A model generated the notes under the pieces. That model was given only the letters and a program-made list of their open reading frames with translations. It was not told the origin of the DNA and did not search any database. Positions 1 to 64,000 of a stretch of DNA of 64,000 nt are shown here, in pieces. The stretch's first letter is position 1. The number at the start of each line of letters is the position of its first letter. Origin of the DNA: Henricia sp. BOLD:AAB3569 (taxonomy: Eukaryota; Echinodermata; Asteroidea; Spinulosida; Echinasteridae). The position numbers and the translations under genes were made by a program. The DNA lies in the NCBI GenBank assembly GCA_037783545.1, contig JBBELK010000372.1, positions 310,001 through 374,000 on the forward strand. Direction: 5' to 3'.

Positions 1-85
1 TGTACGCAATGATAACTTCGTCTGGTTTCTCGTGGCTTTCCAGCATGCCTCGTATGAGATCAGTCACGGCACCAGCCTCACACAG
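1..85 (-). CDS. MYO3: Class III myosin, kinase-domain exon 3 (partial, runs off the left edge)
   Basis: On the minus strand an acceptor (ttcag) at 86-90 opens an exon reading LCEAGAVTDLIRGMLES, then a stretch ending EVIIAY at the window edge. This is the hinge and alpha-D region of the class III myosin kinase domain, where family members read ELC-GGSVTDLV followed by an I(A/S)YI motif. It begins in phase 0, as the end of the exon at 556-710 requires; together the two give the hinge WLVIELCEAG. The catalytic loop, activation segment and all of the myosin motor would lie beyond the left edge. The kinase subfamily is well supported by the three exons read together; MYO3A-like and MYO3B-like cannot be separated. 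Confidence 0.85.
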   Translation of the reverse strand, partial: MCEAGAVTDLIRGMLESHEKPDEVIIAY

Positions 86-555
86 CTGAATGTAGGTCAG
101 AAAAAAGAATGCAACATTAACTACATGTACTAAAATCTTTGAACAAACAGAATGTCTTTTATTGTTTTATGTACACATTTTGATAAAGGCCCAAATTGTA
201 TTATTTGCAGACGAAATGTTTTTTTCACGAATTCCAGGAACAACACAATGACATACAGTTGTAGTCATAAGTTTACATACAACTGTGTTAAAACTGGTGT
301 GCTTAAACTTGCGTTGTCACCATTTTTGTAACAGTCTCTTTTTGTAAAGTCGTGATTTTGTGGAATTCCTCACGTGCTTGCAGTACTTAAAACATAGCTT
401 GCACACCTTGCAATGGTTCGGGTAGTCCTGTTTACCATTTCGGGTGATGATGGTAGTGGTGTACATGTATGTAAACTTCTGACTTCAACTGTATATCTGA
501 AGAAGAATGTTAATTTTGAGGGTTTAGTACCGTTTAAGCAAATAAATATTTTTAC

Positions 556-710
556 CTCTATAACCAGCCAAATGTGGTTGTGTTTCGGTCCCGACATGGG
601 TTTGTAGAAGGCACCAAAAAACTGGGGTAAATTTCTATGGTCGCAGCAATCCCTGAGGACCTGATATTCAGCTTCAATTTCTTCTTCCATGTCCGAGACG
701 GCATCCATGA
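556..710 (-). CDS. MYO3: Class III myosin, kinase-domain exon 2
   Basis: This 155 bp exon has acceptor TTCCCAG before 710 and donor GAG|GTAAAAAT after 556. It encodes 52 residues, the first codon being shared with exon 1 (A + TC = Ile). It carries beta-3 to beta-5 of a protein kinase: IMDAV, then EEEIEAEYQVLRD with the conserved alpha-C Glu, then HRNLPQFFGAFYK and the pre-hinge HIWLVIE. The pattern EEIEAEY...L..DHxNLPxFxG is characteristic of the MYO3/NinaC kinases rather than MAP4K/TNIK. Class III myosins are actin motors with an N-terminal kinase, found in photoreceptors and hair-cell-like protrusions. The 5' half of this exon is tandemly duplicated just upstream (see 711-1000). Confidence 0.88.
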
Positions 711-1000
711 CTGGGAACAAAAGAACAAACGTAATGAATGTGGGTTCGAATCCCAACATGGTCACAACAATCCCTAAAGACCTGGTATTCTGATCCAATT
801 GTCTCTTCCATGTTGAATACAGCGTCCATGACTGACTGGGAACAAAAAAGGAAGAACAAATGTAAAAAATGTGGGTTCGAATCCCACTATGGACGCAGCA
901 ATCCCCGAGAACCCGATATTCTGCTTTGATTTTTGTCCCAAATGGAATCCATGACTAGAGGCTTGAGAAAAAAAATGATAGTGGGTTCGAATCCCTCCAC
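711..1000 (-). pseudogene. Tandem degenerate copies of the 5' half of MYO3 exon 2
   Basis: Exon 2 unit 1 (starting at 637) is followed on the plus strand by related units starting at 758 and 889, spacing 121 and 131 bp. Each unit holds the acceptor region and the start of exon 2 (minus-strand reading ...VMDAVFNMEETIGSEYQVFRDCCDH in unit 2) and ends in GTGGGTTCGAATCCC, a tRNA B-box-like word. Unit 2 keeps an open reading frame across the duplicated exon part, with substitutions, but then runs into the intron-derived segment; unit 3 is degraded. They lie inside MYO3 intron 1 in the sense orientation, so they are decoy exons or exon relics. Whether any is spliced cannot be told from sequence. 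Confidence 0.75.
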
Positions 1001-1006
1001 AGCTGA

Positions 1007-1895
1007 CAGGGCTGTAGTCGAGTCCACACTTTTCAAGTCCGAGTCCTTGAGTCCGAGTCCAGCATACACCCGAGTCCTCAGCAGGCCAAGTCTAAGTCAC
1101 TAGTCCTTAGTTTCAATCTTAAGTGCATTACTATCAAGCATCAGTGATAGTGTATAGGTCTCTGGCAGCTCGTAAGTTATCTTTAGGCCAAGGAAAATAG
1201 TTCTTTGGCAGGTGAAATACATTTCGAATGCTCAAAATCATTTCAAGCGGTTGAAATTTCATGATCTCAAAATTTCATTTCACATGTTTGAAAGAAATTC
1301 CTCAAAAATGTTTGAAAACTCAAGTTTGACTAACAATTTCTCTCTTGTTACCAAGTCATTTTCCTTGAATTTGGTATCATTAGAAAGCCCTGTTATTCCT
1401 CTTTACAATAATGTCATTTGTTACAATTAAGCAATTGGGGGATGTGCAGCACAGCAGATGAGGGTGGGTGTAAATTTACTGCTATTGTCATACAGTGCAT
1501 TCCCCTTTTGCTTGGGAGATGGGAATGTGTCAACGCACTTTTTGACAATAGCAATGCATTTTGTGACATTTCATTTTACACCCACCCCCGTATTCAGCTG
1601 TGCTGCACATCCCCCAGTTGCCTAATCATAACAAAGGACACATCATAATAAAGAAGAATAACAGGGCTTTCCAATGATACCAAATTCAAGGAAAATTATT
1701 TGGCAACGAGAATTTTTTGGGACAGGCACTCGTAATCATATACTTTTTGTAAAATGCATGTGTATTATTTTGTTCACTGGACTCGGCCTAAATCTCTGAG
1801 TCCTTACCGCCCAAGTACGAGTCCGAGTCCTGACTGGCCGAGTCAGAGTCCTTAAAAATCGGGACTCGAGTCCGGACTCAAGTCCTACAGCGGTG
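1007..1895. repeat. Foldback element with GAGTCC-reiterated arms, inside MYO3 intron 1
   Basis: The left arm (about 1007-1085) and right arm (about 1780-1895) are built from iterations of GAGTCC/GGACTC, and are inverted relative to each other. The ends read GGGCTGTAGTCGAGTCC on the left and, inverted, CGCTGTAGGACTTGAGTCC on the right. Flanking words CAGCTGACA and GGTGACAGCTGA suggest a short target duplication. A second foldback (about 1290-1725) lies between the arms. Confidence 0.6.
1290..1725. repeat. Long foldback repeat, family copy 1 (TTGAATTTGGTATCATT arms)
   Basis: Arms of about 150 bp are inverted: the left holds TTGAATTTGGTATCATTAG...GCAATTGGGGGATGTGCAG and the right holds its complement CTGCACATCCCCCAGTTGC...AATGATACCAAATTCAAG. 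The centre holds a short inverted pair, CACTTTTTGACAATAGCAATG opposite ACTGCTATTGTCATACAGTG. A second copy of the same element is at 8482-8980. There is no coding capacity, so this is a non-autonomous element. Confidence 0.7.
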
Positions 1896-1952
1896 ACAGC
1901 TGAAGTAATCCTTGAGAACCCAATATACACATGTAGAAGGTCAGAAACTTAC

Positions 1953-2097
1953 TTTTTGCAGCTGCATATTCCCCCGTCTCCAGGTTGCGGACCTTAAAGA
2001 CGCCGCCATAGGTACCTTCACCGATGGATTCAAGGAGCTCCCATTGCTCCGTGGGGTTCGGAAGGGAATCGAACCACTCCTGGAGTTTGCCCGCCAT
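1953..2097 (-). CDS. MYO3: Class III myosin, first coding exon (start of kinase domain)
   Basis: The exon begins with ATG at 2095-2097 (context GGCTGAATGGCGG, with an in-frame TGA just before the ATG) and encodes 48 residues plus one base, ending at the donor GCAAAAA|GTAAGT. Residues include WFDSLPNPTEQWELLESIG, matching the short N-terminal lead of MYO3/NinaC (xLPDPTDxxExxExI). The glycine loop GEGTYGGVFKV lies at about residues 26-36, and the VAIK-type lysine is at the end of YAAAK (K48). Splicing to 710 restores Ile and the frame. A 5'UTR exon further upstream is likely but I could not place it. Promoter not identified. Confidence 0.88.
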
Positions 2098-2210
2098 TCA
2101 GCCAACAGACAAATCCTAAATCAAGAAATAAGAAAAACGAAATTTTTAAAAAGTACTTTTCTTGAATCCGTGGTTACTTCTACCAAGCATCAACTGTCCA
2201 GAAAAAACTA

Positions 2211-2549
2211 AGGAGCGTGACCAGATTTTTTTCAAAAAAATTAATTTTGTTCTAACCCAACAATCAATTAAAATTCCTCCCCAAAATACTATCCATGGGG
2301 AGAAAACAGGAAATTTGCAATCTCCAATTTGGATGTGGAAACAAAAAGGTTGGTGTAATCACTGCACTGTTTTAAATTAGTTTACATAACATCAGTGGCT
2401 TTTTGACAACCTTGAAAATATATGGATTGGGAGTGCAAAATTTCAGAATGGTATAAATGAGAAAACTATGACAAATTATGTGGTATCAAAATCTCAACAC
2501 TCATGGGAAAAAAATAGGGAGCTCAAAAATGTGATCTGGTCACGCTCCT
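2211..2549. repeat. TTAA-type MITE, family A copy 1
   Basis: About 340 bp with inverted ends AGGAGCGTGACCAGAT and ATCTGGTCACGCTCCT. The right side is followed by TTAA (2550-2553); the left flank is a decayed CTAA. The interior has diagnostic words CCCCAAAATACTATCCAT and AAATTTCAGAATGGTA. Five copies occur in the window (also 12637, 50220, 56479, 61553). It has no coding capacity. Confidence 0.8.
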
Positions 2550-2729
2550 TTAACTACATGTACTGTACATTGTATTAAAGTCAAAAGGTATTTCCATTGG
2601 ACTGTGTGGTTAAACTGCACATCCCATGGTGATCAAGCACCATGACGAATTATTGCATGACATGTGCTACATTGTTATTTGGTAGAATTACAATATTAAG
2701 TTCAATGGGACAAACAACTTTGGTTTTAA

Positions 2730-2948
2730 CTAAAATACAGTCCACACTAGAGCACTTTGCCGTTCCGCTGCCGTTGTATTTTGGGTGCGCGCCCAATTTG
2801 ACGTTCCCAGTGTGGACGTCCACAGAAACGACAACGGTAGCTGTTAACGGCAAACGCTCAAAGTTGAAGGGTTTCAACTTTCAGCGGTACCGCTGACGTT
2901 GCCGTTCCGTTGACGTTCCGTCGAAATTCACTCCAGTGTGGATGCACC
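2730..2948. repeat. TTAA-flanked foldback, core word ACGTTGCCGTTCCG
   Basis: The ends are inverted (GTCCACACTAGAG and CTCCAGTGTGGA). The interior repeats GCCGTTCCG, GACGTTCCG and AACGGC in both directions. TTAA lies at 2726-2729 and 2949-2952. The right TTAA is shared with the next foldback. Confidence 0.55.
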
Positions 2949-2952
2949 TTAA

Positions 2953-3155
2953 AGCCGCCCTCGATCTTGCAACCACACAGAACAGTCGGCGACTGGCTTT
3001 TCAGGACCAAGCCGCACTTGAGTTATGCCCGTCGGCATCAAAATAGTCGGCAATTGTTTTGAGACCTGTGTGCAAGCTCCGACGGCATTACGGCAATCGG
3101 CATCAGGCAGCGATAAAAAAATAAACAATGCAAAAGTAGTTCATCTGAGGGCGGC
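2953..3155. repeat. TTAA-flanked foldback, core word GTCGGCA
   Basis: The ends are AGCCGCCCTCGAT and ATCTGAGGGCGGC, inverted and bounded by TTAA at 2949-2952 and 3156-3159. The core iterates GTCGGCATC, GTCGGCAA and CGGCATTACGGCA. It abuts the preceding element at one TTAA. Confidence 0.6.
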
Positions 3156-3578
3156 TTAATCACTAAAACACAGCGATGGAGAACAATTAACATCAGGAAT
3201 ACTTGCATTACAAAGACAGACAAGGCTAGAAACATTCATTGCCTTTGAAAAAGTAGCCGAAAGAAGCAAATTGACAGACACAATTCTATTACAAGTATGA
3301 TAATGCAAGTTGAGTGCTTAATACACGACAAGAAATTCTAAGAAGGAAGCAATCAATCGATCGAGAGACATCAAAAAGCTCTCGAGGCATCGCTTGTAGG
3401 CTTGGCAACATCTCAGATGAATTTGCATGTAATCAAGTGTGAAGATTGGTCATCTATATTGCATGATTGTGGGTGGAAAATCAATGCTGTACTGCACTCA
3501 GTCTGAGACTCAATAAAGTCAAACCTGTGCATAGTGGCCATTTGACAAAAGGTGGCCAGAATAAACAGGTTGCCACTG

Positions 3579-3733
3579 TAGACCCTTTGCACGGGCGGCC
3601 ATGACAGGGGGCAGTCACATTGTCGCCATGCATCATGCACAATTGGGCACTTTGTCAGTCTATATTGTCACATCATTTAAATATGAAAAGTTGCCCCAAG
3701 GCCCGTCATGGCCGCTGGTAAAAGGGGTCTATA
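3579..3733. repeat. Short foldback (TAGACCCTTTGCACGGGCGG arms)
   Basis: The arms TAGACCCTTTGCACGGGCGG and the inverted CCGCTGGTAAAAGGGGTCTA, with GGCCATGAC/GTCATGGCC beside them, enclose about 100 bp. The preceding 60 bp carries GTGGCC words like those at 51955-52145. No coding capacity. Confidence 0.55.
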
Positions 3734-3881
3734 CAAAATTGTAGTGGGAACGCAAACAGGTTCAAACTCAAAGCACATGGTATACATCTACAGTTGAAAA
3801 ACAGAGCTAAACTTGAAGTGCATCAAAGGTCATGAAAAAGTTTAATAAAAAGTTTAATACTGTATCTTTCATAACCTCCTT

Positions 3882-4360
3882 CTAGGGTAATTCCCAAAAT
3901 TAGGGGTCCGAAATTGTTGGTGTCCCAGATGTACGTACATGTACCCCGGTATGACACTCTCTGCTTCAAAATCACCACTCATGATCACAAATTCTCAGTA
4001 ATGGACTGTGGCCTGTCTTTATAGGGGGCAGCATCATTTTCTTGAATATTTTGTTCTCTGATTCCTGAAAAATATTCAAAACAAAAGACTATAAAGCCTT
4101 ATAATTTGTTCCATGGTATTGAATAGGAGTTTGGTGTCCTGGGTTACCTACATGTACGCCAATGAAAATTGGCTGTAGAAAATGAGTTTGCATTAACCTT
4201 TGTGCCATATCTACACACAAACATTAAATTTAAGTGGCATTTGTTGAAATAAAAATAATTATTTCCTACTGGGAAGACACTTTCAATCACTAAAAACACT
4301 TGGAAATCTTAAAAAGCATGTCACACTTTTGGACCCCTAATTTTGGGAATCACCCTCTAG
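3882..4360. repeat. MITE family G copy 1 (AATTAGGGGTCC ends)
   Basis: The ends are CTAGGGTAATTCCCAAAATT plus AGGGGTCC and the inverted GGACCCCTAATTTTGGGAAT plus CACCCTCTAG. Related copies are at 30677-30936 and 54931-55152, whose ends read GGGTC(A/T)TTCTATAAATT. Non-autonomous, about 260-480 bp depending on copy. Confidence 0.7.
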
Positions 4361-4473
4361 ACTTTAAATTCCCACAGTAGCTTGGTTCATTGAGGCATTT
4401 TATTACGGTATGTGGCCAGATTATCCAGGTTCATCTGCAATAGGATTGTACACACAGAGATCCTATAGTGCCC

Positions 4474-5075
4474 TGGGCCCATGTGCATAAAAGGCTACTA
4501 CCGGTAGGCCTAGTTGGCAACTAAAATGGACTTAAGTTGCTTACTAAGCCTAATTGATTACTAATTGTGATGCATAAAACCCAACTAGATATAGTAACAT
4601 TCTAAAATTCTGGCAAAAGTTAGAGTTGATCTGGGGTACCTCTAAGTCACTAGATGACAACTAATCAGTCTGCCTTTGGACAACATGGCTCGTAGAATCA
4701 TGGAGCTAAACAACTTTGTGCCTAAGCTTTGCTTCACAATGACGGATTACTTGTAAGTACTGGGCAGTAATGCAATGTTACAAAGACCCTTAGAAATGAG
4801 TTATGCTCAGTTGGAATGTGGTTCAAAGCTCAAACACAATAAACTTGTCTACAAGCCTATTGTATCTGACATAATCACCTCCTCTCCAAGGCCATAGCAC
4901 CCAAATCAGTTACAAACCAAATTGTCCTAGTATGCAACTAGTAAGCAATGTGCCTAGTGAGGTTTTATGCAACACAAATTAGTTGCCAACTCCGTAGGTA
5001 TAAACTAGGGAATTTATAATCTTACTAAGCACTAGTTGGCAGCTAAACTAGTAGCCTTTTATGCACATGGGCCCT
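4474..5075. repeat. Foldback with GGGCCCATGTGCATAAAAGG ends, core CTAGTTGGCAACTAA
   Basis: The inverted ends GGGCCCATGTGCATAAAAGG and CCTTTTATGCACATGGGCCC are perfect over 20 bp. Near both ends the core repeats CTAGTTGGCAACTAA, TAAGCAACTAG and similar words on both strands. Single copy in this window. Confidence 0.7.
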
Positions 5076-5214
5076 GGTCACTGGCCGTGATTATGTACAA
5101 ACTGATTTGGGACCAAACAAATGTGGCCACTTTACAAATGTTGCCACAATATCAAATGTAGTTAAGTAGAACTTAATAGGCGTGGCTAAAAAAAACAAAA
5201 AAACAAAATAATTT

Positions 5215-6030
5215 TTTTGAAAAGGCCGTAGCATTTTCGAATAATTGACTATTCGAAATTCGATTAATTTTTTTAATACTAGAGAGACCTTTCCCTCCAG
5301 GATTATATCTCTGTACAATATCTTAAGATAGATCTAAGTAGATAACTTCAGCTAAAGAACTGCAATAAATAGTGCCACAACATGTGTACATGTACCTTCC
5401 TGAAACCCCTGTGTGCAAATTTCCAATATACCGGTACCGTATGTAACAAGGACACCAAAATATGTCACAAAGTATGTGTCCTATGTTACATACATACGTT
5501 AAATAGGAAATTTGTACACAGGGTTTTCAGAAAGGTATGTTGTCGCACTATTTGTTGCTTAAGTTATCTTCTTAGATCTGTCTTAAGATATTTCTTTTGT
5601 TTTGAGAGAAGATAACTGGCATTGCACAGAGTTATGATCCTGGTGAAAAAGTCTCTCCAGTATTGAAAACAGACTTATATTCAATATGCAATACGTAAAC
5701 TTTTTCAAAAAGTTTTCACCCCTTTTTTTGCAGTGCTATCCGAACCTAAAGTTGTTCGGAGTGTACTTCCCCCGAGGGTGCTACATGTATGCAGGATATT
5801 TTCTTTCACCCTTCTTCGATGCCAAATCAGCCGCCTCATTGCATTCAATAATAACACCCACAGGATATTCATTCTAAAACACTTCTAACCTGGATGATAT
5901 GTTTGGTTTGATCGGGGACGGTTTGCACATAAAAAATAAAGGTCATAGGCCTACTGAATTTTCGATTCGGTAAAATGCTATTCGAACATTCGATGGAAGA
6001 TCGAATATTCAAATATTCGATTTGTTTCGT
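5215..6030. repeat. Split region with TTCGAATA words around a nested repeat
   Basis: TTCGAATAATTGACTATTCG at 5235 and ATTCGAACATTCGATGG...GAATATTCAAATATTCG at 5975-6022 iterate one word on both sides. Between them (about 5390-5580) is an older copy of the family with CTGTGTGCAAATTTCC/GGAAATTTGTACACAG arms, seen again at 54138, 58969 and 63449. The boundary of the outer element is not clear. Confidence 0.4.
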
Positions 6031-6693
6031 ACACCGCTAGAAGTAGGCGGGTCAGTGACACCGACACCATGGAGCTATAAAAAGGACACAAACCTGTTAC
6101 ATAATTTGTAGACAGCTCTTTCTGATCCAACGTACGTACGGTTACTTTGTGAAAAAACAAATGTCGGTTTCACACAAACACCAAAATGTCAAGCTGCCTT
6201 ACCTTGTACCTTGTACTGGTACGGGAATAAATTGCAGACAGAGCACGTACGTTGTAGGCATGTATATACCAATTTACTGCATCCCTTGTACCATCTGCTG
6301 GTACATATGACAGACCTTATACACAATTGCATGTGTACTACAAAGGAGTAACTTTGACAATACGATTACACAATACTATTACACAAAATCCCATTGAAAA
6401 CCAGCCGAGATAAGCTGATTACCAGACCTGTAGATACAATCTTGACATACATGTAATCAAATAGAGCCTCCGGGACCTTGAAAGCATTAAGACTGATAAG
6501 GGCAGATACAGTCTGCAAGAGACAGGCCACAAACATGTATTGGCATTGTGAAGAGAAAAATAGATGGAACAAAATCAGAAAGGGGGAGCGGCCTTCCGCC
6601 ACACATGTAGAAGCCACACATACTGGATTTCATTTTACATGTGTTCGAAATTGATAATGAATTCACAGACAATCAGACTCGGACTCAATTGAG

Positions 6694-6950
6694 TTAATAT
6701 AAGCCCTTTTCACACTGCCCAATTCTGACCCAGTTTACCATGTTTACTTTTACATGGATAGCTGTAAATAGCCGAGGTTCAATGTAACCTAGGAAGGTTC
6801 TTTTCACACCGACTTTAACCTCCTTTAATCTCCGACACAGGTTAACCCATTAGTCCTCAAAGCGCCCAAAACCACCCAGCAGCTTTAATTCTCCTCAAAG
6901 CGCCCAAAACCACCCAGCAGCTTTCTCCTCAAAGTGCCCAAAACCGCCAG
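6694..6950. repeat. TTAA + CCCTTTTCACACTG end and short tandem repeat
   Basis: A partial element begins at TTAA (6694-6697) with AAGCCCTTTTCACACTG, the same end as the element at 57135. At 6856-6948 is a 2.5-copy tandem repeat of a unit of about 38-42 bp containing CCTCAAAGCGCCCAAAACCA. From 5625 to 6690 I see no gene. Confidence 0.45.
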
Positions 6951-7794
6951 GTATTTCTTCCATGTTCAACTCAGTGAAATTCAGGTTTCTGCAAACACAC
7001 CCTCAATTAATAAGCATGTTCTCATAGCTTGACTCATCCTCTTTCAAATCCTGTGTTCAGTAAGGGTGCTACTATTGGATAACTCTGGTTTTTGACCTTG
7101 ACAAGGAACATTACCAAAAAGCTCTGAGGAGTAATAAGACACCACCAAGTGCTATTGGGTTATAAAGCCCCAATACATAATTTTCAGTTACATGTACATG
7201 TACCAACGATTTTACTTCACGAGTTGACAAGAAAAAAACAACTAAGTGTTGACTGCAATGGTAACAAACACCACATGATTTTTTTCCCATGTAAAATGGT
7301 ACCTTTGTGGGAGAAATTGCCAACTGCAGACAGAAATTTACAAAAACATCTTTGTGTAAAAATAACAACCACTGACTGACTGGAACTAAACTGGGTCATT
7401 TCACCAGCTATGTTCTGATGCTACGGTTGATAATATAATGTCATTTTGTCAGTAATATACAGAACTTTTGAGCAGGACATCCTTTCAATTTATATTTCAA
7501 CTCTAAACTTCCCTTTCCAAACAATAGACACATGTCGTGCCAATTATTTTCCTCTTCGTCAAAAAAAAATTGATTTGAAAATCCCAAGAACTTGCTTTTG
7601 CTTGAAATGATGTCTGTTGGCACAGAATCTCATGGTCGATAGCAATGCATCAAAAAGAACTCTAACCCCCAAACAGAATGCAGAATTTGATAAAAATAGA
7701 TCTTTGTCTTTTTCAATGAAATGGAAAATGTTTGGCGGAACATGTGTTCTACTACATGTATGAGTAAACATTAAAAAGCATGAAACCATAAAGC

Positions 7795-8150
7795 CGTGTC
7801 CGCATTGAACTTGTTTTTCGGCAGGTTTTACCAAGACGATGGTAAAATGAAAAATTGCTAAATTTTACTGCTGTCCGCATTTGGACTTTTTCGACACAGG
7901 AAAATTTACCGAGACCGTGGAAGAGCATGCGCAGTGTCCCTTCACAGTATGACCTTTACGGCCTGGATGTGTGCTTCTAGAGCACCTTTACCGACTCTAT
8001 GTATCCGCATTGGACTTATCGTCTCGGGAAAAGTTTTTTCTGGGCAGCAGTTAGCCAGGAAAAGTAACCGCTGCACTCGGGAAAAGTTACTGAGAGGAAA
8101 ACGTCCTAGGCTGTCCGCATTGGATTAAAAATAAAGTTCCCCATTGGATT
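7795..8150. repeat. Repeat with reiterated GTCCGCATTGGA and GGGAAAAGTTAC words
   Basis: GTGTCCGCATTGAAC, CTGTCCGCATTTGGAC, TATCCGCATTGGAC and CTGTCCGCATTGGA occur in one direction with CGGGAAAAGTT between them. No coding potential was found. It fits the word-reiterating class but lacks a clean inverted end. Confidence 0.45.
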
Positions 8151-8481
8151 AAAAAGTTCACCATGTATTATGGTACATTGTATCACAATTGCATTTTACC
8201 AACACTTACAAGATAGTATAATCATTTAGCCCCCGTTTTTGTAATAAAAAATGCATCTCTCGGTTAGCAACGTTACAAAAATAGGACATGGGAAAAAATT
8301 CATGTCTTGAAACAAAACGTTTCCAGAAATGGTACTCAACTGAAACAAACCATCATACTGTTGTTTACTATGGCGTGTGTTTTGTATTTTTTTATGACAA
8401 GTCACAGCTACTTTCACCAGTTTCAAGAACTATTGATAAATCACGGTCAGTAACATTATACGGTAAGTCACATTAATAAAC

Positions 8482-8980
8482 TCCTCAAAAAGAGTTCGGA
8501 AAGTCAAGTTTGACTGACGATTTCTCTCTTGTTACTAAATCATTTTTCCCTTGAATTTGGTATCATTGGAAAGCCCTGTTATTCCTCTTTACAGTGATGT
8601 GTCATTTGTTATGATTAAGCAATTGGGGGATGTGCAGTATAGCGGAATACAGGGTTGGGTGGAAAGTGAAATGTCACAAAATTCACTGCTATTGTCATGC
8701 AGTGCATTCACATTTTGCTTGGAGGATGGGAATGTGTCAATGCACTTTTTGACAATAGCAATGCATTTTGTGACATTTCACTTTACACCCGCCCCCGTAT
8801 TCAGCTGTGCTGCACTGTACAATGTACATCCCCCAATTGCTTAATCATAACAAATGACACATCATCGTAAAGAGTAATAACAGGGCTTTCCAATGATACC
8901 AAATTCAAGGGAAATGATTTAGTAACAAGAGAGAAATCGTCAGTCAAACTTGACTTTTCGAACTTTTTTTGAGGAGTTTA
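8482..8980. repeat. Long foldback repeat, family copy 2 (TTGAATTTGGTATCATT arms)
   Basis: Near-perfect inverted arms: CTCCTCAAAAAGAGTTCGG and AAGTCAAGTTTGACTGACG on the left; CGTCAGTCAAACTTGACTT and GAACTTTTTTTGAGGAG on the right. The same internal pair as copy 1 (TTTGACAATAGCAATGCATT) is present. Arms are about 200 bp, so single strands could form a long hairpin. Confidence 0.75.
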
Positions 8981-9289
8981 TATAAAATGAAGCTTTTGCG
9001 GATATCGTGCGTTTCTGATATTGTGCAGCACAGAGCCCCAATCTGATGCGCAAGCACGCTGGGCGCACCCAAGTACATGTGTACGTGCGCATCGTGCATC
9101 GAGTGAATGGATTGCGCCTGTGTGCTACGCGCGCAGGAGTACAGTAACAAAAAATACTGTACAACAATAAAAAAAGCATGTGCAAAAACAAAGCTTCCAT
9201 TAACAATAAAAATACTGTACTCGCCTTCGGGTCGTTCTGTATTTTCATGACACGTGCGGTATTATCAGTTATCCCACGAGCGCGAGTGG

Positions 9290-9535
9290 AATAACGAATT
9301 TATCTTCAAGCAAACTTGACGCACTAATAATGCGCGCACTCTGCGCGAGATTAAAGTACTACTCCGCGCATATGCGCGCGTAGGGACGCAGTTATCTTAG
9401 AATACCATGGCGCATTACGCAGAGTGCAATATGAGAATCGAAAGAGTATTATGAAACATTATCACACTGTTGGTTGCCATGGATCCACCAATCAAAACCA
9501 CGGATTCAAGTTTGCTTGAAGATAAATTCTCATAT
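9290..9535. repeat. Foldback with AATTTATCTTCAAGCAAACTTG-type arms
   Basis: GAATTTATCTTCAAGCAAAC (about 9296) is inverted at about 9510-9530 (GTTTGCTTGAAGATAAATTC). The interior is rich in GCGC words such as GCGCGCACTCTGCGCGAG. No gene is seen from 8980 to 10420. Confidence 0.6.
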
Positions 9536-10888
9536 CACCCTCAAAGCCGTCCAATGTTATATAATTACCTCCGTCACATGACGACATAATTTATGACATT
9601 TCCCAAATGAAAATGTCGTAGATATTCCTCAACATTTCAACACAAAACACCTACTCTAATTCTAGACCATCTGTTGGACTATCTTGCAAAAAAAGTTGCA
9701 TAATATTTTACATGGCCCGAGTCCTACACGATCGTTTAGTTGCAATACGGTACAAGATACTTACAATTCTAAAGACTCGTCACAATTCTGGTGTTAAGTT
9801 GAGCGCCGCAAGCAATAATGTTGGTATCCTGCACACTTTATAAATCGAATATTTTTCAATATTCTTTGAAAATGATGAATCAGTACTTTTGATCATGGAG
9901 CTACACGTATAAAAAGGATAGCTCCATGCTCTGATAGAGGAAAAGACAATTCTTTGTCACTGCAGCCGAGTGACCTTGTCAAGCAGACTCACTCGTGACT
10001 AGCTTGATACAACGTTGCGCGCAGCAGACTTCCTGATTAAGTTAAATGGCCAGAAAAAAATGCTAAAATATTCTAATGTAAAATCTGAAAGTTCTGGGAA
10101 TCAAAGTGATACGTGTACTGCATAGTAGTTTCATTTTTTGTTGCAAGGGTATGCGTACATGCCTAAATAATGTGTGCAAAATGAGATGCCATGCTGAATA
10201 AATTAGTGGCCATTTCATTACGTGCCTGGCCTCTCAAATTCTGGACACCACACACAAATTAATTGTTTTGAAAAACAAATGAAAAAGAGGGAAAATTCTT
10301 TAAAAAGAGTCTCACATTCTTGTTTTTCAATTGTGCAATTGAGTACCGTATAATGCATGTAATTTAAGTATCCGTAGTGCCCCCACTACGGATAAGCAGT
10401 TCCCCCAAAATAGAAAGGTTTAAAGGTAGAATACATGATTAGTATCTCGAGAAATCAGAAATGTTCACAATACACAATATTAACACGATGACGGTAGAAA
10501 ACTTCCCCTAAAATGGTTTTGTCTGAAATGCTATAGTCTTTGAGAAATGAGCAAAACAATTATTTTTTCGTCTCTCGAGACGTAAATTTATTTCGCCCTA
10601 AAACCACCTCGCCCTGGACCACTTCGCCCTGAAGTACTTCACCCAAAGGCTACTTCGCCCCAAAACCACTTCGTCCAAACACTACCTCGCCCAACTGCCA
10701 CTTCGCCCCAAAACAACTTCGTGCACAGGCCGTGGCACAGGCCGTGGTTCAGGGCAAAGTGGTTTTGGGGGCGAAGTGACTGTAAACCCTTTTTTGACTG
10801 TTTTCTCAAAAGTTAGATACAGAACTGATTTTTGCTCCGGTTGGTTTTAATCACGCATACCTTCAATCACACAGGGTGATAATATAAA

Positions 10889-11022
10889 TTGTTGACTGGT
10901 GTGGTGTGGGATATGGAGTTTTAACACCCGAGGGAGCTCATAGCACCCGAGGCAACGCCGAGGGTGCTATGAGCTCCCGAGGGTGTTAAAACCCATATCC
11001 CACACCACACCAGTCAACAATT
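10889..11022. repeat. Near-perfect palindrome nested in the CTTCGCCC MITE
   Basis: About 134 bp reads almost the same on both strands: AATTGTTGACTGGTGTGG...CTCATAGCACCCGAGG, a short turn, then CCGAGGGTGCTATGAG...CCACACCAGTCAACAATT. The word CCCGAGGG(A/T)GCT is reiterated. Such a palindrome should extrude as a cruciform or hairpin. Confidence 0.8.
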
Positions 11023-11447
11023 GTTTTGTTATATCCCGTCTCATGGTCTCCGTATACAGCATAATAATATCGTTTCTATTATTTGGAATGTTGAAATTGT
11101 AAAAACAATTCGTCTCTGCACTTTCGCTAGTCTTCGGACTACTACTACCTGTGCGCGTGTGTGTAACATTGCGAAAGTAGCACGCGCACAGCGTGTAGAA
11201 TAATGCGATGTGCGTGCGCGTTGTGCGCCTCTAGCGGGCGTAACACGTGGTTTCTTTTTCTAATGGAGCCTCATACAGCGCGTTACGCGTGCTATGGACA
11301 GGGGCAAGAACACTCATAGTACGGCCGGGTGATATGAAGTTAAATTCGCATACGGCAGGGTGATATGAGTTTTTATCGCATGGACATGTGACCGTTCTGG
11401 ACCAATGAAACTGCAGTATTCCAAGACGGGGTATAACAAAACTAATT
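11023..11447. repeat. Second nested insert with inverted TTTTGTTATATCCCGTCT ends
   Basis: TTTTGTTATATCCCGTCT at 11024 is opposed by AGACGGGGTATAACAAAA at about 11425-11444. The interior holds GTGCGTGCGCGTTGTG, also seen at 37765, so it belongs to a family dispersed in the window. Confidence 0.55.
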
Positions 11448-11481
11448 GTAACGGTTTACCAATCATGTATACTACCTTTAA

Positions 11482-12495
11482 GCCTTATTGTATAATGAAT
11501 GAGACATACATTGTATTGCAAAAGATACCAAAAATATCCTTAAGAATACAATACCTTCAGAGAAAGCAGGCTTGAACCAATACAGCAGTGAATCTAATGC
11601 AAAAATGCCTCCAGTTCAGAATTCAGAATACAAAGTTGTCCTTCACAAAATCAGACCAACTCTTCTAAAAAACCAATGTAGCTCGCAAGCAAGATGATGT
11701 AACAATCCTCTATGCACCAAGCACGATAGGATTAAAAGGAGTACTCGCCGAACCTCTGCTCATTGTGTTTGTGCTTACGTACGTCAAACTCACTGTAGTT
11801 TACATCAGGCTCTTTTTAAACTGAGTGGGATGTGGGATGCAGTTAGCCCCCGGCACTAGAGCTACCTCTGAAGAGTCTCTGGAGTGTTTTTGACAACAAC
11901 TTTTTACGGTAGCGAAGCGTCTACCACGTCGAATTCACGAAACGACACTAAACCACATATGCCATTTTATTAGAGTGCTCCAAACGATCCCATGAACCCA
12001 TGCATGACGTGATTTTTGTTTACATTGTTGATGACATCTCTCATTCAGTCCATTTAACACAAAATTGAATGACACCCGTGTGTTGTGTAGAGGCAGCGAA
12101 TTTACCACAGCGCATTTAGGGTCCACGTAACTTCATGTCGTAATGCCTTCTAATAGACACTTGTCAACTCTAAATCAACTTCTACCTGCAACCGTATATC
12201 CCGTTTGTGGAGTTTGTTTGCAATATGTTAAAGATACAGATGTACATGTACTAGTTACGTCCCTGTTTGATGAAACAATCCCCCAGTAGATCAGCATGAA
12301 ATGAAGAGCCTAAAGATGAGATCACATACGGTAATATGCTCCACAAGACCCATGTATAGCATCATTACTTGTACACGGGCGAAAATGGAATATTTTTAAT
12401 GGCATGTGCAATACAGCGTGACTGCATTTTACGAGCATGAATATACACTCGTTAAAAGCAGAAACCCCATTACCGGTTAGTTATGATGATGGCCA
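11482..12495. other. Spacer without recognised gene
   Basis: I find no exon with a convincing splice-site pair and no protein similarity here. Short frames are present but have no family features. Scattered ACATGTAC words only. Confidence 0.4.
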
Positions 12496-12499
12496 TTAA

Positions 12500-12632
12500 A
12501 GGCACAGGCTCGTCAGCAATGCGCACACGCAAAATTCGTGCCACGAAATACGCAGCTCTATAGCAAAAGCATGGAGCTGCGTATTTCGTGGCACGAATTT
12601 GGTGCGCGCGCATTGCTGACGAGCCTGTACCT
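12500..12632. repeat. Palindromic TTAA MITE, family C copy 1
   Basis: This 133 bp element has ends AGGCACAGGCTCGTCAGCAA and the inverted TTGCTGACGAGCCTGTACCT, and a long internal stem on CACGAAATACGCAGCTC. It is flanked by TTAA at 12496-12499 and 12633-12636. The second TTAA is also the left boundary of the next MITE. Copy 2 is at 63176-63308. Confidence 0.85.
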
Positions 12633-12636
12633 TTAA

Positions 12637-12996
12637 AAGAGCATATCTATACTCCAGATGACATTTTTGACAACCCCATTTTTTCCCATGGATACTGAGA
12701 TTTTGTTACCATATCATTTGTCATATTTTTCTCATTACCATTCTGAAAATTTGTGTTCTCAATCCGTATATTTTCAAGGATATTGTCAAAAAACCACCAA
12801 TGTTTTGTAAACTAATTTATCTGGTTCCATAAAGCAGTGCAGTAATTACACCAACCTGTTTGCATCTGCATCAAAATTGGAGATTGCAAATTTCCTGTTT
12901 TCTTCCAATGGATAGTATTTTTGGGAGGTATTTTATACGAGTGTTACCAGTAGGTTAAAATTATCCATTTTATGCAAAAAATCTGAACATGCTCTT
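12637..12996. repeat. TTAA-type MITE, family A copy 2 (reverse orientation)
   Basis: The same element as 2211-2549 in inverse orientation (GGATAGTATTTTTGGGAGG, TACCATTCTGAAAATTT). TTAA lies at 12633-12636 and 12997-13000. The ends have decayed to AAGAGCATATC and GAACATGCTCTT. Confidence 0.8.
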
Positions 12997-13000
12997 TTAA

Positions 13001-14490
13001 GGCACGATTCACGGTCCTCCATTAATTAGAACTAAGTGTGCATGTATGGTATACATGTACATACATAATTGTCTTGTGGTGAAACCTACACTATGCACTT
13101 GAAAACAGTGGGAAAATGAACAGTGATGCAGTGGAAAGCCAACATTATGGATTCCACAATGTGGTAAATTCATTATTGCAATATATAATTTAATAGTTAC
13201 TACAGAAGAATTTTCATGAAAGTGGTGTTTATTGCAACTAGGAATGGGACGTTAACCGAGAGAAAAAAATATGAAAAACCTGTTTTGTCGAACGTTTTAA
13301 ATGAAACCCAATTTTAAAGAATTTACAATAGTTTTCAGAAGGTTATTTTTAACTTAGCTTAGTAAAATTTTGACCAGATAAAGGTCCAACGATTATTTTG
13401 GGGCCTAGGGGTATTGTGTCACCGCACATCAGCAACAATCTTTAGTGTCAGACGAACAGTTATGTACCTGTAACTGGTTAACGACACTTGAAAGAATTGC
13501 AAACCGCCTTCTGAATTAACTGTAAATTCCCATCCCTAGTTGCAACAATGTTGCGTACGTCTGTACTAGTTACTTGGCTTGGAAAAATTAATTAACGATT
13601 TATTGACGTACTGTTGCATGTACACTGGTGTAAAATTATGTTAATGAATATAAACCAATACTAGCACCTGCTTGTGAGGTGTTCATAACACAGGGATGCA
13701 GGACCCACTGTTATGAAAGTGAGGGGCAGGTCAGTCCAGAATTTCAAGGCACTAAGGCCAACTGGAGGGGCCAACTTTTTGTTAAATGTGTACCGGTACT
13801 GGTTACCCTAACTCCCTAGGATACACGAAATCGTATGGTCTAGTGGGTACACACCCGTGCTCATGATCGAGGAATTCTAATTATAAAATTTCTTAAATTA
13901 ATCAAGAAAATACCTCGAACAGTAAATAAATGTCAATATTTTACAATCATATTACAAACATTAACATAATAAATTTGGCTGGGCATACTGTGCCATCACA
14001 TTTTCAAAAAATAGTTGAAATGCATACATGGTAGTTTTTGTCAATTTTATCACTTATTGATTTTCCATCCCTCACGCATAAAAACAACCTCTGCATAAAA
14101 CTGAAAAGTCAATTTCAACATGTGATAAACTGGTTGTGTGTATTAACATCAGTAGTAGGTAATCAAACAGGTTCACTTTAGTTTTCATTTGTCTCTTGTT
14201 TTCCGTCCCTCATGTGAGGGACGAAATTGGATCACGCTCTGTAGGGTAGACATGTGCGCTATACAAGAATCCACCATTATTAATATTTATTTATTATTAT
14301 TGATTTTGGAGAATTGAGGAGTGTTCGTATACAAGCAAAGCATCAGGAAATGCCTCAAATTCAGTGCATGCAGGACACAGTAAATTTTCCTCAGTGCTGA
14401 TTAGTTGAAATGAGAGCCGACCGAGACTATCCGCATTTAACACTTTTATAATAGCTACAATCTTATCGTTGGACTTGTTTTGGTCTTTTT
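13001..14490. other. Spacer without recognised gene
   Basis: I see no exon or ordered repeat, except at about 14250-14310 GACATGTGCGCTATACAAG followed by ATT-rich DNA. That pattern resembles the 3' tail of LINE/SINE retroposons and recurs at 53310-53355. Confidence 0.35.
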
Positions 14491-14494
14491 GTTT

Positions 14495-14850
14495 TATTTA
14501 TTTATTTATTCACCACATCCAACAGCGGAAGGACCGCCAATCACAGGAATGGGATTAATTAACATAGATATTCGAATTAGAAATGGCCAGAGACACTGGG
14601 GAATCCCTCCACTTGCTCTTCACGAAAGAATGCTCTGGGATCTTTAAAGTGCGTTACCGAAACCTAACACACTGGACCAACAGCTTTACATCACTTACGA
14701 AGGACGGAACAAGTGTGATTAAATGCCTTGCTCAAGGGCACAAGTGCCACAACCCGTTACGGCCCGGAATTGAACCCACATTCTAGTACTGACACAGGAA
14801 CTTGAGTTCGACGCACTAGACCGCTTACCCGGTATTGGCACGGTGTTTGC
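14495..14850 (-). mobile_element. tRNA-Leu-derived SINE, copy 1
   Basis: Read on the minus strand, the head (14850 downwards) has CTAGTGCGTCGAACTCAAGTT and a B box GGGTTCAATTCCGGGCC. A body follows with CTTGAGCAAGGCA, GATGTAAAGCTGTTGG, GGTAACGCACTTTAAAGATC and CCAGTGTCTCTGGCC, and then an A/T tail of TAAATAAATAA form. The clearest tRNA head is in the copy at 51045-51392. Confidence 0.7.
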
Positions 14851-16150
14851 TCAAAAGAAGAAAGCAATTTGTGACAAAGCCATTTGTTTTCCCCGCTGAT
14901 TGGAAATGTCAAGATGTGTGTTTGCAAAGGATGAGAAATATGAAAATCTGGACACACAATTTTGTGGTTTGTTAGCCAAGTCCTGTTTTTATTGGGGCAA
15001 ACCCTTTTAGTGATGCCAATCAGTCTTAACGTGTTCAAATATTTTGGGTTTTTCCATAAACAAATCTGCACATTCCAATGCTAGATGAGTTATTTCAAAG
15101 AAAACCAATTCTGATCAACTTCCTAACTCTTGCCGATACATTTTGTCCATCGTCAAGAACACACGATTGAAAGAATTGAGAAGTTGATCATGGCTTGAGG
15201 ACCTTATGAACAAAACACATAAGACTGGTTTGAAAAAAATTATCACTATTTCATCAAATATGCACACGTATACCAAATGATGCTTAATGAGTCAAAAAAA
15301 ACTTCTCAACTCTTATCCACGTGATCATAATCATATACAGTACTTCACTTACCCAGGTTGTTTCACAATTTCTCAAAGAACAACCATTGCAGCACATCGG
15401 ACTCGGGTCATAAAATCACAGGAAACGTGTAGCTGAAGGCACTCTCATTTTGGTCTTTGACTGTTCAATTTGTAGGCTTCAATACTGTAGTTCTGCAAAT
15501 TAGACCACGTACATGTACAGGTTAGAGTTAGTGTTTTTAACCTTTTTCTGTGGGTTTAGTGTAAGCTGTGAAAATGAGCTGCATCGTCAGAGTGGCAGAA
15601 CGGTTGATGTGTGTTGGTATCTTCATTGGCTCACAGTCACTGTCGGAGCCACACGGCCTTACACACTCATTAGTCACTGATCAATAATGGTACGTACATG
15701 TACATGTAGTGTTGTAGCTATAGACCAATCCGGTAACTAAGGTCTCCTTCCCTGTATATCAGAGTAATCAGACTTGAAGTTGAGGAATTCTTCGCTGGCT
15801 TGGCGCAATATGTCACTGTGGGGGCGCTTCATACTGCATCGCATTCTTCCATCGCATTCTCTACTAATCAATTAACACACATGATTTCGCGGAAAAACAG
15901 CCAATTTCTATAATGTATATCTCGGCTACCGCTTGCTAAATTTATGCGATGAATGTTGTTTTGGAATTTACAGAAAATAATCTGTAATGGTGAGATGATA
16001 TTTTCAATCAAAATCAAACTTTGAATTTTTTTCCAAGTCCTTAGCCAAGGGACAAATATCATTTGCCTGAGTTTGCCACAGATTTGGGGTTAGAAATGGC
16101 AACAGGGCGGATAATACGACGCCCTGTTCACGGGTCTAGTGTAGGCCTAG
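14851..16150. other. Spacer without recognised gene
   Basis: No splice-supported exon or structured repeat was recognised. The short frames seen here lack any family motif. Confidence 0.35.
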
Positions 16151-16506
16151 AGTCAGGTCAACTCGACCGTTTACCAACTCGACCGTGTACCAACTCGACC
16201 GTGTACCAACTCGACCGTGTACCAACTCGACCGTGTACCAACTCGACCGTGTACCAACTCGACCGCAAACCAACTAGACCGCAAACCAAACCAACTCGAC
16301 AGTCACCGCCGACAGCAACCCGGGCGCCAGCAAAGACATGCCGACAAACCCGCGGCAGGCCCTGTGTCGTGTTCAGTGAATCAGTGTGCGAGCGCGAGCC
16401 GACATTCACCGGCCGAATCCAGCGACGCGACACGGCTTCTCCTGTTTTGCATTTGTATGGTCGAGTTGGTTTGCGGTCGAGTTGGTACGCGGTCGAGTTG
16501 ACTGAC
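16151..16506. repeat. Foldback with CAACTCGACCG word, 16-bp tandem array
   Basis: The left arm is a tandem array of the 16-bp unit ACCAACTCGACCGTGT (about six copies, 16165-16265), then AACTCGACCGCAAACC variants. The right arm (16458-16505) carries the inverted word CGGTCGAGTTGG three times. The middle 16280-16455 is GC-rich. Open frames across both strands are a by-product of the 16-bp period. Confidence 0.75.
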
Positions 16507-16978
16507 ATCCGTAGGCCTAATCCGTATGGTGCATGCAAGTGAAGTGGTACATGGTGGTACGGTGCACGCGAGGGCCAACCAAGAAGACGAGCACCGTGCA
16601 CGACGACCCTGCAATTTTGTTTCTTCTGTGACTGTCTGACTCGACGTTTATAACTGCTCCCTTAAATTTTAAAACACTGATCTTAACCCCAGAGCATTTA
16701 GAATTTTAGAAAGGAGAACAATTACCTGATTTTCTGCTCCCAAAAGGTTTAGTTTACTGTGTGCAGTAACTAAAAGTTTTAAGACATACCGCGGTTCATA
16801 ACCGATTCTCCATCGGCGAGCGCTGCGCCGGTAACAATGAATAGCGACCTCTATTGACGGAACATGACAGTTTATCTGTATGTGCGTTCGAGTAGCTTAC
16901 CAATATACACGGAGTTTACACCCGATAGGAAACCTCCAGAAAATGCAAAACAAACGTCAGGTGATTTCGCTGACACAA

Positions 16979-17939
16979 GGGGCGTTTGAGATGCTTACAC
17001 CGTGTAACAATGAGTTTACACCGGGGGAAGCCCCCAGAAGATGCAAAACAAACGACACGAACGACATTTTTCCCTTGGGATGCTTTGCCAACTATATGAT
17101 ACTGATACTGATACTGACCGGTGTCACGGTCTCAGATGTTCCGCGTGCTTAGATGTTCCGATGACGTCACGGAACAGTTCAGCACGTTGCATGCACGATC
17201 TCAGATGTTCCGCGTGCTCACATGTCCCGGTGTAAAAGGTAAAACTGTCCCCTTGCGAATGTGTACCCGGCTTTCCATAGACGAGTGCATACAAGCATTG
17301 TAACCAGTGGCGAACGTTGGCAACGTTTGCGTATGTGGAACGCAGCCCTGTACATCTGCGCGCTAGGCGCCTACGTACATGGCGCGAATTCTGCTGATCA
17401 ACTCAGCACTTCACCTAAACTGGTATAATTACGTATGCTGTGCGCATGACGTTCCGTGACGTAAGCTACCATATTTGGTCATCGGAACATCTGAGCACGC
17501 GGAACATCTGAGATCGGGACACCGGCACGGGGTTTCACTTTGAATTCTGGGGAAACAGGTCAAAAGTTGTTGCCGGGTGGGGCTTTATAAACGCTGTTAT
17601 CGTTTGACTCACGATGAAAAATAAAGCCAGCGTGAGCGCCACGCAAAAAAAGTTGCCCTAAAGTACCGCAATAAACGTTGTCAATGCTCACAGAAATGTA
17701 TTTACAGCCCTTATTTTGTGTCATAAATCTGTGTTTTTCTTCGTACTCACGTCGCGATTCCAAACTGTCCGCCATGTTTTACCATTCGCGGTTACTAGAT
17801 GACGTAATTACACCAGAGACCCAGCCGCAAGCTCGGGCAGTGGTGGCTGCCACCGGGGCAGACTCGTGTATCACGGGATGGCTAAAAGAACGCTCCGGTG
17901 TAAGTTGGTGTTACCCGGTGTAAGCATCTCGAACGCCCC
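16979..17939. repeat. Nested foldbacks with GTTTACACCGG and TCAGATGTTCCGCGTG words
   Basis: The outer arms GGGGCGTTTGAGATGCTTAC (16979) and GTAAGCATCTCGAACGCCCC (to 17939) are inverted. Inner arms at 17118-17170 (CTCAGATGTTCCGCGTGC twice) oppose 17470-17525 (GCACGCGGAACATCTGAG). The words GTTTACACCG and GGTGTAAG are reiterated around the outer arms. At least two elements are nested. Confidence 0.65.
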
Positions 17940-18207
17940 TACAGTAAACGTGTCCCTGACTCAGTAAATGTGTCATGTTTACTGTGTCAGGTGAGTGACA
18001 GAATCTGGCCAATCGCGGCAAGTGTCATCCAGGCTTGGTGTTGAAGTTTAGCAGTAGTTGGAGCGGTCAAATTAGTGGGGCGCGCAAAGCACTGCTAAAG
18101 GATCTAGGAGTGTATGGTTGTGGTGGTTGACAGCGGGGAAATGTAGACACGAGTATCACGTGGTGGCAAATCGAACGCGCCGTTACTTTGACCGGCTGGA
18201 GGCTTAA

Positions 18208-18735
18208 AGGCCCAGTGTATCATTTGCAATGACCCCAAAAAAGTAATCAACGAGTTTACAGGGGAAAAGTTCTGAAAGTAAAGATTGAATTAATAGCAAC
18301 TATCCAATGAAAGGTTTTCGCTCAAAATGATATAATTTTACCAGAAAATAATCAGTAAAGATGAAGTTATTTAGATCGTTTGCAAACGATTTACTTATTT
18401 TTGGTTCGCATCTACGCGGTCCAAAATGCATGGGCGCTGTGTACTGCGTGTGCGTGTTCCAACGCGATGCATTTTTATGGATCGCGCGCACACGCAGTAT
18501 ATGATGTGCGCTACAGAGTACATGACGCAAGCCACATAGTACCCGATCAACTGAGAACGAATATTTGAAACACCCGGCCAAGACCAGGAAAACGCATATG
18601 GATTTTCATGGTTTTTTTAAACGTGGTACATTTGGCAAAGCTGAAATTTCTTCGGATGGGTTTGTTGATGTCTTTCTTTTGATTTATAATGGTTTTATTC
18701 GCAGAATCGCTCAAAAACAGATCATCTACAGGCCT
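18208..18735. repeat. TTAA MITE family D copy 1 (AGGCCCAGTGTATCATTTGC end)
   Basis: About 528 bp, bounded by TTAA at 18204-18207 and 18736-18739. The left end is AGGCCCAGTGTATCATTTGC; the right end, read inverted, is AGGCCTGTAGATGATCTG. The interior includes GATCGTTTGCAAACGATTTA and GGTTCGCATCTACGCGG. Other copies are at 41797-42401 and, inverted, 49697-50215. The right TTAA is shared with the next element. Confidence 0.85.
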
Positions 18736-18739
18736 TTAA

Positions 18740-18868
18740 GCTGGCCTCCCTCTGTGCGATTTTTGCCACGAATTTCTTACGAATTGGTACGATTGTGTGT
18801 AGAGTCTATATAGGCAGTCTCCGATAATCGTACCAATTTGTAGGAAATTCGTGGCAGGCTAGCTTTAG
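18740..18868. repeat. Palindromic MITE family E copy (GGCCTCCC / TGCGATTTTTGCCACGAA)
   Basis: The arms GTGCGATTTTTGCCACGAAT and the degraded inverse ATTCGTGGCAGGCTAG enclose AATTGGTACGATTGTGTG. The element starts directly at the TTAA ending the previous MITE. The same family forms an array at 36475-36951. Confidence 0.7.
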
Positions 18869-19164
18869 CGTTGCAAAGACGACATTTGTCATGGCCAAGC
18901 TGTGTCCTTTTCCTTTTTGTTATTTCCTTAAGCTCACATTATTTTGGTTGTTGAGGAAAAAGAAGGGGTGGGGCTTTCTTCCTCCCAGAAGACTGTAAAA
19001 TACTTAGTAAATTTATTTCCATCTGTTCTTAATGATACACTTTTCACACAAACATCCAAAGAATCTGTTTCTGTTTTTCCACGACGGAGAGGAGCAGTCT
19101 TAACATCTTACAATTATTCAGTTTATTTTCGTTCTTAATTTGTAAATTATAATTGAGAAGTGGA

Positions 19165-19345
19165 AAGGTTGGGGAATACCGAAGTGTAGTGTGCCAAATC
19201 CAAAGACTTTCAAATCCACAGATCGTAGGTTCGAATCCCATCCCGGCTCGTCCATGGTTCGTGTGCTCTTGGGCAAGGTACCGTGAATTGCCTCTCTCCA
19301 AACAGGAGGAAATGGGTACCTGTGAGGGTAGTGAAAGCTGATGTG
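19165..19345 (+). mobile_element. tRNA-derived SINE family 2, copy 1
   Basis: The B box AGGTTCGAATCCCATC at 19227 is followed by the SINE body TCTTGGGCAAGGTACCGTG, AATTGCCTCTCTCC and AATGGGTACCTGTGAGGG. The same body is at 23225-23385 and, on the minus strand, 48640-48778. Confidence 0.7.
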
Positions 19346-19389
19346 GTTGACACTAGTGAGTTCGGCGGAGAAGTATGAACCTAGCTTAA

Positions 19390-19711
19390 AGCTAGTTTCA
19401 TACTTCTCCGCCGAACTCACTCGCCGCATACTCGCCGCACACTCGCCGAGTGTAGTCGCCGCAGAGTTTGTACGCGATCATACAAATCCGCTTTGTGCAA
19501 AGTAGTCGCCGAGGTATAAACGGGTTTTGCAGCGCACTTTGTATGCGCGTTTTAATTCAGAGCGCGCGCATAGAAACGGGTGGAAACGACCCGTCCGCTC
19601 AGATGCGGACTGACCGCGCACTGTTGAACTTGTTTGACCCTACTCCCCGCAATTGCGGCGGTCAAAATTTCCGTTCCGCATGTAGGTCGCCGAGCGAGTA
19701 TGAATTAGGCT
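19390..19711. repeat. TTAA-flanked foldback, core word CTCGCCG
   Basis: The left end AGCTAGTTTCATACTTCTCC is inverted with the right end GAGTATGAATTAGGCT; TTAA lies at 19386-19389 and 19712-19715. The core iterates ACTCGCCGC, GTAGTCGCCG and GGTCGCCGAGCG. The left arm is also mirrored just outside the element (19355-19385), giving a near-perfect palindrome about TTAA. Confidence 0.7.
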
Positions 19712-19715
19712 TTAA

Positions 19716-20299
19716 TCCCACCAAGCCCGACACGTACGCTTCCCGAAACGCTTCCCGAAACGCTGCCCGACAACGCTGCCCGACACAAATGACCCCAGTT
19801 GTGTCGGGAAGCAGGGGTGTGTCAGAGCAGTGGGTTCAAGATTCCGACGCACCCCACGACACAAACACGACACAGATGGTGCATCGTGTGTGTGTTTTAG
19901 GGTTCCCGACACTTTTTAAAATCATACGACGCACCCACGTGTCGGAATGTGTCGTGGGCGTCCACGACTCCAATCGTGATATTGGTCAGCATATACGACA
20001 CGAATCGCGACGCACTCGTGCCACCGACAAAGGCAGCTACGAGCGTTATCACCCTCATATGCATTTTGATGGAAGATGACAAAAACACGGACAGTTAGAC
20101 CCCCGGGTGTGTCGTTATGACGTCAGTTGTGGCGCACTCTTGGCGCGCTTTTTGTCGTGCGCGACATGCACGCTTGCGACACATGACACAGATGGTCCAT
20201 GACACGCGCGGAGACAGACTGTGTCGGCCCGTGTCGTGAACCATGTGTGTCGTATCTGTGTCGCAAGCGTGTCGTGAGCGTGTCGGGCTTGGTGAGTTC
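19716..20299. repeat. Foldback with ACGACAC / GTGTCGG core, abutting the previous element
   Basis: It begins right after TTAA 19712-19715 with ACCAAGCCCGACACG and ends with CGTGTCGGGCTTGGT near 20293. The core iterates GTGTCGTG, CACGACAC and CCCGACAC on both strands through nearly 580 bp. The right flank is TTAC, not TTAA. A 203-codon open frame here comes from the word periodicity. Confidence 0.7.
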
Positions 20300-20470
20300 A
20301 GCCCCTTACTTTTCTCACCTTCCACCTCTGTGGCCCTGGTTCGAACCCCGTCCGGGTGGATTGGGTTGTCAGTCCCTGCTTGATATCGTGGTTTTCATAG
20401 ACATATAGGGTTTTCCTCCCATCTCTAAAACTGATCAAGCATTTCTTCATCGTTTTCACTTCACAGGTTT
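20300..20470 (+). mobile_element. SINE family 3, copy 1 (CCTCTGTGGCCCTGGTTCGAA)
   Basis: A B-box-like GGTTCGAACCCCGTC is followed by GGATTGGGTTGTCAGTCCCT, GGGTTTTCCTCCCATCTC and TTTCTTCATCGTTTTC. Related copies are at 21085-21290 and at 62200-63010 (split by an insertion). From 20480 to 21080 I see no gene. Confidence 0.55.
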
Positions 20471-21084
20471 TGCGTATATGACGTTTTGCTGTGTTGCCAT
20501 AGGAATGCACGAAGGAGTTGTACTTGTACGCATTCATTCTTCGCCCAGTTTTCGGACAAAATGGCGGCGCCCACATGCACCACAAGGCATCCGTATTCGC
20601 TATAATTGCCATTTTCTGTGAAGTTCGTATCTGTTATTCACTCAGTTGGCAATTGTTTGGTTCCTTGAAAAGGAATAAAGTACGAGTTGCACTTGTTTTA
20701 TAGCACAATGTTTTTTGTATCCCGGATATAGGCCTACTTCTCCTTTAAGCGGTTGTACAGTTTTGGCCAAAATTCAAGAACCACTCGACCTCGAACTAAT
20801 TATATCATTTTGTCCACTGCTGTCTCGGTGTGATATCTGATTAAGCGGTAGCCATCAACGCCAACTGGTTTTGCCATGGGGAAGACTGACTAAGGTATAT
20901 TTTTTGCGTGAAATATCTCAGCCTTCGTGTATCATTCTCGTCTAATTAAACAGACGGAAATCACTTTGATCACATTTTTGTTGCAAATGAATTGTTTCTC
21001 ACAAATGTATCCTTCGACGGCGCGGCGGGAGCCACCTGAGACCTGTTCCGGGTACTATTCGACTTCTATAGTGACGCACGACTT

Positions 21085-21490
21085 TTAAAGATTCCTATGT
21101 GGTCGGGTTCGCGCAGTGGTTCCTTCCCCGCCTTTCATCTCTGGCGCTTCTGGTTGGATTGCGGGCGTCTATATGTGGATTGGGTTTGCACTCCCTACTT
21201 GACCGCGTGCAGGGCTTTCCTCCAGGATATTTTTCTTCCACCTCTAAGATTTCATCTCATTCTTCGTCATCTCAAGTTAATAATAAAGTATATTTAAAGC
21301 TAATACTGTATATAGTTGATGGCATAAAGGGCCTTAAGATGCCGTAAAATTAACTGTATACATGTAAAACAACTAAAGATTCCTATATCGCGTGGGTTTC
21401 CGTCAGGAGATTTCACTGGGGCATTTCCTCCCCCTTTTATATAAAACTGTATCTCCTTCTTCGTCATCTCAAGTTTGATAATAAATTAAG
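21085..21490 (+). mobile_element. SINE family 3, copy 2 and partial copy 3
   Basis: The segment TGTGGATTGGGTTTGCACTC, then GGCTTTCCTCCAGGATAT and CATTCTTCGTCATCTCAAG, matches the copy at 20300. A shorter derivative with CCTTCTTCGTCATCTCAAG follows at 21365-21480, so this is a small tandem. Confidence 0.5.
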
Positions 21491-21724
21491 TTAAAGATGC
21501 CATCAAATTATTACTGCAACAATATAAACTTCCATTTTTTTCCTCAATGTTTAAAGATTTCGTTCACGACGTAAAAAGGTCGCATGGTGTGCAAGGTTAT
21601 GGGTCGAGAGAGTAGTGGGAATTCGGTTTATGTCGGCCACTTTTGAACATGACATTTTGTTCAAATATTTGGCGGATTCCGCGAAATAGTGTTCTGCATT
21701 GAGAATGACATACTCTAAAAACAA

Positions 21725-21960
21725 CTTAGTCAAAAATAACTAGGCAATAAGTGTCAGCTGAGTGCAACTGAAAATCAGTCAGTTTGACTAGATTTTCTAA
21801 TCAGGATGAGTCAAATCTTTGTAACGTCAAACAGATATCTAGTTAAAACTGCAGACGGAGTCAGATTTACTTTTGTAACTATATTTCTAGTCATTTATCG
21901 GTATAGTTTTCGGGGTCCGCTGAGTGCAATGTTTTGACTGATTTCTAGTCAAATTTTACG
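21725..21960. repeat. Region of reiterated AGTCAAA / CTAGTCA words
   Basis: TTTGACTAGATTTTCTAATC, GATGAGTCAAATC, TTCTAGTCATTTATCGG and GACTGATTTCTAGTCAAATT recur on both strands, and GCTGAGTGCAA occurs twice. This fits the word-reiterating foldback class. Neighbouring sequence to 22070 has no gene. Confidence 0.4.
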
Positions 21961-22074
21961 AAGTGTTTCATATACGCACATTCAATTTTATTATTATTAT
22001 TATTTCTTTCTGGTATTCATACCAAGGATTCCTCAATAGTGCTCATTGCACTGTCACTCGCAAGCGTGAGGAAA

Positions 22075-22235
22075 CCCATGAAGAATTAGAATTAGAATTA
22101 GAATGGCCAGAGACACCGGGGATGATCCCCCTTGCTCTTCACGAAAGAATGCTCTGGGATCTTTAGAGTGCGTTTTCATTACCTAACACACTGGACCAAC
22201 GGCTTTACATCCCTTCCGAAGGGCAAACAAACGGG
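22075..22235 (-). mobile_element. tRNA-Leu-derived SINE, copy 2 (headless)
   Basis: It carries GGCCAGAGACACCGGGGATG, CTTCACGAAAGAATGCTCTGG and CACTGGACCAACGGCTTTAC like the full copies, but stops before the tRNA-like head. A (GAATTA)n tail and an ATT tract are at the 3' side of the retroposon (21985-22105). Confidence 0.7.
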
Positions 22236-22790
22236 CATTATTCCAGCTGAAAACGCGGCTGTCGTTACCAAAATTGCATTTATTATATTCTCGCTGTTGA
22301 AATAATTATATCGCTACCTTGACACAAATTCAGGAAAGTATTATAACATTTAATATACAAAAATTAGAATGTATTTCCATCAACTTTTATCTAAGTTTGG
22401 AATCCCATGGTTACGAAGGTTTCTTTAGGACACGAGCGGAAAAATGTTTCGGAAATTAATTGAGTACGCTCGAGATTTATTGCCAAAAAAGGAATAGAGC
22501 ACTCCAGTTTATTACGAAAGCGGGTTTATTGTTTTCCCCAGAAATACAAATCCTTTACATCAGTCACGTTCAGAACGCCGGTAATAAAATTACTCCGCCG
22601 TTTTCAAGTTGTGGAGAAATTTTAATTTGAAAAGAACGGTTTTCGCTCTGATAACACGGACTCTTTAATATATTGCATTTTGCTGATATGAAGTGACATT
22701 CATGTTGTGCGAGACAAAATGCTTTATTTACCCGTCTAAAAACAGCACGTAAAGCATGCCCGGACTGTCAGATCAACGATTTCCAGTAAA
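22236..22790. other. Spacer without recognised gene
   Basis: I see no splice-supported exon, ordered repeat or RNA gene here. Confidence 0.35.
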
Positions 22791-22799
22791 GACTAGATA

Positions 22800-22975
22800 T
22801 GTGTCTGGGTCTGTTTTCGCGACCATAACCAAAAACATGTTTCTGACGTAACTGCGGATTCAACCAATGGCCAGCTTTGGTTGTCATAAACAAAAGCCGG
22901 TCATTGGTTGAACCAGTGATTATATCACAAACGTGTTTCTGGTTGCGGTCGCGAAAACATGCCCTAGCTAATGAC
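22800..22975. repeat. Foldback around TGGTTGAACC / GGTCGCGAAAAC arms
   Basis: CTGTTTTCGCGACCATAACC and the inverted GGTTGCGGTCGCGAAAACAT enclose a stem CAACCAATGGCCAGC/GCCGGTCATTGGTTG. A half-copy is at 23990-24080 (CATTGGTCGAACAAGC, TATGGTCGTAAAAACAGAC). Confidence 0.6.
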
Positions 22976-23224
22976 GACGCCACATGGAATCCTGCCACAC
23001 AAAATTGGGTTAGTAACTTTTGGGCAAGCAATTCAAAAATTAAGCCGTGATCGAAGTTATTTTTTCAGGGAATTTTACTGAAAATAACTTATAAGAAAAG
23101 CATCATTGAGCCACAATTATTTTATCAAGAAATAATGTTTATCACGAAATAAGAAATTATTGTTCACATTTGTAACCTGTACATGTATTTCAATTACAAA
23201 ACATGCATTCTGAACATTACACTC

Positions 23225-23385
23225 CGTAAATCCACAGGTCGTGGGTTCAAATCCCGTCCATTGTGCGTGTGTTCTTGGGCAAGGCACTTTGCCATGAATT
23301 GCCTCTCTCAGCCCAGGTGTAGGCCTATAAATGGGTACCATCATGCTGGGAGGGTAAACAGACTCGCTGTGTGGGAGGAGTGGGG
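23225..23385 (+). mobile_element. tRNA-derived SINE family 2, copy 2
   Basis: The B box GGGTTCAAATCCCGTCC, then TCTTGGGCAAGGCACTTTG, AATTGCCTCTCTCAGCC and AAATGGGTACCATC, align with the copy at 19165. Confidence 0.7.
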
Positions 23386-23621
23386 AACATCCCAACAGCA
23401 AACTCGAAAGAGGAGTCTGGCTCCCTCGCTAATGAAAGAGAGATGGGCACTCCGGCTTGTAATTACAAGCCGTTTTTCGGTTCTTCTCAGAATGACACCA
23501 CAATGCTTGTAAAACAATAACAATTATTGGCCTCAATTAGCGTTTCAGATTTTCGTGTGGCAAGGGTCGGACCTGAACTGCCTTTGAAACAAAATAATTA
23601 TGACTGCCGTCTTTTATACCC

Positions 23622-23835
23622 AGCACGATATGTGGCAAAGGGACTTTAACCCCCCCCCCCCCCCCCCAACCCCCCCCCCCCCCCCCCCCCCCCCTCCCCC
23701 CTCCCCCCCTCCCCCCCCCTATTCCTCAACACACTCTTCCCTTTTGTTAACGCACCCCTCCCCGCCCCCTTGGATGTTTGAGACACAATAGGGGAACAAT
23801 GGTAGGGGGAAACCCTCTGCCACATATCGTGCCGC
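23622..23835. repeat. Foldback enclosing a 70-base C-rich tract
   Basis: The arms GCACGATATGTGGCAAAGGG (about 23623) and CCCTCTGCCACATATCGTGC (to 23833) are inverted. Between them is an almost pure C run with a few T and A (about 23650-23720). The G-rich strand could fold as G-quadruplex and the C strand as i-motif. The run length is likely to be unstable and prone to sequencing error. Confidence 0.7.
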
Positions 23836-24381
23836 ACATATGTCCTTTTTGGCGGAAACAAGCACATGCCTTGCAGCCTTCATGATGAAACAAATGATAA
23901 AAAGCGGTTTGCACCTCTTTCATTATAGTTTACTGTACTTCTGAAGGTGCAGACAGTTTTGTAGTATAAAAATACAATGTCATTGTCTGACGTGACCCAA
24001 AGCCGATCATTGGTCGAACAAGCAATTACGTCAGAAGCATGTTTCTGCTTATGGTCGTAAAAACAGACCCCTAGGCTTGTTGATGGCTACACACAAAATA
24101 GGAAGTTGCAACACACAAATGTTTTGACACGTTTAGACACTCAGTTTCAAATAGACCTGTCTGCATGATTGGTTATCTCTGTCAGTGCAAGGGGGGCCCT
24201 GATTGGCTAGGAATAAACAATCAGTTATCCGCGAAAATGTCGTCCGTCACGGCAGTACATATTGCGTCAGGGCAGGAAACTACCAGTTCGCGATTGGTTA
24301 TAGAACAAATCCAACATTTCGACTTGATTGGCTGCCAAGGTGACAAGTTATAGTTACAAACGATTTGCGCATGCTCGTTTA

Positions 24382-24666
24382 TCACGTGCCACGTGATTCG
24401 ACGGATCCGGAGACAGTCGATGAAAGTTGCCGTGGTCCTACCACCGCCTCTTGAGGGCGCACCCTATTTCTCCTGCAGTACGGCGAGCACAGGCAGTAGC
24501 GGCGGCAAAACTGTAACGTTCTTTCCTTGATTTTTCGTCTGACACTGCGACGGAAGATACCGTACATCAAGGGGTTGATCACGCATGTGCTGAAGTAGAG
24601 CCGCACTGCGATATAGTCCAGGATTGGTGAATGCCAGGCGTCGAATTGGTTCGCAAACCAGCAAAT
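24382..24666 (-). CDS. Prostanoid-receptor-like GPCR, exon 2 (TM7 and C-terminal tail)
   Basis: The exon has acceptor ATTTTACAG before 24666, starts in phase 0 and ends at a stop at 24382-24384. It encodes residues 301-394. TM7 reads YIAVRLYFSTCVINPLMYG: IAVRL with Arg322 matches the TM7 arginine of prostanoid receptors that pairs with the fatty-acid carboxylate, and NPLMY is the NPxxY variant (vertebrate prostanoid receptors have DPWVY). Helix 8 is basic (FRRSVRRKIKER) and followed by CRRYCLCSPYC, a likely palmitoylation cluster. The tail has several Ser/Thr. No poly(A) signal was located with confidence. Confidence 0.85.
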   Translation of the reverse strand: MCWFANQFDAWHSPILDYIAVRLYFSTCVINPLMYGIFRRSVRRKIKERTLQFCRRYCLCSPYCRRNRVRPQEAVVGPRQLSSTVSGSVESRGT

Positions 24667-24954
24667 CTGTAAAATGTGGAAAAAATTAAACGTGGCTTTA
24701 AACTCACTATTTAAGTTTTGAAGAATGCTTGTGATTTGGCGCCCCTCACCTGTCGCAACGCCCTTTATTTAGCACTGTATGGTAGCCCGCACATGATTTG
24801 CAATGTCCACAATTTTTAACCAGCACTTAACCAGAAAAAAAAACTAACTCAAATGAAAGACAGAAATGGTTATATGCATCTGTCTAATGCAATGATTCCG
24901 CCCGAGATATTGAAGATGAATTTATATAAGTACGTGTGCACACACATTGTTTTT

Positions 24955-25110
24955 ACAAGCGCGCCCTCATGCGAACGAAACTAAGCCCCTGACTATACCG
25001 TGTTATTATGACTCCGTTTTCCGTGCAGTATAACCAGGGGAGCAGCCTAAATAGAACGATGGCTTCGCACAATTTCTTGAAAGCATGGACACAGTTTTTC
25101 ATTGTTTTCA
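24955..25110 (-). repeat. Dispersed repeat family H, copy 1
   Basis: CTGACTATACCGTGTTATTATG, CGTGCAGTATAACCAGGGGA and TTCTTGAAAGCATGGACACAG are shared with 31200-31330, and inverted with 40624-40870 and 53815-54050. The family comprises four copies in the window; non-coding. Confidence 0.6.
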
Positions 25111-26256
25111 TGGTAGATGAGGTACTGGCAGGTTGTTTTTTAATCAGACACATCCTAATCAGACATGTAATATATCTTTAAAGATGTATTGTCCGTGCGT
25201 TCTGGGTTAGATGGCCATTTGTTCTTAATGGCGAGACCTGTTCCTTGATTTAAATGCATGACCAGGTCTCAGTGGTTAGATGACCATTTGTTCTAACTGG
25301 CGAGACCTGTTATATGTATTGGCTGTCCGCCAAATAATTCAACTTATACGGCAAGGCGCAAAAACGGCCGTGTATAAAAAACGACGTTTTTTGCGGGGTT
25401 GCCGATGTCAAAAATACAAAATATGATATTTTTTCCCCGGTAAAATAAAGTAAATGCTTTAAAAAATCGTTTGGAGAAACAAAAAATCGAATTTGCTGAG
25501 AAGCACGAACATTATAACTTTAAATTCCGAAATGAAATTAACATACGACTGTAACATGTAATTCTATCAAAATCACTGCTGTGTTTCTATTTTTATTTCT
25601 TCGTATATTTTCATATGGCGCATCATCAAGGACGCGTGCCACTTTGTGGACGAAAGTCCCTTTTAAGCGCAATCTCAAGTTGCAACACTGCGCCTAATAC
25701 ACAAGATTCTATTTCGCATCCGGACTGAAATCTTCAATTAAGAGAAGGCAGAGCTGTCTCAGTGCTCTTGATTTACAGAGTGGGGTTTACATTAGAAGCG
25801 ACAGTCGGAACAGACACAAATTGTTGTGCTTTTACATAAATACCACCTTTCCTAAACGCGAAACGAGCGGTTTAAAGTTACGCGTGTCTGATATCATCTG
25901 CGCAAAGTCTCCATCGGGATGATGTTTAAACGTTAGTCCCGACTCTCGAGTATTGCGTGCCACGGCCAGATTATCTAAAAGCCACAGTAAACATTATGCC
26001 CAGTATCTACGATAAAAGGTGGAAATTGTAGTTTCAGCTTGTAGAAACGTCCGTATTTTATAGAGGGTCTTTTTACTTAAAGGTCATTGTATCATTCGCA
26101 GTGGACAACCTCAGATAATTTTTTCTTATTTAAAGAAATCAGTCATCCGAATAATTAGTTTTAACAGTGTGCACACTCCTTTTTTAGAAAATTGTTCATG
26201 TACGTTCACATTACATTGGAAACACGCATGGATTTCAACAGTCTTTGAACAGCCTA

Positions 26257-26525
26257 TAATGACCCGCTCTGGAAAAAGGTAATATAAGTCGGGCAGGCTA
26301 TAGGTGGAGTTTCTGCGACCATAAGTAGAATTCTGTGGCGGGTCCACGCTTAATTAAAATACCAAAACATGGGACATTCCAGGCGGTATCTGGGGACTGC
26401 CATGAATTCCCATTGTGTTTTTGTATTTTAATTAGCGTGGATCCACCACAAATTTCTACTTATGGTCGCGAAAACTCGACCTAACCTGCGCGACTTATAT
26501 ACCTTTTTCCAGAGCGGATCATGAT
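26257..26525. repeat. Foldback family J copy 1 (GGATCCACC / TTAAAATAC stem)
   Basis: The arms CCGCTCTGGAAAAAGGTA and TACCTTTTTCCAGAGCGG are inverted. The inner stem GGTCCACGCTTAATTAAAAT opposes ATTTTAATTAGCGTGGATCC, and ACCATAAGTAGAA opposes TTCTACTTATGGT. A second copy is at 38560-38785 and a shorter relative at 30497-30610. Confidence 0.75.
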
Positions 26526-27169
26526 CACATATACTGCATCTATTGAGCTGACATTTTTGGGGATAAGTTTAAAAGTTTTGAATTCAAAGTAAATTATCTA
26601 AAATTGATTGAAACAAAAAATTGATTAAAAACATCATCTGCGACTTATACAATATGTCTTTAAACCGCTGTGTAACTTTCCCATCACCACGGTCTCCCGA
26701 CTAGAGAAAAGGGTGGTAAGATTATACACCATAAGCCTAATACATAAAGGGTCATCATTATCCTTCTTTGAAATTCGTTTAAAAAAAGAGGAATTACTTT
26801 GACATTCTTTGTCGAGTACAGTTACGCCCACATTTGTTGATTGGTGGAGCGTTGCGGTCCACCACTTATCTCTATACAATGGACAGCCACACAATAACAC
26901 ATGGCTACAGGCGAGACTTAAAGGAACACACCGGCTTTGTTGGGCTATTTTGGGCTCGAAATAGACGCATACATTATTCTAAAGCGCTTTCGAGAGTAAA
27001 TTAGATATATCCTGAAAAGACGCCGTCAAATTTTGCCGTTTTTGAGCACTTTTGAAAAATTCAAGGTCAACTATGATTTCCCCCAAATATTTATAAGTAA
27101 TTGACAAAAGAGAGACTATTTATACACGTATAAAACAAAGTTAAACATAAGTATGGAAATTCGCACATA

Positions 27170-27535
27170 ATTGTTTGTTTCGAGAGTCCGTACAGTTTGT
27201 ATGTTGTATGCGCCAGTGACCGGGTGAATTTTGGTTTCAATGTCGGGCGATTCGGTGTTCAAAGGTATGAAAGCGCATTTTTATGAACTATATGTCATCC
27301 CTGCATTACTAGCCCTTCCCTCAGTGTGTGCTACGGTAACTGTCGACCCCAAAACATAAATACCTTTGAGTTTTCTCCAATGAACCTGTGCTTTCCATGC
27401 CAAGTCACGTCGCTTTGTACGTTGTGTCGCAATTTTTTGCGATGGCTTGTGAGCACATAGCAACAATATCTAAGGGGCGGGGTTAACTGGGCAATCTCGG
27501 AACTATGCATTGCTTCACTGAGAGAGTGGCTCATC
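27170..27535. repeat. Dispersed repeat family I, copy 1
   Basis: It shares GGTGAATTTTGGTTTCAA, CTCAGTGTGTGCTACGGTA, TACCTTTGAGTTTTCTCCAA and TAGCAACAATATCTAAGGGG with 31376-31795, and inverted with 44825-45330. The three copies are about 75-80 percent alike by eye. No coding capacity. Confidence 0.65.
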
Positions 27536-27997
27536 GGTCCATTGTATTTAGGTCAGTGGTTAATCTTCAACTATAAATAGACAATGATTAATCGATAACG
27601 CTGGAGATCGATCAGGACTTATTCAAACAATTTCCAAGCCTCACAACTTATCGATCGGCGTCAGTATAAAATATTACGGATTTCATTATGTATAACACAC
27701 GGCCTATCCAGTGTTCCAAAATCAGCTGCAGGTGTTGTTGAGGGGATTTATAGAAGTGCTTGACGTTTCGCACGTAGGCCTAATCCTTATCCTAATGTAA
27801 ACCACTTGTACATGTACTTATTGAGTGCGTAGACAGCGGCGACGCATATGTGCATCATTAGTTTCTGATATAAAGTACGGTCACATATAGCCTATAAGTT
27901 AAAGATTACAAAATTGGAAATTTTTTAAAGCCACATCAATATATCAATACTTCAGAAAACCTTTACAAATCCATGCATGTTAGGGTGTGTACGTTTG

Positions 27998-28250
27998 TAT
28001 TCACCGGCAATCGGGAGAGAACAAAATAGGGAAAATAGGTCCCCGATTCGGATGTCAGACAACTCGACCGTATGTGCGATAAATGGAAAGACAAGTCGAC
28101 CGTTGAGACAACTCGACCGTTGAGACATCACCCTCCCCCTTTTACTTGTCTCAACGGTCGACTTGTCTCAACGGTAGACTTGTCTTTCCATTTATCGCAC
28201 ATACGGTCGAGTTGTCTCAACGGTCGAGTTGTCTCAACGGTCGACTTGTT

Positions 28251-28281
<31 letters not shown>

Positions 28282-28560
28282 CACCCCCCCCCCCCCCGAT
28301 TCACCCCAGGTCCCCGATTGCCAATACCGTGCAAATCCTATAGAGGCCTTCGCAAAAAAACTATGTCCATACTGCAGAAAAGAGGACCAATGGGACCGTC
28401 AGCGACTGCCGGTAAAAACAAACCCATCTATGGCAAACACCGGCAATCGTGGACGTAAGTTACCTATAGATTTGAAATTTGAAACGTAAATGGTTTGTGC
28501 CCTAACCTATAATGATTTGTGAAACCTATAATCGTTTGTGGTATGAATCCCGTTTACTGG
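27998..28560. repeat. Foldback with CACCGGCAATCG ends and CAACTCGACCG core
   Basis: The outer word TTCACCGGCAATCG at 27999 recurs as ACACCGGCAATCGTGGACG at 28440, followed by AACGTAAATGGTTTGTGCCC and TGATTTGTGAAACCTAT. Those flanks reappear inverted at 62660-62850. The core 28057-28250 is a large palindrome of TCAACGGTCGA(C/G)TTGTC words, followed by a poly-C run at 28256-28302. The core word is also that of 16151-16506, although the outer ends differ. Confidence 0.65.
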
Positions 28561-29388
28561 TCGCCACTGAGTCGCCGTGTGTTAGGTCTATGGAACAGGT
28601 ATTTTTCAAGAAAATTGTTGAATGGTTTTCACTCCTAAAATTACTTCCCTTCAAAATATTTACACGTTTTGGTGGTTATTAAGTCATCATAAGGAGAATA
28701 AGTGGCGACCAGTAAACGGAATTCTTTCCTGGTTCGTTGTCCTGACCTGTAATGGTTTGTGAAACCTATTGACGTATTGGGCTCTAAACCATGGTCCTTT
28801 TACCCCTTTTCGGACAAAAGTGTGGCATCCCTGAAGTATTGTACCTTAAATTACTTCTTTTTTTTTCTTTCTAAGATGTCACCGTTGAGAACAGCCCAGC
28901 AGACATGACATTAGTAACGTAAACAGTAAGATCCAGGTAAATGTTATGAGTTGTGACTTGTGAATGGCATAGGCCTATACATACAATTAGTCGTGAGTTT
29001 CGGTGAGGTAAATTTGGTGTATCTTTGTATGACAATTAATGTTGAACGAGACATTTAGCATTATTATTTTGCGTCAGTTTAGGGACCTTTTTCTATCGTT
29101 CTAAATTGTCTCGTCTCTGGTAAAATACCCCTGTAGAACGTAACTTAAAATTAGCTTTTTGCATAATGAGAGGCGCCCAAATTCCTCTTTCAACCGGAGG
29201 TGCAGTTTTAGAAAGCTAAAGCAACATAATGATTCTGTACTTCACACATGCCGCGTGCACCACATAACAACACAAATTTAGTCTGGTCAAGTGAAGCAAA
29301 AACAGGCGATTTACCGGAATTTAAGCCAAGACCATGCCCAACATTTATCTCTTGTGTGGAATCGGTACTCAAATTCCCGAATACTCAC
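28561..29388. other. Distal part of the GPCR intron, no feature recognised
   Basis: Apart from ACCTGTAATGGTTTGTGAAACC at about 28743, which belongs to the previous family, I see no repeat or exon. Confidence 0.35.
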
Positions 29389-30288
29389 CTGATAGGGAAG
29401 AATACACACAACGAAGACCACAGCGACGGATACCATCAAACGGGAGAAATCTGCCGGCGCCCCGCGTACCATATCCACCTGTTTCACGTACTCCTCGCGG
29501 TTTCTCGGACAGGCGAACTCCAAACTAGCCTTTAGTCTTTGCATACATTTTATGACCACGATATTACATGATATCAAAATTCCGCTCATTACCACGACCT
29601 CTAATGTCGTGTAGAACTCGTACGCCGATTCCAAGGCCGTGAACTCCAACTGAAACATCGTGATATTGTGAGAAGAATTTTGGAGAGATTTTGATACTTG
29701 TGCGCAATCAATATTTGGGTTGGAACAATCCTTTATTGTTCTGGTTTGCACGCCAGCGATAAAAAACCCTGCAAGAGATACGGAGTATATGATGAGGGCG
29801 ACTATGACTACTGCTACACGTTGCTGGGTTACGTATTTATCATGGAAGAAAGGTTTTTTGATGCTGAGGTACCGCTCTAATCCCATCAAAACCGAGATGC
29901 ATTTTGAGAGCCGTTGGCAAAAGACCACTACGAAGACCGCGTACAGGTACACCGGTGTTCCCCCTGTCCACCTCCCGGCTAGGAAGCTAACTACCCAGGC
30001 CGTCTCGCCGAAGATTAGGTATGAAAACTCGGTCACGCACAGGGCTAAGACTAGGAGCCTGGGCACGCTTTCACCGCCCGTGGGTTTAGAGGTGGGTCGC
30101 TTGCTGCCGTATAAAATCAGAGAAATTGTGATGAAGTTGGCCGTACATCCCAACGCGTAGATGACTAGCTCCAAAACAGCGTCCACGACCGGGTAGCATG
30201 GTCGGGCGTCCTCAGTGACCAGGGGCCGGCCGGCCGGGTATAGAGGCAGGGAGAAACACAGCTCGTCCGCTGAGGTAACAATTTCCAT
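29389..30288 (-). CDS. Prostanoid-receptor-like GPCR, exon 1 (N-terminus to TM6)
   Basis: ATG at 30286-30288 (context GCAACAAATGG) opens 300 codons ending ...VVFVVCILPYQ at donor CAG|GTGAGT. TM1 carries the class A Asn in GCTANFITISL (N51). After TM3 comes ERYLSIKKPFF (E138-R139-Y140), resembling the ER(C/A)xxxxxPxF seen after TM3 in prostanoid receptors. TM6 lacks the CWxP Trp, as prostanoid receptors do. The loop before TM5 holds two Cys (188, 195) and two N-glycosylation sequons (N204, N208). The usual TM3-end Cys and the prostanoid GTWCF loop motif are absent. The ligand is unknown; prostanoid-like is the best assignment. Confidence 0.87.
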
Positions 30289-30676
30289 TTGTTGCGACTT
30301 TGAGGAGATTCACTGCATCACTTGACCGAGGCAGAACCGCAATACATTAGTCGACTGTTCATCACTCGCAAGTCTGCCGCGCGCCTCGTGCATACCATGC
30401 ACCAGTGACCGCACGCATGCCATTGGGAATCATTAGACTGGCATGATCAACATGTCAAACGACGCATCTGAAACAAATTTACACATTACAATGTAATCGC
30501 GGATCCAGCATCATTAAAATACAGGAATATAAAAGAAAATCAGGAAGCTATACATCCCCCTGAAATCCATTGTATTCCTGTATTTTAATGAGGCTGGATC
30601 CGCCACTGAAGAATACGTACAGTTGAATATAAATGCAACATGATGCCAAATGTTAAAGTTTGAAATCGCTAGATTA
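30289..30676. other. 5' flank of the GPCR gene
   Basis: This is presumed 5'UTR and promoter. I see no TATA box. A short stem at 30497-30610 (TCATTAAAATACAGGAATA / TATTCCTGTATTTTAATGA) belongs to foldback family J. Confidence 0.4.
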
Positions 30677-30936
30677 TGGGTCATTCTATAAATTTGGGGT
30701 CCAGTTTTTCTGTCCCCTGTTACGTCTGACATCTTGTAAAATGTTGTAGTTTGTAAATTCAGGACATATTCTTTAAATGCCTTCTATTTCAAAGAGTGAT
30801 TACATAAAGTACAATTCATAAAAATGTGTTTTGAAGGCATTTTTAATAATATTTGTACGGCAAATGACAGTATGTCAGGTGTAACAGGGACAGGAAAATG
30901 TCACACGTTGGACCCCAAATTTATAGAATGACCCTT
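30677..30936. repeat. MITE family G copy 2
   Basis: The inverted ends GGGTCATTCTATAAATTTGG and CCAAATTTATAGAATGACCC enclose TTCAGGACATATTCTTTAA and AAAGTACAATTCATA, which are shared with 54931-55152. Confidence 0.8.
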
Positions 30937-31199
30937 ATTATGCGTATGGACTTCATATTTACAATAAGCCATACACTCGGCTCAGCGGAGATATTACAGT
31001 AAGTGGTTTAAAACTCATTAGGCCTATAGGGTTTACCATGTCACAACATTTTAATCAATAATTTGACTGGCCGGAAAAACCTTGAAAGATCGAAGAGGTT
31101 CCAGCTGTCCAATGTAGGCCTACTGATTTTTATTTTATTTTATAAGAAAACAGAAATTGAAGATGGACTTATAAAAAATGTGTGCGCACACCTTTGTTT

Positions 31200-31945
31200 A
31201 ACAAGGGCGCCCAGGTCACAGACTATACTGTGGTATTATGGCTCCGTTGTCTGTGTGGTACAACCACGGAACCAGCCTAAATAGGATGGCGGCTCCGCAC
31301 GATTTCTCGAAAGCATGGACACGGTTGTTTAAAAAAAATATCTTCTCTGAACGCAGATTGGTTTTTATAATACACATCATAGTTCCGACCTGTCAATCAA
31401 CCGATCCCGCCGACTAATCACAACAGAGCTAGCAGACATCGCCCACATAGGTCAAAGTGCATTGCCTAACAACAACACACAGTTTGTACAGTGTTGTATG
31501 CGGTGATCCGGGTGAATTTTTGGTTTCAAGGCCGGACGATTCGCTGTTCAAAGCATGTATTTCATGATGATATGACATCCCTGTATTGCTGGCCCTTTAC
31601 TCAGTGTGTTCTAAGATAACTGTTGACCCTGAAACATGAATACCTTTGAGTTTTCTTCAATGAATCTGTGTTTTCCGTTGAAAGTCCCATTGGTTTGTGC
31701 AGTGTGTGTGGACATTTTGAGGGATAGCGTGTGAGGCATAGCAACAATATCCAAGGGGGCGGAGTTAACTGGGCAAACTCGGAACTATGCATTATTTCCA
31801 ACATGAAATACCATTTTGGACAGAAATAAATTCATGTGATGTTTGTTACCATTGCTATCAACACTTTGAGTTAGGTTTTTCTTGTCAACTCATGAAAAAC
31901 AAAATTGGGTTATTGCAAATGATACAATCAATATGGCCTTTATTC
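31200..31945. repeat. Cluster of families H, I and F (one copy each)
   Basis: Family H is at 31200-31330 (CACAGACTATACTGTGG, AAAGCATGGACACGG). Family I is at 31376-31795 (CTCAGTGTGTTCTAAGATA, TAGCAACAATATCCAAGGGG). A short MITE follows at 31797-31944 (GATGTTTGTTACCATTGCTA, TTTTTCTTGTCAACTCATG). They are contiguous with little unique DNA between, a small repeat cluster upstream of the GPCR. Confidence 0.6.
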
Positions 31946-32975
31946 ACACATGGCGATAACACAGTTTTTAACAGTTTTCCTATCAAAAAGGGGCAGCTGC
32001 AGTGCAAACGACATCACTTTATGCTTAAAATGAACGTTCAAACAGACGTCAATGAATACATCACCTTTTGTCAGTTGCCTATACGCAATGGCTATGCACT
32101 AAAATTACTTAGGAGTGTCGGTGTGATTTTGCAATGGATGCTGGCTCAAATTTAGATCCAATTACCATGGCAACTGCGTCACACTTCGGCTCCCTATATA
32201 GAGCCATGATGTTACAAGCTGTTTAGTTTCTTAAAACTGCATAGAAATATGCACATTTAAATATTAACTGTTGGCGTCATTATGTCTAAAACGGGTCTAT
32301 TGTTTTCGAAACATTCAATCACTTTTTGGGCCGAGAGATTGAAATAGCCTATATTAATTTCTAACTACATACGCAGGTGGATTTTGATCTATCACGTAAA
32401 AACGACGGTTCGTGTTATTGTCGTCAGCCGTTTGTCGCCGGCGATGAAATTAATTATTTTTCCTCATTCCAGGTTTTCACTTGCCGATTTTTGGGCCGAT
32501 CAGTCCGCGGTGAGCTGATTTTTGCAAAACCTTTGGGCAGTCCGACAATCGGGCCTCAACAAATCTGGAGTGTCTGACATGCCAGACTTCGGCCGATTAG
32601 CGAGGCGTGTACATTTGCATAATGTCTGGTGCCCTGAATTCTCCACTTTCAAATGGAGGTGCAGTTTAGAAAGTCACATACTACGATGTTGTTGTTACGT
32701 GTGCACGCCATTGCTATAGCAACCAACAGTCTGGTTACTTTATTCAATTCTCTTTTACAGTGAACACGGTGTTGATTCTGTACTTCACGTGAGCACCAAA
32801 TAGCAACAAATATTTAGTTTTGTCAAGTTGTGCAATGCACCCATAGCTGTTGAAAATGCTCTTTACTCATGTATGGCATTTCAGCAAAGTCCCGGCCGAG
32901 TGGAAAGAGGGTATCATTATCACCATGTATAGACCGTATCGAATATCCGCCATTTCATGGGGCACCTTTTGTTAC
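31946..32975. other. Spacer without recognised gene
   Basis: No splice-supported exon or structured repeat was recognised before the piggyBac left end. Confidence 0.35.
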
Positions 32976-33397
32976 TTAACCCTTTCAATACCACCCACTC
33001 ATATAAGACAGTACCCTTGTTTACCACAGCAATTACGAGCCCAGTGTCACTAGAGACCCACTGGTTTGGGAGACATTTCATTGAAGTGAGCCCTCTGTGG
33101 TTTACATGCACTAAATAGCTCTGATGATTTTGTGTACACCTGATGACACAAATCATACAAAAAGGAGAGAAATTTAGTGTGCATCTTTTTATACAACAAA
33201 AGTAATACAAACTGGTAATACAAGGCCCTGTACTCGTACATCAATATAAAAATGAAAAACCTTATGAAAATACCTAAAAAGTATACAATACAAAAGAAAA
33301 TTAAGCACTGAAAAGTTAAAAATCTAAGAAATTAAAAATGCTTGTCTAAAAAGATGTGTCTTCAACCCTACTTCTGCATGTACTTGTATTTTCTCTC

Positions 33398-33520
33398 GCC
33401 CCTCCCCCTCCCCGCCCCCCCACCCCATTCAATGTTGGTTTGAATCCGTGGCTTGTCGAACCAGTCTTCAACATTGAATGGGGCGGGGGGCGGGGGGAGG
33501 GGGGAGGGGGAGCAGATTTG
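33398..33520. repeat. C-rich/G-rich hairpin inside the piggyBac element
   Basis: CCCCTCCCCCTCCCCGCCCC and CACCCCATTCAATGTTG are answered by CAACATTGAATGGGGCGG and GGGGCGGGGGGAGGGG, inverted around about 45 bases. It lies 3' of the transposase frame. The G-rich strand has more than four runs of four or more G, so G-quadruplex is plausible. Confidence 0.75.
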
Positions 33521-33554
33521 AAGGCGAGCAGATTGTACATATACATACTTACAA

Positions 33555-33833
33555 TCATTTCGTATGATATTTTTCAAAACAAGGAACTGTGCACATTGGT
33601 TTATTACATTCTTTACAGATCATCCGGGTCTGTTTTCGCCCGTTTAATGTGCGGTTGCTACAAACAATGCAGTCGCGTTTCTTTCCATTGCGGTTTTTGC
33701 CAGGATAGTGTTGTTGTCTTGCCAAATCAATAGGAATGTGGTATCTCGGCCGACTTGTTGCATTAGTACGTTCCCAACCTAACAGCAAGCCTTGTACAAT
33801 ACCTACACGAAAATCTAGGTTACTGACATGTCT
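33555..33833 (-). pseudogene. piggyBac C-terminal zinc-binding domain, out of frame
   Basis: Just past the transposase stop (33820-33822) another frame continues with LDFRVGIVQGLLLGWERT, the usual piggyBac segment before the tail, and then a Cys-rich domain: CIVC, MICKEC, MCTVPC and a final EKYH, i.e. C-x2-C ... C-x2-C-x4-C-x3-C-x4-H. It ends at a stop at 33555-33557. The shift between frames is one base forward (an insertion of one or loss of two bases near 33825-33840). The Cys-rich domain binds the transposon ends in studied piggyBac enzymes, so the frameshift probably disables this copy unless it is a sequencing error. Confidence 0.8.
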
Positions 33834-35154
33834 GTTGCCGGCCCTCTATGCCGTTAAAAATTACTCGGCTATTGACGATACAAATATCGAGCATACGGAA
33901 AAAAATTCGTTTCCACCATTTTAAACTCCTGTGCGTATGATTGTAGTACTGAAAACATTGATCTGCAACATCAGTACCTCCCATATTCAAATTATACAGG
34001 TCAACACAATTTGGCTTCAGAACGTCACGAAATCCACTTGTGCTCTTCTTGCAACGAATTTGCTTTTTTGACACATCAGAGTTCCCGATATTTGTTAAAA
34101 GTGTTACCGATTTTTTGTCTTGCCAAACGATACACAACTGCCCACCTTTTACCAAAAAAAGGGGGACATCTTCTCTCTTCATTTTGTGTTTTTTGGGGTT
34201 GGCAACATGGGGAATCCCCTGGGTCATGTACCGAACAGTACCACAACACCCGAATCCTAGTTCAGACAGTTCAGCTACAAGAGCTGGGCTATTGAAGTAA
34301 TTGTCACAATATAGTATATGACCCTTATTCTCAAGTCCCTGGACCAGATCAATGACTAATTTTGCGGGCTTGGTCAGTATTTTTGGATGCGGGCAGTCTG
34401 AACTTATGTGTGCAACATAAACAGTTTGGGTGTTCTCACTTCCCGTGTATAGTTTCCAATTACATGTGTACCCTGTTTTTGATTCATTCAGGGAGAAGGC
34501 TTTCATACCCCGTTTGATTGGTTTTTTCGGCATGTACTGAACAAAACTTAATCGTCCCTTGAATTTTAACATGCTCTCGTCTGGAGACAAATTCTGCGCA
34601 GGGTTATACAGGTTTAGAAACTTCGGGACGAGTACTTCTATCAAGGGTCGAACTTTGGAAAGTTTATCACGTTTAGCCGAGGCTGTCTGAGCAATTTGGT
34701 TATTGGATATGTGAAAGAATCTCAGAATTGAAAGGAACCGATTGCGTGACATGATCGACGGATAGAATGGCAAGCTAAACAGTTCAGATGTCGACCAGTA
34801 CATTCTATATTGAGATGATTTGTTCATGCCCATAGCAACGATAAGTGCCACAAATGCCATCATTTCTGGAATATTGGTCGGGTGCCAGGAAACTTGTTTA
34901 TCAGGGTTAGAGTCTATTGTTTGTTGCGCATAGCGATTCGTCTCGTTCACCAGCATCTGCCACACAAGGTCACAGAAATACAGCTTGAAGATCTCCACTG
35001 CTGAGAGCGTAGCAAAGTCGCCGGTCGGGCCAGGATTCCCCGTGAAGGGCACAGTCGGACACTGGAAATGGTCTCGTTGCTCCCAACCGGATCGGAAATC
35101 TACCTTCGCAGCCGTCTTGCTCGATTTTGGCAGGTGGTCAGGTTGGTCGGTAAG
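33820..35154 (-). CDS. piggyBac (PGBD4-like) transposase, exon 2: catalytic core
   Basis: It begins after acceptor TTTTTGTTGCAG, phase 0 (LTDQPDHL...), and encodes 444 residues to TAA. The DDD catalytic residues are recognisable in LSPDESMLKFKGR, ILYCDNYFNSP and NMGGTDVADQ, about residues 231, 323 and 434 of the spliced protein, with the typical KWWKRIFFRMLDICIVNSRVIF after the last. The enzyme cuts at TTAA and moves the element by excision without footprint. The N-terminal acidic segment is in the exon at 35434. The frame ends early (see 33555), so the protein would lack its Cys-rich tail. Confidence 0.92.
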   Translation of the reverse strand, partial: LTDQPDHLPKSSKTAAKVDFRSGWEQRDHFQCPTVPFTGNPGPTGDFATLSAVEIFKLYFCDLVWQMLVNETNRYAQQTIDSNPDKQVSWHPTNIPEMMAFVALIVAMGMNKSSQYRMYWSTSELFSLPFYPSIMSRNRFLSILRFFHISNNQIAQTASAKRDKLSKVRPLIEVLVPKFLNLYNPAQNLSPDESMLKFKGRLSFVQYMPKKPIKRGMKAFSLNESKTGYTCNWKLYTGSENTQTVYVAHISSDCPHPKILTKPAKLVIDLVQGLENKGHILYCDNYFNSPALVAELSELGFGCCGTVRYMTQGIPHVANPKKHKMKREDVPLFLVKGGQLCIVWQDKKSVTLLTNIGNSDVSKKQIRCKKSTSGFRDVLKPNCVDLYNLNMGGTDVADQCFQYYNHTHRSLKWWKRIFFRMLDICIVNSRVIFNGIEGRQQTCQ

Positions 35155-35433
35155 CTGCAACAAAAACAAACTATAACATTAGAGTATAATCTTTGTAGTT
35201 GCAAACAAGGAAACAAGAGCCATTTGAGCGGTTTTTTTACTACATGTATGATGTACATTTCTCAATTTCAGCATTTGTAACCCCATAGACCTATATAGGC
35301 CGACGTTAGGGGTGGGCCTACAAAAATACTGGGCCTGGTGAATTACATGGGATAGCAATTAGCCTAATTGATTCATTAACATAACACCGATCATGCTGAT
35401 GATAATGTTCACCAAAGAATTAGTAATTATTAC

Positions 35434-35550
35434 CTCATGGTATTCTGGATCGTCGTCAGAAGAATCATCTTGAATGGAACTTTCCTCCGATTCTGAGCCA
35501 CTGTCTGCCAAAATTTCGGCCAACATGCCATCGACGTCTGTTGCCATCAT
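35434..35550 (-). CDS. piggyBac transposase, exon 1: acidic N-terminus
   Basis: ATG at 35548-35550 (a second ATG follows directly) opens 39 codons rich in Asp, Glu and Ser (GSESEESSIQDDSSDDDPEY), ending HE at donor GAG|GTAATAATT. An Asp/Glu/Ser-rich start is usual in PGBD4-like transposases. The next exon starts at 35154 in the same phase, giving a 279 bp intron. No ATG precedes the first recognisable residues in exon 2, which supports the splice. Confidence 0.78.
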
Positions 35551-35870
35551 AGTTTCAGGATGCAAATGGCGTCTGTACTGTGCGTCCTCCCCTTTTATGT
35601 ATTCACGGCAAACCCACCCTATTGTTGTCCCTTTTTAGTTTTGTGAATTTATATAGGGCGGGCGCGCGTGTAAAACTTGAACCGTCTTCATTCATGCCAA
35701 TAGAGGGCGCCAAACAAAAAAACTCTGAAAGCATTTGCATTTGCAGGTGGTGACAAAAGTCGCCTTGGGTCTCAACTGAAAGACAATCTCGGGCACCATT
35801 TGGTGCCTTTGGGATTAAAGCGAAAAAAACAAAGGGCTCCTTTTGGCGCCTCCGGGAATGAAAGGGTTAA

Positions 35871-36391
35871 AGGCAGTATACATGATTGGTATCTCGAAAA
35901 TCAGAAATGTTCACAGATTTACGCCCAACTTACACAATATAAACATTATGACCGTAGACAACTTCCCCTGAAATGGTTTTGTCTGAAGTGCTATAGTATT
36001 TGAGAAATGAGTAAAACAATTACATGTAGTTTTCGTCTCATAAGACGAAAATTCAATTCGCCCCAAAACCATTTCGCCCAAGTGCCATTTCACCCCCAAA
36101 CCACTTCGCCCGAGTGCCATTTCGCCCCAAATCACTTCGTCCAAACACTACATCGCCCAAATGCCACTTCGCCTCAAAACCACCTCGTGCACAGGCCGTG
36201 GTTCAGGGCGAAATGGTTCAGGGCGAAGTGGTTTTGGGGCGAAATAATTGCAAACTTTTTTGAATGTTTTCTCAGAAGTTAGACGAAGTACGGAGCTGGT
36301 TTTTGCTCAGGTTGGTTTTAATCATGCATATCTTCTATCACACAGCGGGATAAAACTATTTGTAACAGTTTACCAATCATGTATACTATCT
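35871..36391. repeat. CTTCGCCC MITE copy B, TTAA-flanked
   Basis: The ends AGGCAGTATACATGATTGG and the inverted CCAATCATGTATACTATCT are bounded by TTAA at 35867-35870 and 36392-36395. The core 36055-36245 iterates CCACTTCGCCC(C)AAA and turns around at CGTGCACAGGCCGTGG to GGGCGAAGTGGTTTTGGGG. It is about 521 bp and lacks the nested insert of copy A, so it approximates the empty site. Confidence 0.88.
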
Positions 36392-36474
36392 TTAAACCGT
36401 TCAACAATGGAAGCACAATATGAACAACCATGCATGCGCTCAAGGAAAAAACTGCCCCACGAAATAGCGGCTTG

Positions 36475-36951
36475 TCTAAAGCGGGCCTCCCACTGTGCGA
36501 TTTTGGCTACGAAATAGGTACGATTAGCTACGATTTGGTTACGATTGTGTATAGAGTATACACAATCGTAACCAAATCGTAGCTATACACAATCGTAACC
36601 AAATCGTAGCTAATCGTACCGAATCGTGGGGAATTCGTGACAAAAATCGCACAGTGGGAGGCCCGCTTAAAGCAGGCCTCCCACTATGCGATTTTTGTTA
36701 CGATTTGGTTACGATTGTGTACAGGGTATACACAATCGTAACCAAATCGTAACTAATCGTACTGAATGTAGCAGCTACAGACCCATTACACGTGTAAAGC
36801 GGGCCTCCCACTGTGCGATTTTGGCCACGAATTTCCTACGATTAGCTACGATTAAGTACGATTGTGTGCAGTGTATACACAATCGTAACCAATTCGTAGC
36901 TAATCGTACCTAATTCGTGGCAAAAATCGCACAGTGGGAGGCCCGCTTTAA
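36475..36951. repeat. Array of three palindromic MITEs of family E
   Basis: Copies at 36475-36666, 36671-36766 (truncated) and 36796-36947 carry arms AAGCGGGCCTCCCACTGTGC and the inverse, around ACGATTGTGTATA/TATACACAATCGT. The first two meet at one TTAA (36667-36670). The core reiterates CGTAACCAAATCGTAGC and GGTACGATTAGCTACG. Confidence 0.85.
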
Positions 36952-37720
36952 GTAAAGGTAAAATGGCCGTTAGTTACATTATTATTTTCTTCAGAAATGC
37001 AATACTTTGACATTTTTAAAATTCACCATCTGCAAATGATCCAATAAGGCTTCGAAAATACTCAGTTGGCTTTTATTGGTTTCGTTTCCATGACGGAAAA
37101 CCCAATTAAGTAAAAACATAATAATAAAATGTGCTTTCTGCGTGTCATTATTACCGTACTTTCCTTTTCTCCTAATACCTATTCAAACACATAACTAATT
37201 ATACCAGCTCAAAATTTTAACCAGGACATGCATGGTTGCACATTTTGTGCTTACATTGTTGACCAATTTAAATGTCAAAAGTTGCCCCACAAGATATCGA
37301 GGTCTGCACAATCCAATTTTTTTATGGATTAAGGAAAAGAGAAAGGAAAACAACTTGAAGTGCAGCACGGATCATTCAAGCGCATTTCACTGATGTTTTC
37401 GACATTGATCGTGGAATTCTGAAATTGTTCACGGGACAAGTCACATCTATTTAATCCATCCCAGCTCATGCCAGTAAGCAAAGCGTAAAATCAACCCGTC
37501 GGTTCCATGCCTCTGCAAAGATTGATTTTCTGTCATTTCGGCACATCAGAAACGGTACAATAAAAGTGGCTTAGCTACTTTAAAGCCTTGAACGCAATAG
37601 ATAGAAATCGGAGTTAACAAAAAGCCGTGATTTAAAATTCAAGTAAAGAGCAAAAACAGCCACGATTTTTTTTGCGAATTGCACGTCTCATATAAGTAGG
37701 CCTATTGAGCTCGTGCCAAT
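36952..37720. other. Spacer without recognised gene
   Basis: No exon or structured repeat was recognised. Confidence 0.35.
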
Positions 37721-37722
37721 GA

Positions 37723-38106
37723 CGTCATTTTGGGAGTCAAATAATGCCGCGTCGTTCTGGAAGCAATGTGCGTGCGCGTTGTGTGTGTCCATAGCGCGCG
37801 TATTAACGCACTGTGCTGAGGCTCCCATTGGTAAATGAAACCGCGTTACGCCCACCAGAGACACACACAACGCGCACGCACATCGCTTTCACAATGAATC
37901 AGCATTATTTGACTCCCAAAATGGCGTATTCGCACGTGTTCGAAAGGGGTCAATACGTGTTTACAATCAGAGCTGCTTTCGAGCGCGGCACCAGGTGCTC
38001 CATGGTGCTCCATGGTGCTCGCCCGAAAGCGTGTGTAAGCATGTGTGTGACGTAACGTTTCCACCACCTGGGAGCACCAGGGACGAGCGCTCGAAAGCAG
38101 CCCTAT
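37723..38106. repeat. Two adjacent foldbacks (GACTCCCAAAATG arms; GCTTTCGAGCGC arms)
   Basis: At 37723-37930, CATTTTGGGAGTCAAATAATG opposes CATTATTTGACTCCCAAAATG, with GTGCGTGCGCGTTGTGTGTG inverted inside. At 37966-38106, CAGAGCTGCTTTCGAGCGC opposes GCGCTCGAAAGCAGCCCT, with the core GGTGCTCCATGGTGCTCC reiterated. Confidence 0.7.
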
Positions 38107-38559
38107 AGTTGAAAGAAAATGGAAACCACGAAAGAGGCAGAGAATTAGCCTTTTGAATAGCGTCTATAGTGTACTGACGTACTTCATTTCATATGCACAC
38201 TTGGTGTCCAGATGACCAGACTAATATTTTGTTGCTATGTGGTGCACGCGGCAGATGTGAAGCACATAATCAATACCGTGTTCACCGTAGAAGAGAATGG
38301 CACAGGGCAACCAGACGGTTCGTTGCTAGGCATTGCCGTGCACCGCGTAGCAACAATGGCACAGTGACTTTCTAATTTTGAAAGTGAAGAATTCGGTGTT
38401 TCGGGCACAGTGCAAAAGTTACTTGTATAAAGCTAATTTCAGTTGGAAAAAAACTGCTTACAAATGTCTGTGTTTTGCGTGTAACAGGCACTAGCTGTAG
38501 GCCTAACCAAATTCAAATGTTACCCGCCTTGCTAAAAACAGGCCCTTAAGCCGCAAGGC
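38107..38559. other. Spacer without recognised gene
   Basis: Nothing beyond short frames without family features. Confidence 0.3.
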
Positions 38560-38785
38560 TATAGGTCGAGTTTTCGCAACCATAAGAAGAAATCTGCGGC
38601 AGATCCACGCTCATTAAAATACAAAAAACTAATTGGAAATTCCTGGCGGTGCCCAGATACTGCCCGGAATGTCCGTGTTCCACCAGGAATTTGCATTGTG
38701 TTTTTGTATTTTAATGAGCGTGGATCTGCATGCCGCAGATTTCTTCTTATGGTCGCGAAAACTCGACCTTGCCTGCGCGACTTTT
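38560..38785. repeat. Foldback family J copy 2
   Basis: GGTCGAGTTTTCGCAACCAT and ATGGTCGCGAAAACTCGACC oppose each other, with AGATCCACGCTCATTAAAAT and ATTTTAATGAGCGTGGATCT inside. It matches 26257-26525. Confidence 0.8.
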
Positions 38786-39540
38786 AAGAAGCCGGGCTGA
38801 AAGCTTGAAGCTACTTGGCGAGAAAGAAAGTTATTTTATAAAACGGATGTCATATTGATTTTAAGTTGCGTTTTTCTTATCTGTTTTGCTGTCTTTATAT
38901 TAGAGAGAAAAATTAAAAACTAGACCGTGTTCGTCAACCGGCAACAGGCCAAAATGAAAAACGGGGCGATGCCGTCATAAAGATATGCATTGACCCGCTA
39001 CGTCATAGCGAGGAGACAGTCACTATTTTACATAGCAAGTTGCATGCTTTCTGCACAGCATAAACCACCAGTCGTCATTTTTCTGTAAAAGTTTTCAACG
39101 TTTTCGGTGTATTTTCTCAGTGGTTAATACACTGAATTCATTTTTGATATAAATAAAATGCCAGCTTCGTGCCTTGTTGGTGCATGGTAACAATTGCAAC
39201 TCTGACAAATCCGCGGTTCCGTGCATGCATACAACGTGTACGTGTTTGCTGCAAGGAGCTAGGTACACGACCACAGTCAGGAAGCAGCTCTGTGTGTCTC
39301 CTCGGTATGACGTGACACACATAGCTCGAGTTAATTGACGTGACCTTTCGTTTTCAGTTTCGCGAAAAGTCTCGGAAAAAGACTGACATTTTCTGACTTT
39401 TCCAGGATGAAATTCTGAATAAAATTTTCTTAGTACATAGAGGACTATATATAAAGAAAGGAATACTGTTGAAAACCATGAAAGTGAAGGGAATTTCAAC
39501 CCAGCGGAGCGGGTCACTTAAAAAAGCCATGCGTTTGAAC
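38786..39540. other. Spacer without recognised gene
   Basis: A 140-codon minus-strand open frame at 39095-39517 has no recognisable domain or supporting splice sites, so I do not call it a gene. Confidence 0.35.
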
Positions 39541-39544
39541 AGTT

Positions 39545-39968
39545 AAATCGTGTCCCCCGAATCAGTCCTATAGAACACAAACTGGTGATTGGAAAGGTTA
39601 TTTGTGCTTTTTAAGCCTCGTCTTCAGATCGAGGCTTGGAACGCATACGTAACTGGCACCTTTCCAATCAGCAGTTTGTATACTATAGAACTGATTCAGG
39701 GGACACGATTGAACCATGGTGTATAATGTACAATGTATACCTTTTAGCTTAGGACCTAGCTAAAGGTCACAATTCACCACTTGCACGGTCGCGTTCAAAA
39801 CGAGGCTTTCCTGGCATACGTCATATGTTACAATGGACAGAAGTCAACGTCACAGCAACCGACATTGTAACGACGCGATGGAGTCATTGTTCATGCAAGC
39901 ATGGCAAGGAAAGCCTCGCCGTTTTGCCAATGTGGCGATTCCGTGCAAGTGGTGATTGAGCCTTTTCC
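39545..39968. repeat. Two consecutive foldbacks (GTGTCCCC and TTCACCACTTGCACGG ends)
   Basis: At 39549-39710, TCGTGTCCCCCGAATCAGT opposes ACTGATTCAGGGGACACGA. At 39770-39955, AATTCACCACTTGCACGG opposes CCGTGCAAGTGGTGATTG, with ACGAGGCTTTCCTGGCAT opposing ATGGCAAGGAAAGCCTCG inside. Both share GAGGCTT(T/G) words in the stem. Confidence 0.65.
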
Positions 39969-40620
39969 ACCGCGCGCACTCGGACTTTTATATTGAACCG
40001 TTCATGCATCGCCTATTTGCCAATATCCACACTAAGACGTTCGGCCTCAATTTAAGGCAAGTCCGGAAATTGCAGGTGCCTTAAGTGCCTTCAGTCGAAA
40101 CCAATGTATCCACTTGTACCAAAAAGACAAAAAAAAATATTTTAAAAGGTCGAAAATAACCTTGAAATAGAAAATTGGCAGTGGGGTCAAAAAGAGTGAT
40201 TCCACGCGCGCATGAACAGGAATACGGTGAAAAAGCGGGACGAGGGCAAATCCGCAGAATGAAATGGTAGCATTCCATTAAAGAGAAATTACATGGTTGG
40301 AAAACTGTTACAATCGGCGTTATCTCCATGTGTGATTGAGGAGTGCATACATTACATTACCTTATGTGGACCGGCGAACAAAGTATGTCCTCACTTGGCA
40401 GGAGACTAGCACATGCACGTCCACAGTCAGGTTGTCCAAGCTTGGAAAAAATAGTATAGGGTCAGGGTGTGGGGTTTAGGTAACAGTTTAGAAGAGAACT
40501 GTTTTGATTTTGGTGGAAAAACAAGTTTATTTTGAAAAGAAGTTACATTTTGGAAGAGTTTTCATAACTATACTTGAGAACAAAGGAATGTCCACAGTTG
40601 GTACGGAATTTAAATCGCGT
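39969..40620. other. Spacer without recognised gene
   Basis: No exon or ordered repeat recognised. Confidence 0.3.
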
Positions 40621-40623
40621 GTA

Positions 40624-40870
40624 TGATCAAACCAACCTGTGTATAAGTCAGCTCAGTACCTCATCTACATTCCGAGAAAACAATGAATAGCCGTGTCCAA
40701 CCTTTCAAGAAATTGTGCGAATCCACCGTCCTATTTAGGCTGGTTCCCTGGCTATAGGCCTACTGCACGGAAAACGGAGCTATAATACCTTGGTAGTCAG
40801 GGGTCTAGTTTCGTTCACATAAGAGGCCCTTGTATAAAAAAATGCGTGTGCACAAGCACTTATATATATA
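40624..40870 (+). repeat. Dispersed repeat family H, inverted copy
   Basis: AACCTGTGTATAAGTCAGCTC, CAAGAAATTGTGCGAATCC, CCTATTTAGGCTGGTTCCCT and GTTCACATAAGAGGCCC match, in reverse, the copies at 24955 and 31200, and directly that at 53815. Confidence 0.6.
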
Positions 40871-41796
40871 AATCCATCTTCAATTGTCGTTTTCTTATTC
40901 AAGATACGTGCATCATCGCGGGCGGAATCAATGCATCGGACAGTTGGAACCAATGACGGTCCAATTTCTTTTAATTTATAAACGAAACAACAGACTTAAT
41001 ATTATCATTGTGCATTGGCTTTGTTTATTCCAACACCCTGATTTAGTTGCACACCATAAATACACTAAACTTTAGTATAGGCTATTAAAGGCATTATTGT
41101 CCGTGTCCAGGGCCCGGTTAAAGGTACAGCATATACACGATTTGCAATGATTAAAAGACCACCAAGTTTTCACTACAAAAACATGTACGAAACGTGGGCT
41201 GCGTTCCAGTTGTTACGCGAACGCTGGAAACGGTCGCCACTGGTTTTAGTGCTTTTGTGCAGGCGTATATAGAGCTTCTGCGCCGCCGGCCATGACAGGG
41301 GCAGGTTTTCTTATGTAAATTATGTAACAATAGGCCTAGAACCACAAAGCACCTACTCGTGCATGACACTGGGAACCAGTAATTGGCGAACGTTTGCAAT
41401 GTTCGAGTATTTGGATCGCAGCCCTGGTTTTGCTCTGCTCATCAGTACGTGCGTCACGGAACCTGACCATATCAATGGCATTTACCGCCTTTAAAAGTAA
41501 TCTTTAATACAAAATGACACCTCCGAGTGTTTTGCCTAAGTCATCAGTGGCGGATTGCATGGCAACGGGTGATCCGCTAAAACAAGTCTATAATTATAAC
41601 CCGCTTGCAATAATATCGTCTTTTAGTAAGACCGGTCTTAAAATTCAAACCTGCGGCGAGCAGGCTATAATGACAGCGATACAGCTTATACAGCTTATAG
41701 TTACATGTATTAATGAAATGAGACAGAGTGTTTGGAATTCACATTCTTTTAGCTTCATTTTAGTTCCTGTTTTAGTTTTTGTGGAATGTATTTTAA

Positions 41797-42401
41797 AGAC
41801 CCAGTGGATCATTTGCAATGACCCCAAAAAGTAATCGACGTGTTTACAGGGGAAAAGTTCTGAAAGTAAAGATTTAATTAATAGCAACTACCCAATGAAA
41901 AGTTTTCGCTAAAAATGATATAATTTTACCAGAAAATAATCCGTAAAGATGAAATTATTTAGATCGTTTGCAAACGATTTACTTATTTTTGGTTCGCATC
42001 TACGCGGTCCAAAATGCATGGGCGCTGTGCACTCCGCGTGCGTGTTCCAACGCGATGCATTTTTATGGAGCGCGCGCAGTATATGATGTGCTCCACAGAC
42101 ACTATGAACATCTAACAATGGAAATTGGGCACACACCATTGTTACTAACAATGGGGTTACAATGAACATGTACATGTTTTTGCTCATAGTGAGAGTGCAT
42201 GACGCACTCGATCAACTGAGAACGAATATTTGAAACACCCCGCCAAGACCAGGAAAACGCATGTGGATTTTCATGGTTTTTTTAAACGTGGTACATTTAA
42301 CAAAGCTGAAATTTCTTCGGATGAGTTTGTTGATGTCTTTCTTTTGATTTATAATGGTTTTTTTCGCAGAATCGCTCAAAAACAGATCATGAAAAGGGCC
42401 T
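41797..42401. repeat. TTAA MITE family D copy 2, with small insertion
   Basis: It is bounded by TTAA at 41793-41796 and 42402-42405. It aligns with 18208-18735 throughout, but has about 85 extra bases around 42105-42190 (ACAATGGAAATTGGGCAC ... CATGTACATGTTTTTGC). Surrounding 40871-41790 has no gene. Confidence 0.82.
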
Positions 42402-42405
42402 TTAA

Positions 42406-43800
42406 GTGTACCTTTTATATTTTAATTACGCACGTAGGCCTATATGTACTTATACATATATTTATGAGTGCTCCCTTCTGGGTCTGCCTTTAGAACAATA
42501 CTTTATATTTTAAATTTATTATTTCTTAATCATTTTAAGACCCCAGGGGCCCGTGGAAGACCACGTTTAGTATGTGAACAGGTTACCCTGGTTAAATATC
42601 AGAAATAAATAAATAACAGAACTTATATGATATCGTCAGTTTCCGTATAAATCCTGTGTAAGCACACGCGCCATCGCATCAAGTGTCTGGTCTAAATTAT
42701 TTGGGGTAATTTGTTTAGAGTAAATTACTGGTGTGTGGTTTGAAATTATGCAAGAAGCCTGCTGCGTCACTTTTCATTAATTAAAGTGTTTGCTTTTTGA
42801 TCGGCTAGTGCAGCCAACCTTCAGTTAGACTATAGTTAAACAATATTGCAATTATGGGTTTAAAGATGTTATGCCGTGGAGAAAGGAATTATTATTATTG
42901 TTGCATGTTTCTATTCTAAAACTGCGCTAAAACTGCAGGGGGTTTTGTACCGATCGGAATAGCTCATTCGAAGGCTATATCTTCCGCAATTTGGCAAAAT
43001 TATCTACTTTTCTTTCAAAGTTTTTACACTGGTCTACAGTTTTTCAGAGGTTGTCTGCTTCAGAGATAAAATGAGCAAATTGTTCATGGGTTTCGATGTT
43101 CTAAAAGAACAGAAAAGTGTATATATGTTGAACGGGCCATCAGGCCAACCCAGCCGGGCATGAAGCCATTGGCCCCGGTGGCCTTGGTTAATGTCAAGGC
43201 GTGTATGTACTGACACAAATGTAGCATTTTGGCATTAAACCAGGGTTAGCGAAATACAAGCCCTAGTCACAGACAATATGCCATTAAAGACGTACATGAC
43301 CACTTTCTGTTTTACAACAAACAGAGATCATGCAGGCACAATACATCACAATATTAATATATTTGCATTTTGAAAACACATTTAAAAAACACATTTTGTT
43401 AAAATTCATCTTGCACATTATCTTTGTTTCTATAATACTTTGCGCGATATGCATTTCGTTCTGAATATATATGTGCATCTATAATGTATTATTTACAGAG
43501 CATTGACTGTGTAAACAAAACAAAAAAATATTTTGCATTTAAGTGTCCGCAAAGTTTTTTTGCAAGCTGAACATAACTTGCATTACAACTGCCTGCAGTT
43601 TTTACAATGTCTGTTCAAAGCGTTCAAGCAAATTCGGACCAAACATCAGGCAAACAATAGATCATTTTTACTGGAAGTCCCCTGTATCAGTTCTATTAAA
43701 TGTATACTGCTGATTGGAAAAGTACCAGACTATGTGTTCTAAGCACTGACCTCTACACAATGGATGGATGTACAACAGCATTGCTATGCGAGAATTGAAG
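42406..43800. other. Spacer without recognised gene
   Basis: No splice-supported exon, RNA gene or structured repeat was found. Confidence 0.35.
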
Positions 43801-43811
43801 CAACACATCGG

Positions 43812-43972
43812 CCATCTTACTCCAGGGAAGTCAATACTTTGCCTAGACTGCTTCCCAGTCCATATACAGCTACATGTACTTGCATACACATGTATACTAT
43901 AGCACACTATGGTACATGTAGTATAACCAGTCTAGGAAAGGCATTGTCTTGTCTGGAGTAAGATGGCGGACA
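43812..43972. repeat. Foldback (CATCTTACTCCAG arms)
   Basis: GGCCATCTTACTCCAGGGAA and TTTGCCTAGACTG are opposed by CCAGTCTAGGAAAGGC and TCTGGAGTAAGATGGCGG. The loop holds CTACATGTACTTGCATACAC. Confidence 0.65.
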
Positions 43973-44019
43973 TGTGCTTCACTCAGGAAGTCGCTTACCA
44001 GTCCATTTTATATAAGCCA

Positions 44020-44340
44020 GTGCTTCTAAGTTTTTTTGCTAAGACGAGCTTGGAATGCATAAATTTATGTTTAGATCTGGGGCTAATTAAGCAGAAAAAG
44101 CTGTTCAGCAGAAAAATTTGCTCAATCCAAAATTTGTTTGCTTTATAAAAGGGGTTAATTTTATGTCAACTTGTGTTTTTAGCAAGAATAGCAGAACACT
44201 AGCAGTCAATTGTAATACACATTACATAATATTTTGACTGTTCACCCGTTTTTATAAAGCAAACAAATTTTGCATTAAGCAATTGTTTTTGCTAAACAGC
44301 TTTACGAAATTGTACATTTTGTTTTTCAAGCTTAATTTAC
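44020..44340. repeat. Foldback with AAATTTGTTTGCTTTATAAA stem
   Basis: CAAAATTTGTTTGCTTTATA (44130) opposes TATAAAGCAAACAAATTTTG (44254), and GCAGAAAAAGCTGTTCAGC opposes TTTTTGCTAAACAGC. No gene from 44340 to 44820. Confidence 0.6.
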
Positions 44341-44824
44341 TTCACAACAAAATCCCATAAGCAGGGGGTTTTGCATTCTAAAATCCATGAAATTTTATAT
44401 CCGTTCATTAATAAATAGCATTATGTAACACAATGTCCATATGACTTACATTTGCTGGGCTTGCAATAATACATTGTGCATTATAGGTTCACAGGACTGG
44501 GTAAAAAATACATATTTAATACATGCGACCATTTCTTTTAAAAACATATTTGCACTTTGAATTATTAGTTCAATAAATACACTAGTGACAAACTTCCTGT
44601 GGATTTTAAGGCCTTCGTCATTACAAGGCATTTGGTAGATTTTTTGAGGCACATTTCAAATTGTGACCAAGATGTTGACCAAGGTGTTGCTTCTGTGCGG
44701 CACCGTCTTTAAACCATGATATACTGGATTGTGCTAACTGAATAGCAGCAATTCGTTTTCAATTTGTCTTCCTTTCTAAACCTAGAATAGACTGACGAAG
44801 TGAATACCGTACGTCATCTTTTGT

Positions 44825-45330
44825 TAGTTGCCTAGGCAATGCATAGTTCCGAGATTGCCCAATTAACCCCGCCCCCTTGGATATTGTTGCTATGCCTCAC
44901 ACGCCATCATCAAAATGGCCACACACACTGCACAAACCAAAACCAATTTCAACGGAAAGCACAGATTCATTCAAAGGTATTCATGTTTCAGGGCCGACAG
45001 TTATCTTAGAACACACTGAGTAAAGGGCCAGTAATACAGGGATGTCATATCATCACTGCGAATCGCCCGGCTTTGAAACCAAAAATTCACCTGGATCACC
45101 ACATACAACACTGTACAAACTGTATTGGCAAAAAATCGCATGGTGTTGTTGTAAGGCAATGCACTTTGACCTAATGTGGCGCTGTCTGCTAGCTCTGTTG
45201 TGATTGGTTGGCGGGTTCGGCTTGATTGACAGGTCGGAACTATGTATTGGCTCTACACTAAAAATCACTGAACCGTGTCCCTGTGCTTTTGCAATGGTAC
45301 TTTTTCCGACGGCCAATTACCACGGCAACC
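44825..45330. repeat. Dispersed repeat family I, inverted copy
   Basis: CCTTGGATATTGTTGCTATG, TCATTCAAAGGTATTCATG and AACACACTGAGTAAAGGG are the reverse complement of words in 31376-31795 and 27170-27535. Confidence 0.65.
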
Positions 45331-45669
45331 CTGTCTATTCAACGTTTATCATCAAAGCCACATACTTCTGCAGTCCATCTCAACCATAATTTTAAAGACT
45401 TGGCAAAAAAAATATGGCTGTTTAAATATGCCCCAAAGCCTTTGGTAGCCAGTGAATCAGTATTTAACACACCGGCACAACCGGTTTCCTTTTGTTTTTT
45501 AACCGATTACGTCTTAATCCTATGTGTTAACAGGGTGAAATTTTAGTTCCTTAGGTTACAAATTAAAAAGTGAAAAATAAAACTAGATGTTTTCTGGTTA
45601 AGTGCATTGTTCTGTGTGCATTGTTTGCATTCTGTTTGAAAAACAAATTGTCAGAAAAAAATTTGTTTT

Positions 45670-45795
45670 GTCATGTTTTGCTTGAGCTTATCTTGAGCCG
45701 GTCTTGAGCCAAAATACCAAGACCACTGGGTCCTAGAAATGCTTGTTCAAGACCAAGACCAAGCCAACTTGGTCTTGAAACTAGTCTATCTTTAC
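45670..45795. repeat. Word-reiterated segment (TCTTGAGCC / AAGACCAAG)
   Basis: CTTGAGC occurs three times followed by CAAGACC and GGTCTTG words on both strands within 120 bases. It fits the reiterated-word class; ends not defined. Confidence 0.45.
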
Positions 45796-45920
45796 AATGC
45801 AATGGAAGGCCTCAAAATCTGAAAACAGTAGACATATTTCCGTTTAAATACATCCCTATGACATTTGGGATATGACTATAACACACAATATTTTTTAAAT
45901 AATTATTATATCAGGCATTA

Positions 45921-47815
45921 CTATATAAACATTTGCCAGACCCGACTGTCGCTTTCTTCATTGTCACCGTCTGTATTCCCACATTCTTTATGTTCCCAGA
46001 TGGGGCTTGGAGCGGCTGGTATCCGACTATTTTCAGGTTTGAGGTCATTCTGGGTCGACGTGGATGCTGGCAGCTCCAACGATTCTGGAACGGTGTTAGG
46101 GTTGGACGACGGTGGTAAACACTTGGCATCAGCACTGCTATCGACAGGTTCTTGAGATTTGTGCTCGTCGGATTGGATTTTCTGTTCTTCTATGCCGGCC
46201 TCTTTCTGCTGCTTCCAAACTGGTTCTCCAAATGTGGCTTCAACATTCAACTTGTCTAAAGTGGGTTTATTAACGCCCAAAATGGACTGAGCATTCTCAG
46301 TTTCAAGTTTGGGTGCACTCAATGGCATCCCTGGAACAAGACTAGTTGAGGACTGTGCCACCAAAAGCAACTCTTCTGGTCTGCCAGACATTTCTTGCGT
46401 GAGCTCTCCTTGTCCTGATGATGAGATACTCTCGGAACCTTTCTGCTCCAAGCCACAGTCTCTGTTCTTCTCAACAGGACAGTCGAAGCTTTCAACAATA
46501 TTGTCCAAAACCGCATGAGCATCTCCCAGTTTGGGATCAATTTCGCCAGTGTCCACAGAAGTTCCGTCACTTTGGGAGACTTTGGAAAAAGTCTGCTCAC
46601 TTAGTGAAAGTTCTTCTGTACTCGCTTTAGGTTCTGAAGCATCTTTACTTTGGGATTCCGCAGTATTGGTGTCAGCGGTGGCACCTTTCTGGTTCAAAGC
46701 ACCAGGAGAATCAGGACAAAGGGTTACATCAATTTCAGGCTTGTTTTTATGATAGAAACCGGATGAATTTTGACTTTCAGGCAGGTCCATGGATGTAGGC
46801 TTTGATGGTTTGCTCACTGGGATGGAATCTAAACATAGTGACACTTTTTCAGATCTTCGTTTTTGTTCTTCCTCTGGTGTAGCCTTCCTGGACATGTATA
46901 ATTCTATATTCAAACTGGAGGGCTTGCCCGTGCTTGCACTGGAAACTCCAGAGTGGTCTTTAGATTTTCCGGTTGTTTTCTTGTGCCGTGGTTTTGCAAG
47001 GAGAGGACCTTCCAACCATATAGGCTTAGAAGGCTTTGCTGCTGGGTTGTAACTAGAAGCTGCTGCGAGACTAATTCCAGGTGACCTACTTGGCTCCGAC
47101 TGTGTTAGTCCTGAACTGTCTGCGGAGCCATGTGAACCATTTTTCGTCTCTGAGAGCTGTGGTTTGGCCTTGCTGACGTGCTCCGCGGACACAGCTCGTT
47201 TAGACTCCAAATGCGTAAGAAGACTTTTGATGGCTGATGCATAGGGGTCGCTGGAGGCACGGGCAGCCCTGACACCATCTCCACTCTCCAAGGAAATTGC
47301 ACTTGCGGCATTCGACTTCGAAGGACCAGATTCTTCATTCAACGCCTTTCCACTTGTGGAGAGACAGGGGCTTCTGCTACTGTATTCTTTCAAATTTGAT
47401 GAAGCTTTGGCAAGATGCTTTGGGACGCTACCCTTCCTCTCTTCGGGTTTCTTTGCCCAAGGTGACTTAGAGGCTGCCTCATCTTCTTGTAATTTCTGGA
47501 CATCCTCTTCCGGAGACAAATTCTTCCGCTTAATCCTCTCAAACTCCGACTCCAGCTCCTGGGAAAGATCCAGCAACCCCCCGATTGAGAGCTCCCCTCC
47601 AAGACCTTTCTTGCTGGAGCTGCCAGACTTTCCTGGCCGAGAGTAATCCTTTGAGGACTTGTGGTCCTTGGAGCTCTGTTTCTTCTTCCGTGACTTGCTG
47701 GAGACGGCGGATCCTCTGCTTCTGGAACTGCTCTGTGCTTCGGTCTTTGCTCGGTAGTCAGAATCCCTCGATGAATTAAGAGTGGATGAGGCGTCGTCTT
47801 CGGTTGGGCCAGCAC
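45921..47815 (-). CDS. UIM-gene terminal exon: long Ser/Lys-rich disordered region
   Basis: The exon starts after acceptor TGTACATGTAG at 47815 and runs 630 codons to TAG at 45921-45923. The first two bases complete a Gly codon with the exon at 63042. The product is strongly Ser-, Glu- and Lys-rich. Near its start are basic tracts (SSKSRKKKQSSKDHKSSKDY) usable as nuclear signals, then a short helical segment LLDLSQELESEFERIKRK, and then several hundred residues of disordered sequence ending RVWQMFI. No catalytic domain is visible and I cannot name the family. A weaker donor near the end cannot be excluded. No clear poly(A) signal was seen. Confidence 0.82.
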
Positions 47816-47867
47816 CTACATGTACAAAGAGACAACCAGACAATCAGCAAGGAATTAGGCTTGGGCA

Positions 47868-48252
47868 ATTCCATACCGGAATAAAGTGGAATTGATTCCA
47901 CCTTGGAAATCAGAATCACGATTCCAGATTTTTAAGAAATCGATTCCTCTTCATCTAATTTCGATTCCCAGTGATAGCTTGCCAATTCCAAAAAATTACC
48001 TAGCAATTCCAAAGCCAGATTACTCGACTTCTGCAAGTGTATTTAGCCTCTGATAATCTCCACATTATTATGAACATATGGGCACAGGCCGGCATCATTT
48101 CATAGATGTTTAGTGCCGTTAATGTACACGCACTTTAAACACACTAGTTTAAAGTTCTCCCATGAAAAATGGAATCGATTCTAAATGGAATTGCAATTCT
48201 TTTTTTGGAATCGGAGTCGACTCCGAAAATGCTGGAGTCGCCCAAGTCTACG
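47868..48252. repeat. Foldback with GATTCC / GGAATC core, in the UIM-gene intron
   Basis: The ends GGCTTGGGCAATTCC and the inverted GGAGTCGCCCAAGTC enclose reiterations of GGAATTGATTCC, CGATTCC and GGAATCG. It lies about 50 bases upstream of the acceptor of the terminal exon. Confidence 0.65.
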
Positions 48253-48399
48253 AGGAATGACTTCAACATCGTTTGTTTTATGTATCAAATGTTTTCTATA
48301 CACCTCCTTCCCCTGGACTTATATCAAAGTCTTATCATGTTTTCCAGGTTCGAGGTGTCATTGCCATGACAAACAATGACCCTATTCACATTATGGCCT

Positions 48400-48620
48400 A
48401 TCTACACTATCAGATTTCTGTCTGACAGACAATTCTTTGATGTTGTTTGACTTTGTCTGAAGACTTTGTCAACACTGTCGATGATTGATGATTTTCATTA
48501 ATCATGTGGCCCCTCAAAGGTCACATGTTATCAAACTGTCCACCGATTGGCTGTTGGCTGTCCAGATTTCAGACTTGTTCTGAATTTAGGGTTTCTCTTC
48601 GGATTTCTTTGCCCTCGAAA
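48400..48620. repeat. Word-reiterated segment (TGTCTGAC / GTCAGACA)
   Basis: TTTCTGTCTGACAGACAATT, GACTTTGTCTGAAGACTTTG and GACTTGTTCTG recur within 200 bases around a TGATGATT run. Inverted ends are not clear. Confidence 0.35.
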
Positions 48621-48639
48621 GTACCAACATACTCCTGGG

Positions 48640-48778
48640 CAGTGAGAGGCATTTTATGGCAAAAAAGACTTGCCCAAGAGCCTCACAGACAGGCCAGGAT
48701 GGGATTTGAACCTATAACCCGTGGACTTACATGTAGCCAAAGTCTTAAACCCCGTTTGCCGCACCACTTGGCCATGAT
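48640..48778 (-). mobile_element. tRNA-derived SINE family 2, copy 3
   Basis: Minus-strand reading: an A-box-like GGCCAAGTGGTGCGG, a B box AGGTTCAAATCCCATCC, and the body GCTCTTGGGCAAGTC and AATGCCTCTCACTGCCC. Length and order match the copies at 19165 and 23225. Confidence 0.72.
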
Positions 48779-49538
48779 GCACCACATCCAATTACATCTA
48801 AATGTGCATCATATATCATTTTTAACACATTCAATCTTGCCTTTAGAGAGTGCAAAACAAATGTACAGTCTTAAATCAGAGGAGTAAAACATTACTTAGA
48901 CATTTTTTTATTATCGGAAGCTCTATAAAATTAAGACCTTAAAAGCATTTCCAGACATTAGCCCCCTTTCAAAATTAACGGCTTTTGCAAATAATGTGTT
49001 GGAACTTCCTCAAAGCACGTTGCAGGTAAGATTCAATGAGGACTTATTAGATTTGATTTGTGAAAAGTCCATTAAATTGGACATTGGACATTAAATTACA
49101 GTCCAATTGCGTGATGAAACAGCAAAACTCATCAAATGTCACAAAGTCTTGCTCCGATATTAAAACCTTCAACATCTTTGGAGACGAGAATAGGTTTGGT
49201 TTTTGAGGTTTTGTCAACATGAACAGTTTATTGCAACCCGGTTTATTTCTGAGGCATGTACTGGCAGATGATTGAATCTGAATGATAACCGTTAAACATT
49301 AACAATGCACTTCTTTTTTCTCAAGTTAAACGTCCTACATGTATGTAATATTTGCAAGATAAAACTTTTTACAAATTTGTGGAATAAGAGTGTGACATAC
49401 ATATCTAAGAAAGAATGTTGGTAAACTAGCCTGAAGAAATTTTAGCTACATGTACTTAGATGCATCAATGCTTCAGAAAATCTTGAAAATCTATATATGG
49501 ATTTTGTGTACAAGTGAATGGTAAAATTTTAGAAAACC
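48779..49538. other. Intronic spacer without recognised feature
   Basis: No exon or structured repeat recognised. Confidence 0.3.
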
Positions 49539-49692
49539 ACCTTCGGTTGTCAATTTCCAGCATGAAGTACCATTTTGGACGGAAATAAATTCATGTGGTG
49601 TTTGTTACCATTTCTATCAACACTTTGAGGAAGGTTTTTCTTGTCAACTCATGAAAAACAAAATTGGGTCATTGCAAATGATACAATGGCCT
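49539..49692. repeat. Short TTAA MITE family F copy
   Basis: ACCTTCGGTTGTCAATTT to AATGATACAATGGCCT, with GTGTTTGTTACCATTTC inside. Its right end, inverted, AGGCCATTGTATCATTTGC, is nearly the same as the end of family D. It meets the next MITE at TTAA 49693-49696. A copy at 52848-53000 is TTAA-bounded on both sides. Confidence 0.7.
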
Positions 49693-49696
49693 TTAA

Positions 49697-50215
49697 AGGC
49701 CCTGTGATGATCTGTTTTTGAGCGATTCTGCGAATAAAACCATTATAAATCAAAAGAAAGACATCAACAAACTCATCCGAAGAAATTTCTGCTTTGTCAA
49801 ATGTACCACGTTTAAAAAAAACCATAAAAATCCATATGCATTTTCCTGGTCTTGGCAGGGTGTTTCAAATATTTGTTCTCAGTTGATCGGGTACTCTGTG
49901 GCATGCGTCATGCACTCTGTGGCGCACATCATATACTGCGTGCGCCATACAAATGCATCGCATTGGAACACGCACACGCAGTACACAGCGCCCATGCATT
50001 TTGGACCGCGTAGATGCAAACCAAAAATAAGTAAATCGTTTGCAAACAATCTAATTAATTTCATCTTTACGGATTATTTTCTGGTAAAATTATATCATTT
50101 TGAGCGGAAACCTTTCATTGGGTAGTTGCTATTAATTCAATCTTTACTTTCAGAACTTTTCCCCTGTAAACTCGTCGATTACTTTTTGGGGTCATTGCAA
50201 ATAAACACTGGGCCT
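49697..50215. repeat. TTAA MITE family D copy 3 (inverted)
   Basis: The reverse complement of 18208-18735 over its whole length, with TTAA at 49693-49696 and 50216-50219. Both TTAAs are shared with other MITEs, so three elements stand in a row. Confidence 0.87.
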
Positions 50216-50219
50216 TTAA

Positions 50220-50545
50220 TAGAGCGCGACCAGACTTTTATTTTTAAATGGATTTCATTCTAACCTGTCAATCACGTAAAATACCTCTCCAAAATACTAT
50301 CCATGGAAAGAAAACAGGAAATTTGCAATCCCCAATGTGGAGGCTAAAAAAGTTGGTATTACTACACTGCTTTATGTAACCGGATAAATTACAAATGTAG
50401 TTTACTAAACTAAGGTGGATTTTTGACAATATTCCTGAAAACATATGGATTAAGAGTGCGAAATTTCAGAATGGTAATGAGAAAAATATGACAAATAATA
50501 TGGCATCAAAATATGACAGGAAAAATGGGGTGCTAAAAAATGACT
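50220..50545. repeat. TTAA MITE family A copy 3
   Basis: It starts at TTAA 50216-50219 with TAGAGCGCGACCAGAC and contains CCAAAATACTATCCATGG and AAATTTCAGAATGGTAATG. The right end has decayed. Confidence 0.78.
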
Positions 50546-50754
50546 ATTTGCCAATGCACGCAATGGTATTTTGGCATTACAAAAGTTGGCAGCACAATTT
50601 TAGCGGGGCATGTCTTGTCAACTGTCATGCCAAATACGATTAGAGGCATTTCCTGCACTGCCGAAAAGCATTTAATACTGATGCCCACAGTAGAAACATG
50701 CTAAAACAGTGATTGGACAGTTTAATATCGTCTAAGTTGCTGTCAAGACTTTTA

Positions 50755-51568
50755 TGTCTTTTAGGCTCATATACAATCGCACAAACAGTCTGTGCATTGT
50801 TTATTACCGTTGTTGGCATACGTAATAGAAACTGACATGTCGTTTATTTACTGAAAATCTGTGTAAAGTCAGGATGCAGCGCAGACTATTTTGGGTCTAG
50901 TCTGGCTGTTTCTATAATTGTCTCTCCTCACCCCCACACCCCCCCCCCCCCACATGTCTAATAAAAAGTTACACCTTTTAAGGATTTCATACTACATGTC
51001 TGCATATAGCCAGCAGCAGCCATCAGTACATATATATTTTTTTAATATTTATTTATTTATTCACCACATCCAACAGCAGGAATGGGATCAATTAACATAG
51101 ATATTCAAATAACTATCAACTTCTAAGTTGAAATATAGAAACGGCCAGAGACACTGGGGAATCCCTCCCCTTGCTCTTCACGAAAGAATGCTCTGGGATC
51201 TTTAAAGTGCGTTACTGAAAACCTAACACACTGGACCAACGGCTTTACATCCCTTCCGAAGGACGGAACAAGTGTGATTAAGTGCCTTGCTTAAGAGCAC
51301 AATCCGTCATGGCCCGGAATCGAACCCACATTCTAGTACTGGAACAGGAACTTGAGTTTGACGCACTAGACCGCTCGGCCATAACACCCCATGTCTTTTG
51401 GGCTTACATACAATCGCACAAACAGTCTGTGCGTTGTTTATTACCGTTGTTGGCATACATAATAGAAACTGACATGCCGTTCATGTACTGAAAGTGTGTG
51501 TAAAGTCAAGATGCAGCGCAGACTATTTTAGGTCTAGTCTGGCTGTTTCTATAATTGTCTCTCTCCTC
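50755..51568. repeat. Local direct duplication flanking a SINE
   Basis: 50755-50930 and 51393-51568 are about 176-base direct repeats, more than 90 percent identical by eye (TACAATCGCACAAACAGTCT, TTTATTACCGTTGTTGGCAT, GATGCAGCGCAGACTATTTT). The DNA between contains a C/A-rich stretch and the SINE at 51045-51392. Confidence 0.8.
51045..51392 (-). mobile_element. tRNA-Leu-derived SINE, copy 3 (best tRNA head)
   Basis: On the minus strand the head reads GGTGTTATGGCCGAGCGG, TCTAGTGCGTCAAACTCAAG and GTGGGTTCGATTCCGGG. This is the layout of tRNA-Leu(CAA): A box TGGCCGAGCGGTCTA, anticodon loop ACTCAAG, B box GGGTTCGATTCC. The body and (AATA)n tail match 14495-14850. The acceptor stem is not preserved, so it is a retroposon and not a tRNA gene. 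Confidence 0.78.
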
Positions 51569-51954
51569 TCTAACCACTGAATCAATTCACCTTTTGTGTT
51601 TACACTTAGTGCCTACCCAGCTTTAACTCGCCATTGTTTGGAAAATGCATGGTTCGATTCGGCATAGCCAGGTGACATTTCCAAGCTTTCCTCTATACAA
51701 CCTCATAATTCTTGACACCGACACAAACAGCAAATCAATGAGGAAGCAGGAAGAATTTATGAGCCTAGAAAGCAACAAAAGGTGTATGATCTTTGTATCA
51801 CGCAAGAGCATGGAGAAACACCTGTTCTTAATTATTGGAGGTAACAACAGCCAGTGATCCTGAGATCGTGTCGAGACCATTCACAGATCGTGCTGAGACC
51901 TTTCTAAAAGTCCAGTTTCAAAACTGTTTCTCTTATGAGACCATTTTCTTTTCC

Positions 51955-52145
51955 CTGAAAAAAGGTACATTGAAACTTGTCTACAGTGGCCACCATCGGT
52001 ACCGTAAAAAACTGGCCACTATATGGAGGTGGCCTCTTTATAGAGGTCTCAAGCATTATACACATGGCATTTGGGACCAAAGGTGGGTGGCCACTATATG
52101 CAGGTGGCCTGTTTATCAAGGTGGCCTTAATAACAGGTATCACTG
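51955..52145. repeat. Word-reiterated segment (GGTGGCC / GGCCACTATA)
   Basis: ACAGTGGCCACCATCGGTAC, TGGCCACTATATGGAGGTGG, GGTGGCCACTATATGCAGGT and AAGGTGGCCTTAATAACAGG iterate one phrase. Inverted bits CTACAGTGGCC and CACTGTAG are at the ends. Confidence 0.55.
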
Positions 52146-52183
52146 TAGATTACAGGATTGGAAAACTGTTACAAACAATTAGT

Positions 52184-52690
52184 TTTCAATTTCAAATAAA
52201 AACAAATATTGTGAAAATCTTACCAAAAAATAAAAGTAATGAAGCATCATTTTTAATTCCGTGTATTTTATACTGGATGTCTTTTCGGGTGACATGAGAA
52301 TGTACCATACTCGTCATGGAATTACCTAGCCTTCGTTTACTCCCCGTTTCGCGTTTACTCCCCGTTTCGCATTTCAGTGTATCCACCCCGCAAACGAAAA
52401 CAGAAATGCCACACAACAAAACAAAAATGCCACCGAAATGGATATACATGTAGCGCAGCCAGCAGAGACAATAAAGCAGTACAGTCACATGATATCTTGA
52501 TACCACGTGATCCGGTGATTGATCGATGATTGGTCAAACAAGTTTTCAATTTCAAATAAAAACAAATTTTGTGAAAATCTTACCAAAAAAAATGGAATGA
52601 AGCATCATATTTAATTCTATGTATTTTATACTGGATGTCTTTTCGGGTGACATGGGAATGTACCACACTCGTCATGGAAATACCGAGCCT
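52184..52690. repeat. Local direct duplication of about 145 bp
   Basis: 52184-52330 and 52540-52690 share TTTCAATTTCAAATAAAAAC, GTGAAAATCTTACCAAAAAA and ACTGGATGTCTTTTCGGGTG. The spacer holds TTTACTCCCCGTTTCGC twice and GCCACCGAAATGG. Confidence 0.75.
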
Positions 52691-52847
52691 GCTTTCGGCT
52701 CCTTAGGTATTTTTCATGACTCGTGCAGTATATACTGAATTTCAGTTCTCATATCACCCAAAAAACCATCAACAATTTTAAAACAATATTGTAAGATATC
52801 AACTGTCAAATTCATCTCATTCTCGGCCACACATTTAACATGTTTAA

Positions 52848-53000
52848 AGACCCAGGATATCATTTGCAGTTTCCCAAAATGTTACTTCACAAGTTGACAA
52901 GAAAAACCCGACTAAAAGTGTTGATAGCAATGGTAACAAACACCATATCATTTTTTTTCTTGTGTAAAATTTGTGGGAGAAATTGCCAACCGAAGGTGCT
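52848..53000. repeat. Short TTAA MITE family F copy (inverted)
   Basis: It is bounded by TTAA at 52844-52847 and 53001-53004, with ends AGACCCAGGATATCATTTGC and ACCGAAGGTGCT. The interior GTTGATAGCAATGGTAAC matches 49539-49692 in inverse. Sequence 53001-53810 has no gene; a 65-codon frame at 53144-53341 lies in a LINE/SINE-like tail region (GTGCGCTATATAAG + ATT tract). Confidence 0.7.
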
Positions 53001-53814
53001 TTAAAAAAAAAAAAAAAAATCATCTGCAGAAAATATTTTACCATTCATTCAACACAAAAACCATGGGTGAATTGTTTTTTTACTGCATGTACATGTATGT
53101 GGCTGAAATTTCTACAAGGCAGTTTATGAACATTATTCTTTAGTTATGTGATGCTGTTGTTTCTGTTCTTAAAAGTTTTCCAACCATGTAATCTGTCTAA
53201 GGTTTGCTGAAGATAGCGTAACTCATTCAATACGCACGTAGCTTCAGCAAGCCACTTCAGCTGCTTACTCCCAGGGAGTAAGCAGCCATGAGTATCCCGC
53301 AGGATAGATATGTGCGCTATATAAGATTTCACCGTTATCATTATTATTATTTAGATATTGTTAAATACGTAGAGAATCCCTTTGAAGCTGCACATTCAAT
53401 CGCTGTTCATTGTTGTAACATACTATCATATCACAATATTGTATTAGAGGATCACAATGGAAATAAGCTTTTTTTAAAAGCTTTTTTGTGTTATCCTCGA
53501 CAGTGTCTCGGATACTTGTATTTGTTTGTTTATGTGTTCAATTTAATTGATTGTACTGTACCGGTATGTATGTTTTTTTTTAAAGTAATATCCGAGATTG
53601 TCAAATAAAAACAAACAAACAAACAACCCTACATTTCAATATTATTGTAAGGATTTGATACGATTATTATCCTCAGAAAATGTTTATTGCGATATTAAAC
53701 AGATAATATTGTGATATTACCCTATTCACTGTTACCCAACTAATCCTACATGTATCTACATGGTAGACACATTGTATTCACTACTTGCACGGAACTGCCA
53801 TAAAAATCAACCTG

Positions 53815-54510
53815 TGTATAAGTCAGCTCTGTATATCTACCGGTCGCGATACGTTCTAAGAGAACAAAAGGTTTGGAAATAAATGAATTATCGAATTATC
53901 GAATTATCGAATTCATGCTTTCAAGAAATTATGCAAAGCCACCATCCTATTTATATTAGGCCGGTTCCCTAGTAGGGGCATATTTTCGTTCACATAATGG
54001 TGCCCTTGTAAACAAAATGTGTGGCATATACATTTGAATTCAGTTATCATTTTCTTATAAGAATTTTTTTTACAAATAAAAAAATAATCTCAGGTGGAAT
54101 TATTGCATTCGACAGTTGGAACCTCTTCCATATGCATCTTTCCACAGTGAAGGGGGAATTTTGGCAACATGGACCATATTTTCCAGAAAATACCTGTGTC
54201 TGGTCTCAAAATAAAAGAAATAAGTTTCAGTTGTTCTAAAGAGATAACTTGGGCCCAAAAAGGGTTGCAAAAAGTGTGACAACCTAAAGTGAAACACAAG
54301 TGACCGTCCCGGTTACGAGCGTATATTGGAAATTCGTACACAGGGTTTTTAGAAAGGCATGTTGTCACACTATATGTAAGCCTTTTTTGGCCTACGTTTA
54401 TCTCTTCAGAACAACTGAAACTTACTTCTTTTATTTTTAGACCAGACAAAGGTATTTCCTCGAAAATATGGTATGTGTTGCCAAAATGCCCCCTTTACTG
54501 TGGAAAGACC
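53815..54510. repeat. Family H copy followed by foldback family K copy
   Basis: Family H is at 53815-54050 (CAACCTGTGTATAAGTCAGC, GGTTCCCTAGTAGGGG). Family K is at 54138-54510, a foldback with arms TTTCCACAGTGAAGGGGG and CCCCCTTTACTGTGGAAAG and stem AGGGTTGCAAAAAGTGTGAC. Family K recurs at 58969-59392 and as a half at 63449-63650. Confidence 0.7.
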
Positions 54511-54930
54511 CATTTTCATTTTTTTTCCCAGTCCAACGGTTAATTAAAATGTTTAAACAACTGAAAATATTTTAGGCTTTCAGCCTCAGCCTCAGCCTCG
54601 GAAAATGGCAAAAAAAATAGAAGTCTGTCCGAGGAATCTGAAGCGGATGAAGGAAGAGCAGCTCTGATTTGAGACACTAATTGGGGATAGGTGGAGAGGG
54701 GGGTGCAGGAAGATAATCAAGGCCTAAACATCATTACTCATTTATTAAGCGGCTTCTTAATTTAATTTTGTTCTGGTCATCTATCCCCATCAGATGACTG
54801 CCCGACACTAACTGGCAAATTCCTCTCCTTTTGGAGATTTTAATGAGGATTTTTAGCTTTTTAATTAGCAGAGCTTTGTGATGTTACATGAGGCAATCTG
54901 AGACACGCCAATGGTTTGTTTCTAATTTTT

Positions 54931-55152
54931 GAGTCTTTCTATAAATTAGGGGTCCAATTTTGGTGTCTCCCGATACATTTTACATCTTGTTTTTGTAAAT
55001 TCAGGACACATTTTAAAAATACTTTTTATCTCAAAGAGAGAGTACATAAAGTAAAATTCATACAAAATAGTTTAAAGGCCATTTTAATGATTTTTGTACG
55101 AAAAATAACACAAATGTCACACTTTTGGACCCCTAATTTATAGAAAGACCCT
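54931..55152. repeat. MITE family G copy 3
   Basis: The inverted ends GTCTTTCTATAAATTAGGGG and CCCCTAATTTATAGAAAGAC enclose TTCAGGACACATTTTAAAAA and ATAAAGTAAAATTCATAC. It is the cleanest of three copies. Confidence 0.82.
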
Positions 55153-55385
55153 TTGGTCTGTCCACCATGTTGTTGATACAATGTAACAATGGTAACAAAA
55201 GGCATTTTCACACGACATCAAAAAAACTTTCGGGGATTGTTTAATTTATGATTACACGGTAGAGTGATATAGCGTACTTTCACATGATACAGCGAAACCA
55301 TCACTGACATTCCTTGAGACAAGAATGCTTTTTCCGCTGGTCGCTGTCACACCATTGATTATGCGCATAAGTGCTGCTGGTACTA

Positions 55386-55868
55386 CCTTTCACACCGGAT
55401 CTGCGTATTGTTGCGTACCGACTACGCCGAAATTAGGCTGCGTATTCATGACAAAAATGTTGCTTCGGCGTAGAATAAAATCTAGCACTGCAGGAATAGT
55501 GATAAAAAGTCCAGCAGGGATCAAGCAGTCACTGTGGCTAGGCTGCGCGCAGGTAGGATCTAGGACGCCTTTATACGCTTTTACTGCTTCGTCGGACTGG
55601 CGTAGGGTAGCGTACTATTGCGTAGGCATGGCGTACAGTAGCGTAGTGTTGCGTAGACTTGCGTAAAAAATGCGTACTTTCTGCGTCTAGTGTCTACGCC
55701 GAAAGTAGGCGAAAAAAATTCAACATGTTTAATTTTTTGCGTCCATCTCGCGTACCCCTTTGCGTCCCGTATAGTTACGTAGGCCAGCGTAGGGCAGCGT
55801 ATGCTCGGCGTAGTCGGTACGCAACACTACGCAACTCTACGTATGGCCCGGTGTGAAAGGGGCTTAAG
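55386..55868. repeat. Foldback with GCGTAG / CTACGC core
   Basis: The ends CTTTCACACCGGATCTGCG and the inverted ...GGCCCGGTGTGAAAGGGGC are followed on the right by TTAA. The interior is almost wholly GCGTAGGGTAGCGTAC, GGCGTACAGTAGCGTAG, GCAACACTACGC and similar. Two plus-strand open frames here come from the periodicity. Confidence 0.72.
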
Positions 55869-56478
55869 AGACGAATTCTAAAACGGGTCTACGTTGTAGT
55901 CGTCCAACATCCAATAAAAAATTGGATGACATGGTCAAAATGGCTGGAAGTATCGGGGATCGGAACGGTGATCAGAGCCATGACCGGTGGACGTATGGAA
56001 CTTTCTGAATACATTCGCTTTAAATTTTGCGGAACTGGGCCGCTTGCACGCTGCGCTGTCACAAAGTACATGTATGGTATATAAATGTATCCACACATGC
56101 GCATTGTAAGTTATGTGTAAATCTGTGAACATTTCTGATTCTGTGAGATCATTTGTACTGCCTTTAAGCCCCAAACAGGATGCAGAATTTGTAAAAAGAG
56201 GACTTTGTCACTTTCAATGGGTCTATAATAATCCATAACGTGTCGTTAAAGGGCAAATCAATTGGTATTCAAAAGATCGCATGGACAGATGGAATGATTA
56301 CAGTACCTTGCAAGAAATGATGTACATGTACTGCTAATCTTTGACATTTCTCATGAATTCCCTATAGTAATCAACAGAAAATCCCCTGAGAAGATTGTTA
56401 AATACAAGCGTCATGATTAAAATGTCTTTTATGGATAGATGCCATGTTCTATTCTAGAGTCGGAGACTGGATGGTTAA

Positions 56479-56798
56479 ACGAGCATGTCCAGATTTTTCC
56501 CATGGGTGTTGAGATTCTGATACCATTATAATTTGTCATATTTTTTTATTGCCAATCTGAAATTTCGCGCTCTCAATCTGTATATTTTAAAGGATACATG
56601 TATGGTAAAAAACCATTGATGTTTTGTTACCTAATTTATCCGGTTACATACAGTGATTAAACCAACCGTTTTGCTTCCACATCCAACTTAGACAGCCAAT
56701 TTCCTGTTTTATTCCCAAGGATAGTATTTTGGGGAGTGTATTTGATATGATTGTTGGGTTGGAACATAATCCATTTGTTTGAAAAATAGTATGCCTCT
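56479..56798. repeat. TTAA MITE family A copy 4 (inverted)
   Basis: It is bounded by TTAA at 56475-56478 and 56799-56802. CAAGGATAGTATTTTGGGGA and GCCAATCTGAAATTTCGC are the reverse of family words. Flanks 55870-56474 and 56803-57130 show no gene. Confidence 0.8.
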
Positions 56799-57134
56799 TT
56801 AACAAGATGGGCTAGGAATCATAAAACAAGCTCAAGTTTTAAGCGAAGTGTCTGGGTCTTTTTTGGCTGGATGATTTAAACACATAGTTTCATGCCAAAC
56901 TGGACATAACTGATTTCATCGAAATCACTTGAATACGTACTTCCACAAATGAAATCAAATGCATTTCTGATAAAATCGAGCGAGAAAACCTATAATAAAA
57001 GTTTAAAATAATTTAACAGAGTTGATGCCAAATGTCAAAAAATCATGTCAAAATGTGCAATGTCCATAACGCTTGTTACTCAACCCTGTAGCTAACTTAT
57101 CAATAGACCAATCCAGTTAGCCCCGCTCACTTAA

Positions 57135-58182
57135 GCCCTTTTCACACTGCAGAGCCAATCCCCGGGAAATAAATCCCCGGGAAATTCCCGGGGATTTTTT
57201 ACCCCACCAACGCCCCAGCAACCGTTCACACTAGACCCATTTGGTAACTCCCGGGGACACTATTTCCCGGGAATATGCACGGTCGTTTCACACTGGCCAT
57301 CAAACCCCGGGAAATGTGTAAACTGAGGGCGCCCATCAGGAAGTTCCCAAATGCAGGTTCGAACCTCCCCACGGCTATGGTACCTGTGCCCTTGGGCAAG
57401 GCACTCAACCACACTTGCTCCATCCTTCGGAAGGGATGTAAAGCCGTTGGTCCAGTGTGTTAGGTAATGGAAACGCACTCTAAAGATCCCAGAGCATTCT
57501 TTCGTAAAGAGCAAGGGGGATCATCCCCGGTGTCTCTGGCCATTTTTAATTATAATTCTAATTCTTCATGGGTTTCCTCACGCTTGCGAGTGACAGTGCA
57601 ATGAGCACTATTGAGGAATCCTTGGTATGAATACCAAAAATAAATAATAATAATAATAATAATGAATTGTGGGCGGAAGTCCAATCCCACAATGCCGCGC
57701 CGCGCGCGCATTTTTATGCACAAGCTGCTGTTGTTGTTTACACCGTGCGATATACATGCGATATGTCAGGTTGACGTTGCGAGTACGAGTGCGTGGATAA
57801 TGGCTGCCCATCTGACCAGTATTTGCGTCCTGGTTTTGTTTTTTATTTACGAAAAATTTGAAAGGTACTGCATCACAATACTAAGCTACCGCGCGAATTA
57901 TTTGGCGCGCTATTTGTGACCATGTGACCTTTCGAGATTACCCGTGGACGCAAAAAGGTGGGGTAAGTTCAAACCCTGCGACGTTCACACTAGTTGCTTT
58001 TCCCCGGGAAAAACGTTAAACCCCGGGGATTTCTCCTTTAACCCTACTCCCGAGCAGGGGTAAATATTTCCCGGGGAAAAGCTTTTTCCCGGGGATTTCT
58101 TTGGTAGTGTGAACAGACCGACCGAAATTCCCCGGCAATTTCCCGGGGAATTCCCGGGGAATTCGTCTAGTGTGAAAGGGGC
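57135..58182. repeat. TTAA-flanked foldback with CCCCGGGAAA core
   Basis: GCCCTTTTCACACTGCAG and the inverted ...CTAGTGTGAAAGGGGC are bounded by TTAA at 57131-57134 and 58183-58186. Both arms are filled with CCCCGGGAAATTCCCGGGG variants. A SINE (about 57340-57660) has inserted between the arms. Confidence 0.82.
57340..57660 (+). mobile_element. tRNA-Leu-derived SINE, copy 4, nested in the CCCCGGG foldback
   Basis: The B box CAGGTTCGAACCTCCCC is followed by GCCCTTGGGCAAGGCACTC, GGATGTAAAGCCGTTGGTCC, AAAGATCCCAGAGCATTC and CGGTGTCTCTGGCC, then an (AATTCTA) and (AAT)n tail at 57640-57662. The tRNA head is truncated at the 5' side. Confidence 0.75.
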
Positions 58183-58189
58183 TTAAGAA

Positions 58190-58960
58190 ACGTCCCCAGC
58201 AACTTCAAAGTGCGCACAATCATTACATTGTTTAGATCACCAAAAAACCACGTGGCCGTGGATCACCATTGTCCTTCAAAGTGATTGGTTGGTGAAAATG
58301 TCGGGGGCGGGGTATAAATGCTAATTGGTTCGGTCTATCAAGTTAAAAAAAACAACATTACTGTATAATGTTAAACGCTTGAGAGTATACCACGAGTGTA
58401 AATAAAAATATTGTTTTCTTTCAACTGCAGTTAGGTTTGTTTGTTATGCAAGTGTAACGACTGTGAATTGCCCACAAATTACCTCTGTTTGTTTTTATTA
58501 AAATCCATTTTTTTCTAACCCTTTTCATTCTGGATTTGACATCCAGAGTCAATTTTTGAGAATAGTTCTAGCAGAACTTATTAAACCAAACATGCATGCT
58601 ATGGTGACATGAAGCTTGCACGCCATGGGTTTGCACTTTAGCTAGTTCAATACCAGGGCAGCTGTGTACATTCAGTAAGGTGAAATATTCATTGACTTGG
58701 ACTACAAATGAACAACGCACAAAGGTTTTTTTAAAATAACTACACTGTACAGACACACTGTCTGGTCTGCTAGGGGAAAAAAAAGTCTCTGGCCCCTAGA
58801 ATAATCAATTTAGACTCAGCTGATGCATTATAAGAAATGTTGTACAATGGTAAACTCACAATATAGACCTCTTCAAGGGACCACACTAATGTGAGCCTAA
58901 TATCCAGAGTGAGTTATAATCAATGTATACACAATGAAGAATAACGGCCGAGACTTAATT
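58190..58960. other. Intronic spacer without recognised feature
   Basis: No splice-supported exon or repeat recognised. Confidence 0.3.
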
Positions 58961-58968
58961 GGGTTATT

Positions 58969-59392
58969 CCGCAGTAAAGGGGGTATTTTGGCAACACAGA
59001 CCATATTTTCCAGAAAATACCTTTGTCTGATCTCAAAATAAAAGAAATAAGTTTCATTTGTTCTGAAGAGATAACTTAGGCCAAAAAAGTGTTACAAATA
59101 GTGCGACAACATGCCTTTCTAAAAACCCTGTGTACAAATTTCCAATATATGCTTGTAACCGGGACGGCCTAAAATGTATTAACACAAGTGTCCGTTACGA
59201 GAGTATATTGGAAATTTGCACACAGGGTTTTTAGAAAGGCATGTTGTCACACTATTTGTAACCTTTTTTTGGCCTAAGTTATCTCTTCAGAACAACTGAA
59301 ACATTTCTTTAATTTTGAGACCAGACAAAGGTATTTCCTCGGAAATATGGTCTGTGTTGCCAAAATGCCCCCTTTACTGTGGAAAGACCCAA
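58969..59392. repeat. Foldback family K, full copy
   Basis: The arms CAGTAAAGGGGGTATTTTGG and CCAAAATGCCCCCTTTACTG are inverted. The stem continues with AGAGATAACTTAGGCC/GGCCTAAGTTATCTCT and AACCCTGTGTACAAATTTCC/GGAAATTTGCACACAGGGTT, so each arm is nearly 200 bases. Confidence 0.82.
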
Positions 59393-59394
59393 TT

Positions 59395-60735
59395 AGAAAA
59401 AGGAGCTTTATCAGAAAGAGCTTTATATCACGAGAGTTTACTGTAAACGATTTGAAGTTAAAAAGTGGTACTTTGTATTGTTTCAATCTCTTCAATCTTT
59501 ATATTTGCGTTGGATTTCTGTACATGTACATCACCCGTTCAATGTGTAAATAGGGTCTTTTCTCGCAAAATGGTACAATACACACGAAACAAACAAAAAG
59601 TATGAAAACCAAGTCAATCCATAGTGAACCCATTGTCATTTACCATGATTATGTAAATGTGCGAACAGTATTTAAAACAAAAGCAATTTCTCACCAAATG
59701 ACTAAGCAGAGAGGTCATTGGCTCTTCATTTCAGAGGAACATTAGAATTGACCCTGAAAATATATTGGAGAAATTTTGAGAATCAAAACGTTTTGATCCT
59801 CAAAATGTCTCCAATCTATCCTTGCCAGACAGACAGTTCCAAGGCATGGATTTAATAGATGACGATTCTATTTCAGGGCCTTTTAAGGGATGCACTGAAA
59901 ATGAGATGGTTTGGAGTGGTATTTATGAAGGGAATTAAGTGTTGAGAGATCAGATGTTACATTATTTTGGATACTCAAAATAATGGAAAAATGTCAGGGT
60001 ACAAATGTGCTTTGTAGTATGGAATTGAAAGTCGGTATACGGTTGTGTTGTGGTCCGTCTGATGCCTTTTTATGCACACGATCGAGAGCCGCTTTTATGC
60101 ACGATTTCGACACCGTATACCGACTTTACAAACATGTTTGCATTCCGATATTCATACAATTCAAGCTGCGTACCGGATAAGGATGCTGTTGCTATGGAAA
60201 GAGCCAATCAGATGCACCTGCGCGCGGCCTTCGCGGCATGGCAGCGTCCATTTTTACCAGAGGGGATATAATGTTTAAATGATTCAGTCGAGGCATTTTT
60301 CAGTAGATACATATCTTTATTCAGATAAACTGGGTTTAGCTTTTAGCAAAATGTAGTAGATCTTCTTTGAGTCACGAGGATTTATACTGCATACATAGAA
60401 GTACGTGTACAACTAAATAATACATAAAAAGATCTTCCCAACAAGAATTGTAGGAATTGTAGGCTACGATTTTTGAATTGATTGTTTAATTAAAACTCGG
60501 GCCAATGGAAAGGTCGAATTATTACTATGATTATGTCTCATTTTGAAATTCTGGAGTAATGGACATTGATAGGTCCACTACTTGAGAAAATCCGATTCAC
60601 AAATACAAGTTTTTGAAAATGTGACAAAAATATTAATAAAGCCCTGTATCTCGACCAATCAGATCTCTACGTCTAATTCTGGTAGCAAACTCCAATAGCC
60701 CGGGTACAAAATGACAAGTTACAACATTCTCAAGT
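59395..60735. other. Spacer with one small foldback
   Basis: At about 60030-60125, AAAGTCGGTATACGG opposes CCGTATACCGACTTT around CACACGATCGAGAGCCGC. Otherwise no gene or repeat was recognised. Confidence 0.4.
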
Positions 60736-60835
60736 CGGTAACTGGACATCGGACTGGACTTGTTCCCAGTCCATTCGCAGCTACGCTGCCGGGGTTTACG
60801 AACCAACCAGTCCAGTTACCGACTTGACATCAAGT
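60735..60835. repeat. Small foldback (AAGTCGGTAACTGGAC stem)
   Basis: AAGTCGGTAACTGGAC (60732) and its inverse GTCCAGTTACCGACTT flank GACTGGACTTGTTCCCAGTCC. About 100 bases. No gene from 60840 to 61110. Confidence 0.6.
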
Positions 60836-61117
60836 CTATAGATGAGTACTAAGGAGAATGACGTGCTAAAGCACTTTATGACTTGCAGTTTTTATTAACA
60901 GCATTTATTACTGCCACAGATGTCAATCGACAATCATTTATAAGCAAACAGTAAAACTGAAAGTTTACAGTGAACTGTTTACTCTTTAGCAAATTTTTGC
61001 ACAAAACAAAGCACAAATATTTGCTTGAGCAAAAATGTAGGTCACAACACATACTTATGTCTAGCATAAAATTGGAGTGTGCATACACATTATCGTCGGC
61101 TGCGTTATTGTGTGTTG

Positions 61118-61488
61118 TTAATTAGGGTTTGTTTTTGCCCTTACCCGGCATAATTATTAACACTGTATACTCAGTGCTTTCCCGAGACACTATGACAAAC
61201 TTCATAGCGTGCTCGGGTGGGACTCCAATCCACGACCTCCTGCAAACAAGGCAGACGTCTTAACCACTCGACCACCGAGCTACATGTAGCCGGTGTTGAA
61301 TGGCCGGTTCGAATCATTTTGCAACAGGGATCGCAATTAATCAGTAATTGATTTAGCTTGCATCGGGGAGAATGAATCTTAATTAGGGTCTGTTTTTGCC
61401 CTTACCCGACGTAATTATTAACACTGTATATTCAGTGCTTTCCCGAGACACTATGACAAACTTCATTGCGTGCTCGGGTGGGACTCGA
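61118..61488 (-). mobile_element. tRNA-like (Thr-TGT pattern) repeat with direct duplication
   Basis: The block 61118-61225 is repeated directly at 61378-61488 (TTTTTGCCCTTACCCG, AATTATTAACACTGTATA, GTGCTTTCCCGAGACACTAT). Between them the minus strand, about 61282 down to 61213, reads like a tRNA: acceptor halves GCTCGG/CCGAGC, GTCGAGTGGTTAAGACG in the D arm, and a perfect anticodon stem TCTGC/GCAGG around CTTGTTT (anticodon TGT). The T loop is TTGGAGT instead of TTCGAAT, so it is probably a retroposon head rather than a working tRNA. Confidence 0.5.
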
Positions 61489-61552
61489 GTGTGTTGATCG
61501 TCAGCCTCGACTAAGTCTTTGTGCAAATTTTCAGAAATCATTATACTATTAA

Positions 61553-61899
61553 TGGAGCTTGTTCAGATTTTTCCAGAAAATTGATTCTGCTCTCACCTTA
61601 CAATCATATAAAATACCTCCCCAAAATACTATCCATAAGAATAAAACAGAAAATTTGCTATCTCAAATTTGGATGTGGAAGCAAAAAGGTGCTGTAGTCA
61701 CTGCAACCGGATAAATTAGTTTAGAAAACATCGGTATTTTTTTTTACTATATATATATATACGGATTGAGAGCACAAAATTTCAGAATGATATTATGAGA
61801 AAAATATGACACATGATACGGTATCAAAATCTGAAACCCATGGAAAAAATTGGAGGGTTGGGGGTGGGGGGGGCAAAAATGTGATCTGGACACGCTCCT
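61553..61899. repeat. TTAA MITE family A copy 5
   Basis: It is bounded by TTAA at 61549-61552 and 61900-61903. The ends TGGAGCTTGTTCAGAT and ATCTGGACACGCTCCT are recognisable, with CCCCAAAATACTATCCAT inside. Confidence 0.82.
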
Positions 61900-62199
61900 T
61901 TAATGAATTAATTAGATGGCTATTTAGTCATTACTACCATAGTAAACTCTCACCTACATGTAACCATGGATTGGGTTATGTCTCTGACCTCTAAAATGTA
62001 TGTTTCTTTTGGAAAATGTAACCTCCAATTTCTTGAGCACATGATGAATTTAGCATACATTTAGCACAAAAATACAATGGCTAGCATCCGATTTGGCTTG
62101 CTAAGGTTTATTAAGAGACTGTTCCGTTTAGCACACTGCTGAAGCAGAAATTGCGTGCTGATGTATTAAAGTGAGCTTTTTACCAGATAAATAAGAGTG

Positions 62200-63010
62200 G
62201 AACCTTATCAGGTTCGTGCAGTAGTACTTTACTCACCTTTCACCTCTGTGGCCCTAGTTCGAATCCCATCTAGGTCAATATGTGGATTGGGTTTTCAGTA
62301 CCTGTTTGATTCTGTGGGTTTCCTCCTAGGCCTACATGTGTGTGTAAAAACACGGCTGCGTGTGTATTTGCCTCCAATCGTGGACCTTCATAGCAATAAA
62401 CACATTCAAACCGTGGACCCTCAACGAACGTGGACCGTCCACGGTTGTAAAACTGTGGTTCTCAAACCTATATTTAGGTTTGAGAACCAATTATAATTAT
62501 TATTGGTTCTCAAACCTATATAGGTTTGAGAACCAATTATAATTGGTTCTCAAACCTATATTTATAACCAATTATAATTATAGTTGGTTCTCAAACCTAT
62601 ATAGGTTTGAGAATCAATTATAGGAAAAGATTTCTTCAATGACACCTAACTTAATTTTACCTTTATAAATAGGTTTCACAAACCATTACAGGTTAGGTCA
62701 CAAACCATTTACGTTTAAATTTCATCTCTCTAGCTTTAGGTAAAATTAAGTTGGGTGTCATTTAAGAAATTCTTCCCTACAGTAAGGTAAAATTGAGTTA
62801 GGCGTCATTAAAGGAATTCTTCCCTACAGTGAGGTCCACGATTGCCGGTGAATACAAGTATAAGTGTGTGTGTGTAGGGGTTTTCCCTCCCACATCTAAG
62901 ACTGAGCATTTCATCATCTTTTCTGCACAGGTTTCTTCAGGCTTACAAACTACAGTGCCATGGGCACTTTTGAGGAGTCCTTGGTTTCAGTACCAGAAGG
63001 AATTACATGT
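62200..63010 (+). mobile_element. SINE family 3, copy 4, split by a foldback insertion
   Basis: The 5' half (62205-62345: CACCTCTGTGGCCCTAGTTC, GGATTGGGTTTTCAGTACC, GTGGGTTTCCTCC) and 3' half (62870-63010: GGGGTTTTCCCTCCCACATC, CTGCACAGGTTTCTTCAG) make one SINE when the DNA between is removed. It matches the copy at 20300. Confidence 0.55.
62350..62865. repeat. Foldback with CACGATTGCCGGTGAATAC end and GGTTCTCAAACC core
   Basis: The core 62455-62620 iterates GGTTCTCAAACCTATATA and its inverse six or more times. Outside this lie CGTGGACCGTCCACGG words and the flank ATAGGTTTCACAAACCAT, ACAAACCATTTACGTTTAAA, GTCCACGATTGCCGGTG, which is the inverse of DNA at 28430-28530. Confidence 0.7.
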
Positions 63011-63041
63011 AACAACAATAATAATGAAAGCAATAACTCAC

Positions 63042-63125
63042 CGATTGTGCCTTCGATTTCTTGAAGCGACAACTGAATGGCCTTACGAAAATCCTCATCA
63101 AAAGAACTTAAAGACTCTCCTTCAT
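63042..63125 (-). CDS. UIM exon of the gene ending at 45921
   Basis: This 84-base exon has acceptor TTCGGATACAG (with TTATTTTTCTGTTCTTTC upstream) and donor ATCG|GTGAGTTATT, phase 1 on both sides. It reads EGESLSSFDEDFRKAIQLSL then QEIEGTI. FDEDFRKAIQLSLQEIE is a textbook ubiquitin-interacting motif: acidic lead, hydrophobic, Ala and, four residues on, Ser, then Glu. UIMs are single helices that bind ubiquitin. The donor phase (one base, G) fits the acceptor phase of the 47815 exon to make Gly. Earlier exons lie beyond the right edge. Extra exons could exist inside the 15 kb intron. Confidence 0.8.
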
Positions 63126-63175
63126 CTGTATCCGAAAGAACAGAAAAATAAGTTTTATCTTAAAGAAATGATTAA

Positions 63176-63308
63176 AGGCACAGGCTCGTCAGCAATGCGC
63201 GCGCGCCAAATTCATTCCACGAAATACGCAGCTCCATGCCTTTGCTATGGAGCTGCGTATTTCGTGGCACGATTTTGGCCTCACCCGTGCATTGACAAAC
63301 CTGTGCCT
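63176..63308. repeat. Palindromic TTAA MITE, family C copy 2
   Basis: It is bounded by TTAA at 63172-63175 and 63309-63312. The stem CACGAAATACGCAGCTCCAT opposes ATGGAGCTGCGTATTTCGTG. It lies 46 bases upstream of the UIM exon acceptor, in the intron. Confidence 0.87.
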
Positions 63309-63371
63309 TTAAACATCAACAATTTCAATTAAAATTTAACCAAACATGGGTTGAGAAAAAAAATTATACAG

Positions 63372-63440
63372 GCCTCATTTGGATTTGAACCGGAGACCTC
63401 TCACTCAAGGGTAGATGCTCTACCAGCTGAGCTCTGAGGC
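63372..63440 (-). repeat. tRNA-like pseudogene or SINE head
   Basis: The minus strand reads GCCTCAGAGCTCAGCTGG, TAGAGCATCTACCCTTGAG and GTCTCCGGTTCAAATCC, closing with TGAGGC. The acceptor ends pair over six bases and the A and B boxes are good, but only three of five anticodon-stem pairs and two of five T-stem pairs form. It is therefore a decayed tRNA copy or retroposon head. Confidence 0.55.
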
Positions 63441-63448
63441 ACAGTAGT

Positions 63449-63655
63449 CCCGGTTACGAGCGTATATTGGAAATCTGTACACAGGGTTTTTAGAAAGGCA
63501 TGTTGTCGCACTATTTGTAACCCTTTTTGGGCCTAAGTTATCTCTTCAGAACAACTAAAACTTAATCTTTTATTTTGAGACCAGACACAGGTATTTTCTG
63601 GAAAATATGGTCTGTGATGCCAAAATACCCCATTTACCGTGGAAAGATTCATACA
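63449..63655. repeat. Foldback family K, half copy
   Basis: Only the right arm of 58969-59392 is present (GGTTACGAGCGTATATTGGA, GGGTTTTTAGAAAGGCATG, TTTACCGTGGAAAG). The remaining 63656-64000 shows no gene. Confidence 0.7.
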
Positions 63656-64000
63656 TGTATGCCCCCAAAATACTGAATTTTTGATAGCATCTACTCAACA
63701 TGTTCACGCACACATAGAATATATAATTTACAAATTTCTGAATTATTGGGCAATGGAAAGAGAGTTGTTGCTTTAATATCAAAAGAAAAATAACCCTTTT
63801 TGATGAAAAGAAATTGCATCTGCGTGGGCATCTGTATTTGCATTAACACGAGAAACTTCCAAGGATACGAGAAAGCAATTAATGGGCAAACACGTTGATA
63901 AATACATAGACACACTTGTTCAGCTGTTTGTGCGTCCGCAGACAAACACGAACGTGGGACTTTTATGAACGTAAAATTGGTAAGACTCATATTTAAATTT

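Follow-up and report, generated by a model that had tools for sequence, protein, structure and literature searches.

The window, by which we mean the whole stretch of 64,000 nucleotides analysed, holds 16 elements or clusters of elements built around iterated short words (an earlier sequence-only reading had spoken of about twenty), and these are non-autonomous, non-coding DNA transposons of several families. We put at roughly 70% the probability that they represent MITE-like cut-and-paste families, whose subterminal word arrays are candidate binding sites for a transposase or a helper protein. Each non-autonomous family would possess a short, conserved outer end, the place where the transposase cuts, followed on the inner side by iterations of a single short word, which in several families point inward from the two ends. 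Either the transposase, through its DNA-binding domain (BED or THAP), or a helper protein (of Myb-like type in PIF/Harbinger) would bind these subterminal words, and the word would differ from family to family because the DNA-binding proteins differ in their targets. Arrays would lengthen and shorten through direct unit steps, and related families would retain the same cutting end. The design is a known one, found here in unusual variety.

The iterated private words noticed earlier proved to be real. When each was counted in its own element and in 100 shuffles, GAGTCC occurred in 13 exact copies (shuffled maximum 2), CCCCGGGAAA in 12 (maximum 2), GCGTAG in 10 (maximum 3), and CAACTCGACCG in 12 and 7 copies in its two elements (maxima 0 and 1). 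Three arrays were weak: GTCGGCA had only 2 exact copies, equal to the shuffled maximum, CTCGCCG had 3 (maximum 1), and CTAGTTGGCAACTAA, a nearly self-complementary word for which a single place may be counted twice, had 6 at up to three mismatches (maximum 2). Because these words were the earlier reader's choice, we added a word-blind scan of half-overlapping 400-bp segments, scoring those with one 7-mer at five or more copies. Iterated 7-mers were present in 24 of 319 segments, as against 1 of 1595 dinucleotide-shuffled ones. The scan retrieved the elements of 10 of the 14 earlier words, some via an overlapping 7-mer, and revealed two new arrays, AGTCAAA (~21.7–22.0 kb) and CAAGACC (~45.65–45.8 kb); over the window, it did not recover the GTCGGCA, CTAGTTGGCAACTAA, TCAGATGTTCCGCG and CTCGCCG elements. 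A CpG enrichment of the words, considered with methylation-sensitive binding in mind, was unconvincing and was dropped: CG occurred in 9 of 14 scan words vs an expectation of 5.6 at equal GC content (P 0.03), and in 9 of the earlier reader's 14 vs 7.2 expected (P 0.22).

Evidence of mobility came from C353, a contig homologous to the window (the other haplotype or a duplication), which lacks 8 of the 16 elements, with six junctions clean or nearly so. These six comprise the CTAGTTGGCAACTAA element (4477–5070), whose empty site was also read directly in locus L089 and whose duplication is GCCCTGG, 7 bp long, or 9 bp if one mismatch is allowed; the TCAGATGTTCCGCG element (17112–17520; empty site read in L030), which sits within a longer element (~16978–17940 by eye, ends AGGGGCGTT) and at whose junction ACCGG is repeated and a 6-bp ATACTG unit differs too; and the second CAACTCGACCG copy (28050–28294, counting the poly-C run of the right junction), whose duplication CCCGATTC is single in the empty site. 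They also include three adjoining CGATTGTG elements (36473–36948, ends AGCGGGCCTCCCACTGTG), the third represented by a clean empty site with TAA and the first two by a short remnant; the GTGGCC element (51968–52145), with the TA duplication expected of a Tc1/mariner MITE and an empty site with one TA; and the CCCCGGGAAA element (57134–58181, ends AGCCCYTTTCACAC), whose empty site, CACTTAGAAAC, is one base under the simple expectation. The GCGTAG element (55380–55864; 10 words, right end AGCCCCTTTCACAC, left end eroded) is also missing, and since its site in C353 holds ~60 unrelated bp, that junction is not clean. Nor is that of the second CTTCGCCC element (35867–36395, TTAA at each end included, ends located), absent together with the adjoining piggyBac element (32976–35870, minus strand, TTAA at each end included, ends located), whose transposase frame at 33820–35169 matches Pfam DDE_Tnp_1_7 with E 3.2e-77.

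The remaining elements have counterparts in C353, some with a different number of words. The GAGTCC element (1007–1895; 13 words in C353) has a hAT-like end, CAGGGCTGTAG, an 8-bp duplication, ACAGCTGA, at 999–1006 and 1896–1903, and another hairpin element nested at ~1304–1695. The GATTCC element (47856–48250, ends TAGRCTTGGGC) is flanked by CAAGGAAT/CGAGGAAT, 8 bp with one mismatch, and its copy in C353 has one word fewer (12 bp). Both thus show the target duplication of hAT elements, in one copy each; such a duplication was found in 15 of 20,000 random flank pairs. The GTCGGCA element (2953–3156, ends located at AGCCGCCCTC, TAA duplication) is unchanged in C353, and the first CTTCGCCC copy (10420–11481, TTAA at each end included, ends located) has the same 10 words there over the compared stretch 10419–10985; these words lie at ~10590–10775, well inside the element and away from its ends. 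In the first CAACTCGACCG copy (16149–16510, 8-bp duplication GTAGGCCT), the left half carries 9 forward words and the right half 3 reverse; the match in C353 has an array 48 bp shorter and the other arm 63 bp longer. The CTCGCCG element lies between TTAA sites (19390–19711, ends located). The ACGACAC element (19719–20294, ends located at CACCAAGCCCGACACG), whose words are mostly mirrored, differs from C353 by a 13-bp unit gap, and we saw no clear target duplication at its ends. Finally, the GGTTCTCAAACC element (62375–62844, ends located at CAATCGTGGACC) has 11 words in the window vs 6 in C353, the difference being one 131-bp gap. As the insertions are of several types, with 8-bp, TAA/TTA, TTAA and TA duplications, the elements do not form the one class that had been proposed.

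The term foldback, too, applied only in part. It suited 12 of the 15 elements tested (z ≤ −3, a level that 4 of 12 control segments also reached) and did not suit CTCGCCG (z −0.5), the CTTCGCCC core at 10571 (z −1.9) or GTGGCC (z −2.3). Several elements have a mirrored (inverted) word layout; mirroring is poor in the GTGGCC, GCGTAG and GAGTCC elements. In sea urchin TU foldback elements the inverted repeats consist of short units in tandem, and the elements described here can be likened to them in that respect, by description only. Near-perfect hairpins are formed by the CAACTCGACCG copy at 28051 (z −26), the third CGATTGTG copy (z −26) and GGTTCTCAAACC (z −22), and they lend some support to the earlier suggestion that hairpin-templated copying or repeated template switching generates the core of each element anew, before it is fixed. 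That process could account for the first origin of mirrored arms, and template switching in gap repair is named as a source of defective transposon copies in an extract of PMC4168063.

The copies found genome-wide make a separate generation of the core in each element very improbable. Each word examined across the genome is inherited throughout a multi-copy family, so that cores are common to families of copies, and in the GCGTAG family all 11 close convergent pairs have one of each distinct end. The CAACTCGACCG family, with hundreds of dispersed ends, was the most informative about change in word number. Among four pairs of matched copies (L039/L054 and L044 being left out), the length differences were gaps of 48, 128, 16, 16 and 16 bp, all multiples of the 16-bp unit, and one of 63 bp, equal to two word spacings (31 + 32). 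None of these six differences shows any sign of inverted copying, and no difference examined between matched copies, those against C353 included, required it; the changes look like direct unit steps. As for the copies left aside, L039 and L054 have one flank in common over 610 bp at 90%, and L044 looks similar there. Had cores been made by hairpin copying, this would have amounted to a new mutational process; the evidence does not favour it.

Direct unit steps are also what would be expected if the arrays were neutral minisatellites, that is, if replication slippage in ordinary MITEs had multiplied a short stretch that then travelled with the element and had no part in binding. This account is in keeping with the position of some arrays at a distance from the ends, and with the fact that binding of the words is inferred. 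We nevertheless regard it as rather unlikely: several families have inverted words at the opposite end, arrays are present in all four families found under one shared end (see below), and 16 of 30 loci of the CAACTCGACCG family show spacings of 31 and 32 at the GGATGTC arm despite an array of variable length.

The CAACTCGACCG family begins GGAGTCAGG/GGATGTCAG, presumably not a typical hAT end. Both ends were found within 3 mismatches in 25 of 30 fetched loci; 12 of these 25 copies (11 of 21, counting copies of one insertion once) have an 8-bp duplication with at most one mismatch, and 13 have none at the chosen register. Mispaired flanks gave 2 of 600, and a single insertion, represented by L029 and L030, accounts for both. 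Repeat-built inverted ends together with an 8-bp duplication correspond to the Galileo/Foldback pattern (P superfamily), in which the target duplication is 7–8 bp. The words stand in tandem repetition, as they would if each core were a high-copy satellite taken up once by an element. For the CAACTCGACCG word, this seems exceedingly improbable: adjoining word pairs number 534 + 475 vs 0 reversed, and the 100 places listed of these 1009 fall into 38 dispersed clusters. Among the places listed, 19 clusters have a listed family end no more than 600 bp away, the remaining 19 comprise one or two pairs each, the longest run is 13 pairs (~14 units), and no long tandem array independent of the elements was found.

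Different elements do share outer ends, with 192 + 174 genome matches for CCCCTTTCACAC vs 28 + 33 for the reversed control. The end AGCCCCTTTCACAC is shared by four families or more, whose words are unrelated and whose interiors show no similarity: the interiors of 14 genome elements and 2 window elements formed exactly four clusters with no cross match (one member, L020, carries only one exact GCCGGA), and for three of these families exact matches to the end signature numbered 50, 93 and 10, with 0 for each when reversed. The TAA/TTA flanks of AGCCCCTTTCACAC pairs were identical in 10 of 14 cases (11 if an extra C in L014 is allowed), a 3-bp TWA target duplication of the PIF/Harbinger type, of which TAA/TTA is a hallmark. 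TTAA boundaries, as originally described, are genuine at the CTTCGCCC elements; those of the CCCCTTTCACAC group are TAA/TTA duplications in 10 of 14 pairs. Because words are family traits and AGCCCCTTTCACAC is common to at least four families, the expectation of different cores under the same ends holds between families and fails within them.

Among the transposase matches examined, we found no autonomous element having the ends and words of these families. The genome contains at least 151 DDE_Tnp_4 matches (150 of 606 candidates scored), 37 hAT dimer-domain matches, 20 Merlin matches and 19 P-type matches (PF21787), the last three groups known by coordinates. None of them could be linked to the word families among the 100 places listed; CCCTTTCACAC was absent from 30 fetched DDE_Tnp_4 loci with ~1.5 kb each side, and no P-type match falls on the contigs up to C82, where the listed CAACTCGACCG-family ends lie. 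A PF13359 match at C1742:25396, ~6 kb from a CCCCGGG-family end (C1742:31937), is near chance (0.27 expected). The CAACTCGACCG cluster of L063 and L064, two loci 98% alike, sits between a THAP-exon-like stretch (by eye) and the DDE domain, and in L071 a CTTCGCCC MITE adjoins the gene; neither marks an end of an autonomous element. In the list of CAACTCGACCG-family ends, three lie within 6.5 kb at C7:840694–847161.

Arrays of subterminal sites have precedents, according to extracts of the papers cited, in CACTA, hAT, Galileo and Harbinger elements (PMC2613891, PMC10368747, PMC3688188, PMC9710019), and by analogy protein binding is most likely what the words serve. The soybean CACTA (En/Spm) Tgmt* elements combine conserved outer ends and a 3-bp duplication with subterminal motifs iterated in direct and inverted orientation; these motifs vary from family to family and are regarded as TNPA-like binding sites (PMC2613891, extract). 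The present elements are similar in these respects, but no CACTA start occurs among the ends read here, the CCCCTTTCACAC-group duplication is TAA/TTA and the genome is animal-like. With Galileo/Foldback they share long inverted ends partly built of repeats in variable number (extracts of PMC3688188, PMC4168063 and PMC4079207, the last also citing the sea urchin foldbacks) and putative sites within the repeats that are family-specific, just as the THAP sites of Galileo lie outside the 40 bp shared by its families (PMC3688188, extract); unlike Galileo, they measure 0.2–1 kb, have much shorter words and have at most a putative link to a P-type transposase. The 8-bp duplication and the many short subterminal motifs in both orientations recall Hermes (hAT), whose subterminal repeats are bound by BED domains (PMC10368747, extract), although no hAT transposase is tied to the words here. 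The TAA/TTA group resembles PIF/Harbinger MITEs in its 3-bp duplication (PMC2213677, extract). For Harbinger3_DR, recognition of a subterminal 9-bp motif by a Myb-like protein is described (PMC9710019, extract), whereas here four unrelated words occur under one end and an autonomous copy was not found.

It is conceivable, if on balance unlikely, that the ends are modular, with different "address" arrays joined to one conserved cutting end (AGC..., TAA duplication) in at least four word families; the set perhaps comprises seven, adding GTCGGCA, CTCGCCG and CGATTGTG, which were grouped by eye. In a partial coverage of the literature, not directed at this question, we noticed no Harbinger-type animal MITEs described as having several words under a single end. 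If the ends are modular, new mobile families would arise by swapping the address array and the DNA-binding protein, while the cutting end and the catalytic domain stayed unchanged. If, more generally, the words do form binding arrays, one and the same genome would contain several families that share a cutting end and differ in their address words, along with matched copies differing in word number, and would thereby permit direct tests of how transposase specificity evolves and of how the number of sites tunes mobility.

Word counts against shuffled sequence, together with a separate scan run blind to the word list of the sequence-only reading, confirmed that iterated private words exist in the window. 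In the blind scan, a 7-mer was present in at least five copies in 24 of 319 real half-overlapping windows, versus 1 of 1595 shuffled ones; it recovered the elements of 10 of the 14 listed words, plus two unlisted clusters, CAAGACC/CTTGAGC (45640-45800) and AGTCAAA (21640-21990). The arrays of GTCGGCA, CTCGCCG and CTAGTTGGCAACTAA (4477..5070) were weak by the counts, and the later results are based mainly on strong-word elements. The window (C372:310001-374000) looks like animal DNA: Pfam matches appeared in two of the six tested frames, one a rhodopsin-type receptor, the other a piggyBac transposase.

The homologous contig C353, either the other haplotype or a duplication, is 85-99.8% identical to the window across the collinear blocks compared. 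Eight elements are common to both, while 8 of 16 word elements or clusters are absent from C353, six with clean or nearly clean junctions and a single target sequence there; hence, the word elements move. The empty sites carry, once each, GCCCTGG for CTAGTTGGCAACTAA, ACCGG for TCAGATGTTCCGCG (17112..17520), CCCGATTC for CAACTCGACCG copy b (28050..28294), TA for GTGGCC, TTA (one base shorter than a simple insertion predicts) for CCCCGGGAAA (57134..58181), and TAA for the third copy of the CGATTGTG cluster (36473..36948), whose first two copies leave a remnant. The junction was not clean for CTTCGCCC copy b (35867..36395), whose absence from C353 takes in the neighbouring piggyBac plus a few bases, or for GCGTAG, where C353 holds ~60 unrelated bases. 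Long poly-C runs lie at 23650-23719 and 28256-28297, the latter where CAACTCGACCG copy b meets its CCCGATTC duplication; C353 lacks this run. Bordering the CTCGCCG element on its left, C353 has a further insertion of ~760 bp, flanked by TTAA sites and with ends AGGTACACACCGGC (L090, ~2653-3415).

By their target duplications, the word elements are of several kinds: 8 bp for GAGTCC, GATTCC and CAACTCGACCG (chance level, 15 of 20,000 random flank pairs), TAA/TTA for the group with outer end CCCCTTTCACAC, TTAA for CTTCGCCC, TA for GTGGCC and 7-9 bp for CTAGTTGGCAACTAA. No clear target duplication was seen at the ends of ACGACAC. The label "foldback" held for 12 of 15 elements, which fold much more strongly than their shuffles; 4 of 12 control windows do as well, and two of those four overlap other hairpin elements by eye. 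CTCGCCG, which iterates its word weakly and does not fold back, shows that the shape and the iteration are distinct properties.

Words are inherited within families. When the assembly (740.7 Mb, 2104 contigs) was searched with the element at 16149 (CAACTCGACCG copy a, 16149..16510), 201 matches were obtained from 40 scored of 923 first-look candidates. Both family ends were present within 3 mismatches at 25 of 30 loci, and an 8-bp duplication (at most one mismatch) at 12 of these 25, or 11 of 21 with four same-insertion pairs counted once; mispaired flanks gave 2 of 600, both from L029/L030, a single insertion. The end pattern occurs at 334+313 genome places, the reversed pattern at 0, and neighbouring words are spaced by 16 in 193 of 280 pairs (next 31, 32 and 21). 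Of the 647 places, the first 100 listed include many single sites with a third variant of the end, GTCAGGTCAAGTCGACCG, that lack a partner within 1 kb; they probably represent a sister family whose second end differs.

In four pairs of CAACTCGACCG copies, the two members have immediate flanks in common; for L029/L030, L035/L052 and L036/L038 flank identity exceeds 600 bp on one side, an extent not found for L047/L055. Their six length differences, all direct, were 48, 128, 16, 16 and 16 bp (16-bp multiples) and 63 bp, i.e., two word spacings (31+32). Copy a and its C353 counterpart differ by 48 bp within the array and by 63 bp within the opposite arm. Word counts, made for seven of the eight elements present in both contigs, were the same for GAGTCC, GTCGGCA, CTTCGCCC copy a (10420..11481), CTCGCCG and ACGACAC. 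The C353 copy of GATTCC is one word shorter, and that of GGTTCTCAAACC (62375..62844) has 6 words versus 11 in the window; the gaps, of word-bearing sequence, measure 12 bp in GATTCC, 13 bp (a unit gap) in ACGACAC and 131 bp in GGTTCTCAAACC. The proposal of the sequence-only reading that cores arise by hairpin-templated copying is not supported by the matched-copy differences or by the agreement of cores within families. The length changes are consistent with slippage or misaligned exchange rather than with inverted copying. An older origin is possible for the mirrored arms themselves.

Among the first 100 listed of 366 CCCCTTTCACAC places, 14 convergent pairs lay less than 2 kb apart, and all were fetched. 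Their interiors, with those of two window elements, formed four clusters with zero cross matches: GCGTAG (8 members), CCCCGGG (2), GCCGGA/GGATG (4, including L020 with a single exact GCCGGA) and ATCGTAA (2). Ends therefore agree between families while cores differ; within each family, cores agree. By eye, six of the first eight listed single CCCCTTTCACAC sites were assigned to one of these families, and the remaining two fit none of them. For three of the four, exact end signatures numbered 50 (GCGTAG), 93 (CCCCGGG) and 10 (ATCGTAA) genome-wide, and reversed ones 0. The GTCGGCA, CTCGCCG and CGATTGTG window elements, with AGC-type ends, may by eye belong to the same group. A GGATG-family copy (L004) has a tandem expansion of a ~24-bp unit, with open frames of more than 300 codons, which reads as an array growing toward satellite inside an element. 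A GTTTGC-word element with ends GTCTACACTAGCAAAC (L071, ~2650-2925) resembles, by eye, the window's GTCCACACTAGAGC element near 2743-2950.

Genome profile searches (DDE_Tnp_4, hAT, Merlin and P), with 30 DDE_Tnp_4 loci read, found no autonomous element. In published elements, words of this sort, specific to a family and lying directly inward of a common end, serve as secondary binding sites. Soybean CACTA Tgmt* elements reiterate, direct and inverted, a subterminal motif that varies among families with CACTA ends (PMC2613891). In Galileo, the 40 bp common to families do not include the THAP site, and more sites occur in long-end repeats (PMC3688188); Hermes subterminal repeats bind BED domains (PMC10368747), and a 9-bp subterminal motif of Harbinger3_DR is bound by a Myb-like protein (PMC9710019). 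A two-part recognition, with a cutting end and an address word, would explain the families observed. The design is a known one, and the window offers a genuine example of uncommon richness; what is new is that several families combine a single end with unrelated words.
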